Of a DNA stretch of 64,000 nt, positions 1 to 64,000 are shown piece after piece. The notes under the pieces were generated by a model. That model saw only the letters and a program-made list of their open reading frames with translations, was not told the origin of the DNA and did not search any database. This DNA comes from Telopea speciosissima (taxonomy: Eukaryota; Streptophyta; Magnoliopsida; Proteales; Proteaceae), in contig NC_057918.1 of assembly GCF_018873765.1 (NCBI RefSeq), positions 63,676,871 through 63,740,870 of the forward strand, written 5' to 3'. The position numbers and the translations under genes were made by a program. Numbering within the stretch: the stretch's first letter is position 1; each line of letters begins with the position of its first letter.

Positions 1-440
1 TAGGCAGTCCCTACAAGAAATGATACCTCTATGGGTGTATAAGAACATATAACTTTCTTTTGATTTCTCTTTTGCCTCATTCGTAAACACTTTCTTTTGG
101 CATTATACGTTCTCTGGGTTTTATTATATTCTAGTCTCAATATCTTTCCAATCTCCCATTTGATTGTGACTTAACAACATTAAATTCGAAAATGTTCTAC
201 TCTCAACTCCTTGGAGGTATTGAGGCAGCCTTTTGATTTTCACCAGTAATTTATTTGCCTTGAATTTCAGTTATTGTGAAAAAGAAAAATTGTCTGTGTA
301 ATTTCCTTGTTGATCATCTTGATATTATTTAGAGATTTGGGGCTTTTGTTGTCTCTTCTACCCTGGCTTATTTCTCAACATGCTTTGGCTCACTCATTAC
401 TGGTATAATATGCAAAGACTTACAGCCCAATTCACATGCT

Positions 441-619
441 AGGGTGCAGGTCAGGATCAGTCAGGGCCGGATCGGGCTAAGGAAAACCCTGGCAGGGTCG
501 AGCTGGGTTGAGGGTACCTTAGGCTCTAGTAAGGTTGGGTTGGATTTGGGTTAATGTTAAGGCCTCAAGGGTTGGGCTAGGGTTTAGGGCAGGCCCGGTC
601 CGGCCCATTGACACCCCTA
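441..619. repeat. GGGTT-rich short repeat, possible hAT-like MITE
   Basis: A 180-base stretch dominated by GGGTTGGG and CAGGG words, bounded by imperfect inverted ends (AGGGTGCAGGTC and its near complement before 619). Equivalent copies sit at 28374-28556 and 48734-48916. A second member of the family lies upstream of alpha-SNAP in each unit. The hAT assignment is inference from the end sequence. Confidence 0.45.
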
Positions 620-2256
620 CCATGTTCTAAATGTATGTCTGACCCAATTATGAGAAAGAGGTGAACCAAACTGGGACACCCACCGACCCACCTTATCTCT
701 CTTTCTCTTGGATAGAGATCCTCTCCAATTCTTTAATCTGGCAATTCTCCGAAGTGCCACCTTCCCCACCTTCCCTGTGCCACACCTGGCACAAAATGAT
801 CTAATGGCCAAGAATGGTTTGCACCATTCCATGAAACTCTACCCGTTTTGGAAACCGGATCCTCTCAACCCAAGTAGATGGGCTTTTCAATGGGGAAGAG
901 AAATGAATCGAACAGAGGGGATTTTCTCAAGTCCGGAGACTCGTGGAAGGAGAAAAAGCAAGCATTTTTACAGAAACTAAGTAGGGAAAGTGGAGTTGCC
1001 AGAGATGGGTTTCCGCCTCTTAACTTGTAGGTGGGCTCTAGTTACAGATATTTTCAGCTGGCAACGCAACGTCTCCCTTCAATGTAGTTCTGCAGAACGA
1101 AAGGTTTTTGATCTTCGCTTAATAGCTCACGTAGATGTTTATGAGCCATGTTCTAATCTCCCAAAATAAGAAACAGGGGAATGAAATAAGTTGCACAAGC
1201 TTCAAATCGCTTTGAGGTGGAACTTCATGGAATAGTTGAAGAGATTTCAACAGAAAAAAGAGAAATAAAATTAGGAAGGAAACCAAAGGGTTTGCGACAG
1301 TGAATAGAGACCCCAGATGAGGGATTATGTGAATCCCAAGTCATTCTCTTTAAGGCAGGACAAAGTAAGAAGGAAACCAAAGGGACCCAGATCAGAATCT
1401 TCCCAACTCATAAACAAAATGTTAGATTTCTTCACGCTGTAATACTGCTTACCCCATCTTGAATAGAATTCTCTCTGAATTTTTAGCTTTTTATTCGAAA
1501 GAAAGAAAGAAAAACTTTTCTTTTAAGAACCCATTCTTTTCTTCTCTCTGGATGATGATTTGTTCCCAATTTTCAGATCGAGGTTTTTGTTAAGCGTTTC
1601 TTAATGGTAACTCTGGTTTGTTCTCCTGACAGGTCCATCCCAAGGAGCTTGTCGTCTTCCTAATCATCTATTTTCTGTCAATCTCTTATTTCTTCATCAA
1701 AGTAGAAGAGTCCGTTCTATATAGGAAGGGAACGGAAACCGGATGCTGGGTAGGGGTGTGAGGAAAAGATAGAGAACGGATGGGGTGTGGTGTGTGGCCC
1801 GTGTGGGTGATACAACGGAGGAGAGATGAGATTAAGGTTGCAGGTGCTGCAAAGAAAAAGTTTTCCTTTTGGGTTTAAAAGTCTAATTGGGTTTTTCGAA
1901 TCAAGTAAGTAAAACGGATTGGTAGAGCATGAAAGGGTGCAAAGAATTATCAGGCATTAATCTTTTTACGCCACGTATCGCATAGGAAGGTGGCACTACC
2001 GGAAATCGCCAAATTAAAGAATTGGAAAAGATCTGTTTCCGGATTGTTATCCCTATCTCTCTGCCTCTTACACTCACGCGCCACGCTGCACTTGCCTTGC
2101 TCATCCCGGTTTGTCGATTCGTATGGGTTCTAACGCCTGCCATATTCATATGGGTCTTCTTACGTCTTATAAATGTGGGCCCAGCTTTAAATTAATAGGG
2201 CAAATCTTTATTGGGCTTATAAAGGAGCCAACGGCCAACGTGCATCACGCCAGGCA

Positions 2257-2260
<4 letters not shown>

Positions 2261-2295
<35 letters not shown>

Positions 2296-2476
2296 CGTCG
2301 TCACTGAAAAATCCAAATATCGGAATGGGTCCGTTGTCCGATTCTTCTCATAGGGAGTGAAAATGACAATTTAATCACATCCGAGCAATGTGTTCGGACA
2401 GACCCTGGCCCTTAGCCCTTCACTACAGTACCATTCCATTTTCGGCATATACAATGAATCTGAGCTCAGAAGAACG
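2261..2476 (-). mobile_element. Poly-A-tailed retroposon of unknown family
   Basis: Begins with 35 T residues (2261-2295), read as the A tail of a minus-strand insertion, followed by about 180 bases absent from units 2 and 3. The flanks match the other units on both sides. In units 2 and 3 the same site holds a different poly-A-tailed element, a tRNA-derived SINE. I see no A or B box here, so the family is unknown. Confidence 0.45.
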
Positions 2477-2749
2477 GGTTTGGCTAACATCACAGTCACA
2501 GAAACAAACTAACAGGTTTTTGGTTTTTTTTCTCGGTTCCTTCCGTACACCCACATGGGATCCTAGAGAGAGATACCATTAGACTGTAACGCTCACAGTA
2601 TATATGAGATTAGCGTCTTCGAACTATCATCGAGTGATCGAGTGAAACTGTAAGATCGGGTCTATTTTATCACAATTATGCCACCAGGGGTGAAATACAG
2701 GAAATTAAAAAGTTAACAAAAGATTAATGCTTAGCTGCTTTGAACTTAC

Positions 2750-3161
2750 CGATTATGATGAGAAAAATGATCAACGAACCCATGTTGGTGAGCATCACAC
2801 AAATCTGCAACGCTAGTGATCCAATTCTCCCAAACGCCTCTCTCATGACTCCGGCGTATGTCGTCGAATTGCCGGCATTTGTATACTTCAGGAGGAAATC
2901 AACTGAAACTTCGGAGAGAATAGCGATGATCACGATCATTGCAAAGGCCGGAACGACGCCTAAGACCTTGAGAGTAGCCGGAATCGACATAATTCCGGCT
3001 CCAATAATACTTGTCGACACGTTGAACACCGCGCCGGAGACCGAAGCGCCGCCATCGGTGTCTGTGCTCTTACTCTCTAGTGGTGGCCTGAGCTCCGGGA
3101 GGAGCGACTCGTGAATATCTGCTTCTATCTTCTCTTGCTTCTTCATCTTTGGATCTCTCAT
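2750..3161 (-). CDS. AVT6-like amino-acid transporter A, exon 1 (rest outside window)
   Basis: Start codon at 3159-3161; exon ends at a GGTAAGT donor (2744-2750 on the complement). It encodes about 137 residues: a soluble N-terminus with MRDPKMKK and LLPELRPPLES, then the family signature STSIIGAGIMSIPA of the first membrane helix and further helices ending in LIIFLIIIG. This is the N-terminal third of an AAAP-family transporter of the plant AVT6 group, known from Arabidopsis as exporters of acidic amino acids from the vacuole. Compared with copies B and C it has a four-residue insertion (QEKI) and about eight substitutions, but no visible break. Whether the gene is complete cannot be judged because exons 2-5 lie left of the window. 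Confidence 0.85.
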
Positions 3162-4109
3162 TTTGGAAGAAGAAGAAGAAGAAAGAAGATTTCAGTCTCA
3201 GTCGCTCTATAAGATGCGTGAATATCTGCTTTTGTCTTCTCTGGCTCTGTTTCTTTACTACTAATATTTTTTGGGTTTTTTTTTAGGGAAAATTACATCC
3301 CCTCTCTTGTACTTTTTCCTAATTACACCTTTCTCCCTTTGATTTTTCCACCTTACATACGATTCCCCATAGTTTCTGAAAAATTATTAAGACCCCCCTG
3401 CCGTTAGCATCCGTCTGTTAAATGCTGATGTGGCATAGTTAGTATTTTATAATGTCCAAACTAACCCTAGGTCATTGTGAGATGACCCATTTACCCTTTT
3501 GATAAAAAACGAAAATTAGATGGGAGAATGACTTACCCTTTCTTCTATCTCCCAACTTCATCTTCAACCTCTGAACTGTGAAATCGTCAGCGACATACCC
3601 CCTACCATTGCCTGAGTCTTTTGCTCTGCGGCTAGAGAAGAAAGGCGCGGAGAACACACACTCGCAGTTGTTAAAATAAATAGTTTTTTGAGAATTCATG
3701 TAGAGGGTGGGGGAGACATGTCCCTTGTTACCACAAGTTCTCACCCACCCTAAGGATTGGCGATCTCAATGACTACATCGCACCACCGTCGCAAGCTTGC
3801 GTTGTTTCTCTAACGGGTCTTAAGGCAACCATGATGACAAAGCAGGATAAAACAGTGGTAGTGGTTCTAATTAGGTTATCATTCTGTGTTCTGGAAATTT
3901 TCAGGGGGAAATTAGACTGACTGCCCTCTGAGTTATTCATTGTTGTTTTTTCTTTCTCTAATAGTGTCAATAAAATTAAGGGGTTTCCTTGATTGGTTTG
4001 TGGAGTCTATATATGAATAGATCCATCAATTGGTTGTCTCTAGTCATCCTCTGTTGCTTACTTCTTCTTCTTCTTCTGCTATCGAAACCCATCTGATTCT
4101 CTTCAGAAA

Positions 4110-4154
4110 ATGGCAGAAAACTTGCCCAAATCCATTTACGATTTCACTATCAAC
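4110..4154 (+). pseudogene. Captured first exon of a glutathione peroxidase gene
   Basis: The ATG at 4110 opens a 15-codon frame reading MAENLPKSIYDFTIN, followed directly by GTATAT. Plant cytosolic glutathione peroxidases begin MA..SPKSIYDFTVK, and their first intron falls at about this point, so this looks like exon 1 with its splice donor, preceded by a TTC-rich leader (4020-4109) and followed by intron sequence. The catalytic cysteine exon is absent. It is a gene fragment carried by the surrounding Mutator-like element. The match is short, so confidence is moderate. Confidence 0.5.
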
Positions 4155-4785
4155 GTATATGGTTTCCTATACTATTTTAGCTTCTGATATATTTTCCCCC
4201 CTCTATTCTAAGTTTCTTTGTTGCAACTTCATTCCTGATCTCTGTCCTTCCCGACTATTTTCACCTGAATCTTACTCATGCTACAGTCTTAGATTTTCTG
4301 GCAAGGGCCCTTTCACAGATGGATATGACAATACGGTTTTGGGATTTCATGGATTTTGGTTCAGATTAAGGTTGCACAATTCATGGTTCACCAGAACTGA
4401 CACTCTTCAAGCTCTCCAATTGAAGCACTCAAAAATGGAAAACAAGTTTGCCCAGAAACACAAAACTTTAGATCAAATCAGATGCAATCCCAATCTCCCA
4501 AAAGATAAAAGGTACTCGAAATTTGAAAAGCAGATGTTTATGGGTCCCTAGAAGTCTTGAAGTGCAACTACCCCTTCCCCGACCCAACCCACCCTTCCTA
4601 CCACAAAAGGTCGGAAGAACCAGAGGTCCACATGTTTTTTTTTTTTTTTTATTTTATGTGAGCAAGACGGAGGTTGCAGCGGTGGTGGGGTTTCTAATGT
4701 TTTAGTCCTTCCAGCAGCAATCTTCAATGATCTTTTACCGATAACCCCTTCTTTCTCCTCTAACCTCTTCTTATTTGTTCGCGGT

Positions 4786-4863
4786 GGAGGAGGAGGCGGC
4801 GGTGGCAGTGGTGGTGGTGGTGGAGGAGGCAGCGGCAGCGGCGGCGGTAGTGGTGGTGGTGCT
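4786..4863. repeat. GGT/GGC trinucleotide repeat
   Basis: About 78 bases of GGT, GGC and GGA triplets inside the Mutator-like element. The minus strand reads as a proline run within an open frame. I regard that frame as a by-product of the repeat. Confidence 0.85.
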
Positions 4864-5202
4864 AGCAATGGAGTAGGAAAGATATGGGTGTTTTAGGTTG
4901 AAAATGATGAAAATGGTAGAATTGGAAATGCAGTTTTAATTTGTTAGTAAAGAGTAATATTATCTTTTCAAACCATTAACTAACAACATCCTAACACGGT
5001 CAACCATAAGGAGTTAAAATGTAAGATGAAAAAATCAAAGGGAGGAATGTATAATTAAAGCATAATACAGGGGAGGAGACGTAATTTTCTCCTTTTTTTT
5101 TAATATTATATTAGATGAGTATGTTATTTAGCTTATATTTTATTATTATGGTCATCTGGCAGTGAAGATGATGGATAGAATAGATGAAGACGGAAGAATG
5201 GG

Positions 5203-5446
5203 ACTTGATAGATGTATGGAGACGGAATAATGGGATAGGTGGGTGTTTCTGTTTGGACTGTTTGCTCGGCCATCCATGGGTGACCATGTTTATAAAATAT
5301 GATACGGATACTCGTATCGGTCGGACTTCATAGATGTATGGAGACGAAATAATGGGATAGTTGGGTGTTTCTATTTGGACTGTTTGCTCGGCCATCCATG
5401 GATGACCATGTTTAAAAAATATGATACGGATACTCGTATCGGTCGT
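5203..5446. repeat. 122-base tandem duplication (unit 1 only)
   Basis: Two adjacent copies, about 5203-5324 and 5325-5446, each containing GATGTATGGAGACG, TTTGCTCGGCCATCCATGG and GATACGGATACTCGTATCGG. Units 2 and 3 have one copy (about 31475-31590 and 51805-51920). Confidence 0.85.
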
Positions 5447-5610
5447 GGTACATGTCGATATAAATTAATAATCTCCTAATTTCAGTTATGGCATGAAGAA
5501 GGACATTGATCTTGAATAATGTGATAATCCCCTTTTAAATTGGCTTTTATTCAAAACAAATCCATTATGACAAATGACTTCATTGCTCATTAATTATTTT
5601 TATGGGAGAA

Positions 5611-5731
5611 TTTTTCTGTGCTAGTGGCGCAGGTTGTGCCTAAACACATGGGGGTGGGCAAAATGATCACCCTGCCCCCCTGAATGGTAGGCCCATGTGT
5701 TTAGACGCAGGCTACGCTGCGGCACAGAAAA
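5611..5731. mobile_element. Foldback MITE
   Basis: About 120 bases that fold on themselves: TTTTCTGTGC at the left against GCACAGAAAA at the right, and CTAAACACATGGG against CCCATGTGTTTAG inside. At the same site units 2 and 3 carry a foldback element of different sequence. Confidence 0.7.
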
Positions 5732-5786
5732 CATCACCCATTATTTTATTATATCAAGAAGAAAAAGAAAGAGAGAGAATTTTGTA

Positions 5787-6350
5787 GCCTTGAAGTTGAC
5801 GTAAAAAAAAAACCTATGATAGACTTGAGTGAGGATTTATTGAACCTATTCTTTTAAAACTAGGTCTCTTAGAATTGGGTAAAAACGTTTATGGCATGTC
5901 TTACTATTGTTCTTATGGTTTTCTTATAAATGGTGCATCACGAGGTACTATTACTCCATCACATGGTGTGAGACAGGGTGGCCCATTATCTCCAGCTTCA
6001 TTTATTTTATGTTCTCATGCTTTGAGTTGTCTCCTATTGCAACATGAAATTTCTGGTGATATCCATGGTGTCAAGGTCAAGAATCGAGCAATGCCTATTT
6101 CACACTTATTATTTGTTGATGATAGTTTCCTATTTTCTAAAGTTAGATTGGAAGAATTGTGCACGTTGATGGACTGTCTATCTACATACTGCAAGGCATC
6201 AGGGCAAGCTATTAATTTACAAAAGTCATGTTTGACTTTCTCACCAAATATACTCGTACTAAATGGAAGAGGTGGTTCTCCAGAATTTTGCATATTTAAA
6301 TGACAATGGTCCTAAAAAATATCTTGGACTCCTAGTTGATTTTGGTATTT
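5787..6350 (+). mobile_element. Truncated LINE reverse transcriptase fragment
   Basis: Residue patterns of the L1-type reverse transcriptase core are visible: YDRLE, FLINGASRGTITPSHGVRQGG, PLSPASFILCSHAL, HLLFVDDSFLFSK (the catalytic FVDD) and YCKASGQAINLQKS, then KYLGLLVDFGIS. Only about 560 bases of the LINE remain. The frame has an internal stop and shifts. It joins directly to a copia fragment at about 6350, an arrangement shared by all three units. Confidence 0.85.
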
Positions 6351-7385
6351 CTTTATATGGACTTGCTCAAGTTTGAACCCTCTTTATTCATATATCGGGC
6401 TGGTACGCATTTGCTTTGTGTTCTTGTATACGTTGATGATATCTTGGTTACCAATTCTAACAGCTCTTAAGTGCAACGACTTCTTCATTAGCTTGCATTG
6501 AATTCTCAATTAAGGATTTGGTTCCATTGAGTTTCTTCTTTGGTATTGAGGTTAGTGGCCACTCTCAGGGCCTACTCGTTTCCCAGTCACAGTATATCAG
6601 TGACCTGCTCAATTGTGCAGGGATGACCAATTGCAAACCGGTCCAAACACCCAGGGCTATCGCTCTAAAACCCTCAATTACAATGGTTGCCCCAGTTGCA
6701 GATGCTACACATTATCACTCCATCGTAGGGATTCCAATATGTCACGTTGACTTGCCTTGATGCCGCCTTCGCTGTAACCGTGCCTGCCAGTATATGTACT
6801 TGCCCACTGAGGAGCACTGGTCTATGGTCAAAAGCATTTTACAATGTGTCAAATGTACTGCTACACTTGGTCTTCGCTTGGAAAAGGCTCCTCCCTCAAT
6901 CTCCAGGCCTTCACTGATGCCGATTATGCAGGGAATAACACAGACCAAAAGTCTACTGGTGGCAATGCTATATTCCTTGGCTCTAATTTGATCTCTTGGT
7001 CCTTTCGCAAGCAAAAGACTATTGCTCGGTCTTCCACCGAGTATGAATACAAGGCCTTGGTTGACGTGGCCGCCAAACTTATCTGGTTGGAATCCCTCTT
7101 TCAAGAGCTTGGCTTTCCTCTTCGTAGTCCTCCGATTCTTTGGTGTGACAATATCAATGCCACTTATGTCTATGTAAATTCGGCCTTTTATGCTCGCACT
7201 AAGCATGTAGAGATCAATTTTCATTTTGTGCGTGACAAAGTTGCCAAAAGGAAGCTTCAGGTTCAATTTATTATTGACCAAGATAAAGTTCTCAGTGCAA
7301 CATAACTCTATATTGGCTCTCGTATTGCGATTGGACTTTTATCACAACATTCGGATTCTATCCGTATCACATATACATAGTAGTA
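6351..7385 (+). mobile_element. Fossil Ty1/copia pol fragment (RT to RNase H)
   Basis: Ty1/copia relic with the end of reverse transcriptase and the RNase H domain (SSTEYEYKALVDVA, LWCDNINATY, TKHVEINFHFVRDK are family patterns). It is broken in several places and lacks gag, protease and integrase. The same fossil occurs in units 2 and 3, so it predates the duplication. Confidence 0.8.
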
Positions 7386-7739
7386 CTATGGACAGTGTGC
7401 GCAAACCCATTCGCTTCTTTTATGATCTTCAGGTAAAACCCTTGCCTTGCTGTACTTTTACAGAGATCCAAATGTTTTGTCATTAACCATTTCTTTCCCT
7501 ACCAAATCTGTCCGGTAACTCTCTCGTCATTACTTTTCATCCCTGGCCTACCTACTACTTTATCTGTAGTTTCTATTTCCTTTCTCCAGCCTCTTTCTAC
7601 TCTCTGCCCTACTCTCTCCTTGCTACAGTCCTTCCCATTACCGTAGCCTTTTCTCGGAATCATCACGGACAACATTACCCATTCCTACTCATGTTTATGA
7701 GCTACCCCGCCTCCTCCCTTACCAACCCCAAACCCCACA

Positions 7740-9297
7740 CCGCCACAAGATGATCCCTCACCTGAAAATGACGTTGAAGATGATCCCTTCATCCTTGATG
7801 ATGAAACAGAGGACAGACTAACACAATCATGGACCAATACCCTGATTGGTAAGGTGCTGGAGGGAAAAAGATTTCGATCTTAGTTAGTCACAGAAGTCCT
7901 CCTCAACGCCTGGAATACTAAAAGGAGAGTAGAGTCACATCCCTACATGGAACGGATTTTTCTCTTCCACTTTGAGCATGAATTTGACTTGGAGAACGTT
8001 CTGATGGAAGGCCCTTAGACAGTTGTAGGCAGTCTCTTAGTTCTGGAACGGCGGAGAGAATCTAGGGATTGGAGTTTCAATCAAGTTGATTTCTGGATTC
8101 AGCTGCATAAGGCACCGATGGAGATTTAGGACCTCAAATTAGCGATGGACCTCGGTGCTAAGATTGGAAAACCACTGCAAGCAATGGTGATTGATGGTTT
8201 TCAAGCAGGTGTAAGAGTTCATTTTCTTCGAGTTCGCGTTTCTGTGGATATACTCAAGCCTCTACGAATCTCCATTTCCCTCAAAAGACAAAATGATGCA
8301 CAATGCCAGATCATCGTTAAATATGAACGATTGTCGGTCTACTGCTATTTCTGTGGTATCATAGGACATGAGGAACAGAGGTGTGTTGCCCAGTTTGAAA
8401 CCCATCAACAACACCGTAATAGCCATGGCTGCTCTCCACATTCCAGATGTGTGCATCTGCCTCCCAACCGTTATGGCTCGATAATATAGGGATTAACACC
8501 ATCAGCGCGAACTATTGAGTAAGCAGCTACCATCATAGCAGAGGAGCTCCAAGCCACCGCCATTGCTGTAAATTCCGGTACAGGGGAGATTGTCGGAGGA
8601 AGGAGAGAGGAGTGTCTCAACAACACCAATGCAGCCAACTCACAGTCTGAATCCACACGTACTAGTACAGGTTCTGAACAGGCGTGCTCTCCAACGCTAC
8701 ATGCAATCAGGGGGGACATGATATCTGACACAGCAGGTAACCAAGGTCCTGGAACTTTCTCCCATCAGGCCTAGTCTTTGTCCATTATTGCTAACCATCA
8801 GTGCCACCCTTATTTGTCATACCCTTACCCCAACATTCCTAATGACCAATCATCAACCAATATGCCCATCCCATCGCATACCATACCATCAATCATAAAT
8901 CAATTCCAATCATCTCAACAAAACCAAGAGCTGAACCCATTTAATTACCTTAGAACTCAGTTAAGCCAAAGATCGGACCTTACGAACACTCTTTTGGCCC
9001 TTTTACCTCAGCTCTCAACAGTTTCTCTCTCTAATCCGGGCCCAGCTACCCTATCGACCAACCCCTACCCAAGAAACACTATCGCTTACACCCAACCCAG
9101 AATCAATGGTCCAACCTTGGTGCAGACACATTCTGAGACAACGCAGGCTTTCCCTGCCACCCTTCCTCCCCAAAGGCTTGGCCCTGAGTCTACCACTCCA
9201 CAACACTCCCTGGAACCTGCTAAGTAGTACCCCAGTTTCCAACACCAGTACCCAAATTCCCAACCCATCCAGCACAATCTACTGCCACCCAAAGTGA
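7740..9297 (+). pseudogene. LINE ORF1 relic (DUF4283-like plus CCHC zinc knuckle)
   Basis: The N-terminal part has acidic segments, then a DUF4283-like core (YMERIFLFHFEHEFDLENV, LVLERRRESRDWSF). A zinc knuckle of the form C-x2-C-x4-H-x4-C, CYFCGIIGHEEQRC, lies at about 8343-8384. A long Pro/Ser/Gln-rich tail (8778-9227) follows. In plant L1 elements ORF1 binds the element RNA. Internal stops, for example near 7880 and 8128, break the frame. Confidence 0.75.
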
Positions 9298-9474
9298 ATC
9301 ATCCCCCCCCCCCCTTCGAAACCACCAAAGGCCAAGCCCAAGGTAAAGGGAGCAAGGAAAACGAGAACAACAGCTCAGACAGAACAAGAACCAGGAGCTT
9401 CTGCTTCAAATGTGGATCATTTTTTACAGTTTTGCCCCATGGCGGCTAGGGGAAATCAGCCCCATGGGTCACTA

Positions 9475-12400
9475 TGAGGCTTCTCATCTGGAACTGCCAA
9501 GGGTTGGGGAGACCCTTGACGGTTTGATTGCTCCAGAATCTCTCCTCCAAGGAAAAGCCGGATGTCATGTTCATTATTGAAACCAGGTGTGCACTTCCTA
9601 AACTTAAAAAGATTTGTAAAGTTCTGAATTCCCCCTCCTGTTTTAATGTTGATCCCAAAGGTACGGCTGGGGGCCTCGCCTTACTGTGGCAATCAAATGT
9701 CCATGTCGATGTGCTATTTTTGAATGGTCATGTTATTGATTGTTCAGTTGTAATCAACAAAGAGACTCCCTTCTACCTTTCATGCATTTATGGAGATCCT
9801 GTTCGTGCAAGAAGGCAATCGGTGTGGGATAGGCTTGTTAATATTGGAGAACATCGAGTGGATGACTGGATTTGTGTGGGAGATTTTAACTCCTATTTGG
9901 GGTGGTATGAAAAAGCCGGGGGTTCTCACAACAATGGGCATGACTCAAAAAGGTTTCAGAATATGATTAATAGTTGTAAGCTAATGGACCTTGGAGCTAA
10001 AGGTCCGAGGTATACAACGAGTAATCGGTGACACGGCTGTTCCAATATCCGAATTCGTTTGGACCGTGCTCTTGCAAACCAGCCATGGAGGAGTCGCTTC
10101 AGCGATGCTGTAGTTTTTGTGAGACCAACGGTGGGTTCAGACCACAATCCGATCACTATTGACTCGGAGGGTGGCAAAATCAATGGGGTTCACCCATTTC
10201 GGTTCGAAACGGCTTGGTTGCGACATTCCCAATGCAAGATTATTGCTACCAAGGCCTAGTGTGTGCCTACTACTGGGACTGCGGCTCTGCAAGTTCAGAA
10301 GAATATGGGAAACTGTAAGAAAGATTTTAAGAAATGGAATGTTGAGGTGTTTAGAAATATCCAAACTTCCATTCGGAATCTCCATCAAGAATTAGAGTGG
10401 TTGCAAAGTAAGGACCAATCTGAGTATTCCCAGGCTCGGATTAACACTGTTATTGCTCTGTTGGGAGAGGAGATGGCTAGGGAGGAGATACTTTGGAAGC
10501 AGAAGTCGTGTATTGCTTGGTTAAAGGAAGGAGATTTGAATACGGGCTTTTTCCACACTTCTATCATCCAACGTAGGGCATCGAACAAGATTCTAAAACT
10601 CAAGGATAGCTCTGGGGCTTAGATGACATCACAGGCGGAAGTGAACCAGCTTATTCAGAATCACTTTTCTATTGCTTTTACTTCAGAAGCTATGGACGCA
10701 GAGGCTTTACATATGGTTCTGAATTCAGTGAATCCTGTGGTAACGGAAGACATGAACACTATGCTTTGTCGCTATCCAACTAGTGGGGAAGTCCATGATG
10801 CTATCTTCTCCTTGGGGGCTTTAAAGTCTCCGGGACCTGACGGCTTACCCCCCAACGTTCTTCTAGAATTTTTGGGATCTTGTTAATGCTGATTTATTCT
10901 CTTTTGTGGATGATTTCTTTACTATAGGTCTTATTCCTTCAACTATGAGCAAGTCCTTCATAAGCTTGATCCCGAAGTCTCCCAACCCAGAGGTAGTTGA
11001 GCAGTTCCGTCCCATTAGCCTTTGTGGGGTGGCCTTTAAAGTAATAACCAAGATTACTGCTAGGCGTCTCCAACAGATCTTTAATCAACTGGTGTCTCCA
11101 ACGCAATCGGCTTTTAAACCGAATCGCTCGATCTCCGATAATATTCTGGTGGCACATGAACTTTTCCACTACATTAAGAAAAGGAAGAAGGGGAGGAAAC
11201 GTTTCCTAGCTCTCAAGCTTGACATGAAGAAGGTATATGATCGCCTCAAATGGCCTTTTATTGAGGCTATGTTGTCAAAGTTGGGCTTTCAGCAGCATTG
11301 GATCTCTTTGGTTATGGCATGCATTAAATCGGCGAACTATATATAGCTTCCTGATCAATGGGACAGTTCAAGGCGATATCATCCCTTCCAGAGGCATTCG
11401 CCAAGGGGATCCACTATCCCCGACCTTGTTCATTTTATGCTCTCAGGCCTTGATAGCAGTCATCAACCAAGCAGAAGAAGGTAATATGATCCAAGGAATT
11501 AAGGTCCATAATCGTGCCCCACCAGTCTCACATTTGTTATTTGTCGATGACTGTTTGTTTTTCTCGGAGGCGAAGTTCGAAGGCGAAGTTAACTGAAGTG
11601 TGCAATCTCAAAGCATGCCTTGAGCTTTATTGCAAAGCCTCAGGTCAAGCAATAAATCTAAAAAAGTCAAGCATCACATTCAGCCCCAATACCCCATCAA
11701 AGTTTAAACGATGGTTCTCTAGAGTGCTCAAGGTTCCATATGGTGACGGTCCAACAAAATACTTGGGTTTGCCGATCGAGTTTGGTATTTCCAAAGCCCA
11801 AGTGTTTAGAGACATCAATGATAAAGTGGCCGCTCGTATCCAAAATTGGAAACACCAGTTGCTATCTCCTACAGGCCGTGAAGTCATGCTCAAGTCGATC
11901 GCATTCGCAATGCCCAACTTTGCATGCTCCCATTTCAAAGTTCCAAAGTCAACTCACAACAACTTGAGGAAGATGGCAGCAGATTTCTATTGGGGTAAGG
12001 TGGATGATACTTCTAAAATTCATTGGGTTGTTTGGAACAGAATGTGCAAGTCTAAGAGGAAAGGGGGCTTGGGCTTTAGAGACACGTCTACCCACAACTT
12101 TGCCTTACTTGCAAAGGTGGCTTGGCGACTTTGGGATCAACCAGATTCACTTTGGGCTAAGTTTATCAAGAGTATCTACTTTCCCCAGTGTTCTTTCTTG
12201 AAAGTCAATATGGGTAATCAATCGTCATGGGCTTGAAGAAATCTATTGGAAGGGAGGAAAGCTCTTATGGCGGGCTTTTGTGGCGGATTGGAGATGGCAA
12301 GTCAGTTCGGATTTGGGAGGACAACTGGGTCCCTTCCCTTGTAGGCTTTAAAATCCAACATTCCAGACCTCACGGATGCAACCTAGTTACAGTGGCAGAT

Positions 12401-13600
12401 ATAATTGATCCTGAGGCTCGGGTTTGGAGGCAGGATGTGCTATCCACTTTCTTCCACCCGGTTGATGCGTGTGCCATTAAGAAGATTGTCCTAAGTTTCT
12501 TTCCCAATGATGATACTCTTGTATGGGGAGCGGCCAAGAATGGGTTATTTTCAGTTAAGTCCGCCTATCACAACATGTCGAATATCCAAACTCAAGTTGA
12601 ATCCACTAGCCCAACTTCCTCAAATCAAAATCGGCATGAACAAATCCCAGATTGTATGTGGACTAGGATATGGGGTTGCCATACCTTGCCGAAAATCAGA
12701 AATCTACTTTGGCGTGTTTGTGCACGAGGCTTAGCAACGGGAGAGGCTCTTCAACGTCGAAGTATCCCAGTTGATCATTCTTGTCAGCATTGTGGAGCTT
12801 AAACTGAAAGTGTCGATCACATTTTCCTTGGTTGCGAGTTTGCTAGAGCAGTGTGGTTTGGTAGTTCTCTCTCCTACCTCAGCCCCCAAACTCGGGACCC
12901 AAAATTTAATGTGTGGATCAAGAGCTGGGGTGCTATTCAGATTGGGACAAAAAAGGAAAATAGGGAGGTGTGTGGCCTTGCATCCTTTATCTGCTAGGCC
13001 ATGTGGATAGCGAGGAATGATCTTATTTTTAATCAAAGAAGCTGGATCCCAATTGAGGTCATCCAATCGGCCCACGAGGCACACAGGGAGTTTCTCAAGG
13101 CGACGGCAGCAAGTGTAATGCCCCAAGCTCCTACCCCCACGCTGAGAAACATCATATGGAGACCTCCGGAACTGAGTATTTTGAAACTCAATTGTGATGC
13201 TTCTTTGGCGGCAGATTCTAGTAGCGGAGGCTTGGGTTATGTTGTGCGAGATTACCAGGGCCATTATCTTCTTGCCTATTCTGAACCAGGTCACTTTGGA
13301 TCGAGTTTTATGGGAGAAGCTTTAGTTGTGAGATCTGGCCTCCTCATCTGTATAAGGGAGTGTTTCGACAGAATCCATGTTGAATCCGATAATTTGGATC
13401 TCATTTCCATCCTGACTACCAGCAGGCCGGGGCCATTGGAAAGCTTCCATATTTCTAGAGAGTCTAACTATGTTGCAGACCATCTAGCCAGGAAGGCCAT
13501 GTCCGTTGGATGTAGGACAGCTTGGCCGATATCCTCTCCTTGGCTCCAGGATCTTTGTAATCTGGATGCCTCGGCTTTTTCATCCTCTTTCTCTGAATAA
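9475..13600 (+). pseudogene. LINE ORF2 relic (endonuclease, reverse transcriptase, zinc finger, RNase H)
   Basis: Starts MRLLIWNCQGLGRP at 9475. The endonuclease keeps GDFN (9879-9890) and SDHNPI (10137-10154). The reverse transcriptase keeps FRPISLCGVAFKVITK, RGIRQGDPLSP and the catalytic FVDD (11540-11551). A zf-RVT-like region with WTRIWGCHTLPKIRNLLWR follows near 12660-12800. RNase H starts with the first catalytic Asp in NCDAS (13196-13198) and ends with YVADHLARKA. The stop is at 13598-13600. Internal stops and shifts (for example just after RPLTV, about 9526, and around 10258 and 12786) mark it as dead. Confidence 0.85.
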
Positions 13601-13622
13601 ATTCACCTTTTACCAAAAAAAA

Positions 13623-13765
13623 TAATTTATAAACCTCTTGTACTTTAACCGACTAGGACTCTCTCTCTTTCAGTCATGTAACTCAACCTATATATATTCT
13701 CTACATTATTGTAACTGTGGATATCAGAAATACAACAATATATTTGGTAAATTAGCAATGATCTA
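13623..13765. repeat. Probable copia LTR remnant
   Basis: The AT-rich sequence after the LINE (CATGTAACTCAACCTATATATATTC, ATTATTGTAACTG) resembles the end of a Ty1/copia LTR and lies downstream of the copia RNase H relic in all three units (33779-33925, 54103-54245). This is an inferred LTR relic; no second LTR is visible. Confidence 0.35.
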
Positions 13766-14040
13766 GTGTTGGAGGTATATTATTCAATTTATAAGAACAT
13801 GTGTAAGATTGAGTGGTGATACATGACTGTGCCTTGGGGCTACATTTTCTACTTATGCTTTGGCTAGTTTATTCCTATTGTTAATTGAGATGTTTCTCTC
13901 TGGTTTGAATGATTTTCTAGGTTGTTGGTATGTTCCAGATTGTGCCAATGAGGTTGTTTGGGCTTGATTGCTTGATGTGTCAATGTGTCATTCTTCCATG
14001 TTTTGATTGGAGCTTCTCGATTGGGAGAACATGTAATTCA

Positions 14041-14243
14041 AGGTCAATTAGGGCCAACCCAACCCGGCTCAGCCCAATCAGGGTCAATCCGGTCAGACCC
14101 AATCAGGGTTGGGTAAACCCTGGCAGGACCAAGCCTGGGTCGAGAGTTTGTTAGGTCCTAGCAGGGTTGAACTGGGCTTGGGCTGATTGTAAGACCCCCT
14201 AGGGTTGGGTTGAGGTTTTAACATGCCCAGTTGACACCCCCTA
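14041..14243. repeat. GGGTT/CAATCAGG-rich short repeat
   Basis: About 200 bases rich in CCAACCC, CAATCAGGG and GGTTGGG, ending TTGACACCCCCTAG. It is the second member of the GGGTT repeat family of this locus, also at 34220-34428 and 54543-54752. No coding content. Confidence 0.5.
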
Positions 14244-14334
14244 GTCACGAGGAACCTTCTTTCCACATTTTATGGTTCACAATACTTTGATGGTGGCCTT
14301 GTATAACATACGATTGATGGTATGAATTGGGAAA

Positions 14335-14503
14335 ATTATCTCCTCTAGTTCCCTGCTCGGCCCAATTCTTCCGGTGCCTGTAATAAGGGGGGTGGACCCC
14401 ATCCGGGCAGAGTGTTTGGGCAGGGGTAGGGTGATCATTGCACCCCCTTATTGCAGGCACTGGGGGGAACTAGGCCGGGCAGGGAGCTGGAGGGGACAAA
14501 GAT
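14335..14503. mobile_element. Foldback MITE upstream of alpha-SNAP 1
   Basis: Inverted halves: TCCTCTAGTTCCCTGCTCGG and GGTGCCTGTAATAAGGGG on the left pair with CCCCTTATTGCAGGCAC and CCGGGCAGGGAGCTGGAGG on the right. Copies are at 34518-34684 and 54843-55008, so the insertion predates the duplication. Confidence 0.7.
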
Positions 14504-14834
14504 CCGTAGGAGTTGAGCTAGACTGAGTCACATATGAATTCCAAACCCAATTAAATTCTGGATTTCATGATTAGGATGGACGGATGGACTCGAAAACCAG
14601 TAAGATCGGACCATAGAGAATAAACCGGCACTCGGACCTGGATGGTTTAGAAAATTGCCACTCGCGGCCTGCGGGAGAGATCCTCGCCTAAAATGTTGAC
14701 GCGCCATTTTTTTTTCTTTCACTTCACCCATGGATGGTGAGAAATCTCACAACCTTTGATCCTTGCACTTTTATTCCTTCCGCTCCACCTCTCTCTCTTA
14801 ACTGCGACGCTTTGAAGCTCAGAATAATCGGAAA

Positions 14835-17613
14835 ATGTCGGATGCTGCAAAAGGAGAAGAATTCGAGAAGAAAGCTGAGAAGAAACTTAATGGCTGGAAC
14901 CTCTTTGGTAGTTCTAAGTTCGAAGACGCCGCTGAGTTGTACGAGAAGGCTGCTTCTTCCTACAAACTCGCTAAATCATGTAATCTATCTCTCTATTCTC
15001 CATTTCAATTGCTCTTGATTCATTTTGTTTTTGTTACATTTCAATTCATAGGCATGAAATTCTTATGTACTTTCTCGTAACAATCCCTCATTTTTTCTTA
15101 TCCAATTGGCTAATGTTGATCTAGGGTTTGCATTGATCATTTTCTTAGAATTTTTTTTTGGATGCATCATTTTCTTAGAATTGGTTCCTGAATTAGACGT
15201 TTGCTGATCCATCTGTGATTGATCTAAAAGAATATTCTTCTTTTGGGAGTTGAACCTATTGGGTGAAAGGCTCGGTGCAAATGTATGTAGGTTTAATTTT
15301 TTTGTTTGGATTACCATTTTTTGTTCTTCATTTAGATACAATCATCTTTATAACAATTCATGTCGGGTTTCTTCTAAGTTATTGAAATTCGAAACATGTT
15401 ATGGAGACTCCATGGAACTTTTAGGAACCTACAGAATTTCCAGTAAAACATAGCATAGATATTGTCGGGAAATGATGAAGAATGGATGAACAAGCTGGCA
15501 ATAAAATAATGACAAGTTGGGTAGACAAAGTATGCGCTGACTGACATGACATGTCTTTGACCAAATGTCCAAGTGGTCTTTGGTTCAGTCCAGTTATGCT
15601 ATAGTCTCTCTCTCTCTCCCTCCCCCTCTCCCTCTCCCTCTCTTTTTCATTTCTTTCTTCTTTCTGTTTTGTTTTGTGTTTTGGGATGTAAAAAGATCAC
15701 TTAAAAATTATTGAAGTTTCATTTGCCTTTGAAAGAAAAGGTGCCTCCTCAAGAAAGCATGAATTGGTTTTTTTGGGTAGTCCTCATGCCTTACTTGCCC
15801 AAAAATATTTCTTAGAATGGAACTTGAACTCTGACATACAGAATACTATCACAGATTGATATCTTCCTTCTATTTTGATTTTTGACTATAGTTCTTTACA
15901 GAATACTATCAGAGATTGACATCCTCCCTGTATTTGACCATAGTTCTTTAAAATCAAATCGTATTAGTGGGATCTTGGTCTAGTTGGATTGTTGGAAAGG
16001 TGAATGATTTCTCACATAACGTCGATGTTATGTAAAATAAACAGCCTTTTTGCAAAGCAGGGGTATGGCTGCATATATTATGACCCTCCCCAAACCCCGC
16101 TGTGACGAAACCCTCGTGCACTAACTACACCTTTTTTTTAACTTAAAAGAAATGGTGTAATGAAAAACAGAATATGTAAAAGCAAAACCCAGTTTATAGA
16201 CTCCTAAAAGTAGAACCAAGAATTGTGCTAGAATTGACAGCCCCAAACAAAGCCTTCAAATTTGACTAGACAGAATTTTTTGTTTTTGTTTTGGAAAGGA
16301 CTGGACTGATATATGTTTTAGGATACAATTATTAAGCCCAAAACACCAAATCCACATTCGCTTCCAAAATACGAGAAATTAAAATTATATCAAAATCCAC
16401 ACCCGTATCCCCGGAAGACTTAGTCTCCCTCCATTGTTTATGAGTCGTTTGCATTTGGTTTTTGGTATCTAGGTTATGGTTCTTGCTTCACATCATTTAA
16501 ACAGGATGATCTTTTCCCCGAGACTTTTTATTTTCTTTCTTTTTTTTCTGGGTTTTTGGGGGGGGGGGGAAGTAGCACAGGATGTGATCTTTCGTGCTTC
16601 AACAAAGGATTGGCCATATGGTCCGGGTACGATGTACTTGTGGAATGGGTGGCATCCACGGCCTGGATATAATAATTGCTGGCTTGTAACAGTTTCGGCA
16701 ATTCATCTACTTTGATGATTGAATCTTGATTCTCAGTTCATTGGCGTTTAATTTTGAAAATGTGCTGGTCTTTTTTCTTTTATAACATTTGGAACACTGT
16801 TGTGAAGGCAATGCCCATGTGTGGCCTAGGCAACTAAGAGGTCCCTGTGGGTTTAGGTGAGCCTAGGTGATTTGAGCTAGATGCTCACCTAGATTTCCAG
16901 AACTGCCTAGGAGACAGGCATGCATTCAGGCACCATGGCTAGGCGACAGCATAGAGACACAAAATTAGTGATGCTCTTTACTAGGCTGTTATTTGTTTTG
17001 ATCTGTGTGCCATATATTTGTGTTACAGTGTGTCCTTTTTTTTTAATGAATGTAAAGATTCTGTTTATTTCTTTTCTTTTACTGTTCTGAGCAAGTGGTA
17101 TATATCTCTTTTTATTATATCAAATGCTTGATATTTGAGAGTGGAAAAAAGAAAAGAAAACTGAAATGAAAGTCTCGAGGCAGCTAGGGCCTGATCTCTT
17201 CTTCTCTGGGTCTTTGTACTTAATGTTTGAGAGATTGTTCTTTAGAGTTTTGGGTCAGTCACTTAGGTTTGGCAAAGCATTTTAACAACTGATTTGAAAT
17301 ATCTCAAAAATAAGTTGAGTTAGTTCAAGGTTTATTACAGATATAATAAGTTCATATTATATGCTTGTTAAGACCTCTAATATATATATATATATATATT
17401 TTTTAGGGGATAAACCTGGAGCTGCCTACATCAATGTAGCTGATTGTCATTTGAAGGTACTGATGTATATATCTTTTGGTTAAGCACTTAAGTTCTTATT
17501 ATTTTTCCTTTGTGACACTGTTAATTATTCTCTTTTTCAGTCAGGAAGCAAGCATGAAGCTGCTTCAGGCTATGTCGATGCTGCAAAATGTTACAATAAA
17601 ACCTCCCCCAAAG
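14835..17613 (+). CDS. Alpha-SNAP copy 1, exons 1-3 only (3'-truncated)
   Basis: Exons 14835-14979, 17407-17456 and 17541-17613, all with GT-AG borders. The first codons read [20 protein letters not shown], followed by [60 protein letters not shown] and CYNKTSPKG. Alpha-SNAP binds SNARE complexes and recruits the ATPase NSF to recycle them after membrane fusion; the family is about 290 residues long. Only about 89 residues are encoded here. No exon 4 (expected EAISCLEQAV) is seen before the unit ends at 18506. If intron 3 were read through, seven more residues and a stop at 17634-17636 would follow. The NSF-binding C-terminus is missing. Pro in WDKPG and Gly in SGSKHE differ from copy 3, which keeps WDKAG and SESKHE. 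It is head-to-head with transporter A. Confidence 0.85.
14980..17406 (+). other. Alpha-SNAP 1 intron 1
   Basis: Non-coding. It holds a CT-rich microsatellite at about 15605-15645, a G run near 16559-16569 and a TA repeat just before exon 2 (17383-17399). The start of this intron is the region where unit 2 switches from unit 3-like to unit 1-like sequence. Confidence 0.7.
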
Positions 17614-17859
17614 GTTATTTTGCTCTTTACGCATAAATATAATTTATAAGTTCTGCTAGGTTTTTTTTTTCCATCAGAAAAAAAATTATATTGTTTTATC
17701 TTTTAAACTCAATGATGTTATCTCCACCCTGTGAAAGATATTTTTTTGATGTACATTTTCCCATTATTTGGGGTCATCTTAGCTTTGTCTCTAGTTTTGC
17801 TTGAAGGATATCATTAGTTGAATTTATCATAAAAAATAAGAATTTTTCATCCAAAGTAT

Positions 17860-18506
17860 ATGACATCAATTTGAGGATGAGAGGGAGTAATGGAGTTGAC
17901 TCGACCTACCAACAGTTATTAGGATGCAACTATGTATACAGGATCGTAGACTACAGTTTAAAACCAGCAGAGAAAATTAATGACTCAAGATCAGAAGATC
18001 TGATATTCTGATTTCCTTCACACCCTGGTTGAGTGAAGGTGTGATGGAGTGGAAAAAATCTCCAAAATTGGTTGTAAATCTGATTGATGGATGAGACTGT
18101 GCAGGGTTTCAGAGTAGAAAATAATGTTTTTTGAAATTATGGAACATCAAGAACTGACAATCTGACACTCTGATCAGAATCAAATTTAGATCGTATGTTC
18201 CCTTTGGAGTGAGGAACAAACCTTCCATACCTCAGTCCAATCCAAGGGCTAGATTTCCCAGGAGAACACCCAAAACAGGGGTACCGCAAGGTGTAACGAC
18301 AACAATAAAACTGCAATCAAATTAACCCTGGTCCTTCCCACTGTTCAGGAATAGGGAACCCTTACTAATTCTACAGAAACAATAGAAGAAAGTAAATCAA
18401 TAGGGATTGTACCTGCTTGTCACCATACTACCACAGGGAAGAAAAATAAGAAGAATATTAAAAGGGGATATGGTTCAGATTTCCCACCTGACCTTGACCA
18501 GAATCT
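17860..18506 (-). mobile_element. Gypsy LTR fragment in alpha-SNAP intron 3
   Basis: This sequence matches 58650-59313 in unit 3, where it continues into a gypsy LTR and pol relic on the minus strand. Here it is cut at 18506 by the duplication junction. Fossil Ty3/gypsy LTR; the left edge is approximate. Confidence 0.5.
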
Positions 18507-18610
18507 ATATGGTAGCATACAATTTTGTTTATTGCTAACCTATGATATTTTTCTGACGTGGATTCATACTTCAATGGATTATATCTATAAGGTAGCATAC
18601 AATTTTGTTT
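18504..18610. repeat. Direct repeat at the unit 1/unit 2 junction
   Basis: A 27-base word beginning TCTATA..GGTAGCATAC occurs at 18504 and again at 18584, 80 bases apart. The first copy abuts the point where unit 3 homology ends, the second abuts the start of LINE sequence. The same pair occurs at 38891 and 38971. It looks like filler DNA made when the units were joined. Confidence 0.75.
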
Positions 18611-18614
18611 TTAT

Positions 18615-21292
18615 TCCTATTAACGTAATCAGCCTATGCAATATTGCTTTCAAGATTATCACAAAGCTTGTGGCTGATTGGCTAAATGGGGTGTTGGATA
18701 AAATTATTGCACCAACACAGTCGGTTTTCATAAGGAATTGATTAATATCAGATAATATTTTGGTGGCCCCTGAAGTATTCCATTATATCAAGAAGCAAAA
18801 GAAGGGCAAAGATAAGTTTCTAGCCTTAAAGCTGGATATGAGGAAGGCGTATGATAGGCTGGAGTGGAACTTTATTGAAGGTATGCTTCTCAAACTGGGT
18901 TTTAGTCAGTGGTGGGTTGAGCGGGTCATGACTTGCATTACTACTGTCTCATATAACCTGCTTATTAATGGTTGTATTAAAGGTGCTATCTCTCCATCTA
19001 GGGGAATTAAACAAGGGGACCCTATCTCCCCCGCTATTTTTATTCTGTGTTCCCAAGCCCTTACATCCATCATTAGACATGCAGATTGGCGGTACCCTGC
19101 ATGGAATCGGGGTGAGACATAGGGGTGATCCGATCACCCATCTATTATTTGCGAGATGATTGCTTCTTGTTTGCACAGGTGAAGCTTGCAGAAATTAATT
19201 CCCTCAAAGATTGTCGGATCTCTATTGCAAGGCAACGGGTCAAGCCATCAATTTTCAGAAGTCGAGTGTTACTTTAAGCCCTAATACTCATGACAGATTC
19301 AAGAGGTGGTTCTTAAGAATCCTCAAGATCAAATCTGGTGATGGGCCCTCGAAATATCTGGGACTACCTACGGACTTTGGAGTTTCAAAGAAGTTCGTTT
19401 TTGATGAAGTGAAGGAGAAGACATTGAAAAAATTGCAAGGTTGGAAGGAGAAATTACTCTCACACGCAGGAAAGGAGGTTCTTTTGAAGGCAGCAGTGGC
19501 CCCAATGTCCAATTTTGCGGGGTCCCATTTTAAGCTACCCGCTTCATTCCATGACTCCATAAGGAAGGCATCTTCAAATTTTTACTGGGGAGATTCTTCA
19601 GATCAAAAGAAAATTCACTGGATGTCGTGGGAGAGATTGTGTAGACCAAAATCAAAGGGAGGCATTGGATTCAAGGATACAAAGCTGTAAAATTATGCTC
19701 TTCTTACAAAGGTAGCTTGGCGACTATGGTCCCTACCAACCTCATACTGGGCACGCTTTATAAAATCCATATACTTCCCACGTACTGATTTCTTAAAAGC
19801 AAAGTTGGGAAATAGACCATCTTGGGGATGGAGAAGTTTGTTGATTAGGAGGAATATTCTTGAAGAGGGATTAGTGTGGAGAATTGGAAATGGTGCAAAT
19901 GTAAATATTTGGGAGGACCGGTGGATACCTTCTCTACCAAACTTCAAACTCCAGTCACAAAAGCCTGCGGGGTGTCCACTCAGGCTTGTTTCGGAGTTGA
20001 TAGACCCAGTGAGCCGGTCGTGGAACACAAACCTGCTGCATAGATTTTTCCAGCCGAGTGACATTGATGCGATCTTGAAGATTAAACTCAGCGTTTTTGC
20101 AGGGGAGGACACGCAGTTTTGGGGCGCCTCGCGGAATGGGCAGTTCTCGGTAAAGTCGGCCTATTGGCTGCTGGTTAAGAAGGAAATAGAGATGGGACGA
20201 ACAAGAGCTTCTTCCTCGAGATTTCACAGCTGGGATCTTATCCCTGACAAAGTCTGGAATCGTATCTGGGCGATTCAGACTCTTCCAAAAATCAAGAGTT
20301 TGTTTTGGCAACTGTGTAATGAAGTTGTGGCTACAGGAGCAAGCTTAGTATCCAGGCAAGTTAAAGTGGATCCGAAGTGCTTGAGCTGCGGTGCTTAGTT
20401 GGGAACCAGTGACCATATTATGCTTGATTGCTCCTTTGCAAGGAGTGTATGGTTTGGATGCCAATTGCAATATTCTCCTCCGTCTAACCCAAATCTGACC
20501 AAGTGGATTGGAAGCTGGGACGTTTTGGTTAGAGCTGATAAGATCAAGGCTGGAGAGTCCCTGGCGAGGGCTTCGTTTGTCTACTGGTACCTGTGGAGAG
20601 CTAGGAACGAGCTTGCTTTTAATGGAAAGAGTTGGACTCCAGTTGAAGTTATTGCAATAGCAGAGAAAGCCTTCCTCGAATTCTCGGAGGCCACTGGATC
20701 CTCGGCTGCTAACAGAAGTTCCAGTGTCATAGGCACAAACTGACCTATCCAGCATTGGGTTCCCCCATTTGTTGGAGCAGTCAAAGCAAATTGCAATGCA
20801 GCTTTGGGAAAGGAAAATTCTAGAGGTGGATTGGGTATAGTGTTTAGAGATCACACTGGTTCACTTAAGAAGGCTATTTTAGTTCCTCTCCGGTTAAGCT
20901 CAGTCCTCCAAGGAGAATTGATGGCAATCCGAACTGCTGTCTTTGTGGCGTTGGAAGAGGGTTTTACCCATCTCCAGGTAGAAACCGACAGCATGGTGGC
21001 AGTGGAACTCATTCACCAATCCAATAGTGTACCCCCAACTGATGTGGTGAATATCCTTTCTGATATTCATAGGCTCTCGGCATCGTTCTCTTCTATCGTT
21101 TTCTCGTGTATTCCAAGGGATCTAAACAGTGTAGCAGATACCTTGGCTAGGAAGGCCCTGCCTCTTGTGTGTGAGACAGATTGGCCAATCTCCATTCTTT
21201 GGCTTCATGATCTATGTGTAAATGAGGCCACTGGTTGTACACACCCTAGAAATCAATAAATTTCCCCTTTACCAAAACAAAAAAAAAAAAAA
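18615..21292 (+). mobile_element. 5'-truncated L1 LINE, copy 1 (RT to RNase H)
   Basis: Starts inside the reverse transcriptase at ISLCNIAFKIITKLV and runs through the RT core (DMRKAYDRLEWNFIEG, SRGIKQGDPISP), a zinc-finger region (WNRIWAIQTLPKIKSLFWQL) and RNase H to AATAAATTTCCCC and an A tail at about 21292. The endonuclease and ORF1 are absent. This copy has more breaks than its sister at 39002: an extra base within the FADD motif region (about 19152), shifts near 19087 and 19214, and a stop at 19688-19690. Confidence 0.85.
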
Positions 21293-21486
21293 GATGGTTC
21301 TTTGGCACGTCAGAATTTAATAATACAATAGATTTTATTTATTGCAAGGACGATCAACAGCATCTCGTAGAAGCATCGAGAAAGAGTAAGGTTATTTGTA
21401 TTTCTCTATTGGAGAGTCCATGCATTTTTAAGATGTCTTGTTTTGGTGAATGATGGAAGGTGGCTAAGGGTTTTTCTTTTTCTTAT

Positions 21487-23397
21487 GGGTAAATTACGCT
21501 GCCACCCCCTGAGGTTTGTCTTAAATACAGTGCGACCCCCTGTGTTTTTAAAATATACACTTAGACCCCCTGAGTTTAGGGTATGTGTTACACTCAGTCC
21601 CACTCTGTTAAAGTATTCCGTTAGTTGCTGACATGTTGGCCATTGATGCCTTAAAATGACAAATATACCCTTGATATGGTGTGAACTTACCATTTTGCCC
21701 GTAGAGCAGTCCAAACTTTACACCCCCTTCCTCTGCTGCTTGAATCAAGGTTTAGCGTTCTGGCGATCAACCTCAGGAAATCTTCCAGTTCATCAACGAT
21801 GACCTGCCTCAAGTTCTTGCAATGGCGATTTGCTGAGGCCATCACCGACGACTTGCCTCAGTCCTCTCTCTGTGCTCATGTTCCTCTTCTCCTCTCTTTT
21901 TCTCTCTACTCTTGAACGACTTCTCTTCTCTTCTCGTCTTACTTTCTTCGATATGACACGGTACAATAGGACAGGAGAAGACAAAAATCAGTTCAGATGG
22001 CGATGGCCGCCAGCCCAATACCATCGGCCGATAAAGCTTTGATGGCTTCAACGATGCCTATCCCGGCAGCACAAATGCCGTTGGAGATGTTCGCAAGAGA
22101 CGCCATTATCGCATGGTTCAGGGGACAATTCGCGGCGGCCAACGCCATTATCAACGCTCTCTGTAACCACCTGACTCAACTTGATGGACTCGATGGCCAT
22201 GGTGCTAAGTATGAATTGATTTTTGCTGCGATACATAGGAGGCGATTGAATTGGATCCCGATCCTTCAGATGCAGAAATACTCTATAGCAAACGTTGCTT
22301 TGGAGCTTAAGAAAGTCGCGGCCAAGAAAATGATAGAGAGATGGAGGAGAAAAGAAGAAATTGAGGAAGTCAAGGTTTTTTTTATCATAAAAGGGAAGAA
22401 ACTAGACAAGATGCCAATGGTAGTGTTCAGGTTGTGAATGGAGAACCCAGGGAGGAAATGAAGGAGAGTGAAGGTGAAGCCGTTGATGCGGTGGTGGAAG
22501 AAGTTTCGTCTGTTGACGATCAAGAGCAGCTCCAAGTTTGTATGATTTTTTGCTCGCTTCTTCGATTAGTTGTTCCCGATCTTCATTTGAGGATTTTTTT
22601 TTTTTTTTTCCCTCTTTTTAATATTCTCCTGGTTAGCTAGAACTTCTTTCCAACTTTCGTTTTCTTTGGTTTCATTCCTTGTTATCCCCTCTGCAATCGG
22701 TCCAGAGTTTCAACTTTGTTTTGGTTTTCATCTTTCCTTCCTCATTCCCTCCTAAAAATCCATATTTGCTGAATCTGGGTGAAGCATGAAAATAAGAGTT
22801 CCATCATCCGTGTGATTTCATGCTCTTTTCTTTCTTATGGAGGGCTATCGATCATTATATAGAAAATTTATATAGGGGTTTTAACTTGATTTAATAGTTT
22901 TTGTATCCCCCATTGTTCAATCCAACTGAATTTTGGGTCCCCAAGGCACAACATTTCTCCTTCTTCGTATACTCTCCCTTCTGATTCAAGACTATTTGGG
23001 TTTCCTTCCTTTTTTCTCCTGGTAAAACAGAACTGAAGCAAAAATAAAGGGATTACACGTGCAAGAGGGTGGTTTTCCCCAGGGAAAAATGGCCACAGAT
23101 TTCGCTTTTTATGGGGTTATTGGAAGAGGGTAGAGGATGGTAGACAGAGGTTGCAGCGGTGGTGGGGCGGTGGTTCAGGAAGAAGAAGAAGAAAGAATGA
23201 AATAGTGGTGGGTCCCATTATGTTAGAAAAAAAAATCAGAATATGATTAATTGAAGGGTAAAATTTGTTATTTAAATTTTAGACTTAACGCCATCCACTC
23301 AAGGGTCCACTCAGGGGGTGTGGCTGTATAATTTAGAAACACAGGGGATCGCTCTATATTTAGTACAAACCTCATGGGGTGGCAATGTAATTTTCCC
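21487..23397. mobile_element. Pack-MULE carrying an ALKBH10-like gene fragment (unit 2)
   Basis: Terminal inverted repeats of about 90 bases: left GGGTAAATTACGCTGCCACC, complement of right GGGAAAATTACATTGCCACC, continuing with matching GAGGTTTGT and CCCCTGTGTTT words. The 9 bases TTTTCTTAT flank it on both sides (21478-21486 and 23398-23406), a perfect target duplication. No transposase is present. It carries a GC-richer gene fragment (21997-22535). The copy at 41880-43758 in unit 3 sits in the same site, so the insertion predates the recent duplication of this part. Confidence 0.9.
21997..22535 (+). pseudogene. Captured N-terminal exon of an ALKBH10-type RNA demethylase
   Basis: The ATG at 21997 opens a 146-codon frame. 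FARDAIIAWFRGQFAAANAI, INALCNHL, HRRRLNWIPILQMQKYS and ANVALELKKVA match the N-terminal region of plant ALKBH10B-like proteins (there: WLRGEFAAANAIIDSLC, RRCNWNPVLHMQQY). Members of that family are 2-oxoglutarate/Fe(II) dioxygenases that remove m6A from mRNA. The dioxygenase domain is absent, so no catalysis is expected. After the stop at 22435-22437 a related acidic segment (VNGEPREEMKESEGE) continues in another frame up to a possible GT donor at 22536, showing one frame shift. It lies inside the Pack-MULE and is a transported fragment, not a resident gene. Confidence 0.7.
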
Positions 23398-23406
23398 TTT
23401 TCTTAT

Positions 23407-23860
23407 TTTTCTCCTTTTTCTTTTATGGAAGAGGTTTTGCCACTAGTGTCGGGAAAGAATCTACAAGCCACACCAATAATTATCCTAAAAAAGGTATCAT
23501 CCACATTACGCCTACATATTCAATGAAAAAGAGAGAATAATAAAAAAATTCATGTGAGGAAAATTGGATTATGATGTCATGGGGAATTTTTTCCCTTCTT
23601 TTATTTGAAAAGAATAGGAGAGCATTACAGTTCTAACAAAGAGATAAACCATCCATAACATCCTTAGTGGCAATCAGCCTAACTTTGCAATCCTAGCCTT
23701 CCTAACTAGCACATTATCAATATATACTTACAAGCCTTGGCACAATTTTCACTTGACGGTGTAGGCTATAGAAATTTCTATACAATACAAAACTTTGAGA
23801 AGACCATACGTATGGTAAATACATCGACCCAAGTAAAAAAAAAAAAAAAAAAAAAGGTAA
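23407..23860. other. Intergenic stretch downstream of transporter B
   Basis: AT-rich, no gene seen. It lies just past the stop codon of transporter B (minus strand), so it should contain that gene's 3' UTR and polyadenylation region. A run of about 20 A residues lies at 23836-23855; unit 3 has a shorter run. Confidence 0.5.
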
Positions 23861-26800
23861 TTATAATTTTCTAGTTAAACTAATTATATTGGAGGAAATA
23901 GCAATAGAGCTTGTAATTAATGCTAAGATTATCATTAGCGCTGCCAATATCGTTTCTCTTCTTGTGGATATCCCATGAACATCTCTGTCAAAATAAAAAT
24001 AGAGAGAATAATCATTCAAAAGTTAAACTCTGTTAAAATCAATTATATGCATATCCAGTCATATAAAATACTGAAAAATTGTACCTTAGGACAATGGCGC
24101 CTGGGAAAATAAGTGCAAGACTGACAGCTGATGTTGAGCCCATGAACTGAAAAAAATACCATATATTTGGGAGGGCTATTGCTGCAATGTAAATGAAAAC
24201 TAGAAGAAAACTGGTGAGGAAGACAAATCTTGTGGTGTCTGCTGAAGTCGATTGAGGTGATTTGGTGAAGAGTAGTTCATGGATATTGGCCCTAAGAGAG
24301 AAGTTCACTAGAGGAAAAACTAACATGAGATGGAGTGCATAACTTAACCGAACCGTGTCGTTAAGTATCGAACCTATTGGAGAATCAGAATTTCTGTCAA
24401 AATTACTAAGTATGTCTGGCATGGTGGAGTCCCCAAACAGTAGGTACCCAAAGAACCCTACAGTCAAATAAATTGTAGCGCATAGTACTATTGATATTCG
24501 AGCTGCTGAAACCATCTTGGAAGGGTTTTGAAGCTCGACTGCAATTGGATGAACTGCATTCACATGTGTTATAGCTTGAAGTAAGTTAAATATTATGGTG
24601 ATAATTCATAAACAACCGATGAAATCTAAAGATGCCTTCCTTATGTAATATCTAATCTAAAAGTTCGAACTATTATATGGAGATTGTAGGAAGTTTAGTC
24701 CCACATTGGCTACTAATTAGCCTACATACACCTGGGAGTCCCTCCACCTACAAGTTCAAACTTTTGGAATGGAAGCTTCACATGATATCAAAGTGGGCTT
24801 TTACCGTATCCACGTGTTCACAATGTGTACTACCACACATGCGAGGGAGTGTTGGAAATTTAGTCCCACATTAGCTACTAATTAGCTTACAACCCCTTAT
24901 ACTCCTGAGAGTCCCTCACCTACAAGTTCAAACTTTTGGGATGGAAACCTTACAGAGATACTCACAGATATATGAGAACCCAAAAGTTCGAACTATTAGA
25001 TGTGGAGACTCATGGGTTTATGAGAGGACAGAAAGACTGAGAGGTAACTGATGTTAGACTATTCTCCCAACACTTCCCCTCACGTGTAGTAAGTATGGAA
25101 CCGCGTACACAGTTTTGGAGGCACCTGAAGTAGGATTGGAAAAAGCCTAGTCTGATACATGAAAATATCTAACCCAAAAATTCAAACTATTAGATAGAGA
25201 GACTCATGGGTATATGAAAGAATAGAAAGACTCAGGTAACCCATGTGAAACTATTTTCCCAACACCACCCTAAGTGTATAGGGAGACCAAACCAGACTAC
25301 CATCGACTTTTATAGAAACTGCCAAATTCAAATAAGAAGGAAACGAATGCCTAAAGCTTACCATTGAAGTGGAAGGTGAAAGCCGTCACAATGACAGGAG
25401 CAGCAGTGAAAAGGTCAAAGAAAGATGCTTGGTGGGCCAGATCCGGTAGCAGTCTCGGGCTCTGTGTCTTCCCTTCGCAAAGGGCAAGTATAGCCATCAC
25501 CGAACTAATTCCAACAAATACAATACCAAGAAGAACTGATATGGCTGAAGTAAACCGTAGCGACTCTAGAAAAACCACATCACACGAAAAAATAATGGGT
25601 TAAAGCTACTTTGAGATAGCCGAATACAAAACTTGTATATATTTCTTAACTATCAATTTTTGGCTTCATTCTACCTATTTGGGTTAGAAATAGAACGTTT
25701 AAAACAATAGTTGTGATATATGGTTCCATAAAAAAAAAAATGGTCATGACATATGGGAAGTTGGAAGCTTGTTCTTCCTCCTTTGCCACTTGGTAATAAT
25801 TTAGTTGATGCTCAAACTTTGTATAATTCAATGTTTGGAAGTTCAAACGGAGTGAAAAGATTTGGATCCCTAAGAATATGATTCAGCTGATTGTGGAGGA
25901 TATTTTACATTTGTTATCATATTTTAGAGCTTGCTCTTTTCATTGTATTCCTAGGAAGATCACTTATGTTCCTAACTCCTTAGCAAGGAAGACATGTCAA
26001 TAGTGTGTTCGATAGTATAACAAAATTCTACTGTATGTTGGAGGAGCGTCTAGCCCATTAATTATGCGTTCTCCACGCTCTAATGAATAAATTTTGTTTT
26101 ACCCAAAAAAAAAAAGATTATTTTCTTAACTTTCACCCCATTCTTGACAACTCCCTTCCAAAAGAGGGGGAAAGCAAGCAAAAAAAAATAGAGAAAATTT
26201 GCGATGGAAAAAAAATGATAGGAAAAAAAGAAAAAGAGCTAACTTTTACTAACCTACACGACGCAGCAAGACAAGAGGAAGAAACACAAAGAGTGTAGTA
26301 AAGAGGAGTGCGAAAGCACGGGTGTTCCACCAATGGAAACCAAACCATTCTTGCAAAACACCCAAGTGTATTGATCCTTCGGATTGGCTCCCCGACAACA
26401 CATCACCTACATTACGCATATGGATGAAATGGTCAGCAACAAAAAAATTCACATGACTTGATGGTATATGAAGAGTGCACATACGGACCATATATAGAAG
26501 TGCAACACATACTATTAACCTTAAGGATTAAGACAAAAGGGTGCAAGAATATTCATATGTAAGTGTTGCTTCAAATAGTGATGTAGTTATGATGACGACA
26601 AGCATGTAACATCAACTCTACTTCCTCGCTCTCTTCCAACGGCTATCTTAACTAACTGCTCTTTTTCCAATGAATCTTTTCCAACTTCTCTATTCCAAAG
26701 GCTCTTTTTCCCTACCCGGTATACATGTATGTTTTGCCTTGTAGAATATAAAGTCGATAATTTGCATGTTTTGAGCTTATGACTATACCATGGTGAGCTC

Positions 26801-29800
26801 CATGTTGAGTTTGAGGTCCTCTAATGGTGAACTCCATTGTGAGTTTAAGGTCCTCTATTGTAATAGCTATATTTATACTTTTATATATATATAAATAAAT
26901 TTTATATGGTAATACATAGATATATAAAATAAAAAAGTAGAAGACCAAAAAGACATACGGCCGAACCCTAAATGACTAAATCCCAAAAATGAAAAATCCT
27001 TTTCATTCTAAATTCCTAATAGCTAAAGGCAAAAAACTGAGCAAGGGGCTAAGGGAGCCACTAGAGAGTCTCTGGCTGAAGGCTGAAGCTGAAGCAGGAG
27101 GCTCTAGTCTACTTGTTCGTAGTCTGGAATTGGGGTGTCCATGTAGTCTATAACAGGAATTGACCATCTCTTCTGGCGGTTCTGATTTAGTGAGTGCTTT
27201 GCTCTTGGCTCTAGTGATTTGCTTTATATCCTTGGATGCCGCCTTAGGCTTTGCTTTCTGGGGCTGTTTCTCTTGGAAGTTGAAGCAGGAGAGTGGAAGC
27301 TAAAGCTTGGTCATTCTCTCTTTCCTCGATCTCCTTCGATTTCAGCTGATCAACCCAACAACAAGGTAGGTTTTTAAGTGCGGAAATCCCATTCTCCAGC
27401 AAAACCTATCCTGTCAAAACTCCCCGCCCTTTTGTAAGATTCTTGAAGCTAACCTCTGCACTTGGCCAAAATGGCACGACAACAATTTCTTCTAATTTTT
27501 GTCCTTCCCATCTGACCTCCTCCACTGCTTCCCCTCAAGCCCCCTTCAAATTCTCTTCTTTAATCCTTTTACCTTTTTTAAATTCATCAAACAACAGAGT
27601 TGCAGATTCTGTAATCACTGACGAGGTAAAGATTCATGAACACATCTTCTAATCTCTCTCTTAGATTTCTGTCTTTGAAATCTTTTCTTCTTTTTTTTCT
27701 TTTTTTAATCTGGGCTGTTTAGATTAAATTTGTGTGTTATCTTTCCCATCCAATTCGTTTATTTTGTTATAGTTTCATGAAGAACCGATAATTCCTCACA
27801 CGTCATATTACTTGGACTTAATTCCTCTCAAATTTCCTGTCCGGTCAGGTTCGTAGGTTACTATCATAGGGGACCGGAAATGATGACCTCACCCCCTGCC
27901 CGAACACACTACCCGGGTGGGGTGAGGTCGTCATTTCCGCCCTCCCTATGAGAGGAACCTACGAACCTGACCGGACAGGGAACCTGAGAGGAGAAAAAAT
28001 CACTTTTACATCCAGGCGTTATATGTTCTCAAGGTTTTATTATATTCTAGTCTCAATATCTTTCCAATCTCCCATTTGATTGTGACTCAACAACATTAAA
28101 TTCGATAATGTTCTACTCTCAACTCCTTGGAGGTTTTGAGGCAGCCTTTTGATTTTCACCAGTAATTTATTTGCCTTGAATTTCAGTTGTTGTGAAAATG
28201 AAAAACTGTGTCCGTGTAATTGTTGCTTATTTGGTAATCCTTGTTGATCATCTTGATATTATTTAGAGATTTGGGGCTTTTGTTGTCTCTTCTACCCAGG
28301 CTTATTTCTCAACATGTTTTGGCTCACTCATTACTGGTATAATATGCAAAGACTTACAGCCCAATTCACATGCCAAGGTCCGGGTCAAGGTCAAGGTCAG
28401 GGTCAGTCAGGGCCGGGTTGGGCTAAGGACAACCCTGGCAAGGTCGAGCTGGGTTGAGGGTACCTTAGGCCCTAGCAGGGTTGGGTTGGATTTGGATTTA
28501 TGTTAAAGCCCCTAGGGTTGGGCTAGGGTTTAGGCCCGGCCCATTGACACCCCTACCATGCTCTAAATGTATGTCTGACCCAATTATGAGAAAGAGGTGA
28601 ACCAAACTGGGACACCCACCGACCCACCTTATCTCTCTTTCTCTTGGATAAAGATCCTCTCCAATTCTTTAATCTGGTAATTCTCGAAAGTGCCACCTTC
28701 CCTGTGCAACACCTGGCACAAAATGATCTAATGGCCAAGAATGGTTTGCACCATTCCATGAAACTCTACCCGTTTTGGAAACCGGATCCTCTCAACCCGA
28801 GTAGATGGGCTTTTCAATGGAGAAGAGAAATCGAATAGAGGGGATTTTCTCAAGTCCGGAGACTCGTGGAAGGAGAAAAAGCAAGTTTTTTTACAGAGAC
28901 TAGTAGGGAAAGTGGAGTTGCCAGAGATGGGTTTCCACCTCTTAACCTGTAGGTGGGCTCTAGTTACAGATCTTTTCAGCTGGCAACGTCTCTCTTCAAT
29001 GTAGTTCTGCAGAACGAAAGGTTCTTGATCTTCGCTTGATAGCTCACGTAGATGTTTATGAGCCATATTCTAATCTCCCAAAATAAGAAACAGGGGAATG
29101 AAATAAGTTGCAGAAGCTTCAAATCGCTTTGAGGTAGAACTTCATGGAATAGTTGAAAAGATTTCAACAGTAAAAAGAGGAATAAAATTAGGAAGGAAAC
29201 CAAAGGGGTTGCGACAATGAATAGAGACTCCAAATGAGGGATTTATGTGAATGGGATTCTGTGATTTTGGTGTTAATCTCTCTCCCGCCATCTAAATTTT
29301 TTTTTCCTCCACTGTAAAGTCACCCAACGGGTTTGTATTGCATTTTTTTTTTATATTCAATTTTCCTACTTCCTCTTTTTCTTCTTCTTCGACCATCGCC
29401 CCATCCATACCCATCTTTAAAAAGTTGTGTTTTTTTTCCTTCTCCAACTTGAGGAATCGGAATGCTTTCCCAAATTCCAATCCCAAGTCATTCTAAGGCA
29501 GGACAAATTAAGAAGGAAACCAAAGGGACCCAGATCACCTGTTTACCCCATCTTGAATAGCATTTCTCTCCGAATTTTTAGCTTAAGAAAAACTTTTTTT
29601 TTTAGAATCCATTCTTTTCTTTTCTCTGGATGATGATCTGTTCCCAATTTTCAGATCGAGGTTTTCGTTTTTTCTTAATGGCAACTCTGGCTTGTTGTCC
29701 TGGCAGCTCCATCCCAAGGAGCTTCTCATCTTCCTAATCATCTATTTTCTGTCAATCTCTTTTTTCTTCTTCAAAAGTACAAGAGTCTGTTCTATATAGA

Positions 29801-31235
29801 AAGGGAGAGGAAATCGGATGTTGGGTGGGGGTGTGAGGAAGATACTGAGACGGGAAGAGAATGGATGGGGTGTGGTGCGTTGGGTGAGAGAAGCAGAGAT
29901 GAGATTGAGGTTGCAGATGCTACAAAGAAGAATTTTTTCTTTTGGCTACAGGTGATCGAGGCCGACACTTTTTTCTTTGTTTTGGGTTTACAATCCTAAT
30001 CAGGTTTTTCGGATCAAGTAAGTAAAACGAATTGAGAGAACATGAAACGATGCAAAGAATTATCAGCCATTAGATCTTTTTCACACCACGTGTTGCACGG
30101 GAAGTGACACTGCCGGGAATCGCCAGATTAAAGAATTGGAGAACATCTGATTCCGGATCGTTATCCCTGTCTCTCTACCTCTGACACTCACGCGCCACGG
30201 TGCATTTGCCTTGCCTATCTCGGTTTGTCGATTCGTATGGGCTCTAATGCCTGCACTTATTCATATGGGCCCTCTTACGTCTTATAAATGTGGGCCCAAC
30301 TTTAAATTAATAGGGCAAATCTTTATTGGGTTTATGAAGGAGCCAACTGTTATAAAAAAAAACATATGAAGGAGCCAACTGTTATAAAAAAAAACATATG
30401 AAGGAGCCAACTGCCAAAGTGCATCACCCCAGACACATTTTTTTTTTTTTTGCGGGGTTGTTCTCTGTGCTGTATCAGAGAATCGATCCCTTGACCTCTT
30501 GAGGAGCATGCCCTCAATTTGCAATGTCTCCAACCAGCCAGCTAGCGGTTGTTTGCAGGTTTAACTAACATTACAGTCAAAGAAACAAACTAACAGGTTT
30601 TTGGGTTTTTTTTCTCGGTTTTTTCCGTACACTTCACATGGAATCCTAGACAGAGATGCCATTAGAGCGTAACGCTAACAGAATTTGTGAGATTAGCATC
30701 TTCGAACTATACCATCTACTAGTGAGTGAAACTGTAAGATCGGGTCTATTAGATCACAATTATGTCACCGGGAGTTGAAGTACAGGAAATTTAAAAAGTT
30801 AACAAAAAATTAATGCTTAGCTACTTTGTACTTACCGATTATGATGAGAAAAATGATCAACGCACCCAGGTTAGTGAGCATCACACAAATCTGCAACGCT
30901 AGTGATCCAATTCTCCCAAACGCCTCTCTCATGACTCCGGCGTATGTCGTCGAATTGCCGGCATTTGTATACTTCAGGAGGAAATTAACTGAAACGTCGG
31001 AGAGGATAGCGATGATCACCATCATTGCAAGGGCCGGAACGACACCTAAGACCTTGAAAGTAGCCGGAATCGACATAATTCCGGCTCCAATAATACTTGT
31101 CGACACGTTGAACACCGCGCCGGAGACCGAAGCGCCGCCATCGGTGTCTGTGCTCTTACTCTCTAGTGGTGGCCTGAGCTCCGGGAGGAGCGACGCGTGA
31201 ATATCTGCTTCTTTCTTCATCTTTGGATCTCTCAT
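23861..31235 (-). CDS. AVT6-like vacuolar amino-acid transporter B
   Basis: Five exons on the complement: 31235-30836, 26406-26254, 25565-25362, 24553-24085, 23984-23861. All borders are GT-AG, phases agree, and the 1350 bases give 449 residues plus TAA, the usual family length. Exon 1 has the N-terminal tail and STSIIGAGIMSIPA. Exon 2 starts at GDVLSG and carries EWFGFHWWNTRAFALLFTT. Exon 3 has TAAPVIVTAFTFHFN, a strong family motif, followed in exon 4 by VHPIAVELQNP. Exon 4 holds helices from ATIYLTVGFFGYLLFGDS to IFPGAIVLR. Exon 5 adds DVHGISTRRETIL and a last helix. AVT6 proteins of the AAAP family export acidic amino acids from the vacuole; substrate here is inferred. Intron 1 is 4.4 kb. 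Introns 2 and 3 contain old element insertions (a LINE stump; two TRIMs), evidently spliced out. Confidence 0.9.
24685..24954 (+). mobile_element. TRIM (miniature LTR element) in transporter B intron 3
   Basis: Two direct repeats of about 100 bases (24685-24782 and 24850-24954), both with TTTAGTCCCACATT and TACAAGTTCAAACTTTTGG. The 67-base interior starts with a tRNA-Met type primer site (TGATATCAAAG) and ends in a purine tract (GCGAGGGAG). GAGAT flanks both ends (24680-24684, 24955-24959), a 5-base target duplication. No coding capacity, as is normal for TRIMs. Confidence 0.8.
24973..25264 (-). mobile_element. Second TRIM, opposite orientation, in transporter B intron 3
   Basis: On the complement, LTR-like repeats of 100-105 bases begin TGTTGGGA at 25264 and at 25072. 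The interior starts after 25160 with a primer-site-like TGTATCAGAC and ends with a purine tract before 25072. It lies 18 bases from the first TRIM. No clear target duplication. A copy exists in unit 3. Confidence 0.7.
25855..26115 (+). mobile_element. LINE 3' stump in transporter B intron 2
   Basis: About 260 bases ending in GAATAAATTTTG..TTTACCC and an A tail (to 26115), the same 3' end type as the other LINEs here. A frame reads ACSFHCIPRKITYVPNSLAR, the C-terminal part of a LINE RNase H. AAAAGATT at 25855 and after the tail may be the target duplication. Confidence 0.7.
27821..27996. mobile_element. Foldback MITE in transporter B intron 1
   Basis: CCTGTCCGGTCAGGTTCGTA at the left pairs with TACGAACCTGACCGGACAGG at the right; TTCCTCTC pairs with GAGAGGA further out. 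The interior includes GGTGAGGTCGTCATTTCC paired with GGAAATGATGACCTCACC. A copy is at 48182-48355. The matching part of unit 1 is not visible. Confidence 0.75.
28374..28556. repeat. GGGTT-rich short repeat (unit 2 copy)
   Basis: Counterpart of 441-619, with GGTCAAGGTCAAGGTCAGGG near its start and ending GGCCCATTGACACCCCTA. No coding content. Confidence 0.5.
30438..30551 (-). mobile_element. tRNA-derived SINE in transporter B intron 1
   Basis: Read on the complement it starts near CAACCGCTAGCTGGCTGGTT (RNA polymerase III A-box pattern), carries a B-box-like GGGATCGATTCTC about 50 bases on, and ends in an A run (T run at 30438 on the plus strand). About 110 bases long. Copy at 50766-50880; unit 1 has a different insertion at this place. 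Confidence 0.6.
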
Positions 31236-31757
31236 TTTGGGAGAACAAGAAAGAAGATTTTTAGTCTCAGTTGCTCTATGAGACGCGTGAATATCTGCTT
31301 CTTTCTTCTCTGCTCTGTTACCTGTTTCTTTGCCACTAATATTTTTTGGGTTTTCTTTTTTTAATTTTATATTAGCTGAGTATGTTATTTAGCTTATATT
31401 TTATTATGGTGGTGATCTGGCAATGATGATGATGGATAGAATAGGGACCAGGATCATAGATGAAGACCGGGACTTGATAGATGTATAGAGACGGAATGAT
31501 GGGATAGGTGGGTGTTTCTGTCAGGACTGTTTGCTCGGCCATCCATGGATGACCATGGTAATAAAATGTGAAACGGATACTCGTGTCGGTCGTGGCAGAT
31601 TTCGATATAAATTAATAATCTCCTAATTTCAGTTACGGCGTGAAGAATGAAATTGAACTTGACTAATGTGATAATCCCCTTTTAAATTGGTTTTTATTCA
31701 AAACAAATCCATTGTGACAAACGACTTTATTGCTCATTAATTATTTTATGGGAGGTA
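31236..31757. promoter_or_regulatory. 5' region of transporter B
   Basis: Immediate upstream region of the transporter. A 27-base word containing CGCGTGAATATCTGC, which lies inside the coding region at about 31192-31218, is repeated at about 31281-31307 in the leader. No clear TATA box. Further out it holds the single copy of the sequence duplicated at 5203-5446 in unit 1. Confidence 0.4.
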
Positions 31758-31914
31758 GTTTTTTGCCCAGAGTGTGACCAACGTCAGCACTTTCATGTGT
31801 CTATCTCTCTCCTCCTTACAACAAAGAGATTGAGGTGTCTTTTCACATACGGAGGAGAGATGTTATCTCAGCGAGTGCAGCCATAGGCCACACTCCCGGA
31901 CAAAGTTCTTTTTC
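31758..31914. mobile_element. Foldback MITE (unit 2)
   Basis: TTTTTTGCCCAGAGTGTGACC at the left is an imperfect inverted match of GGCCACACTCCCGGACAAAG at the right, with paired words such as CCTCTCTC and GGAGGAGAGA between them. It occupies the site where unit 1 has a different foldback (5611-5731). Copy in unit 3 at 52086-52243. Confidence 0.55.
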
Positions 31915-31968
31915 CCTTATTTTATTATATCAAGAAAAAAAAAGAAAGAAAAAGAATTGTGTATTTGT

Positions 31969-32514
31969 GTAGCCTTGAAGTTGTCGTAAAAAAAAACTTA
32001 TGACAGACTTGAGTGGGGATTTATTGAACCTATTCTTTTAAAACTAGGTCCGTTAGAATTGGGTAAAAATGTTTATGGCATGTCTTTGTTTCTTATGGTT
32101 TTCTTATAAATGGTGCATCACGAGGTACTATTACTCCATCTCATGGTGTGAGATGGGGCGGCCCATTATCTCCAGCTTCATTTATTTTATATTCTCATGC
32201 TTTGAGTTGTCTTCTATTGCAACATGAAGTTTCTGGTGATATGCATGGTGTCAAGGTCAAGAATCGAGCAATGCCTTGTTGATGATAGTCTCCTATTTTC
32301 TAAAGTTAGACTGGAAGAATTGTGCACGTTGATGGACTGTCTATCTACATACTACAAGGCATCAGGGCAAAACTATTAATTTACAAAAGTCATGTTTGAC
32401 TTTCTCACCAAATACTCATACTAAATGGAAGAGGTGGTTCTCTAGAATCTTGCATATTTAAATGACGATGGTCCTAACAAATATCTTGGACTCCTAGTTG
32501 ATTTTGGTATTTCT
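31969..32514 (+). mobile_element. Truncated LINE reverse transcriptase fragment (unit 2)
   Basis: Counterpart of 5787-6350: FLINGASRGTITPSHGVR, PLSPASFIL and GISLYG-adjacent LINE sequence, broken by shifts and by loss of part of the region around the catalytic motif. Joined directly to the copia relic. Confidence 0.8.
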
Positions 32515-33610
32515 TTATATGGACTCAAAAAAGCCCTACTGGCTTGGTTTTATCGTCTCTCTTAGTTCTTGCTCCAGTTTGAATTTCAAGCTTCCAAGAT
32601 CGAACCCTCTTCATTCATATATCGTGGTACGCATTTGCTTTGTGTTCTTGTATACGTTGATGACATCTTGATTACCAATTCTAACAGCTCTCAAGTGCAA
32701 TGGCTTCTTCATCAGCTTGCATTGACTTCTCAATTAAGGATTTGGTTACATTGAGTTTCTTCTTTGGTATTGAGGTTAGTAGCCACTCTCAGGGCCTACT
32801 CCTTTCCCAATCATGGTATATCAGTGACCTGCTCAATTGTGTAGGGATGACTGATTGCAAACCGGTCCAAACACCCAGGGCTACCACTTTAAAACCCTCA
32901 ATTGCAATGGTTGCTCCAATTGCAGATGCTACACATTATCACTCCATCGTAGGGATTTCCAATATGTCACGTTGACTCGCCCTGATGTCGCCTTCGCTGT
33001 AATCGTGCCTGCCAGTATATGTACTCGCCCACTGAGGAGCACTGGTCTATGGTGGAATGCATTTTACAATGTATCAAATGTACTGCTACACTTGGTCTTC
33101 TCTTGGAAAAGGCTCCTCCCTTAATTTCCAGGCCTTCACTGATGCTGATTATGCAAGGAATAGCACAGACTAAAAGTCTACTGGTGGCAATGTTGTATTC
33201 CTTAGCTCTAATTTGATCTCTTGGTCCTCTTGCAAGCAAAAGACTATTGTTCAGTCTTCCACCGAGTCTGAATACAAGGCCTTGGTTGACGTGGCCACCA
33301 AACTTATTTGGTTGGAATCCCTCTTTCATAAGCTTGGCTTTCCTCTTCGCAGTCCTCCGATTCTTTGGTGTGACAACATCAATGCCACTTATGTATGTGT
33401 AAATCTGACCTTTCATGTTCACACTAAGCATGTAGAGATCAATTTTCATTTTGTACGTAACAGAGTTGCCAAACGGAAGCTTTAGGTTCAGTTTATTATT
33501 GACCAAGATAAAGTTCTCAGTGCAACATAACTCTATATTGGCTCTCGTATTGTGATTGAACTTCTATCACAACATTCAGATTCTATCCGTATCACATATA
33601 CATAGTAGTA
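32515..33610 (+). mobile_element. Fossil Ty1/copia pol fragment (unit 2)
   Basis: Copia reverse transcriptase end (LLCVLVYVDDILITNSNSS) and RNase H (SSTESEYKALVDVATKLIWL, TKHVEINFHFVRN). Broken in several places. Same fossil as in units 1 and 3. Confidence 0.8.
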
Positions 33611-33768
33611 GAATTTTTATCCTATGTAGTTACTGCACGGTGCAGTGCTGCATCGTACGGCGGCTGCAGAGGCCATGTGCATCATGTGGGTCCCGCTGTG
33701 CCACATGGCCTCTGCTGCACCGCACGACGCAGTACTGCACCGTGTAGTAACAAAAGAGGATAACGATT
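33611..33768. mobile_element. Foldback MITE with 10-base target duplication (unit 2)
   Basis: CATAGTAGTA flanks it at 33601-33610 and 33769-33778. Ends GAATTTTTATCC and the complement of GGATAACGATTC. Long inner arms (ACTGCACGGTGCAGTGCTGC against GCAGTACTGCACCGTGTAGT; CAGAGGCCATGTG against CACATGGCCTCTG). Unit 1 has only one CATAGTAGTA and no element. The unit 3 copy differs strongly in its arms. Confidence 0.85.
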
Positions 33769-33778
33769 CATAGTAGTA

Positions 33779-33925
33779 TCATTATAAAACTCTTTTACTT
33801 TAACCGACTACTCTTGTGCTTTAACTGACTAGGACTCTCTCTCTTTCAGTCATGTAACTCAACCTATATATATTCTCTACATTATTGTAACTGTGGATAT
33901 CAGAAATACAATAATATATTTGGTA
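33779..33925. repeat. Probable copia LTR remnant (unit 2)
   Basis: Counterpart of 13623-13765, with the duplicated word TTTAACCGACTA or its variant at its start. LTR relic by inference only. Confidence 0.3.
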
Positions 33926-34219
33926 AATTAGCAATGATCTAGTGTTGGAGGTATATTATTCAATTTATAAGAGCATGTGTAACATTGAGTGGTGATACAT
34001 GACTGTGCCTTGATGGGCTACATTTTCTACTTATGCTTTGGCTGGTTTATTCCTTTTGTTAATTGAGATGTTTCTCTCTGGTTTGAATGATTTTCTAGGT
34101 TGTTGGTATGTTCCAGATTGTGCCTATGGGGCTGTTTGGGCTCGACTGCTTGATATGTCAATGTGTTATTCTTCCATGTTTTGATTGGAGCTTCTCCAGT
34201 GGGAGAACATGTAATTGAA

Positions 34220-34428
34220 GGTCAATTAAGGCCAACCCAACCCGGCTCAGCCCAATCAGGGCCAATCTGGTTCGGCCCAATCAGGGTTGGGCCTGGCTTG
34301 GGTAAACCCTGGCAAGGCCAGGGTAGAGAGTTTGTTAGGTCCTAGCAGGGTTGGACTGGCTTGGGCTGACTGTATGACCCCCTAGGGTTGGGTTGAGGTT
34401 TTAACATGCCCGGTTGACACCCCCTAGT
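34220..34428. repeat. GGGTT-rich short repeat (unit 2)
   Basis: Counterpart of 14041-14243, ending CGGTTGACACCCCCTAG. Confidence 0.5.
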
Positions 34429-34517
34429 CACTAGTAACCTTCTTTCCACATTTTATGGTTCACGATACTTTGATGGTGGCCTTTTATAACATACGGTTGA
34501 TGGTATGAGTTGGGAAA

Positions 34518-34684
34518 ATTATCTCCTCTAGTTCCCTGCTCGGCCCAATTCCTCCAATGCCTGTAATAAGGGAGTGGACCCTATCCGGGTAGAGTGTTCG
34601 GGCAGGGGTAGGGTGGTCATTGTACCCCCTTATTGCAGGCACTAGGGGAACTAGGCCGGGCAGGGAGCTGGAGGGGACAAAGAT
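34518..34684. mobile_element. Foldback MITE (unit 2, older insertion)
   Basis: Counterpart of 14335-14503; present in all three units. Confidence 0.7.
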
Positions 34685-34771
34685 CTGTATGAGGGTGAGC
34701 TAGACCGAGTCACAGATGAATTCCAAACCCAATTAAATTCTGGATTTCATGATTAGGATGGACCGATGGAC

Positions 34772-34948
34772 GAATTTTTATCACCTGCGGTTCCCCTGCC
34801 CGGTACGGTTCCCTAGTGCATCTAATGAAAGGGGGTGGACTCCACCCTGGCAGTGTGTTCGGTCAGGGGTTGGAATGGTCATTTCAGCCCCCCTATGAGA
34901 GGAACCGTATAACCGTACTGGTCAGCGAACCTCAGGGGATAAAGGTCC
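34772..34948. mobile_element. Foldback MITE present in units 2 and 3, empty site in unit 1
   Basis: Inverted ends GAATTTTTATCACCTGCGGTT and, from the right on the complement, GGACCTTTATCCCCTGAGG. Flanked by ACCGATGGAC (34762-34771) and ACCGATCGAC (34949-34958), a 10-base duplication with one change. Unit 1 reads straight through this point at about 14580. The 9-10 base duplications of this and the 33611 element suggest Mutator-type mobilisation. Confidence 0.85.
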
Positions 34949-35202
34949 ACCGATCGACTCGAAAACCAGTAAGATCGGACCATAGGGAATAAACCGGCGC
35001 CCGGACCTGCATGGTTCAGAAATTTGCCACTTGCGGCCTGCGGGAGAGATCCTCGCCTAAAATGTTGATGCGCCATTTTTTTTCTTTCACGTCACCCATG
35101 GATGGTGAGAAATCTCACAACCTTTGATCCTTGCACTTTTATTCCTTCCGCTCCACCTCTCTCTCTTAACTGCGACGCTTTGAAGCTCAGAATAATCGGA
35201 AA

Positions 35203-38000
35203 ATGTCGGATCTTGCAAAAGGAGAAGAATTCGAGAAGAAAGCGAGAAGAAACTTAATGGCTGGAACCTCTTTGGTAGTTCTAAGTTCGAAGACGCCGCT
35301 GAGTTGTACGAGAAGGCTGCTTCTTCCTACAAACTCGCTAAATCATGTAATCTATCTCTATTTTCCATTTCAATTGCTCTTGATTCATTTTGTTTTTGTT
35401 ACATTTCAATTCATAGACATGAAATTCTTATGTACTTTCTCGTAACAATCCCTCATTTTTCCTTATCCAATTGGCTAATGTTGATCTAGGGTTTACATTG
35501 ATCATTTTCTTAGAATTTTTTTTGGATGCATCATTTTCTTAGAATTGGTTCCTGAATAAGACGTTTGCTGATCCATCTGTGATTGATCTAAAAGAATATT
35601 CTTCTTTTGGGAGTTGAACCTATTGGGTGAAAGGCTCGGTGCAAATGTATGTAGGTTTAATTTTTTTGTTTGGATTACCATTTTTTGTTCTTCATTTAGA
35701 TACAATCATCTTTATCCATTAAAGTCTAAACAATTCATGTCGGGTTTCTTCTAAGTTATTGAAATTCGAAACATGTTATGGAGACTCCATGGAACTTTTA
35801 GGAACCTACAGAATTTCCAGTAAAACATAGCATAGATATTGTCGGGAAATGATGAAGAATGGATGAACAAGCTGGCAATAAAATAATGACAAGTTGGGTA
35901 GACAAAGTATGCGCTGACTGACATGACATGTCTTTGACCAAATGTCCAAGTGGTCTTTGGTTCAGTCCAGTTATGCTATAGTCTCTCTCTCTCTCCCTCC
36001 CCCTCTCCCTCTCCCTCTCTTTTTCATTTCTTTCTTCTTTCTGTTTTGTTTTGTGTTTTGGGATGTAAAAAGATCACTTAAAAATTATTGAAGTTTCATT
36101 TGCCTTTGAAAGAAAAGGTGCCTCCTCAAGAAAGCATGAATTGATTTTTTTGGGTAGTCCTCATGCCTTACTTGCCCAAAAATATTTCTTAGAATGGAAC
36201 TTGAACTCTGACATACAGAATACTATCACAGATTGATATCTTCCTTCTATTTTGATTTTTGACTATAGTTCTTTACAGAATACTATCAGAGATTGACATC
36301 CTCCCTGTATTTGACCATAGTTCTTTAAAATCAAATCGTATTAGTGGGATCTTGGTCTAGTTGGATTGTTGGAAAGGTGAATGATTTCTCACATAACGTC
36401 GATGTCATGTAAAATAAACAGCCTTTCTGCAAAGCAGGGGTATGACTGCATATATTATGACCCTCCCCAGACCCCGTTGTGACGAAACCCTCGTGCACTA
36501 ACTACACCTTTTTTTTAACTTAAAAGAAATGGTGTAATTAAAAACAGAATATGTAAAAGCAAAACCCAGTTTATACACTCCTAAAAGTAGAACCAAGAAT
36601 TGTGCTAGAATTGACAGCCCCAAACAAACCCTTCAAATTTGACTAGACTGATTTTTTTGTTTTTGTTTTGGAAAGGACTGGACTGATATATGTGTTAGGA
36701 TACAATTATTAAGCCCAAAACACCAAATCCACATTCGCTTCCAAAATACGAGAAATTAAAATTATATCAAAATCCACACTCGTATCCCTGGAAGACTTGG
36801 TCTCCCTCCATTGTTTATGATTCGTTTGCATTTGGTTTTGGTATCTAGGTTATGGTTCTTGCTTCACATCATTTAAACAGGATGATCTTTTCCCTGAGAC
36901 TTTTTATTTTCTTTCTTTTTTTGTTGGGTTTTGGGGCGGGGGGGGGGGGGGGAAGTAGCACAGTATGTGATCTTTCGTTCTTCAACAAAGGATTGGCCAT
37001 ATGGTCCGGGTAAGATGTACTTGTGGAATGGGTGGCATGTGGATGAGGCCTGGATATAATAATTGCTGGCCTTGTAACATTTTCGGCAATTCATCTACTT
37101 TGATGATTGAATCTTGATTCTCAGTTCATTGGCGTTTAATTTTGAAAATGTGCTGGTCTTTTTTCTTTTATAGCATTTGGAACACTGTTGTGAAGGCAAT
37201 GCCCATGTGTGGCCTAGGCAACTAAGAGGTCCCTGTGGGTTTAGGTGAGCCTAGGTGATTTGAGCTAGATGCTCACCTAGATTTCCAGAACTGCCTAGGA
37301 GACAGGCATGAATTAGGCACCATGGCTAGGCGACAGCATAGAGACACAAAATTGGTGATGCTCTTTACTAGGCTGTTATTTGTTTTGATCTGTGTGCCAT
37401 ATATTTGTGTTACAGTGTGTCCTTTTTTTTTAATGAATGTAAAGATTCTGTTTATTTCTTTTCTTTTACAGTTCTGAGCAAGTGGTATATATCTCTTTTT
37501 ATTATATCAAATGCTTGATATTTGAGAGTGGAAAAAAGAAAAGAAAACTGAAATGAAAGTCTCGAGGCAGCTAGGGCCTGATCTCTTCTTCTCTGGATCT
37601 TTGTACTTAATGTTTGAGAGATTGTTCTTTAGAGTTTTGGGTCAGTCACCTAAGTTTGGCAAAGCATTTTAACAACTGATTTGAAATATCTCAAAAATAA
37701 GTTGAGTTAGTTCAAGGTTTATTACAGATATAATAAGTTCATATTATATGCTTGTTAAGACCTCTAATATATATATATATATATATTTTTTAGGGGATAA
37801 ACCTGGAGCTGCCTACATCAATGTAGCTGATTGTCATTTGAAGGTACTGATGTATATATCATTTGGTTAAGCACTTAAGTTCTTATTATTTTTCCTTTGT
37901 GACACTGTTAATTATTCTCTTTTTCAGTCAGGAAGCAAGCATGAAGCTGCTTCAGGCTATGTCGATGCTGCAAAATGTTACAATAAAACCTCCCCCAAAG
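35203..38000 (+). pseudogene. Alpha-SNAP copy 2, exons 1-3, frameshifted and truncated
   Basis: Exons 35203-35346, 37794-37843 and 37928-38000. Exon 1 has lost one base relative to copies 1 and 3 (AAAGCGAGAAG against AAAGCTGAGAAG, about 35240), shifting the frame after EEFEKKA, and carries Leu for Ala at codon 4. Exons 2 and 3 match copy 1 (WDKPG, SGSKHE). As in copy 1, exons 4 onward are absent because the unit ends in intron 3. It cannot encode alpha-SNAP. Confidence 0.85.
35347..37793 (+). other. Alpha-SNAP 2 intron 1 with crossover interval
   Basis: No gene. Up to about 35730 the diagnostic bases and a 15-base insertion (around 35714-35730) match unit 3; from 35912 on they match unit 1. 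A CT microsatellite (about 35983-36020), a G run (36936-36952) and a TA repeat (37767-37787) are present. Confidence 0.75.
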
Positions 38001-38246
38001 GTTATTTTGCTCTTTACGCATAAATATAATTTATAAGTTCTGCTAGGTTTTTTTTTTCCATCAGAAAAAAAATTATATTGTTTTATCTTTTAAACTCAAT
38101 GATGTTATCTCCACCCTGTGAAAGATATTTTTTTGATGTACATTTTCCCATTATTTGGGGTCATCTTAGCTTTGTCTCTAGTTTTGCTTGAAGGATATCA
38201 TTAGTTGAATTTATCATAAAAAATAAGAATTTTTCATCCAAAGTAT

Positions 38247-38893
38247 ATGACATCAATTTGAGGATGAGAGGGAGTAATGGAGTTGACTCGACCTACCAAC
38301 AGTTATTAGGATGCAACTATGTATACAGGATCGTAGACTACAGTTTAAAACCAGCAGAGAAAATTAATGACTCAAGATCAGAAGATCTGATATTCTGATT
38401 TCCTTCACACCCTGGTTGAGTGAAGGTGTGATGGAGTGGAAAAAATCTCCAAAATTGGTTGTAAATCTGATTGATGGATGAGACTGTGCAGGGTTTCAGA
38501 GTAGAAAATAATGTTTTTTGAAATTATGGAACATCAAGAACTGACAATCTGACACTCTGATCAGAATCAAATTTAGATCGTATGTTCCCTTTGGAGTGAG
38601 GAACAAACCTTCCATACCTCAGTCCAATCCAAGGGCTAGATTTCCCAGGAGAACACCCAAAACAGGGGTACCGCAAGGTGTAACGACAACAATAAAACTG
38701 CAATCAAATTAACCCTGGTCCTTCCCACTGTTCAGGAATAGGGAACCCTTACTAATTCTACAGAAACAATAGAAGAAAGTAAATCAATAGGGATTGTACT
38801 TGCTTGTCACCATACTACCACAGGGAAGAAAAATAAGAAGAATATTAAAAGGGGATATGGTTCAGATTTCCCACCTGACCTTGACCAGAATCT
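38247..38893 (-). mobile_element. Gypsy LTR fragment in alpha-SNAP 2 intron 3
   Basis: Counterpart of 17860-18506; fossil Ty3/gypsy LTR cut by the junction to unit 3. Confidence 0.5.
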
Positions 38894-39001
38894 ATAAGGT
38901 AGCATACAATTTTGTTTATTGCTAACCTATGATATTTGTCTGACGTGGATTCATACTTCAATGGATTATATCTATAAGGTAGCATACAATTTTGTTTTTA
39001 T

Positions 39002-41683
39002 TCCTATTAACGTAATCAGCCTATGCAATATTGCTTTCAAGATTATCACAAAGCTTGTGGCTGATTGGCTAAATGGGGTGTTGGATAAAATTATTGCACC
39101 AACACAGTCGGTTTTCATAAGGAATTGATTAATATCAGATAATATTTTGGTGGCCCCTGAAGTATTCCATTATATCAAGAAGCAAAAGAAGGGCAAAGAT
39201 AAGTTTCTAGCCTTAAAGCTGGATATGAGGAAGGCGTATGATAGGCTGGAGTGGAACTTTATTGAAGGTATGCTTCTCAAACTGGGTTTTAGTCAGTGGT
39301 GGGTTGAGCGGGTCATGACTTGCATTACTACTGTCTCATATAACCTGCTTATTAATGGTTGTATTAAAGGTGCTATCTCTCCATCTAGGGGAATTAAACA
39401 AGGGGACCCTATCTCCCCCGCTATTTTTATTCTGTGTTCCCAAGCCCTTACATCCATCATTAGACATGCAGAATTGGCAGGTACCCTGCATGGAATCAGG
39501 GTGAGACATAGGGGTGATCCGATCACCCATCTATTATTTGCAGATGATTGCTTGCTGTTTGCACAGGTGAAGCTTGCAGAAATTAATTCCCTCAAAGATT
39601 GTCTGGATCTCTATTGCAAGGCAACGGGTCAAGCCATCAATTTTCAGAAGTCGAGTGTTACTTTAAGCCCTAATACTCATGACAGATTCAAGAGGTGGTT
39701 CTTAAGAATCCTCAAGATCAAATCTGGTGATGGGCCCTCGAAATATCTGGGACTACCTACGGACTTTGGAGTTTCAAAGAAGTTCGTTTTTGATGAAGTG
39801 AAGGAGAAGACATTGAAAAAATTGCAAGGTTGGAAGGAGAAATTACTCTCACACGCAGGAAAGGAGGTTCTTTTGAAGGCAGCAGTGGCCCCAATGTCCA
39901 ATTTTGCGGGGTCCCATTTTAAGCTACCCGCTTCATTCCATGACTCCATAAGGAAGGCATCTTCAAATTTTTACTGGGGAGATTCTTCAGATCAAAAGAA
40001 AATTCACTGGATGTCGTGGGAGAGATTGTGTAGACCAAAATCAAAGGGAGGCATTGGATTCAAGGATACAAAGCTGCAAAATTATGCTCTTCTTACAAAG
40101 GTAGCTTGGCGACTGTGGTCCCTACCAACCTCATACTGGGCACGCTTTATAAAATCCATATACTTCCCACGTACTGATTTCTTAAAAGCAAAGTTGGGAA
40201 ATAGACCATCTTGGGGATGGAGAAGTTTGTTGATTGGGAGGAATATTCTTGAAGAGGGATTAGTGTGGAGAATTGGAAATGGTGCAAATGTAAATATTTG
40301 GGAGGACCGGTGGATACCTTCTCTACCAAACTTCAAACTCCAGTCACAAAAGCCTGCGGGGTGTCCACTCAGGCTTGTTTCGGAGTTGATAGACCCAGTG
40401 AGCCGGTCGTGGAACACAAACCTGCTGCATAGATTTTTCCAACCGAGTGACATTGTTGTGATCTTGAAGATTAAACTCAGCGTTTTTGCAGGGGAGGACA
40501 CGCAGTTTTGGGGCGCCTCACGGAATGGGCAGTTCTCGGTAAAGTCGGCCTATTGGTTGCTGGTTAAGAAGGAAATAGAGATGGGACGAACAAGAGCTTC
40601 TTCCTCGAGATTTCACAGCTGGGATCTTATCCCTAACAAAGTCTGGAATCGTATCTGGGCGATTCAGACTCTTCCAAAAATCAAGAGTTTGTTTTGGCAA
40701 CTGTGTAATGAAGTTGTGGCTACAGGAGCAAGCTTAGTATCCAGGCAAGTTAAAGTGGATCCGAAGTGCTTGAGATGCGGTGCTTAGTTGGGAACCAGTG
40801 ACCATATTATGCTTGATTGCTCCTTTGCAAGGAGTGTATGGTTTGGATGCCAATTGCAATATTCTCCTCCGTCTAACCCAAGTCTGACCAAGTGGATTGG
40901 AAGCTGGGACGTTTTGGTTAGAGCTGATAAGATCCAGGCTGGAGAGTCCCTGGCGAGGGCTTCGTTTGTCTACTGGTACCTGTGGAGAGCTAGGAACGAG
41001 CTTGCTTTTAATGGAAAGAGTTGGACTCCAGTTGAAGTTATTGCAATAGCAGAGAAAGCCTTCCTCGAATTCTCGGAGGCCACTGGATCCTCGGCTGCTA
41101 ACAGAAGTTCCAGTGTCATAGGCACAAACTGACCTATCCAGCATTGGGTTCCCCCATCTGTTGGAGCAGTCAAAGCAAATTGCAATGCAGCTTTGGGAAA
41201 GGAAAATTCTAGAGGTGGATTGGGTATAGTGTTTAGAGATCACACTGGTTCACTTAAGAAGGCTATTTCAGTTCCTCTCCGGTTAAGCTCAGTCCTCCAA
41301 GGAGAATTGATGGCAATCCGAACTGCTGTCTTTGTGGCGTTGGAAGAGGGTTTTACCCATCTCCAGGTAGAAACCGACAGCATGGTGGCAGTGGAACTCA
41401 TTCACCAATCCAATAGTGTACCCCCAACTAATGTGGTGAATATCCTTTCTGATATTCATAGGCTCTCGGCATCGTTCTCTTCTATCATTTTCTCAAGTAT
41501 TCCAAGGGATCTAAACAGTGTAGCAGATACCTTGGCTAGGAAGGCCCTGCCTCTTGTGTGTGAGACAGATTGGCCAATCTCCATTCTTTGGCTTCATGAT
41601 CTATGTGTAAATGAGGCCACTGGTTGTACACACCCTGGAAATCAATAAATTTCCCCTTTACCAAAAAAAAAAAAAAAAAAAAA
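39002..41683 (+). mobile_element. 5'-truncated L1 LINE, copy 2 (RT to RNase H)
   Basis: Same insertion as 18615-21292 but better preserved. An open frame of 546 codons (39147-40787) covers the reverse transcriptase from VFHYIKKQKKGKDKFLALKL through SRGIKQGDPISP and the catalytic FADD (39537-39548) to the zinc-finger region (DPKCLRCGA). A stop at 39125-39127 precedes it, and a stop at 40785-40787 separates it from the rest of the zinc finger (40788-41132). RNase H lies at about 41165-41600 and ends SVADTLARKALP. Its first catalytic Asp position is Asn (NCNAA, 41184-41186). A tail to about 41683. Confidence 0.88.
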
Positions 41684-41879
41684 TAGATGGTTCTTTGGCA
41701 CGCCAGAATTTAATAATACAATAGATTTTATTTATTGCAAGGATGATGAACAGCATCTCGTAGAAGCATCGAGAAAGAGTAAGGTTATTTGTATTGCTCT
41801 ATTGGAGACTCCATGCATTTTTAAGATGTCTTGTTTTGGTGAATGATGGAAGGTGGCTAAGGGTTTTTCTTTTTCTTAT

Positions 41880-43758
41880 GGGTAAATTACGCTGCCACCC
41901 CCTGAGGTTTGCCTTAAATACAGTGCGACCCCCTGAGTTTAGGGTATTTGTTACACTCAGTCCCACTCTGTTAAAGTATTCCGTTAGTTGCTGACGTGTT
42001 GGCCATTGATGCCTTAAAATGAAAAATATACCCTTGATATGGTGTGAACTTACCATTTTGCCCATAGAGCAGTCCAAACTTTACACCCCCTTCCTCTGCT
42101 ACTTGAATCAAGGTTTAGCGTTCTGGCGATCAACCTCAGGAAATCTTCCAGTTCATCAACGATGACCTGCCTCAAGTTCTTGCTATGGCGATCTGCTGAG
42201 GCCATCACCGACGACTTGCCTCAGTCCTCTCTCTGTGCTCATGTTCCTCTTCTCCTCTCTTTTTCTCTCTACTCTTGAACGACTTCTCTTCTCTTCTCGT
42301 CTTACTTTCTTCGATATGACACGGTACAATAGGACAGGAGAAGACAAAAATCAGTTCAGATGGCGATGGCCGCCAGCCCAGTACCATCGGCCGATAAAGC
42401 TCTGATGGCTTCAACGATGCCTATCCCGGCAGCACAAATGCCGTTGGAGATGTTCGCAAGAGACGCCATTATCGCATGGTTCAGGGGACAATTCGCGGCG
42501 GCCAACGCCATTATCAACGCTCTCTGTAACCACCTGACTCAACTTGATGGACTCGATGGCCATGGTGCTAAGTATGAATCGGTTTTTGCTGCGATACATA
42601 GGAGGCGATTGAATTGGATCCCGATCCTTCGGATGCGAAATACTCTATAGCAAACGTTGCTTTGGAGCTTAAGAAAGTCGCGGCCAAGAAAATGATAGAG
42701 AGATGGAGGAGAAAAGAAGAAATTGAGGAAGTCAAGGTTTTTTTTATCATAAAAGGGAAGAAACTAGACAAGATGCCAATGGTAGTGTTCAGGTTGTGAA
42801 TGGAGAACCCAGGGAGGAAATGAAGGAGAGTGAAGGTGAAGCCGTTGATGAGGTGGTGGAAGAAGTTTCGTCCGTTGACGATCAAGAGCAGCTCCAAGTT
42901 TGTATGATTTTTTGCTCGCTTCTTCGATTAGTTGTTCCCGATCTTCATTTGAGGATTTTTTTTTTTTTTCCCCTCTTTTTAATATTCTCCTGGTTAGCTA
43001 GAACTTCTTTCCAACTTTCGTTTTCTTTGGTTTCATTCCTTGTTATCCCCTCTGCAATCGGTCCAGAGTTTCAACTTGGTTTTGGTTTTCATCTTTCCTT
43101 CCTCATTCCCTCCTAAAAATCCATATTTGCTGAATCTGGGTGAAGCATGAAAATAAGAGTTCCATCATCCGTGTGATTTCATGCTCTTTTCTTTCTTATG
43201 GAGGGCTATCGATCATTATATAGAAAATTTATATAGGGGTTTTAACTTGATTTAATAGTTTTTGTATCCCCCATTGTTCAATCCAACTGAATTTTGGGTC
43301 CCCAAGGCACAACATTTCTCCTTCTTCGTATACTCTCCCTTCTGATTCAAGACTATTTGGGTTTCCTTCCTTTTTTCTCCTGGTAAAACAGAACTGAAGC
43401 AAAAATAAAGGGATTACACGTGCAAGAGGGTGGTTTTCCCCAGGAAGAAATGGCCACAGATTTCGCTTTCTATGGGGTTATTGGAAGAGGGTAGAAGATG
43501 GTAGACAGAGGTTGCAGCGGTGGTGGGGCGGTGGTTCAGGAAGAAGAAGAAGAAAGAATGAAATAGTGGTGGGTCCCATTATGTTAGAAAAAAAAATCAG
43601 AATATGATTAATTGAAGGGTAAAATTTGTCATTTAAATTTTAGACTTAACGCCATCCACTCAAGGGTCCACTCAGGGGGTGTGGCTGTATAATTTAGAAA
43701 CACAGGGGATCGCTCTATATTTAGTACAAACCTCATGGGGTGGCAATGTAATTTTCCC
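41880..43758. mobile_element. Pack-MULE carrying an ALKBH10-like fragment (unit 3)
   Basis: Same element as 21487-23397, 1879 bases, flanked by TTTTCTTAT at 41871-41879 and 43759-43767. Confidence 0.9.
42360..42897 (+). pseudogene. Captured ALKBH10-type fragment, broken copy
   Basis: As at 21997, but one base is missing (GATGCGAAATAC against GATGCAGAAATAC, about 42637), ending the first frame at 42650 after 96 codons. The downstream part continues in another frame (42614-42799). Not a functional demethylase; no dioxygenase domain. Confidence 0.7.
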
Positions 43759-43767
43759 TTTTCTTAT

Positions 43768-44211
43768 TTTCCTCCTTTTTCTTTTATGGAAGAGGTTTTG
43801 CCACTAGCGTCGGGAAAGAATCTACACGCCACACCAATAATTATCCTAAAAAAGGTATCATCCACATTACGCCTACATATTCAATGAAAAAGAGAGACTA
43901 ATAAAAAAATTCATGTGAGGAAAATTGGATTATGATGTCATGGGGAATTTTTTCCCTTCTTTTATTTGAAAAGAATAGGAGAGCATTACAGTTCTAACAA
44001 AGAGATAAACCATCCATAACATCCTTAGTGGCAATCATTCTAACTTTTCAATCCTAGCCTTCCTAACTAGCACATTAGCAATATATACTCATAAGCTTCG
44101 GCACAATTTCCACTTGACGGTGTAGGCTATAGAAATTTCTATACAATACAAAACTTTGAGAAGACCATACGTATGGTAAATACATCGACCCAAGTAAAAA
44201 AAAAAAGGTAA
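43768..44211. other. Intergenic stretch downstream of transporter C
   Basis: AT-rich; nothing recognised beyond the likely 3' UTR of transporter C. Confidence 0.45.
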
Positions 44212-47200
44212 TTATAATTTTCTAGTTAAACTAATTATATTGGAGGAAATAGCAATAGAGCTTGTAATTAATGCTAAGATTATCATTAGCGCTGCCAATA
44301 TCGTTTCTCTTCTTGTGGATATCCCATGAACATCTCTGTCAAAATAAAAATAGAGAGAATAATCATTCAAAAGTTAAACTCTGTTAAAATCAATTATATG
44401 CATATCCAGTCATATAAAATACTGAAAAATTGTACCTTAGGACAATGGCGCCTGGGAAAATAAGTGCAAGACTGACAGCTGATGTTGAGCCCATGAACTG
44501 AAAAAAATACCATATATTTGGGAGGGCTATTGCTGCAATGTAAATGAAAACTAGAAGAAAACTGGTGAGGAAGACAAATCTTGTGGTGTCTGCTGAAGTC
44601 GATTGAGGTGATTTGGTGAAGAGTAGTTCATGGATATTGGCCCTAAGAGAGAAGTTCACTAGAGGAAAAACTAACATGAGATGGAGTGCATAACTTAACC
44701 GAACCGTGTCGTTAAGTATCGAACCTATTGGAGAATCAGAATTTCTGTCAAAATTACTAAGTATGTCTGGCATGGTGGAGTCCCCAAACAGTAGGTACCC
44801 AAAGAACCCTACAGTCAAATAAATTGTAGCGCATAGTACTATTGATATTCGAGCTGCTGAAACCATCTTGGAAGGGTTTTGAAGCTCGACTGCAATTGGA
44901 TGAACTGCATTCACATGTGTTATAGCTTGAAGTAAGTTAAATATTATGGTGATAATTCATAAACAACCGATGAAATCTAAAGATGCCTTCCTTATGTAAT
45001 ATCCAATCTAAAAGTTCGAACTATTATATGGAGATTGTAGGAAGTTTAGTCCCACATTGGCTACTAATTAGCCTACAACCCCTTATATATACACCTGGGA
45101 GTCCCTCCATGTACAAGTTCAAACTTTTGGAATGGAAGCTTCACATGATATCAAAGCGGGCTTTTACCGTATTCACGTGTTCACAGTGTGTACTAACACA
45201 CATGCGGGGGAGTGTTGGGAATTTAGTCCCACATCAGCAACTAATTAGATTACAACCCCTTATACTCCTGAGAGTCCCTCACCTACAAGTTCAACCTTTT
45301 GGGATGGAAACCTTACAGAGATACTCATAGGTATATGAGAACCTAAAAGTTCAAACTATTATATGTAGAGACTCATGGGTATATGAGAGGACGGAAAGAC
45401 TCAAAGGTAACTGATGTTAGACTATTCTCCCAACACTTCCCCTCACGTGTAGTAAGTATGGAACCGCGTACACAGTTTTGGAGGCACCTGAAGTAGGATT
45501 GGAAAAAGCCTAGTCTGATACATGAAAATATCTAACCCAAAAATTCAAACTATTAGATAGAGAGACTCATGGGTATATGAAAGAATAGAAAGACTCAGGT
45601 AACCCATGTGAAACTATTTTCCCAACACCACCCTAAGTGTATAGGGAGACCAAACCAGACTACCATCGACTTTTATAGAAACTGCCAAATTCAAATAAGA
45701 AGGAAACGAATGCCTAAAGCTTACCATTGAAGTGGAAGGTGAAAGCCGTCACAATGACAGGAGCAGCAGTGAAAAGGTCAAAGAAAGATGCTTGGTGGGC
45801 CAGATCCGGTAGCAGTCTCGGGCTCTGTGTCTTCCCTTCGCAAAGGGCAAGTATAGCCATCACCGAACTAATTCCAACAAATACAATAGCAAGAAGAACT
45901 GATATGGCTGAAGTAAACCGTAGCGACTCTAGAAAAACCACATCACACGAAAAAATAATGGGTTAAAGCTACTTTGAGATAGCTGAATACAAAACTTGTA
46001 CATATTTCTTAACTATCAATTTTTGGCTTCATTCTACCTATTTGGGTTAGAAATAGAAAGTTTAAAACAATAGTTGTGATATATGGTTCCATAAAAAAAA
46101 AAATGGTCATGACATATGGGAAGTTGGAAGCTTGTTCTTCCTCCTTTGCCACTTGGTAATAATTTAGTTGATGCTCAAACTTTGTATAATTCAATGTTTG
46201 GAAGTTCAAACGGAGTGAAAAGATTTGGATCCCTAAGAATATGATTCAGCTGATTGTGGAGGATATTTTACATTTGTTATCATATTTTAGAGCTTGCTCT
46301 TTTCATTGTATTCCTAGGAAGATCACTTATGTTCCTAACTCCTTAGCAAGGAAGACATGTCAATAGTGTGTTCGATAGTATAGCAGAATTCCACTGTATG
46401 TTGGAGGAGCGTCTAGCCCATTAATTATGCGTTCTCCACGCTCTAATGAATAAATTTTGTTTTACCAAAAAAAAAAAGATTATTTTTTTAACTTTCACCC
46501 CATTCTTGACAACTCCCTTCCAAAAGAGGGGGAAAGCAAGCAAAAAAAAATAGAGAAAATTTGCGATGGAAAAAAAATGATAGGAAAAAAAGAAAAAGAG
46601 CTAACTTTTACTAACCTACATGACGCAGCAAGACAAGAGGAAGAAACACAAAGAGTGTAGTAAAGAGGAGTGCGAAAGCACGGGTGTTCCACCAATGGAA
46701 ACCAAACCATTCTTGCAAAACACCCAAGTGTATTGATCCTTCGGATTGGCTCCCCGACAACACATCACCTACATTACGCATATGGATGAAATGGTCAGCA
46801 ACAAAAAAATTCACATGACTTGATGGTATATGAAGAGTGCACATACGGACCATATATAGAAGTGCAACACATACTATTAACCTTAAGGATTAAGACAAAA
46901 GGGTGCAAGAATATTCATATGTAAGTGTTGCTTCAAATAGTGATGTAGTTATGATGACGACAAGCATGTAACATCAACTCTACTTCCTCGCTCTCTTCCA
47001 ACGGCTATCTTAAGTAACTGCTCTTTTTCCAATGAATCTTTTCCAACTTCTCTATTCCAAAGGCTCTTTTTCCCTACCCGGTATACATGTATGTTTTGCC
47101 TTGTAGAATATAAAGTCGATAATTTGCATGTTTTGAGCTTATGACTATACCATGGTGAGCTCCATGTTGAGTTTGAGGTCCTCTAATGGTGAACTCCATT

Positions 47201-50200
47201 GTGAGTTTAAGGTCCCCTATTGTAATAGCTATATTTATACTTTTATATATATATAAATAAATTTTATATGGTAATACATAGATATATAAAATAAAAAAGT
47301 AGAAGACCAAAAAGACATACGGCCGAACCCTAAATGACTAAATCCCAAAAATGAAAAATCCTTTTCATTCTAAATTCCTAATAGCTAAAGGCAAAAAACT
47401 GAGCAAGGGGCTAAGGGCGCCACTAGAGAGTCTCTGGCTGAAGGCTGAAGCTGAAGCAGGAGGCTCTAGTCTACTTGTTCGTAGTCTGGAATTGGGGTGT
47501 CCATGTAGTCTATAACAGGAATTGACCATCTCTTCTGGCGGTTCTGATTTAGTGAGTGCTTTGCTCTTGGCTCTAGTGATTTGCTTTATATCCTTGGATG
47601 CCGCCTTAGGCTTTGCTTTCTGGGGCTGTTTCTCTTGGAAGTTGAAGCAGGAGAGTGGAAGCTAAAGCTTGGTCATTCTCTCTTTCCTCGATCTCCTTCG
47701 ATTTCAGCTGATCAACCCAACAACAAAGTAGGTTTTTAAGTGCGGAAATCCCATTCTCCAGCAAAACCTATCCTGTCAAAACTCCCCGCCCTTCTGTAAG
47801 ATTCTTGAAGGTAACCTCTGCACTTGGCCAAAATGGCACGACAACAATTTCTTCTAATTTTTGTCCTTCCCATCTGACCTCCTCCACTGCTTCCCCTCAA
47901 GCCCCCTTCAAATTCTCTTCTTTAATCCTTTTACCTTTTTTAAATTCATCAAACAACAGAGTTGCAGATTCTGTAATCACTGACGAGGTAAAGATTCATG
48001 AACACATCTTCTAATCTCTCTCTTCGATTTCTGTCTTTGAAATCTTTTCTTCTTTTTTTTCTTTTTTTAATCTGGGCTGTTTAGATTAAATTTGTGTGTT
48101 ATCTTTCCCATCCAATTCGTTTATTTTGTTATAGTTTCATGAAGAACCGATAATTCCTCACACGTCATATTACTTGACTTAATTCCTCTCAAGTTTCCTG
48201 TCCGGTCAGGTTCGTAGGTTCCTATCATAGGGGACCGGAAATGATGACCTCACCCCCGCCCGAACACACTACCCGGGTGGGGTGAGGTCGTCATTTTCGC
48301 CCTCCCTATGAGAGGAACCTACGACCCTGACCGGACAGGGAACCTGAGAGGAGAAAAAATCACTTTTACATCCTGGCGTTATATGTTCTCTAGGTTTTAT
48401 TATATTCTAGTCTCAATATCTTTCCAATCTCCCATTTGATTGGGACTCAACAACATTAAATTCGATAATGTTCTACTCTCAACTCCTTGGAGGTTTTGAG
48501 GCAGCCTTTTGATTTTCACCAGTAATTTATTTGCCTTGAATTTCAGTTGTTGTGAAAAAGAAAAACTGTGTCCGTGTAATTGTTGCTTATTTGGTAATCC
48601 TTGTTGATCATCTTGATATTATTTAGAGATTTGGGGCTTTTGTTGTCTCTTCTACCCTGGCTTATTTCTCAACATGTTTTGGCTCACTCATTACTGGTAT
48701 AATATGCAAAGACTTACAGCCCAATTCACATGCCAAGGTCCGGGTCAAGGTCAAGGTCAAGGTCAGTCAGGGTCGGGTTGGGCTAAGGACAACCCTGGCA
48801 GGGTCGAGCTGGGTTGAGGGTACCTTAGGCCCTAGCAGGGTTGGGTTGGATTTGGATTTATGTTAAAGCCCCTAGGGTTGGGCTAGGGTTTAGGCCCGGC
48901 CCATTGACACCCCTACCATGTTCTAAATGTATGTCTGACCCAATTATGAGAAAGAGGTGAACCAAACTGGGACACCCACCGACCCACCTTATCTCTCTTT
49001 CTCTGGGATAAAGATCCTCTCCAATTCTTTAATCTGGTAATTCTCGAAAGTGCCACCTTCCCTGTGCAACACCTGGCACAAAATGATCTAATGGCCAAGA
49101 ATGGTTTGCACCATTCCATGAAACTCTACCCGTTTTAGAAACCGGATCCTCTCAACCCGAGTAGATGGGCTTTTCAATGGAGAAGAGAAATCGAATAGAG
49201 GGGATTTTCTCAAGTCCGGAGACTCGTGGAAGGAGAAAAAGCAAGTTTTTTTACAGAGACTAGTAGGGAAAGTGGAGTTGCCAGAGATGGGTTTCCACCT
49301 CTTAACCTGTAGGTGGGCTCTAGTGACAGATCTTTTCAGCTGGCAACGTCTCTCTTCAATGTAGTTCTGCAGAACGAAAGGTTCTTGATCTTCGCTTAAT
49401 AGCTCACGTAGATGTTTATGAGCCATATTCTAATCTCCCAAAATAAGAAACAGGGGAATGAAATAAGTTGCAGAAGCTTCAAATCGCTTTGAGGTAGAAC
49501 TTCATGGAATAGTTGAAAAGATTTCAACAGTAAAAAGAGAAATAAAATTAGGAAGGAAACCAAAGGGGTTGCGACAATGAATAGAGACTCCAAATGAGGG
49601 ATTTATGTGAATGGGATTCTGTGATTTTGGTGTTAATCTCTCTCCCGCCATCTAAATTTTTTTTTTTCTCCACTGTAAAGTCACCCAACGGGTTTGTATT
49701 GCATTTTTTTTTTATATTCAATTTTCCTACTTCCTCTTTTTCTTCTTCTTCGACCATCGCCCCATCCATACCCATCTTTAAAAAGTTGTGTTTTTTTTCC
49801 TTCTCCAACTTGAGGAATCGGAATGCTTTCCCAAATTCCAATCCCAAGTCATTCTAAGGCAGGACAAATTAAGAAGGAAACCAAAGGGACCCAGATCACC
49901 TGTTTACCCCATCTTGAATAGCATTTCTCTCCGAATTTTTAGCTTAAGAAAAACTTTTTTTTTTAGAATCCATTCTTTTCTTTTCTCTGGATGATGATCT
50001 GTTCCCAATTTTCAGATCGAGGTTTTCGTTTTTTCTTAATGGCAACTCTGGCTTGTTGTCCTGGCAGCTCCATCCCAAGGAGCTTCTCATCTTCCTAATC
50101 ATCTATTTTCTGTCAATCTCTTTTTTCTTCATCAAAAGTACAAGAGTCTGTTCTATATAGAAAGGGAGAGGAAATCGGATGTTGGGTGGGGGTGTGAGGA

Positions 50201-51564
50201 AGATACTGAGACGGGAAGAGAATGGATGGGGTGTGGTGCGTTGGGTGAGAGAAGCAGAGATGAGATTGAGGTTGCAGATGCTACAAAGAAGAATTTTTTC
50301 TTTTGGCTACAGGTGATCGAGGCCGACACTTTTTTCTTTGTTTTGGGTTTACAATCCTAATCAGGTTTTTCGGATCAAGTAAGTAAAACGAATTGGGAGA
50401 ACATGAAACGATGCAAAGAATTATCAGCCATTAGATCTTTTTCACACCACGTGTTGCACGGGAAGTTACACTGCCGGGAATCGCCAGATTAAAGAATTGG
50501 AGAACATCTGATTCCGGATCGTTATCCCTGTCTCTCTACCTCTGACACTCACGCGCCACGCTGCATTTGCCTTGCCCATCTCGGTTTGACGATTCGTATG
50601 GGCTCTAATGCCTGCACTTATTCATATGGGCCCTCGTACGTCTTATGGATGTGGGCCCAACTTTAAATTAATAGGGCAAATCTTTATTGGGTTTATGAAG
50701 GAGCCAACTGTTATAAAAAAAAACATATGAAGGAGCCAACTGCCAAAGTGCATCACGCCAGACACTTTTTTTTTTTTTTTGCGGGGTTGTTTTCTGTGCT
50801 GTATCAGAGAGTCGATCCCTTGACCTCTTGAGGAACATGCCCTCAATTTGCAATGTCTCCAACCAGCCAGCTAGCGGTTGTTTGCAGGTTTAACTAACAT
50901 TACAGTCAAAGAAACAAACTAACAGGTTTTTGGGTTTTTTTTCTCGGTTTTTTCCGTACACTTCACATGGAATCCTAGACAGAGATGCCATTAGAGCGTA
51001 ACGCTAACAGAATTTGTGAGACTAGCATCTTCGAACTATACCATCTACTAGTGAGTGAAACTGTAAGATCGGGTCTATTAGATCACAATTATGTCACCGG
51101 GAGTTGAAGTACAGAAAATTTAAAAAGTTAACAAAAAATTAATGCTTAGCTACTTTGTACTTACCGATTATGATGAGAAAAATGATCAACGCACCCAGGT
51201 TAGTGAGCATCACACAAATCTGCAACGCTAGTGATCCAATTCTCCCAAACGCCTCTCTCATGACTCCGGCGTATGTCGTCGAATTGCCGGCATTTGTATA
51301 CTTCAGGAGGAAATTAACTGAAACGTCGGAGAGGATAGCGATGATCACCATCATTGCAAGGGCCGGAACGACACCTAAGACCTTGAAAGTAGCCGGAATC
51401 GACATAATTCCGGCTCCAATAATACTTGTCGACACGTTGAACACCGCGCCGGAGACCGAAGCGCCGCCATCGGTGTCTGTGCTCTTACTCTCTAGTGGTG
51501 GCCTGAGCTCCGGGAGGAGCGACGCGTGAATATCTGCTTCTTTTTTCATCTTTGGATCTCTCAT
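44212..51564 (-). CDS. AVT6-like vacuolar amino-acid transporter C
   Basis: Five exons on the complement: 51564-51165, 46768-46616, 45928-45725, 44904-44436, 44335-44212; 1350 bases, 449 residues plus stop. It matches transporter B except for, by my reading, two residues: His for Arg at the end of exon 2 (LLRHV) and Ala for Gly in exon 3 (SVLLAIVFVG). Exon 1 proteins are identical. All splice sites are kept. The same two TRIMs (intron 3), LINE stump (intron 2), foldback, GGGTT repeat and SINE (intron 1) are present. Such close identity of two intact copies fits recent unequal crossing over. Function as for copy B: AAAP-family export of amino acids, probably from the vacuole. Confidence 0.9.
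45036..45317 (+). mobile_element. TRIM in transporter C intron 3
   Basis: Counterpart of 24685-24954, with GAGAT on both sides (45031-45035, 45318-45322), primer site TGATATCAAAGC and purine tract GCGGGGGAG. Confidence 0.8.
45336..45627 (-). mobile_element. Second TRIM in transporter C intron 3
   Basis: Counterpart of 24973-25264 in opposite orientation to the first TRIM. Confidence 0.7.
46218..46478 (+). mobile_element. LINE 3' stump in transporter C intron 2
   Basis: Counterpart of 25855-26115, ending in the same A-tailed LINE 3' end. Confidence 0.7.
48182..48355. mobile_element. Foldback MITE in transporter C intron 1
   Basis: Counterpart of 27821-27996, nearly identical in arms and loop. 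Confidence 0.75.
48734..48916. repeat. GGGTT-rich short repeat (unit 3)
   Basis: Counterpart of 441-619 and 28374-28556. Confidence 0.5.
50766..50880 (-). mobile_element. tRNA-derived SINE in transporter C intron 1
   Basis: Counterpart of 30438-30551; A- and B-box-like words on the complement and an A tail. Confidence 0.6.
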
Positions 51565-52085
51565 TTTGGGAGAAGAAGAAAGAAGATTTTTAGTCTCAGT
51601 TGCTCTATGAGACGCGTGAATATCTGCTTCTTTCTTCTCTGCTCTGTTACCTGTTTCTTTGCCACTAATATTTTTTGGGTTTTCTTTTTTTAATTTTATA
51701 TTAGATGAGTATGTTATTTAGCTTATATTTTATTATGGTGGTGATCTGGCAGTGATGGTGATGGATAGAATAGGGACCAGGATCATAGATGAAGACTGGG
51801 ACTTGATAGATGTATAGAGACGGAATGATGGGATAGGTGCGTGTTTCTGTCTGGACTGTTTGCTCGGCCATCCATGGATGACCATGGTTATAAAATGTGA
51901 AACGGATACTCGTGTCGGTCGTGGCAGATTTCGATATAAATTAATAATCTCCTAATTTCAGTTACGGCATGAAGAATGAAATTGAACTTGACTAATGTGA
52001 TAATCCCCTTTTAAATTGGTTTTTATTCAAAACAAATCCATTGTGACAAACGACTTTATTGCTCATTAATTATTTTATGGGAGGT

Positions 52086-52243
52086 AGTTTTTTGCCTAGG
52101 AGTGTGACCAACGTCAGCATTTTCATGTGTCTATCTCTCTCTTCCTTACAACAAGGGGATTGAGGTGTCTTTTCACATACAGAGGAGAGATGTAGTCTCA
52201 TGCGAGTGCAGTCATAGGCCACACTCCCGGACAAAGTTCCTTT
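52086..52243. mobile_element. Foldback MITE (unit 3)
   Basis: Counterpart of 31758-31914: TTTTTTGCCTAGGAGTGTG against CACACTCCCGGACAAAG. Confidence 0.55.
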
Positions 52244-52298
52244 TCCCTTATTTTATTATATCAAAAAAAAAAAGAAAAAAAAAGAATTGTGTATTTGT

Positions 52299-52844
52299 GT
52301 AGCCTTAAAGTTGTCGTAAAAAAAAACTTATGATAGACTTGAGTGGGGATTTATTGAACCTATTCTTTTAAAACTAGGTCCGTTAGAATTGGGTAAAAAT
52401 GTTTATGGCATGTCTTTGTTTCTTATGGTTTTCTTATAAATGGTGCATCACGAGGTACTATTACTCCATCTCATGGTGTGAGATGGGGCGGCCCATTATC
52501 TCCAGCTTCATTTATTTTATATTCTCATGCTTTGAGTTGTCTCCTATTGCAACATGAAGTTTCTGGTGATATCCATGGTGTCAAGGTCAAGAATCGAGCA
52601 ATGCCTTGTTGATGATAGTCTCCTAATTTCTAAAGTTAGACTGGAAGAATTGTGCACGTTGATGGACTGTCTATCTACATACTGCAAGGCATCAGGGCAA
52701 AACTATTAATTTACAAAAGTCATGTTTGACTTTCTCACCAAATACTCATACTAAATGGAAGAGGTGGTTCTCTAGAATTTTGGATATTTAAATGACGATG
52801 GTCCTAACAAATATCTTGGACTCCTAGTTGATTTTGGTATTTCT
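52299..52844 (+). mobile_element. Truncated LINE reverse transcriptase fragment (unit 3)
   Basis: Counterpart of 5787-6350 and 31969-32514; same LINE-to-copia join. Confidence 0.8.
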
Positions 52845-53940
52845 TTATATGGACTCAAAAAAGCCCTACTGGCTTGGTTTTATCGTCTCTCTCAGTTCTT
52901 GCTCCAGTTTGAATTTCAAGCTTCCAAGATTGAACCCTCTTCATTCATATATCGTGGTACGCATTTGCTTTGTGTTCTTGTATACGTTGATGACATCTTG
53001 GTTACCAATTCTAACAGCTCTCAAGTGCAACGGCTTCTTCATCAGCTTGCATTGACTTTTCAATTAAGGATTTGGTTACATTGAGTTTCTTCTTTGGTAT
53101 TGAGGTTAGTAGCCACTCTCAGGGCCTACTCCTTTCCCAATCATGGTATATCAGTGACCTGCTCAATTGTGTAGGGATGACCGATTGCAAACCGGTCCAA
53201 ACACCCAGGGCTACCACTTTAAAACCCTCAATTGCAATGGTTGCTCCAATTGCAGATGCTACACATTATCACTCCATCGTAGGGATTTCCAATATGTCAC
53301 GTTGACTCGCCCTGATGTCGCCTTCGCTGTAACCGTGCCTGCCAGTATATGTACTCACCCACTGAGGAGCACTGGTCTATGGTGGAATGCATTTTACAAT
53401 GTATCAAATGTACTGCTACACTTGGTCTTCTCTTGGAAAAGGCTCCTCCCTCAATCTCCAGGCCTTCACTGATGTTGATTATGCAAGGAATAGCACAGAC
53501 CAAAAGTCTACTGGTGGCAATGTTGTATTCCTTAGCTCTAATTTGATCTCTTGATCCTCTTGCAAGCAGAAGACTATTGCTCAGTCTTCCACCGAGTCTG
53601 AATACAAGGCCTTGGTTGACGTGGCCACCAAACTTATCTGGTTGGAATCCCTCTTTCATAAGCTTGGCTTTCCTCTTCGCAGTCCTCCGATTCTTTGGTG
53701 TGACAACATCAATGCCACTTATGTATGTGTAAATCTGACCTTTCATGTTCACACTAAGCATGTAGAGATCAATTTTCATTTTTTACGTAACAGAGTTGCC
53801 AAACGGAAGCTTTAGGTTCAATTTATTATTGACCAAGATAAAGTTCTCAGTGCAACATAACTCTATATTGGCTCTCGTATTGCGATTGAATTTCTATCAC
53901 AACATTCGGATTCTATCCGTATCACATATACATAGTAGTA
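52845..53940 (+). mobile_element. Fossil Ty1/copia pol fragment (unit 3)
   Basis: Copia reverse transcriptase end with VLVYVDDILVTNSN and an RNase H relic. Broken in several places, like its counterparts. Confidence 0.8.
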
Positions 53941-54092
53941 GAATTTTTATCCTATGTAATTCTTGCCAGTGCGATCTTGCATCGTCGGGCTGCGCAGAGG
54001 CCATGTGCATCATGTGGGGCCCCTGTGCCACATGGCTCTGCTGCGGCACTGACGATGCGATCGCACCGTGCAAAAAAGAGAAGATAACAATT
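53941..54092. mobile_element. Foldback MITE, rearranged arms (unit 3)
   Basis: Same site and same CATAGTAGTA target duplication (53931-53940, 54093-54102) as 33611-33768, and the same centre (GAGGCCATGTGCATCATGTG). Both arms differ from the unit 2 copy at many positions yet still pair with each other (GTGCGATC, GCATCGTC against GACGATGC, GATCGCAC). Confidence 0.8.
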
Positions 54093-54102
54093 CATAGTAG
54101 TA

Positions 54103-54245
54103 TCATTATAAAACTCTTTTACTTTAACCGACTACTCTTGTGCTTTAACTGACTAGGACTCTCTCTCTTTCAGTCATGTAACTCAACCTATATATATTCT
54201 CTACATTATTGTAACTGTGGATATCAGAAATACAATAATATATTT
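54103..54245. repeat. Probable copia LTR remnant (unit 3)
   Basis: Counterpart of 13623-13765; inferred LTR relic. Confidence 0.3.
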
Positions 54246-54542
54246 GGTAAATTAGCAATGATCTAGTGTTGGAGGTATATTATTCAATTTATAAGAGCAT
54301 GTGTAACATTGAGTGGTGATACATGACTGTGCCTTGATGGGCTACTTTTTCTACTTATGCTTTGGCTAGTTTATTCCTATTGTTAATTGAGATGTTTCTC
54401 TCCGGTGTGAATGATTTTCTAGGTTGTTGGTATGTTCCAGATTGTGCCTATGGGGCTGTTTGGGCTTGACTGCTTGATGTGTCAATGTGTTATTCTTCCA
54501 TGTTTTGATTGGAGCTTCTCCAGTGGGAGAACATGTAATTGA

Positions 54543-54752
54543 AGGTCAATTAAGGCCAACCCAACCTGGCTCAGCCCAATCAGGGCCAATCTGGTCCGGC
54601 CCAATCAGGGTTGGGCCTGGCTTGGGTAAACCTTGGCAAGGCCAGGGTCGAGAGTTTGTTAGGTCCTAGCAGGGTTGGACTGGGCTTGGGCTGACTGTAT
54701 GACCCCCTAGGGTTGGGTTGAGGTTTTAACATGCCCGGTTGACACCCCCTAG
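54543..54752. repeat. GGGTT-rich short repeat (unit 3)
   Basis: Counterpart of 14041-14243. Confidence 0.5.
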
Positions 54753-54842
54753 TCACTAGCAACCTTCTTTCCACATTTTATGGTTCACGATACTTTGATG
54801 GTGGCCTTTTATAACATACGGTTGATGGTATGAGTTGGGAAA

Positions 54843-55008
54843 ATTATCTCCTCTAGTTCCCTGCTCGGCCCAATTCCTCCAATGCCTGTAATAAGGAGTG
54901 GACCCTATCCGGGTAGAGTGTTCGGGTAGGGGTAGGGTGGTCATTGTACCCCCTTATTGCAGGCACTGGGGGAACTAGGTTGGGCAGGGAGCTAGAGGGG
55001 ACAAAGAT
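54843..55008. mobile_element. Foldback MITE (unit 3, older insertion)
   Basis: Counterpart of 14335-14503. Confidence 0.7.
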
Positions 55009-55095
55009 CTGTATGAGGGTGAGCTAGACCGAGTCACAAATGAATTCCAAACCCAATTAAATTCTGGATTTCATGATTAGGATGGACAGATGGAC

Positions 55096-55271
55096 GAATT
55101 TTTATCACCTGCGGTTCCCCTGCCTGGTACGGTTCCCTAGTGCTTCTAATGAAAGGGGGTGGACTCCACCCGGGCAGTGTGTTCGGTCAGGGGTTAGAAT
55201 GGTCATTTCAGCCCCCATATGAGAGGAACCGCATAACCGTACTGGTCGGCGAACCTCAGGGGATAAAGGTC
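55096..55271. mobile_element. Foldback MITE shared with unit 2
   Basis: Counterpart of 34772-34948 at the same site; absent from unit 1. Confidence 0.8.
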
Positions 55272-55526
55272 CACCGATCGACTCGAAAACCAGTAAGATC
55301 GGACCATAGGGAATAAACCGGCGCCCGGACCTGCATGGTTCAGAAATTTGCCACTTGCGGCCTGCGGGAGAGATCCTCGCCTAAAATGTTGACGCGCCAT
55401 TTTTTTTCTTTCACGTCACCCATGGATGGTGAGAAACCTCACAACCTTTGATCCTTGCACTTTTATTCGTTCCGCTCCACCTCTCTCTCTTAACTGCGAC
55501 GCTTTGAAGCTCAGAATAATCGGAAA

Positions 55527-58407
55527 ATGTCGGATGCTGCAAAAGGAGAAGAATTCGAGAAGAAAGCTGAGAAGAAACTTAATGGCTGGAACCTCTTTGG
55601 TAGTTCTAAGTTCGAAGACGCCGCTGAGTTGTACGAGAAGGCTGCTTCTTCCTACAAACTCGCTAAATCATGTAATCTATCTCTATTTTCCATTTCAATT
55701 GCTCTTGATTCATTTTGTTTTTGTTACATTTCAATTCATAGACATGAAATTGTTATGTACTTTCTCGTAACAATCCCTCATTTTTCCTTATCCAATTGGC
55801 TAATGTTGATCTAGGGTTTACATTGATCATTTTCTTAGAATTTTTTTTGGATGCATCATTTTCTTAGAATTGGTTCCTGAATAAGACGTTTGCTGATCCA
55901 TCTGTGATTGATCTAAAAGAATATTCTTCTTTTGGGAGTTGAACCTATTGGGTGAAAGGCTCGGTGCAAATGTATGTAGGTTTAATTTTTTTGTTTGGTT
56001 CACCATTTTTTGTTCTTCATTTAGATACACTCATCTTTATCCATTAAAGTCTAAACAATTCATGTCGGGTTTCTTCTAAGTTATTGAAATTCGAAACATG
56101 TTATGGAGACTCCATGGAACTTTTAGGAACCTACAGAATTTCCAGTAAAACATAGCATAGATATTGTCGGGAAATGATGAAGAATGGATGAACAAGCTGG
56201 CAATAAAATAATGACAAGTTGGGTAGACAAAGTATGTGCTGACTGACATGACATGTCTTTGACCAAATGTCCAAGTGGTCGTTGGTTCAGTCCAGTTATG
56301 CTATAGTCTCTCCCCCCTCCCCCCCCCCTCTTTTTCATTTCTTTCTTCTTTCTGTTTTGTTTTGTGTTTTGGGATGTAAAAAGATCACTTAAAAATTATT
56401 GAAGTTTCATTTGCCTTTGAAAGAAAAAAGTGCCTCCTCAAGAAAGCATGAATTGGTTTTTTTTGGTAGGCCTCTTGCCTTACTTGCCCAAAAATATTTC
56501 TTAGAATGGAACTTGAACTCTGACATACAGAATACTATCACAGATTGATATCTTCCCTCTATTTTGATTTTTGACTATAGTTCTTTACAGAATACTATCA
56601 GAGATTGATGTCCTCCCTGTATTTGACCATAGTTCTTTAAAATCAAATTGGATTAGTGGGATCTTGGTCTAGTTGGATTGTTGGAAAGGTGAATGATTTC
56701 TCGCATGACCTCGATGTCATGCAAAATAAACAGCCTCTCTGGAAAGCAGGGGTATGGCTGCATACATTATGACCCTCCCCAGACCCCGCTGTGGCGGGAC
56801 CCTCGTGCACTGGCTACACCTTTTTTTTTGGCTTAAAAGGAATGGTGTAATGAAAAACAGAATATGTAAAAGCAAAACCCAGTTTATAGACTCCTAAAAG
56901 TAGAACCAAGAATTGTGCTAGAATTGACAGCCCCAAACAAACCCTTCAAATTTGACTAGACTGATTTTTTTGTTTTTGTTTTGGAAAGGACTGGACTGAT
57001 ATATGTGTTAGGATACAATAATTAAGCCCAAAACACCAAATCCACATTCGCTTCCAAAATACGAGAAATTAAAATTATATCAAAATCCACACCCGTATCC
57101 CTGGAAGACTTGGTCTCCCTCCATTGTTTATGATTCGTTTGCATTTGGTTTTGGTATCTAGGTTATGGTTCTTGCTTCACATCATTTAAACAGGATGATC
57201 TTTTCCCTGAGACTTTTTATTTTCTTTCTTTTTTTGTTGGGTTTTTTTGGGGGGGGGGGAGTAGCACAGTATGTGATCTTTCGTTCTTCAACAAAGGATT
57301 GGCCATATGGTCCGGGTAAGATGTACTTGTGGAATGGGTGGCATGTGGATGAGGCCTGGATATAATAATTGCTGGCTTGTAACAGTTTCGGCAATTCATC
57401 TACTTTGATGATTGAATCTTGATTCTCAGTTCATTGGTGTTTAATTTTGAAAATGTGCTGGTCTTTTTTCTTTTATAGCATTTGAAACACTGTTGTGAAG
57501 GCAATGCCCATGTGTGGCCTAGGCAACTAAGAGGTCCCTGTGGGTTTAGGTGAGCCTAGGTGATTTGAGCTAGATGCTCACCTAGATTTCCAGAACTGCC
57601 TAGGAGACAGGCATGCATTCAGGCACCATGGCTAGGCGACAGCATAGAGACACAAAATTAGTGATGCTCTTTACTAGGCTGTTATTTGTTTTGATCTGTG
57701 TGCCATATATTTGTGTTACAGTGTGTCCTTTTTTTTTAATGAATGTAAAGATTCTGTTTATTTCTTTTCTTTTACTGTTCTGAGCAAGTGGTATATATCT
57801 CTTTTTATTATATCAAATGCTTGATATTTGAGAGTGGAAAAAAGGAAAGAAAACTGAAATGAAAGTCTCGAGGCAGCTAGGGCCTGATCTCTTCTTCTCT
57901 TGGTCTTTGTACTTCATGTTTGAGAGATTGTTCTTTTAATTTTTTAATATTGTAGTGGCAAATTTTGATTTAAATTTGGTATAGAAGGAATTCAAGCAAT
58001 ATGAGCCGAAGTTTGCCCTGTGTAGTTCCTGGACTAAGCAATGCCTGGAAGACCAGAGGGTCTGTCACCTAGGTTTGGCAAAGCATGTTAACAACTGATT
58101 TGAAATATCTCAAAAATAAGTTGAGTTAAAGTTTTATTACAGATATAATAAGTTCATATTACATGCTTGTTAAGACCTCTAATATTTGTTTTTTTTTCAG
58201 GGGATAAAGCTGGAGCTGCCTACATCAATGTAGCTGATTGTCATTTGAAGGTACTGATGTATATATCATTTGGTTAAGCACTTAAGTTCTTATTATTTTT
58301 CCTTTGTGACACTGTTAAATATTCTCTTTTTCAGTCAGAAAGCAAGCATGAAGCTGCTTCAGGCTATGTCGATGCTGCAAAATGTTACAATAAAACCTCC
58401 CCTAAAG
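55527..58407 (+). CDS. Alpha-SNAP copy 3, exons 1-3 (remaining exons beyond window or lost)
   Basis: Exons 55527-55671, 58201-58250 and 58335-58407, all with GT-AG borders and an open frame of 89 codons. It keeps the conserved residues [17 protein letters not shown] and [18 protein letters not shown], unlike copies 1 and 2, so it is the best candidate for the original gene. Exon 4 is not found between 58408 and 64000, which is filled with gypsy and copia sequence. Either intron 3 is very long and the gene resumes to the right, or it too is broken. Alpha-SNAP is the soluble adaptor linking SNARE complexes to NSF in vesicle traffic. Confidence 0.85.
55672..58200 (+). other. Alpha-SNAP 3 intron 1
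   Basis: No gene. Matches unit 2 up to about 56055, then differs at sites where units 1 and 2 agree. A stretch of about 110 bases at about 57938-58060 is absent from units 1 and 2. Confidence 0.65.
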
Positions 58408-59500
58408 GTTATTTTGCTCTTTACGCATAAATATAATTTTTTAGTTATGCAAGGTGTTTTTTTTTCATCAGAAAAAAATTATATTGTTTTATCATTTAAA
58501 ATCAATGATGTTATCCCACCCTGTGAAAGATATTCTTTTGATGTTCATTTTGCCATTAGTTGGGGTCATCTTAGCTTTGTCTCTAGTTTTGCTTGAAGGA
58601 TATCATTAGTTGAATTTATCATAAAAAATAAGAATTTTTCAGCCAAAGTATATGACATCAATCTGAGGATGAGAGAGAGAGTAATGGAGTTGACTCGACC
58701 TACCAACAGGTATTAGGATGCAACTATGTATACAGTATTGTAGACTACAGTTTAAAGCCACCAGAGAAAATTAATGACTCAAAATCACAAGATCTGATTT
58801 CCCTCACACCCTGGTTTAGTGAAGGTGTGATGGAGTGGAAAAAATCTCCAAATTGGATGTAAATCTGATGGATGGATAAGACTGCTGGGTTTCAGAGTAG
58901 AAAGTAATGTTTTTTGAAATTTAGGATCATCAAGAACTGACAATGTGACACTCTGATCAGAATCAAATTTAGATCGTATGTTCCCTTTGGAGTGAGGAAC
59001 AAACCTTCCATACCTCATTCCAATCCAAGGGCTAGATGTCCGTAGAAGATATTTCCTATCTGCAGCAGGAGAAAACCCAAAACAGGGGTACCGCAAGGTG
59101 TAAGGACAGCAATAAAACTGAAATCAAATTAACCCTGGTTCTTCCCAATGTTCAGGAGTGGGGAACCCTTACTAATTCTACAGACACAATAGAAGAAAGT
59201 AAATCAATAGGGACTGTACTTGCTTGTCTCCGTACTACCACAGGGAAGAAAAATAAGAAGAATAGAAAAAGGGGATATGGATCAGATTTCCCACCTGAGC
59301 TTGACCAGAATCTCTCCAGTTGACCTCCGAATCTCTCTGAGGGGCTGCTGTCTCTCACAGATCATCGAAGCCAAAGCCAATGAACATTCTTTATTTGATT
59401 TGTGGGCTATGGCTGCTTACAGTTCACATATTTAAAGAATTGGAATTCCTCAATCATATTGGCTGTAGAAAAACAGCCAGCCAATAGGATTAAAGATACC

Positions 59501-59608
59501 CCAGGGGGTAGCTCAGTTGGCAAAGACCAACACCTCACAATTAGGAGGTTCCAAGTTCAACTCTCCTTGGGGCCTACCTACTCCCCCCATCCCCCGCAAA
59601 AAAAAAAA
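59501..59608 (+). mobile_element. tRNA-derived SINE with target duplication
   Basis: GGGGGTAGCTCAGTTGGC is an A-box of tRNA type, GGTTCCAAGTTCAACTC a B-box-like word, and the element ends in a run of A. Flanks GGATTAAAGATACC (59487-59500) and GGACTAAAAATACC (59609-59622) are a 14-base duplication with two changes. It lies inside the gypsy LTR. Confidence 0.8.
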
Positions 59609-59751
59609 GGACTAAAAATACCAAACAAATAATGACTTGATAACATAAAACAAAAATAGAAATAGACTAGGAAATCTCCCACGCATGGTAATAGGGAAAA
59701 TCATATTGTGACTAAAACTCTTTAAATAAAGAAACTATTCCTAAAACAAAA

Positions 59752-59988
59752 CCCACGACTGGTCTTTGAAAGAGACCAAACCACTCCCAAGCCAGTATAA
59801 ACTAGATCTGGTTTGGCTGAACCAAAAGGTCCAGTTCTAGGGAACCGTAGGTTGCTGAATGGGCGTGACCAACGACTAGTCTTTGAGGGAGACCAAACAA
59901 CTCCCAAACCAGTGTAAACCAAATCCTGGTTTGGCTGAAGCAAAAGGTGTACTTATGGGGATCCGTAGGCTGCTAAATGGGCTTGGTC
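59752..59988. repeat. Two tandem copies of about 118 bases inside the gypsy LTR
   Basis: Copies at about 59752-59869 and 59870-59988 share GGTCTTTGAAAGAGACCAAA (or variant), ACTCCCAA, GGTTTGGCTGAA and CCGTAGG..GCT.AATGGGC. Confidence 0.75.
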
Positions 59989-61421
59989 CCCTTTCCCTTC
60001 CTCCTGCGACTGTAGGTGACTAGGTGTGCTGGAACCTATTTGCATCAACTCTCCCCAGCTTGAAAATATTTGTCCCCGACGGATGTAAAAGAGACATGTA
60101 TTGGTCGTAGAGGTCCGGGTTGAGCCGTTGAAGTCATTCACATGAATCTATGTGCAATCAATCGGCGGATGTCGCTTCCACTTGACAAGGAATGAATGAT
60201 AGCCTTTGCCATTCCGCATCATAGTGTACCTGTTGTCAACCACATCTTCAATTTCATCCTTCAGTGGTGTAACAAACGAGGTAGCCGAAAGGCCTGTTCT
60301 GTGTCACCCTAATCTGAATGGTGACCTACATAAACAGTCATATCAGCCACATTAAAATGTCTTCTAGTTGATAGTCATATACTCATATCTAGTGGCGACT
60401 CAAGGATATATGCATTAGGTCCAGTATTCTTTAACACCTTATATGGACCCATCGTCCGTGGATTCAACTTAGTATTGGTGCCAGGAGTAAACCTCTCTGA
60501 AGCTATTCAAACCATTACCATATCTCTTGGATTGAACTCGACAAAACGACGGTGACAATCAGCCGTAGCCTTATAAGTGTTGTTGTTAAGAGTAATGTGT
60601 CGGAGTACATCAGCTTGCATCTCAGTGATATGCTGGATAAACTTGCCCGCTTCAACGTTGACTTGTGCATGAGATGGAAGGGAAACCAAGTCTATCGTCC
60701 GCTTGGGCCAGACTTCGAGAATAATCTCGAATGGAGTACGACCTGTAGTGCGATTAATCGAACTATTGTAAGTGAACTCGGATATGTTGAGTATAGATGG
60801 CCAGATCTTCTCATATTCTCTCAGAAGACAGCGTAAGAGATTGCCAAACTCAGATTTACCCCTTCAGTCTATCTGTCTATCTGTGGGTGAAAGGTTGTAG
60901 AAATTCCAGCTTCGCATTCGTCTTCAATCAGTCTTCCTGAAATAACTCATAAACTTCACATCGCAATCCAAGATTATTGACTATGGCAGCCCATGGAGAC
61001 GTACCTCCTCTTTGAAGAAGAGGGTTGTGATGTGGTTCACATCAAACAAGTATGAAATTGGCCATCTTGAAAAATCGGTCAACCACCACGAATATGGAGT
61101 CGTGCTTTTTACTGAGTAGTGGGCAGGCCAAACATAAAATCCATGCTGATATGAATCCATAGTGTATGAGGAATGGTATGCGGAGAATACAATTCTGTGT
61201 TTTGCTTATCCCTTTCGCAAGCTAGCACGGGTGGTACCATTTGATCACCTGCTCTATATCTTGTGAAGTTGTAGCCAAGAATAGCGATCAGCCACCTGTA
61301 GAAGGGTTTTATCACGACCAAAATATCCACCCAATCTTCTGTGCAATTCCTGAATAAGGTGTTGTCATGGAGATTGTTGGTCAACCGGGTCAATTGAGGT
61401 TTTCTGGAGTGGTGTTGTCAT

Positions 61422-64000
61422 TGTTGGCAACCTTATTATCCATATTGGTGATGCGACAGTGGTATTTGATGAGTTGGAAGAGCTGAAATGGTCAAACAGT
61501 CACCTACACAGCTATAAGGGTATTTTGGTCATTTGGTAGGGTTACAGGGGTACCCGCACTTGAAGAACACCATTTAACAGCATATTAAGTCCTTATATAG
61601 TGTTTGGCAAAGGGGCGAAGCAGCAGGTGAAGGTTTCATACTGTTAAAGTTGTGATTTCACAGGTTCATGCAATGGCAGTGACTTTAAGGTCATTTTTTG
61701 AAGGTTTAATGGCATTTCTGGGTGAAGTGGTCTTCATGAGAAATGAAGTTTGTCGAGTCACGGTTCCAACGCAATTGGTCTCACATCATTTCAGTGTCGG
61801 ACGAGAAAGTTACAGTTGTTTCCGTGTTGATGCACAAAAATGGAGCAAATCTGGCATACGCAAAAATTTTATACTTAGCCAATTTTTGGTCGTTTTTTTA
61901 AAGTGCTACTGGAGACAGAGGTGTCCCATTGTTTTATAAAGTTACAGAATCATGGTGGCCGTTGGATTTTGTTCATCACGTCGCTCTGTGATTGGCTTGC
62001 CCTTGATGGTGCACGGTGCTACGCCATACACCATAACATAGTCCCTTGAGAAATTTGTACACAGCTTTTGAAATTTGAAATTTCAAATTGGGTAAGTGCT
62101 GTACAGTTGTCACCACTTTTTGAATGTGATCTCTCGGCCAATCTTATCGTGCCTTGCCTATTGTCACAAATATTTGTTGAATATTACAATTTCACCCTCC
62201 ACTTGCCAATTTCGGATTATCTAACTTTGGAAGGCAATATCTCTCTCATTCGGAGTCCAAATCAGTCGCCGTTTTTTTTGAAATTGCATATTTTTTTCAA
62301 GAAGAACACAGTGGAAACATGAAAAACAGCAGAGAAATGTTAGAAACGTCAAAAGCTGTGAAAAACCTTGATTGAACAATCGAAGATGCTGCTTTGAACG
62401 TTGGAGAATGTGCACGACATTAGGAAGGCTTCAAATAGTGGGTTAGTCACGGGATTACTCAGGGAGAGGTAATCTTTTGTTTCACAAGTCATATTTGATA
62501 TCTAGGGTTTGATTCATATTGAAAGAATCCTAATTTTGTTCATGTTATTGGGAGGGACTTGTAATTGAATTTTTACATTTATATTGTAATTCCATTCAAG
62601 TTGGGGCTTGATTGGATTGGGGTTGTAGCCCTAGATTTCGTTGGTGCGGAGTCAGAAGCAAGTGTTGTAGCACCTGGGCTATTGTAGTAGTCGAATTCGA
62701 GTTGAGTATTTGAGGAAATACGAAACCCTTACAGGTATTCCTCCGTGGATGTAGGCAGCTTGGCCGAACCACGTATATTTGGTGTACTGTGTGCTTGTTA
62801 TTTTGTTTTCGTATTCTTGGAGTGTGTTTGCTGCAGAGTGGTGGTGCATTGTTTGGTAGACCTGGCCACACAGTGGTTGCGAGGTGGACGTGCATGTGTG
62901 ATTGGTAATTACGGGACTGCCCCGGCCAATCTTTGTGTGTGATTGTTATACCTACGAGATTGAGTTTGGAATAATTTTTGAAGGCACTGATTCACCCCCC
63001 CTCTCAGTGCACGTGGGATTATCAAGTGGCATAAGAGCTAAGTTACCTAGTAAATTAGCTGAATAGCTTGGGACAGTGAGCTGAGAGAAAGAAGGATGGA
63101 TAGCTCAGTAGTTACAGTCACAGCAAGGTACCACAGTTTGATGGAACAAGTTATGATTTTTGGCGCATCAGGATGGAGACATATCTGAAATCTTTGGGCT
63201 ACGGTGTTTGGATGTCTGTGAAGAATGGATACAAAATTCCCACAGGTGATAACTAATACAGTTGAACTCAAGAAGTATGAAAACGACTCTAAGGCTAAGA
63301 ATGCATTTCTGAGTACATTGGTCAACACTGAGTTTACCAGAGTTGTTGGATGTGAGACTGCTAAAGAAGTGTGGGACAAGTTACAGAATGTCCATGAAGG
63401 TGATGAGAAGATCAAAGAGGCAAAACTACAACACTATAGGTCACTGTTTGATAATTTGAAGATGTCTGATGAAGATACAGTGGAAAGCTTCATGAGTAAA
63501 GTGAATGAAATTATAAACGCCGTCAGAAGTCTTGGTGAGGAAATCAAGGATGCAGTGGTAGTAAAGAAGATTCTCAGGTCTTTGCTGGATCTCTATAACC
63601 CAAAGGTGTCTGCTATAGAAGAGTCAAAGAACTTGAATGAGTTGAGTTTAGATGAATTGCTTGGTATATTGACTGCATATGAAATGAGAATGGTGAAGCC
63701 TAAATCCACCGAGAAGGAGGCTGCATTTAAAGCCATGAAGAAGTTGAAAATTAAGCAAGAAAATGGTAATGAAGATTCTGATGATGAGCTTATTGCCTAC
63801 CTTGCCAGGAAGTTCAAGAATGGTAAAGGTAAATACAAGGGAAAACTTCCCTTGAAGTGCTTTAATTGTGGAGGTATAGGACATTTTGCCTTTAAGTGTC
63901 CAAAGAAGAGCAAAACAGTTGAGTCAGATGATGAAGACACTCAAGCCTCCATGAACAGCTTTAAAAAGAAAAAGTTCATTTCAAAGAAGAATGACACCTT
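61422..64000 (+). mobile_element. Ty1/copia element, 5' part (LTR, primer site, gag), runs off window
   Basis: The putative 5' LTR spans about 61422 (TGTTGGCAACC) to 63024, ending after the C-rich TTCACCCCCCCTCTCAG typical of copia LTR ends. A tRNA-Met-like primer site (TGGCATAAGAGC, 63026-63037) follows. The gag region begins near 63096, with family patterns VWDKLQNVHEGDEKIKEAKL and a CCHC zinc knuckle, CFNCGGIGHFAFKC (63858-63899), and stays open to the window edge. It interrupts the gypsy fossil, so it is the younger of the two. Age and completeness cannot be judged without the 3' LTR. Confidence 0.75.
63096..64000 (+). pseudogene. Ty1/copia gag region with zinc knuckle
   Basis: Capsid-like gag of the UBN2 type followed by a lysine-rich segment, one CCHC knuckle and an acidic stretch. 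It is part of the copia element above and continues beyond the window; status of the whole element unknown. Confidence 0.7.

Follow-up and report, generated by a model that had tools for sequence, protein, structure and literature searches.

The soybean Rhg1 locus is a 31.2-kb tandem block carrying an amino-acid transporter (AAT, Glyma.18G022400), an alpha-SNAP (022500), PLAC (022600) and a WI12/wound-inducible gene (022700), in which the AAT and alpha-SNAP share a bidirectional promoter. As transporter and alpha-SNAP are copied together at Rhg1, the effects of their dosages are hard to separate. The 64-kb window analysed here (the whole stretch of DNA, 64,000 nucleotides) raises the question of whether the same pair has been amplified in another plant and, if so, which part of each gene has been multiplied. 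The answer that we favour, with moderate confidence, is an independent amplification of the old AVT6C-alpha-SNAP pair, that of Rhg1's AAT and alpha-SNAP, adding whole transporters only.

Architecture of the array

Self-blastn confirms large direct repeats of one gene pair within the window, with repeat blocks that are 7.0-8.8 kb long and 97.2-98.5% identical; together with the Pfam matches of the two genes (Aa_trans, 8.1e-55; SNAP, 3.8e-27), these blocks exclude chance. The transporter lies on the minus and alpha-SNAP on the plus strand, a divergent, head-to-head order (Table 1). The alpha-SNAP start codons (14835, 35203 and 55527) are spaced by 20,368 bp between units 1 and 2 and 20,324 bp between units 2 and 3, whereas the starts of transporter exon 1 are 28,074 and 20,329 bp apart, because unit 1 has additional DNA, a LINE included, between its two genes. 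Of the three head-to-head units of about 20.4 kb described in the sequence-only reading, the three sets of alpha-SNAP exons 1-3 and the divergent order stand, but the units are unequal and a full transporter is visible only in units 2 and 3. An array of three equal, complete units was rejected on the unequal transporter spacings and on unit 1, which shows transporter exon 1 only. The repeat does exist in the assembly, though not as three equal units.

Homology in unit 1 begins at 98/99, bases 1-97 being unlike the expected place. In units 1 and 2, alpha-SNAP breaks off within intron 3, where a LINE junction follows, and unit 3 continues rightward into a retroelement-bearing flank. Since the repeat terminates at this junction, each added unit comprises a complete transporter and alpha-SNAP exons 1-3 only. 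Pfam, applied to the 2/3 copy of the junction LINE, identifies RVT_1 (1.4e-15), zf-RVT (1.1e-06) and RVT_3 (9.3e-22) domains. The simpler possibility that a LINE merely inserted into alpha-SNAP intron 3 was rejected, as the DNA past the LINE leads to the 3' side of the transporter and the unit 3 flank has no matches elsewhere in the window except internal repeats. Fragments resembling the LINE piece between the genes of unit 1 occur in unit 2 from ~32067 and in unit 3 from ~52397. In the right flank, Pfam matches to DUF1759, Treslin_STD and zf-CCHC_6 sit on the Copia gag frame; other matches were CTC1_2 and LRR_TTSS in the array set of open reading frames (ORFs) and DUF4219 among the flank ORFs. 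An Rfam scan returned nothing at gathering score.

Table 1. Features of the array and its right flank (window coordinates)
Feature	Position	Strand	Remarks
Unit 1	98..18506	.	older left part (P-type) and alpha-SNAP exons 1-3; extra DNA including the unit-1-only LINE; terminates in alpha-SNAP intron 3
Unit 1 transporter exon 1	2750..3161	-	splice donor GTAAG at exon end; exons 2-5 not visible before window edge
LINE reverse-transcriptase fragment, unit 1	5833..6300	+	between both genes; Pfam RVT_1 3.9e-11
Unit-1-only LINE	7386..13634	+	endonuclease, RT and RNase-H-like pieces (Pfam); A-run 13615-13622
Unit 1 alpha-SNAP exon 1	14835..14979	+	
Unit 1 alpha-SNAP exon 2	17407..17456	+	
Unit 1 alpha-SNAP exon 3	17541..17613	+	last exon found
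Unit junction 1/2	18507..21292	+	short filler, direct repeat with 20-bp core at 18511 and 18591, then 5'-truncated LINE, A-run at end
Unit 2 transporter	23861..31235	-	5 exons: 31235-30836, 26406-26254, 25565-25362, 24553-24085, 23984-23861; intact, 449 aa
Unit 2 alpha-SNAP exons 1-3	35203-35346, 37794-37843, 37928-38000	+	frameshift in exon 1
Copy-switch interval, unit 2	35558..35674	.	within alpha-SNAP intron 1; unit-3-like left, unit-1-like right
Unit junction 2/3	38894..41683	+	filler (28-bp direct repeat at 38890 and 38970), then 5'-truncated LINE, A-run at end
Unit 3 transporter	44212..51564	-	5 exons: 51564-51165, 46768-46616, 45928-45725, 44904-44436, 44335-44212; intact, 449 aa
Unit 3 alpha-SNAP exons 1-3	55527-55671, 58201-58250, 58335-58407	+	open frame, 89 codons
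Right flank outside array	59314..64000	.	SH3_Tf2-1 60378-60506 (-); Chromo 60151-60303 (-, below cut-off); Copia-type gag 63222-63998 (+)

Probable AVT6C-type transporter copies

The proteins encoded in units 2 and 3 differ at 2 amino acids, and the Aa_trans domain (PF01490) of the unit 3 protein is full length, covering residues 34-437 of 449 and profile positions 2-401 of 410; a PDB search yielded a single weak match, to proton-coupled amino acid transporter 1 (2.1e-4). Within a comparison set of AVT6C, AAT-Rhg1 and AVT6A (AVT6B, D and E being left out), identities are 64.0% to AVT6C, 63.6% to Rhg1-AAT and 48.7% to AVT6A, measured against approximate reference sequences. These references reproduce the published AAT-Rhg1 length of 436 aa and give 61.0% identity between AAT and AVT6C, against a published 58.72%. 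The alignment to the Rhg1 transporter proposed in the sequence-only reading thereby points to a probable assignment to the AVT6C / Rhg1-AAT type, as judged from these identities. The accompanying claim that transporter number rises holds, in the assembled sequence, for the two full genes visible in units 2 and 3, but a third complete copy is not supported, and unit 1 may lack exons 2-5.

Coding divergence is lower than that of the surrounding DNA in old and recent pairs alike. Between units 2 and 3, 3/1350 coding and 71/5989 intron sites of the transporter differ (Fisher p 4e-4), the coding changes being 2 non-synonymous and 1 synonymous; between units 1 and 3, exon 1 differs at 12/400 sites (13 changes by codon alignment), compared with 562/5716 in the remaining left part when its TE pieces are counted (p 5e-7). 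Conversion could explain this low coding divergence. Such conservation, together with the intactness of both full transporters visible, speaks against the reading in which the array is real but neutral, TE-bearing DNA having recombined by chance to leave redundant transporters that are heading for loss and are devoid of a dosage effect. That reading draws on the TE pieces (LINE, Copia and others) of the units and flank, on Ka/Ks values in the old exon 1 copies of 0.51 (units 1 and 3, 5 synonymous changes) and 0.64 (units 1 and 2, 4 synonymous changes), and on the already altered or broken alpha-SNAP pieces of units 1 and 2; taken together, we consider it quite unlikely.

alpha-SNAP exons 1-3

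The SNAP match (PF14938, profile 2-90 of 282) corresponds to the family's N-terminal TPR region, and alpha-SNAPs in the PDB match unit 3 exons 1-3, the best at 2.2e-15. Exon 4 and onward, about two thirds of the protein, went undetected in the 64-kb window with an approximate plant probe of the C-terminal part: its best scores, 26.2 and 23.5 bits, fell on exon 1, owing to internal TPR similarity, and it reached 19.2 bits elsewhere, with 20 shuffles giving 19.2-23.9 bits. Neither this probe nor Pfam on 73 flank ORFs detected further alpha-SNAP exons in the right flank. The truncation previously ascribed to all alpha-SNAP copies therefore applies to units 1 and 2, cut after exon 3, but is unsupported for unit 3, where the window ends 5.6 kb past exon 3 and the remaining exons may follow beyond position 64000.

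The three exons could themselves be functional, giving when spliced a short N-terminal polypeptide (89 codons) that disturbs SNARE recycling and offers another route to an Rhg1-like effect. The reading frames of exons 1-3 are open in units 1 and 3, whose exons have diverged less than their introns (3/268 versus 138/3361 sites, p 0.012). However, unit 2 is frameshifted, units 1 and 2 carry replacements at two places relative to unit 3 (A-to-P and E-to-G), and the C-terminal part of alpha-SNAP, which binds NSF, was not detected in the window. The low exon divergence may moreover reflect conversion, as exon 1 lies within a stretch alike in all copies, and we regard such a polypeptide as very improbable.

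Divergence between units and the copy switch in unit 2

Judged by their divergence, the units differ in age. Units 1 and 3, the old pair, differ at 597/6811 sites on the left (8.8%) and 135/3272 on the right (4.1%), whereas units 2 and 3 differ at 136/7502 left-hand sites (1.81%) and units 1 and 2 at 37/3310 right-hand sites (1.12%); 18507-28014 and 38894-48373 are 98.86% identical. Unit 2 has a hybrid make-up: its left part resembles unit 3, with 535 of 647 informative sites at 28015-35520 following unit 3, 49 following unit 1 and 63 private, and its right part resembles unit 1, with 111 of 149 sites at 35521-38893 following unit 1, 25 following unit 3 and 13 private. The switch lies directly beside a stretch in which all three copies are alike (97.8-98.8%; unit 2, 35015-35514). 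A unit-3-like patch at 36515-37514 (18 unit-3-like, 9 unit-1-like and 8 private sites) breaks the simple crossover picture. Furthermore, one recent event predicts equal sides, yet left and right differ in both the recent (1.81% versus 1.12%) and the old comparisons (8.8% versus 4.1%), so that conversion or additional events must have acted.

The same pattern bears on whether the third unit is an assembly artefact, in which a heterozygous plant carries a real two-copy P-Q array and its two haplotypes were assembled in series, first P and a portion of Q from one, then a portion of P and Q from the other, with the Q/P hybrid as the mis-join. The 1.1-1.8% divergence of the recent copies is plausible as heterozygosity, and the switch adjoins the stretch in which all three copies are alike. 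The older P/Q difference, with its 8.8-9.0% left-hand divergence and unit-specific insertions, is nevertheless large for alleles, so that a tandem pair probably remains either way, and the Q-like patch within the P-like part requires an extra event. We deem an artefactual third unit fairly unlikely.

The assembled sequence contains copies of two diverged types, P and Q, in the order P, Q/P hybrid, Q; an older array of two copies that underwent unequal crossing-over within alpha-SNAP intron 1 would leave the hybrid unit 2. The additional unit brings a complete divergent transporter gene and only exons 1-3 of alpha-SNAP. Under the independent amplification that we favour, the extra transporters would presumably be expressed and raise AVT6C dosage, which might affect the handling of amino acids (perhaps glutamate/aspartate) and possibly also the ROS and vesicle responses that have been reported for AAT-Rhg1. 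The dosage of alpha-SNAP would stay unchanged, presumably maintained by a complete copy beyond the right edge of the window or somewhere else.

Relation to Rhg1 and other known systems

The array shares with Rhg1 the same adjacent pair, direct tandem repetition, a head-to-head order that fits Rhg1's bidirectional promoter, and a truncated neighbour gene within the repeat (a 3' fragment of Glyma.18G022300 at Rhg1, alpha-SNAP exons 1-3 here). In all three units alpha-SNAP exons 1-3 adjoin the transporter, represented by its exon 1, and diverge from it; the transporter is intact in units 2 and 3. The unit of about 20.4 kb differs from the 31.2 kb of Rhg1, and, unlike at Rhg1, units 1 and 2 hold no complete alpha-SNAP because the breakpoint falls inside intron 3. 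Pfam detected neither a WI12 (SnoaL-like) nor a PLAC8 domain among 73 flank ORFs (at least 38 aa) and 99 array ORFs, scans that passed over short exons and covered a minor part of units 1 and 2; the absence of a WI12-like gene noted earlier is borne out within this set. The 99 comprise 85 of the 89 ORFs of at least 62 aa over 41690-59300, 12 from a unit 1 insert and 2 from unit 2; of the 4 others, 3 belong to the flank set and 1 was also scanned. The array does not qualify as Rhg1 proper, since the sequence scanned yielded no complete alpha-SNAP, no WI12 and no PLAC8.

The proposal of an old linkage agrees with published gene orders. In soybean, the Glyma.18G022400/022500 pair has partners that are adjacent on chromosome 11 and nearby on chromosome 02, and common bean shows transporter/alpha-SNAP linkage on Pv01 and Pv08. 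The Rhg1-like cluster on Pv08, as presented in the part of the source available, lists transporters Phvul.008G219100/219200, a SNAP (219300) and 219400 (PMC6366866); it likewise has a transporter duplicated next to SNAP, but with two transporters, one SNAP and a bisabolene-synthase-1-related gene, and that part describes no 20-kb tandem repeat. Source excerpts on Arabidopsis name AT3G56200 (AVT6C) as the AAT-Rhg1 orthologue and AT3G56190 (ASNAP) as the canonical alpha-SNAP, the same pair, probably adjacent given their consecutive locus codes, though these excerpts mention no tandem repeat. The old linkage itself is therefore not new and already follows from published synteny. At the sugar-beet tolerance locus the SNAP homologue is neither inside nor adjacent, and the main text of the Medicago tiling paper contains neither 'SNAP' nor 'amino acid transporter'. 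Kochia EPSPS also has tandem gene copies, transposon-mediated according to the title of the report (PMC6808082), but the gene is a different one and is under known herbicide selection. Among the titles and abstract starts listed from the open-licence PMC literature, none described a tandem array of AVT6C and alpha-SNAP in a non-legume. A search of viral contigs for relatives gave no match, and of 13 pattern matches in prokaryote contigs none was confirmed, which says nothing here because neither collection is of plants.

Implications

A more far-reaching interpretation, which we hold to be a long shot, is that of a second, independently selected Rhg1 outside soybean, in which the breakpoint inside alpha-SNAP doses the transporter alone, AVT6C copy number is adaptive by itself (e.g. 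root-pest or nitrogen-related), and the pair is a hot spot of repeated amplification. By multiplying transporters in full and alpha-SNAP in its front part only, the array amounts to a natural separation of both dosages, and its P, Q/P, Q structure would be a preserved record of the exchange behind it. If confirmed, it would make testable both the effect of AVT6C dosage alone on phenotype and the tendency of an old divergent pair to undergo tandem amplification in several lineages.

Layout of the tandem array

Self-comparison of the window by alignment defines direct repeats that form three successive units, in each of which an AVT6C-type amino-acid transporter on the minus strand stands head to head with alpha-SNAP exons 1-3 on the plus strand. 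The 20.4-kb period put forward in the sequence-only reading corresponds to the spacing of the alpha-SNAP starts (20,368 bp between units 1 and 2, 20,324 bp between units 2 and 3). Transporter exon 1 starts are unequally spaced (28,074 and 20,329 bp) because the gap between the two start codons measures 11,674 bp in unit 1 but 3,968 bp in unit 2 and 3,963 bp in unit 3. LINE and Copia fragments lie between the two genes in all three units, and a further LINE in this space is private to unit 1. Units 2 and 3 each have an insert bounded on both sides by CATAGTAGTA, which occurs once in unit 1, at 7376; the insert looks like a small inverted-repeat element, with 50-nt, 82% complementary arms in unit 2 (33611-33660, 33720-33769) and no inverted repeat found in unit 3 at the same setting. 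Judged from its genes, the window looks like plant nuclear DNA; an Rfam search of it gave no match at the gathering score.

Positions of repeat blocks and associated features in the window
Feature	Position	Strand	Counterpart	Identity	Remark
Direct repeat block	14580-21547		34949-41940	98.2%	self-comparison
Direct repeat block	21555-30381		41918-50742	98.5%	self-comparison
Direct repeat block	30365-37630		50694-57936	97.2%	self-comparison
Outer-end block	98-1334		48374-49612	91.2%	self-comparison; weaker
Outer-end block	37639-38893		58058-59313	91.4%	self-comparison; weaker
Transporter exon 1, unit 1	3161-2750	minus			sole transporter exon visible in unit 1
Repeated open frame, units 2 and 3	21970-22434	plus	42333-42647 (plus)
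Insert, units 2 and 3	33601-33778		53931-54102
Copia-type gag frame	63222-63998	plus			open up to window end

The repeats of units 1 and 2 stop in alpha-SNAP intron 3, 893 bp past exon 3, and are followed by short filler with a direct repeat, a 5'-truncated LINE and then the next transporter, entered from its 3' side; the filler suggests a templated end-joining scar. Between units 2 and 3 (38890-38997) it holds two copies, at 80-bp spacing, of a 28-bp sequence whose first four bases are also the final ones of the alpha-SNAP intron, and between units 1 and 2 (18511-18610) a repeat with a 20-bp core. Unit 3 exits the repeat at the equivalent place in intron 3 (59313), and the flank beyond holds SH3_Tf2-1, weak Chromo and Copia gag pieces; the gag frame there matches Retrotran_gag_2 (1.3e-26) and zf-CCHC (1.6e-06).

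Coding potential of the two genes

The transporters of units 2 and 3 comprise five exons with an intact 449-aa frame, and the unit 3 copy covers almost the entire Pfam Aa_trans domain (8.1e-55). In unit 1, homology to the other units starts at 98/99, within transporter intron 1, while 1-97 lacks the match expected at 27918-28014, so that exons 2-5 may be absent, interrupted or beyond the window edge; homology could stop there because DNA was inserted in one copy or the other, or because the older duplication really ends at that point. A transporter in each unit, as originally proposed, is borne out for exon 1 throughout and for the complete frame in units 2 and 3; unit 1 shows exon 1 alone. 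Against provisional reference sequences, identity is 64.0% to AVT6C, 63.6% to AAT-Rhg1 and 48.7% to AVT6A, values that are a lead rather than a test.

Transporter coding sequence has diverged less than its surroundings: units 2 and 3 differ at 3/1350 coding versus 71/5989 intron sites (p 4e-4), and exon 1 of units 1 and 3 at 12/400 sites versus 562/5716 elsewhere on the left (p 5e-7). For alpha-SNAP exons 1-3, units 1 and 3 differ at 3/268 versus 138/3361 sites (p 0.012). Two observations count against a strong claim of constraint: transporter exon 1 has Ka/Ks values of 0.51 (5 synonymous changes) and 0.64 (4 synonymous changes), and the recent copies (units 2 and 3) differ by two non-synonymous changes and one synonymous change; conversion could contribute to the low coding divergence.

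The alpha-SNAP exons match Pfam SNAP (3.8e-27, unit 3) and alpha-SNAPs in the PDB (best 2.2e-15). The other two thirds of alpha-SNAP were not found in the window with a provisional C-terminal probe, whose only match, exon 1 (26.2 and 23.5 bits; elsewhere 19.2, versus 19.2-23.9 in 20 shuffles), is internal TPR similarity. Unit 2 is frameshifted in exon 1; compared with unit 3, both it and unit 1 have the same A-to-P and E-to-G replacements. On the transporter's far side, the repeated open frame, neither copy of which matches Pfam, resembles the beginning of a plant ALKBH10-type protein and is possibly another truncated gene piece within the repeat.

A copy switch within unit 2

In a three-way alignment, the left part of unit 2 (28015-35520) is unit 3-like at 535 of 647 informative sites (49 unit 1-like, 63 private), and its right part (35521-38893) is unit 1-like at 111 of 149 (25 unit 3-like, 13 private), the switch falling at 35558-35674, inside alpha-SNAP intron 1. 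With P and Q standing for two diverged copy types, the order along the array is thus P, Q/P hybrid, Q. Unequal crossing-over between members of an older pair would yield this order; two haplotypes of a two-copy locus joined by the assembler would produce an identical pattern. A mixed patch at 36515-37514 (18 unit 3-like, 9 unit 1-like, 8 private sites) suggests gene conversion. The older pair, units 1 and 3, differs at 597/6811 sites on the left (8.8%) and 135/3272 on the right (4.1%). The recent copies differ at 136/7502 sites (1.8%; units 2 and 3, left) and 37/3310 (1.1%; units 1 and 2, right), and 18507-28014 differs from 38894-48373 by 1.1%. A single event does not account for this inequality between left and right.

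Relation to soybean Rhg1

AT3G56200 (AVT6C) is named the Arabidopsis orthologue of AAT-Rhg1 (PMC10152651), Rhg1-GmAAT is 58.72% identical to AVT6C and 58.31% to AVT6D (PMC6637870), and the canonical Arabidopsis alpha-SNAP is AT3G56190 (PMC8096068); the consecutive locus codes suggest that AT3G56200 and AT3G56190 are neighbours. A soybean table gives the order armadillo, AAT, SNAP, bisabolene-synthase-related, SnoaL-like, with AAT and SNAP adjoining on chr 11 and near each other on chr 02 (PMC5364553), and common bean has a transporter/SNAP pair on Pv01 (PMC6312554) and one SNAP with two transporters beside it on Pv08 (PMC6366866). An older synteny paper sets four Arabidopsis intervals opposite a soybean rhg1 block that may or may not hold the copy-variable genes, and two of them, At3g55970-At3g56140 and At2g40130-At2g40400, end close to AVT6C and AVT6D by locus number (PMC1201151). 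According to PMC6712407, soybean Rhg1 AAT and alpha-SNAP share a bidirectional promoter (where this is stated, the gene number is given as 024400), and each Rhg1 repeat contains a truncated 3' piece of Glyma.18G022300.

Like soybean Rhg1, the array has this gene pair in divergent order, and to that extent the proposed Rhg1-type pair stands; unlike Rhg1, it yielded no complete alpha-SNAP, WI12 or PLAC8 within the scans made, and membership in Rhg1 fails on these three, within the limits of those scans. The array most likely adds complete AVT6C-type transporters without adding complete alpha-SNAP. The extra transporter copies may be expressed, their dosage might matter, and a pest could conceivably be involved.
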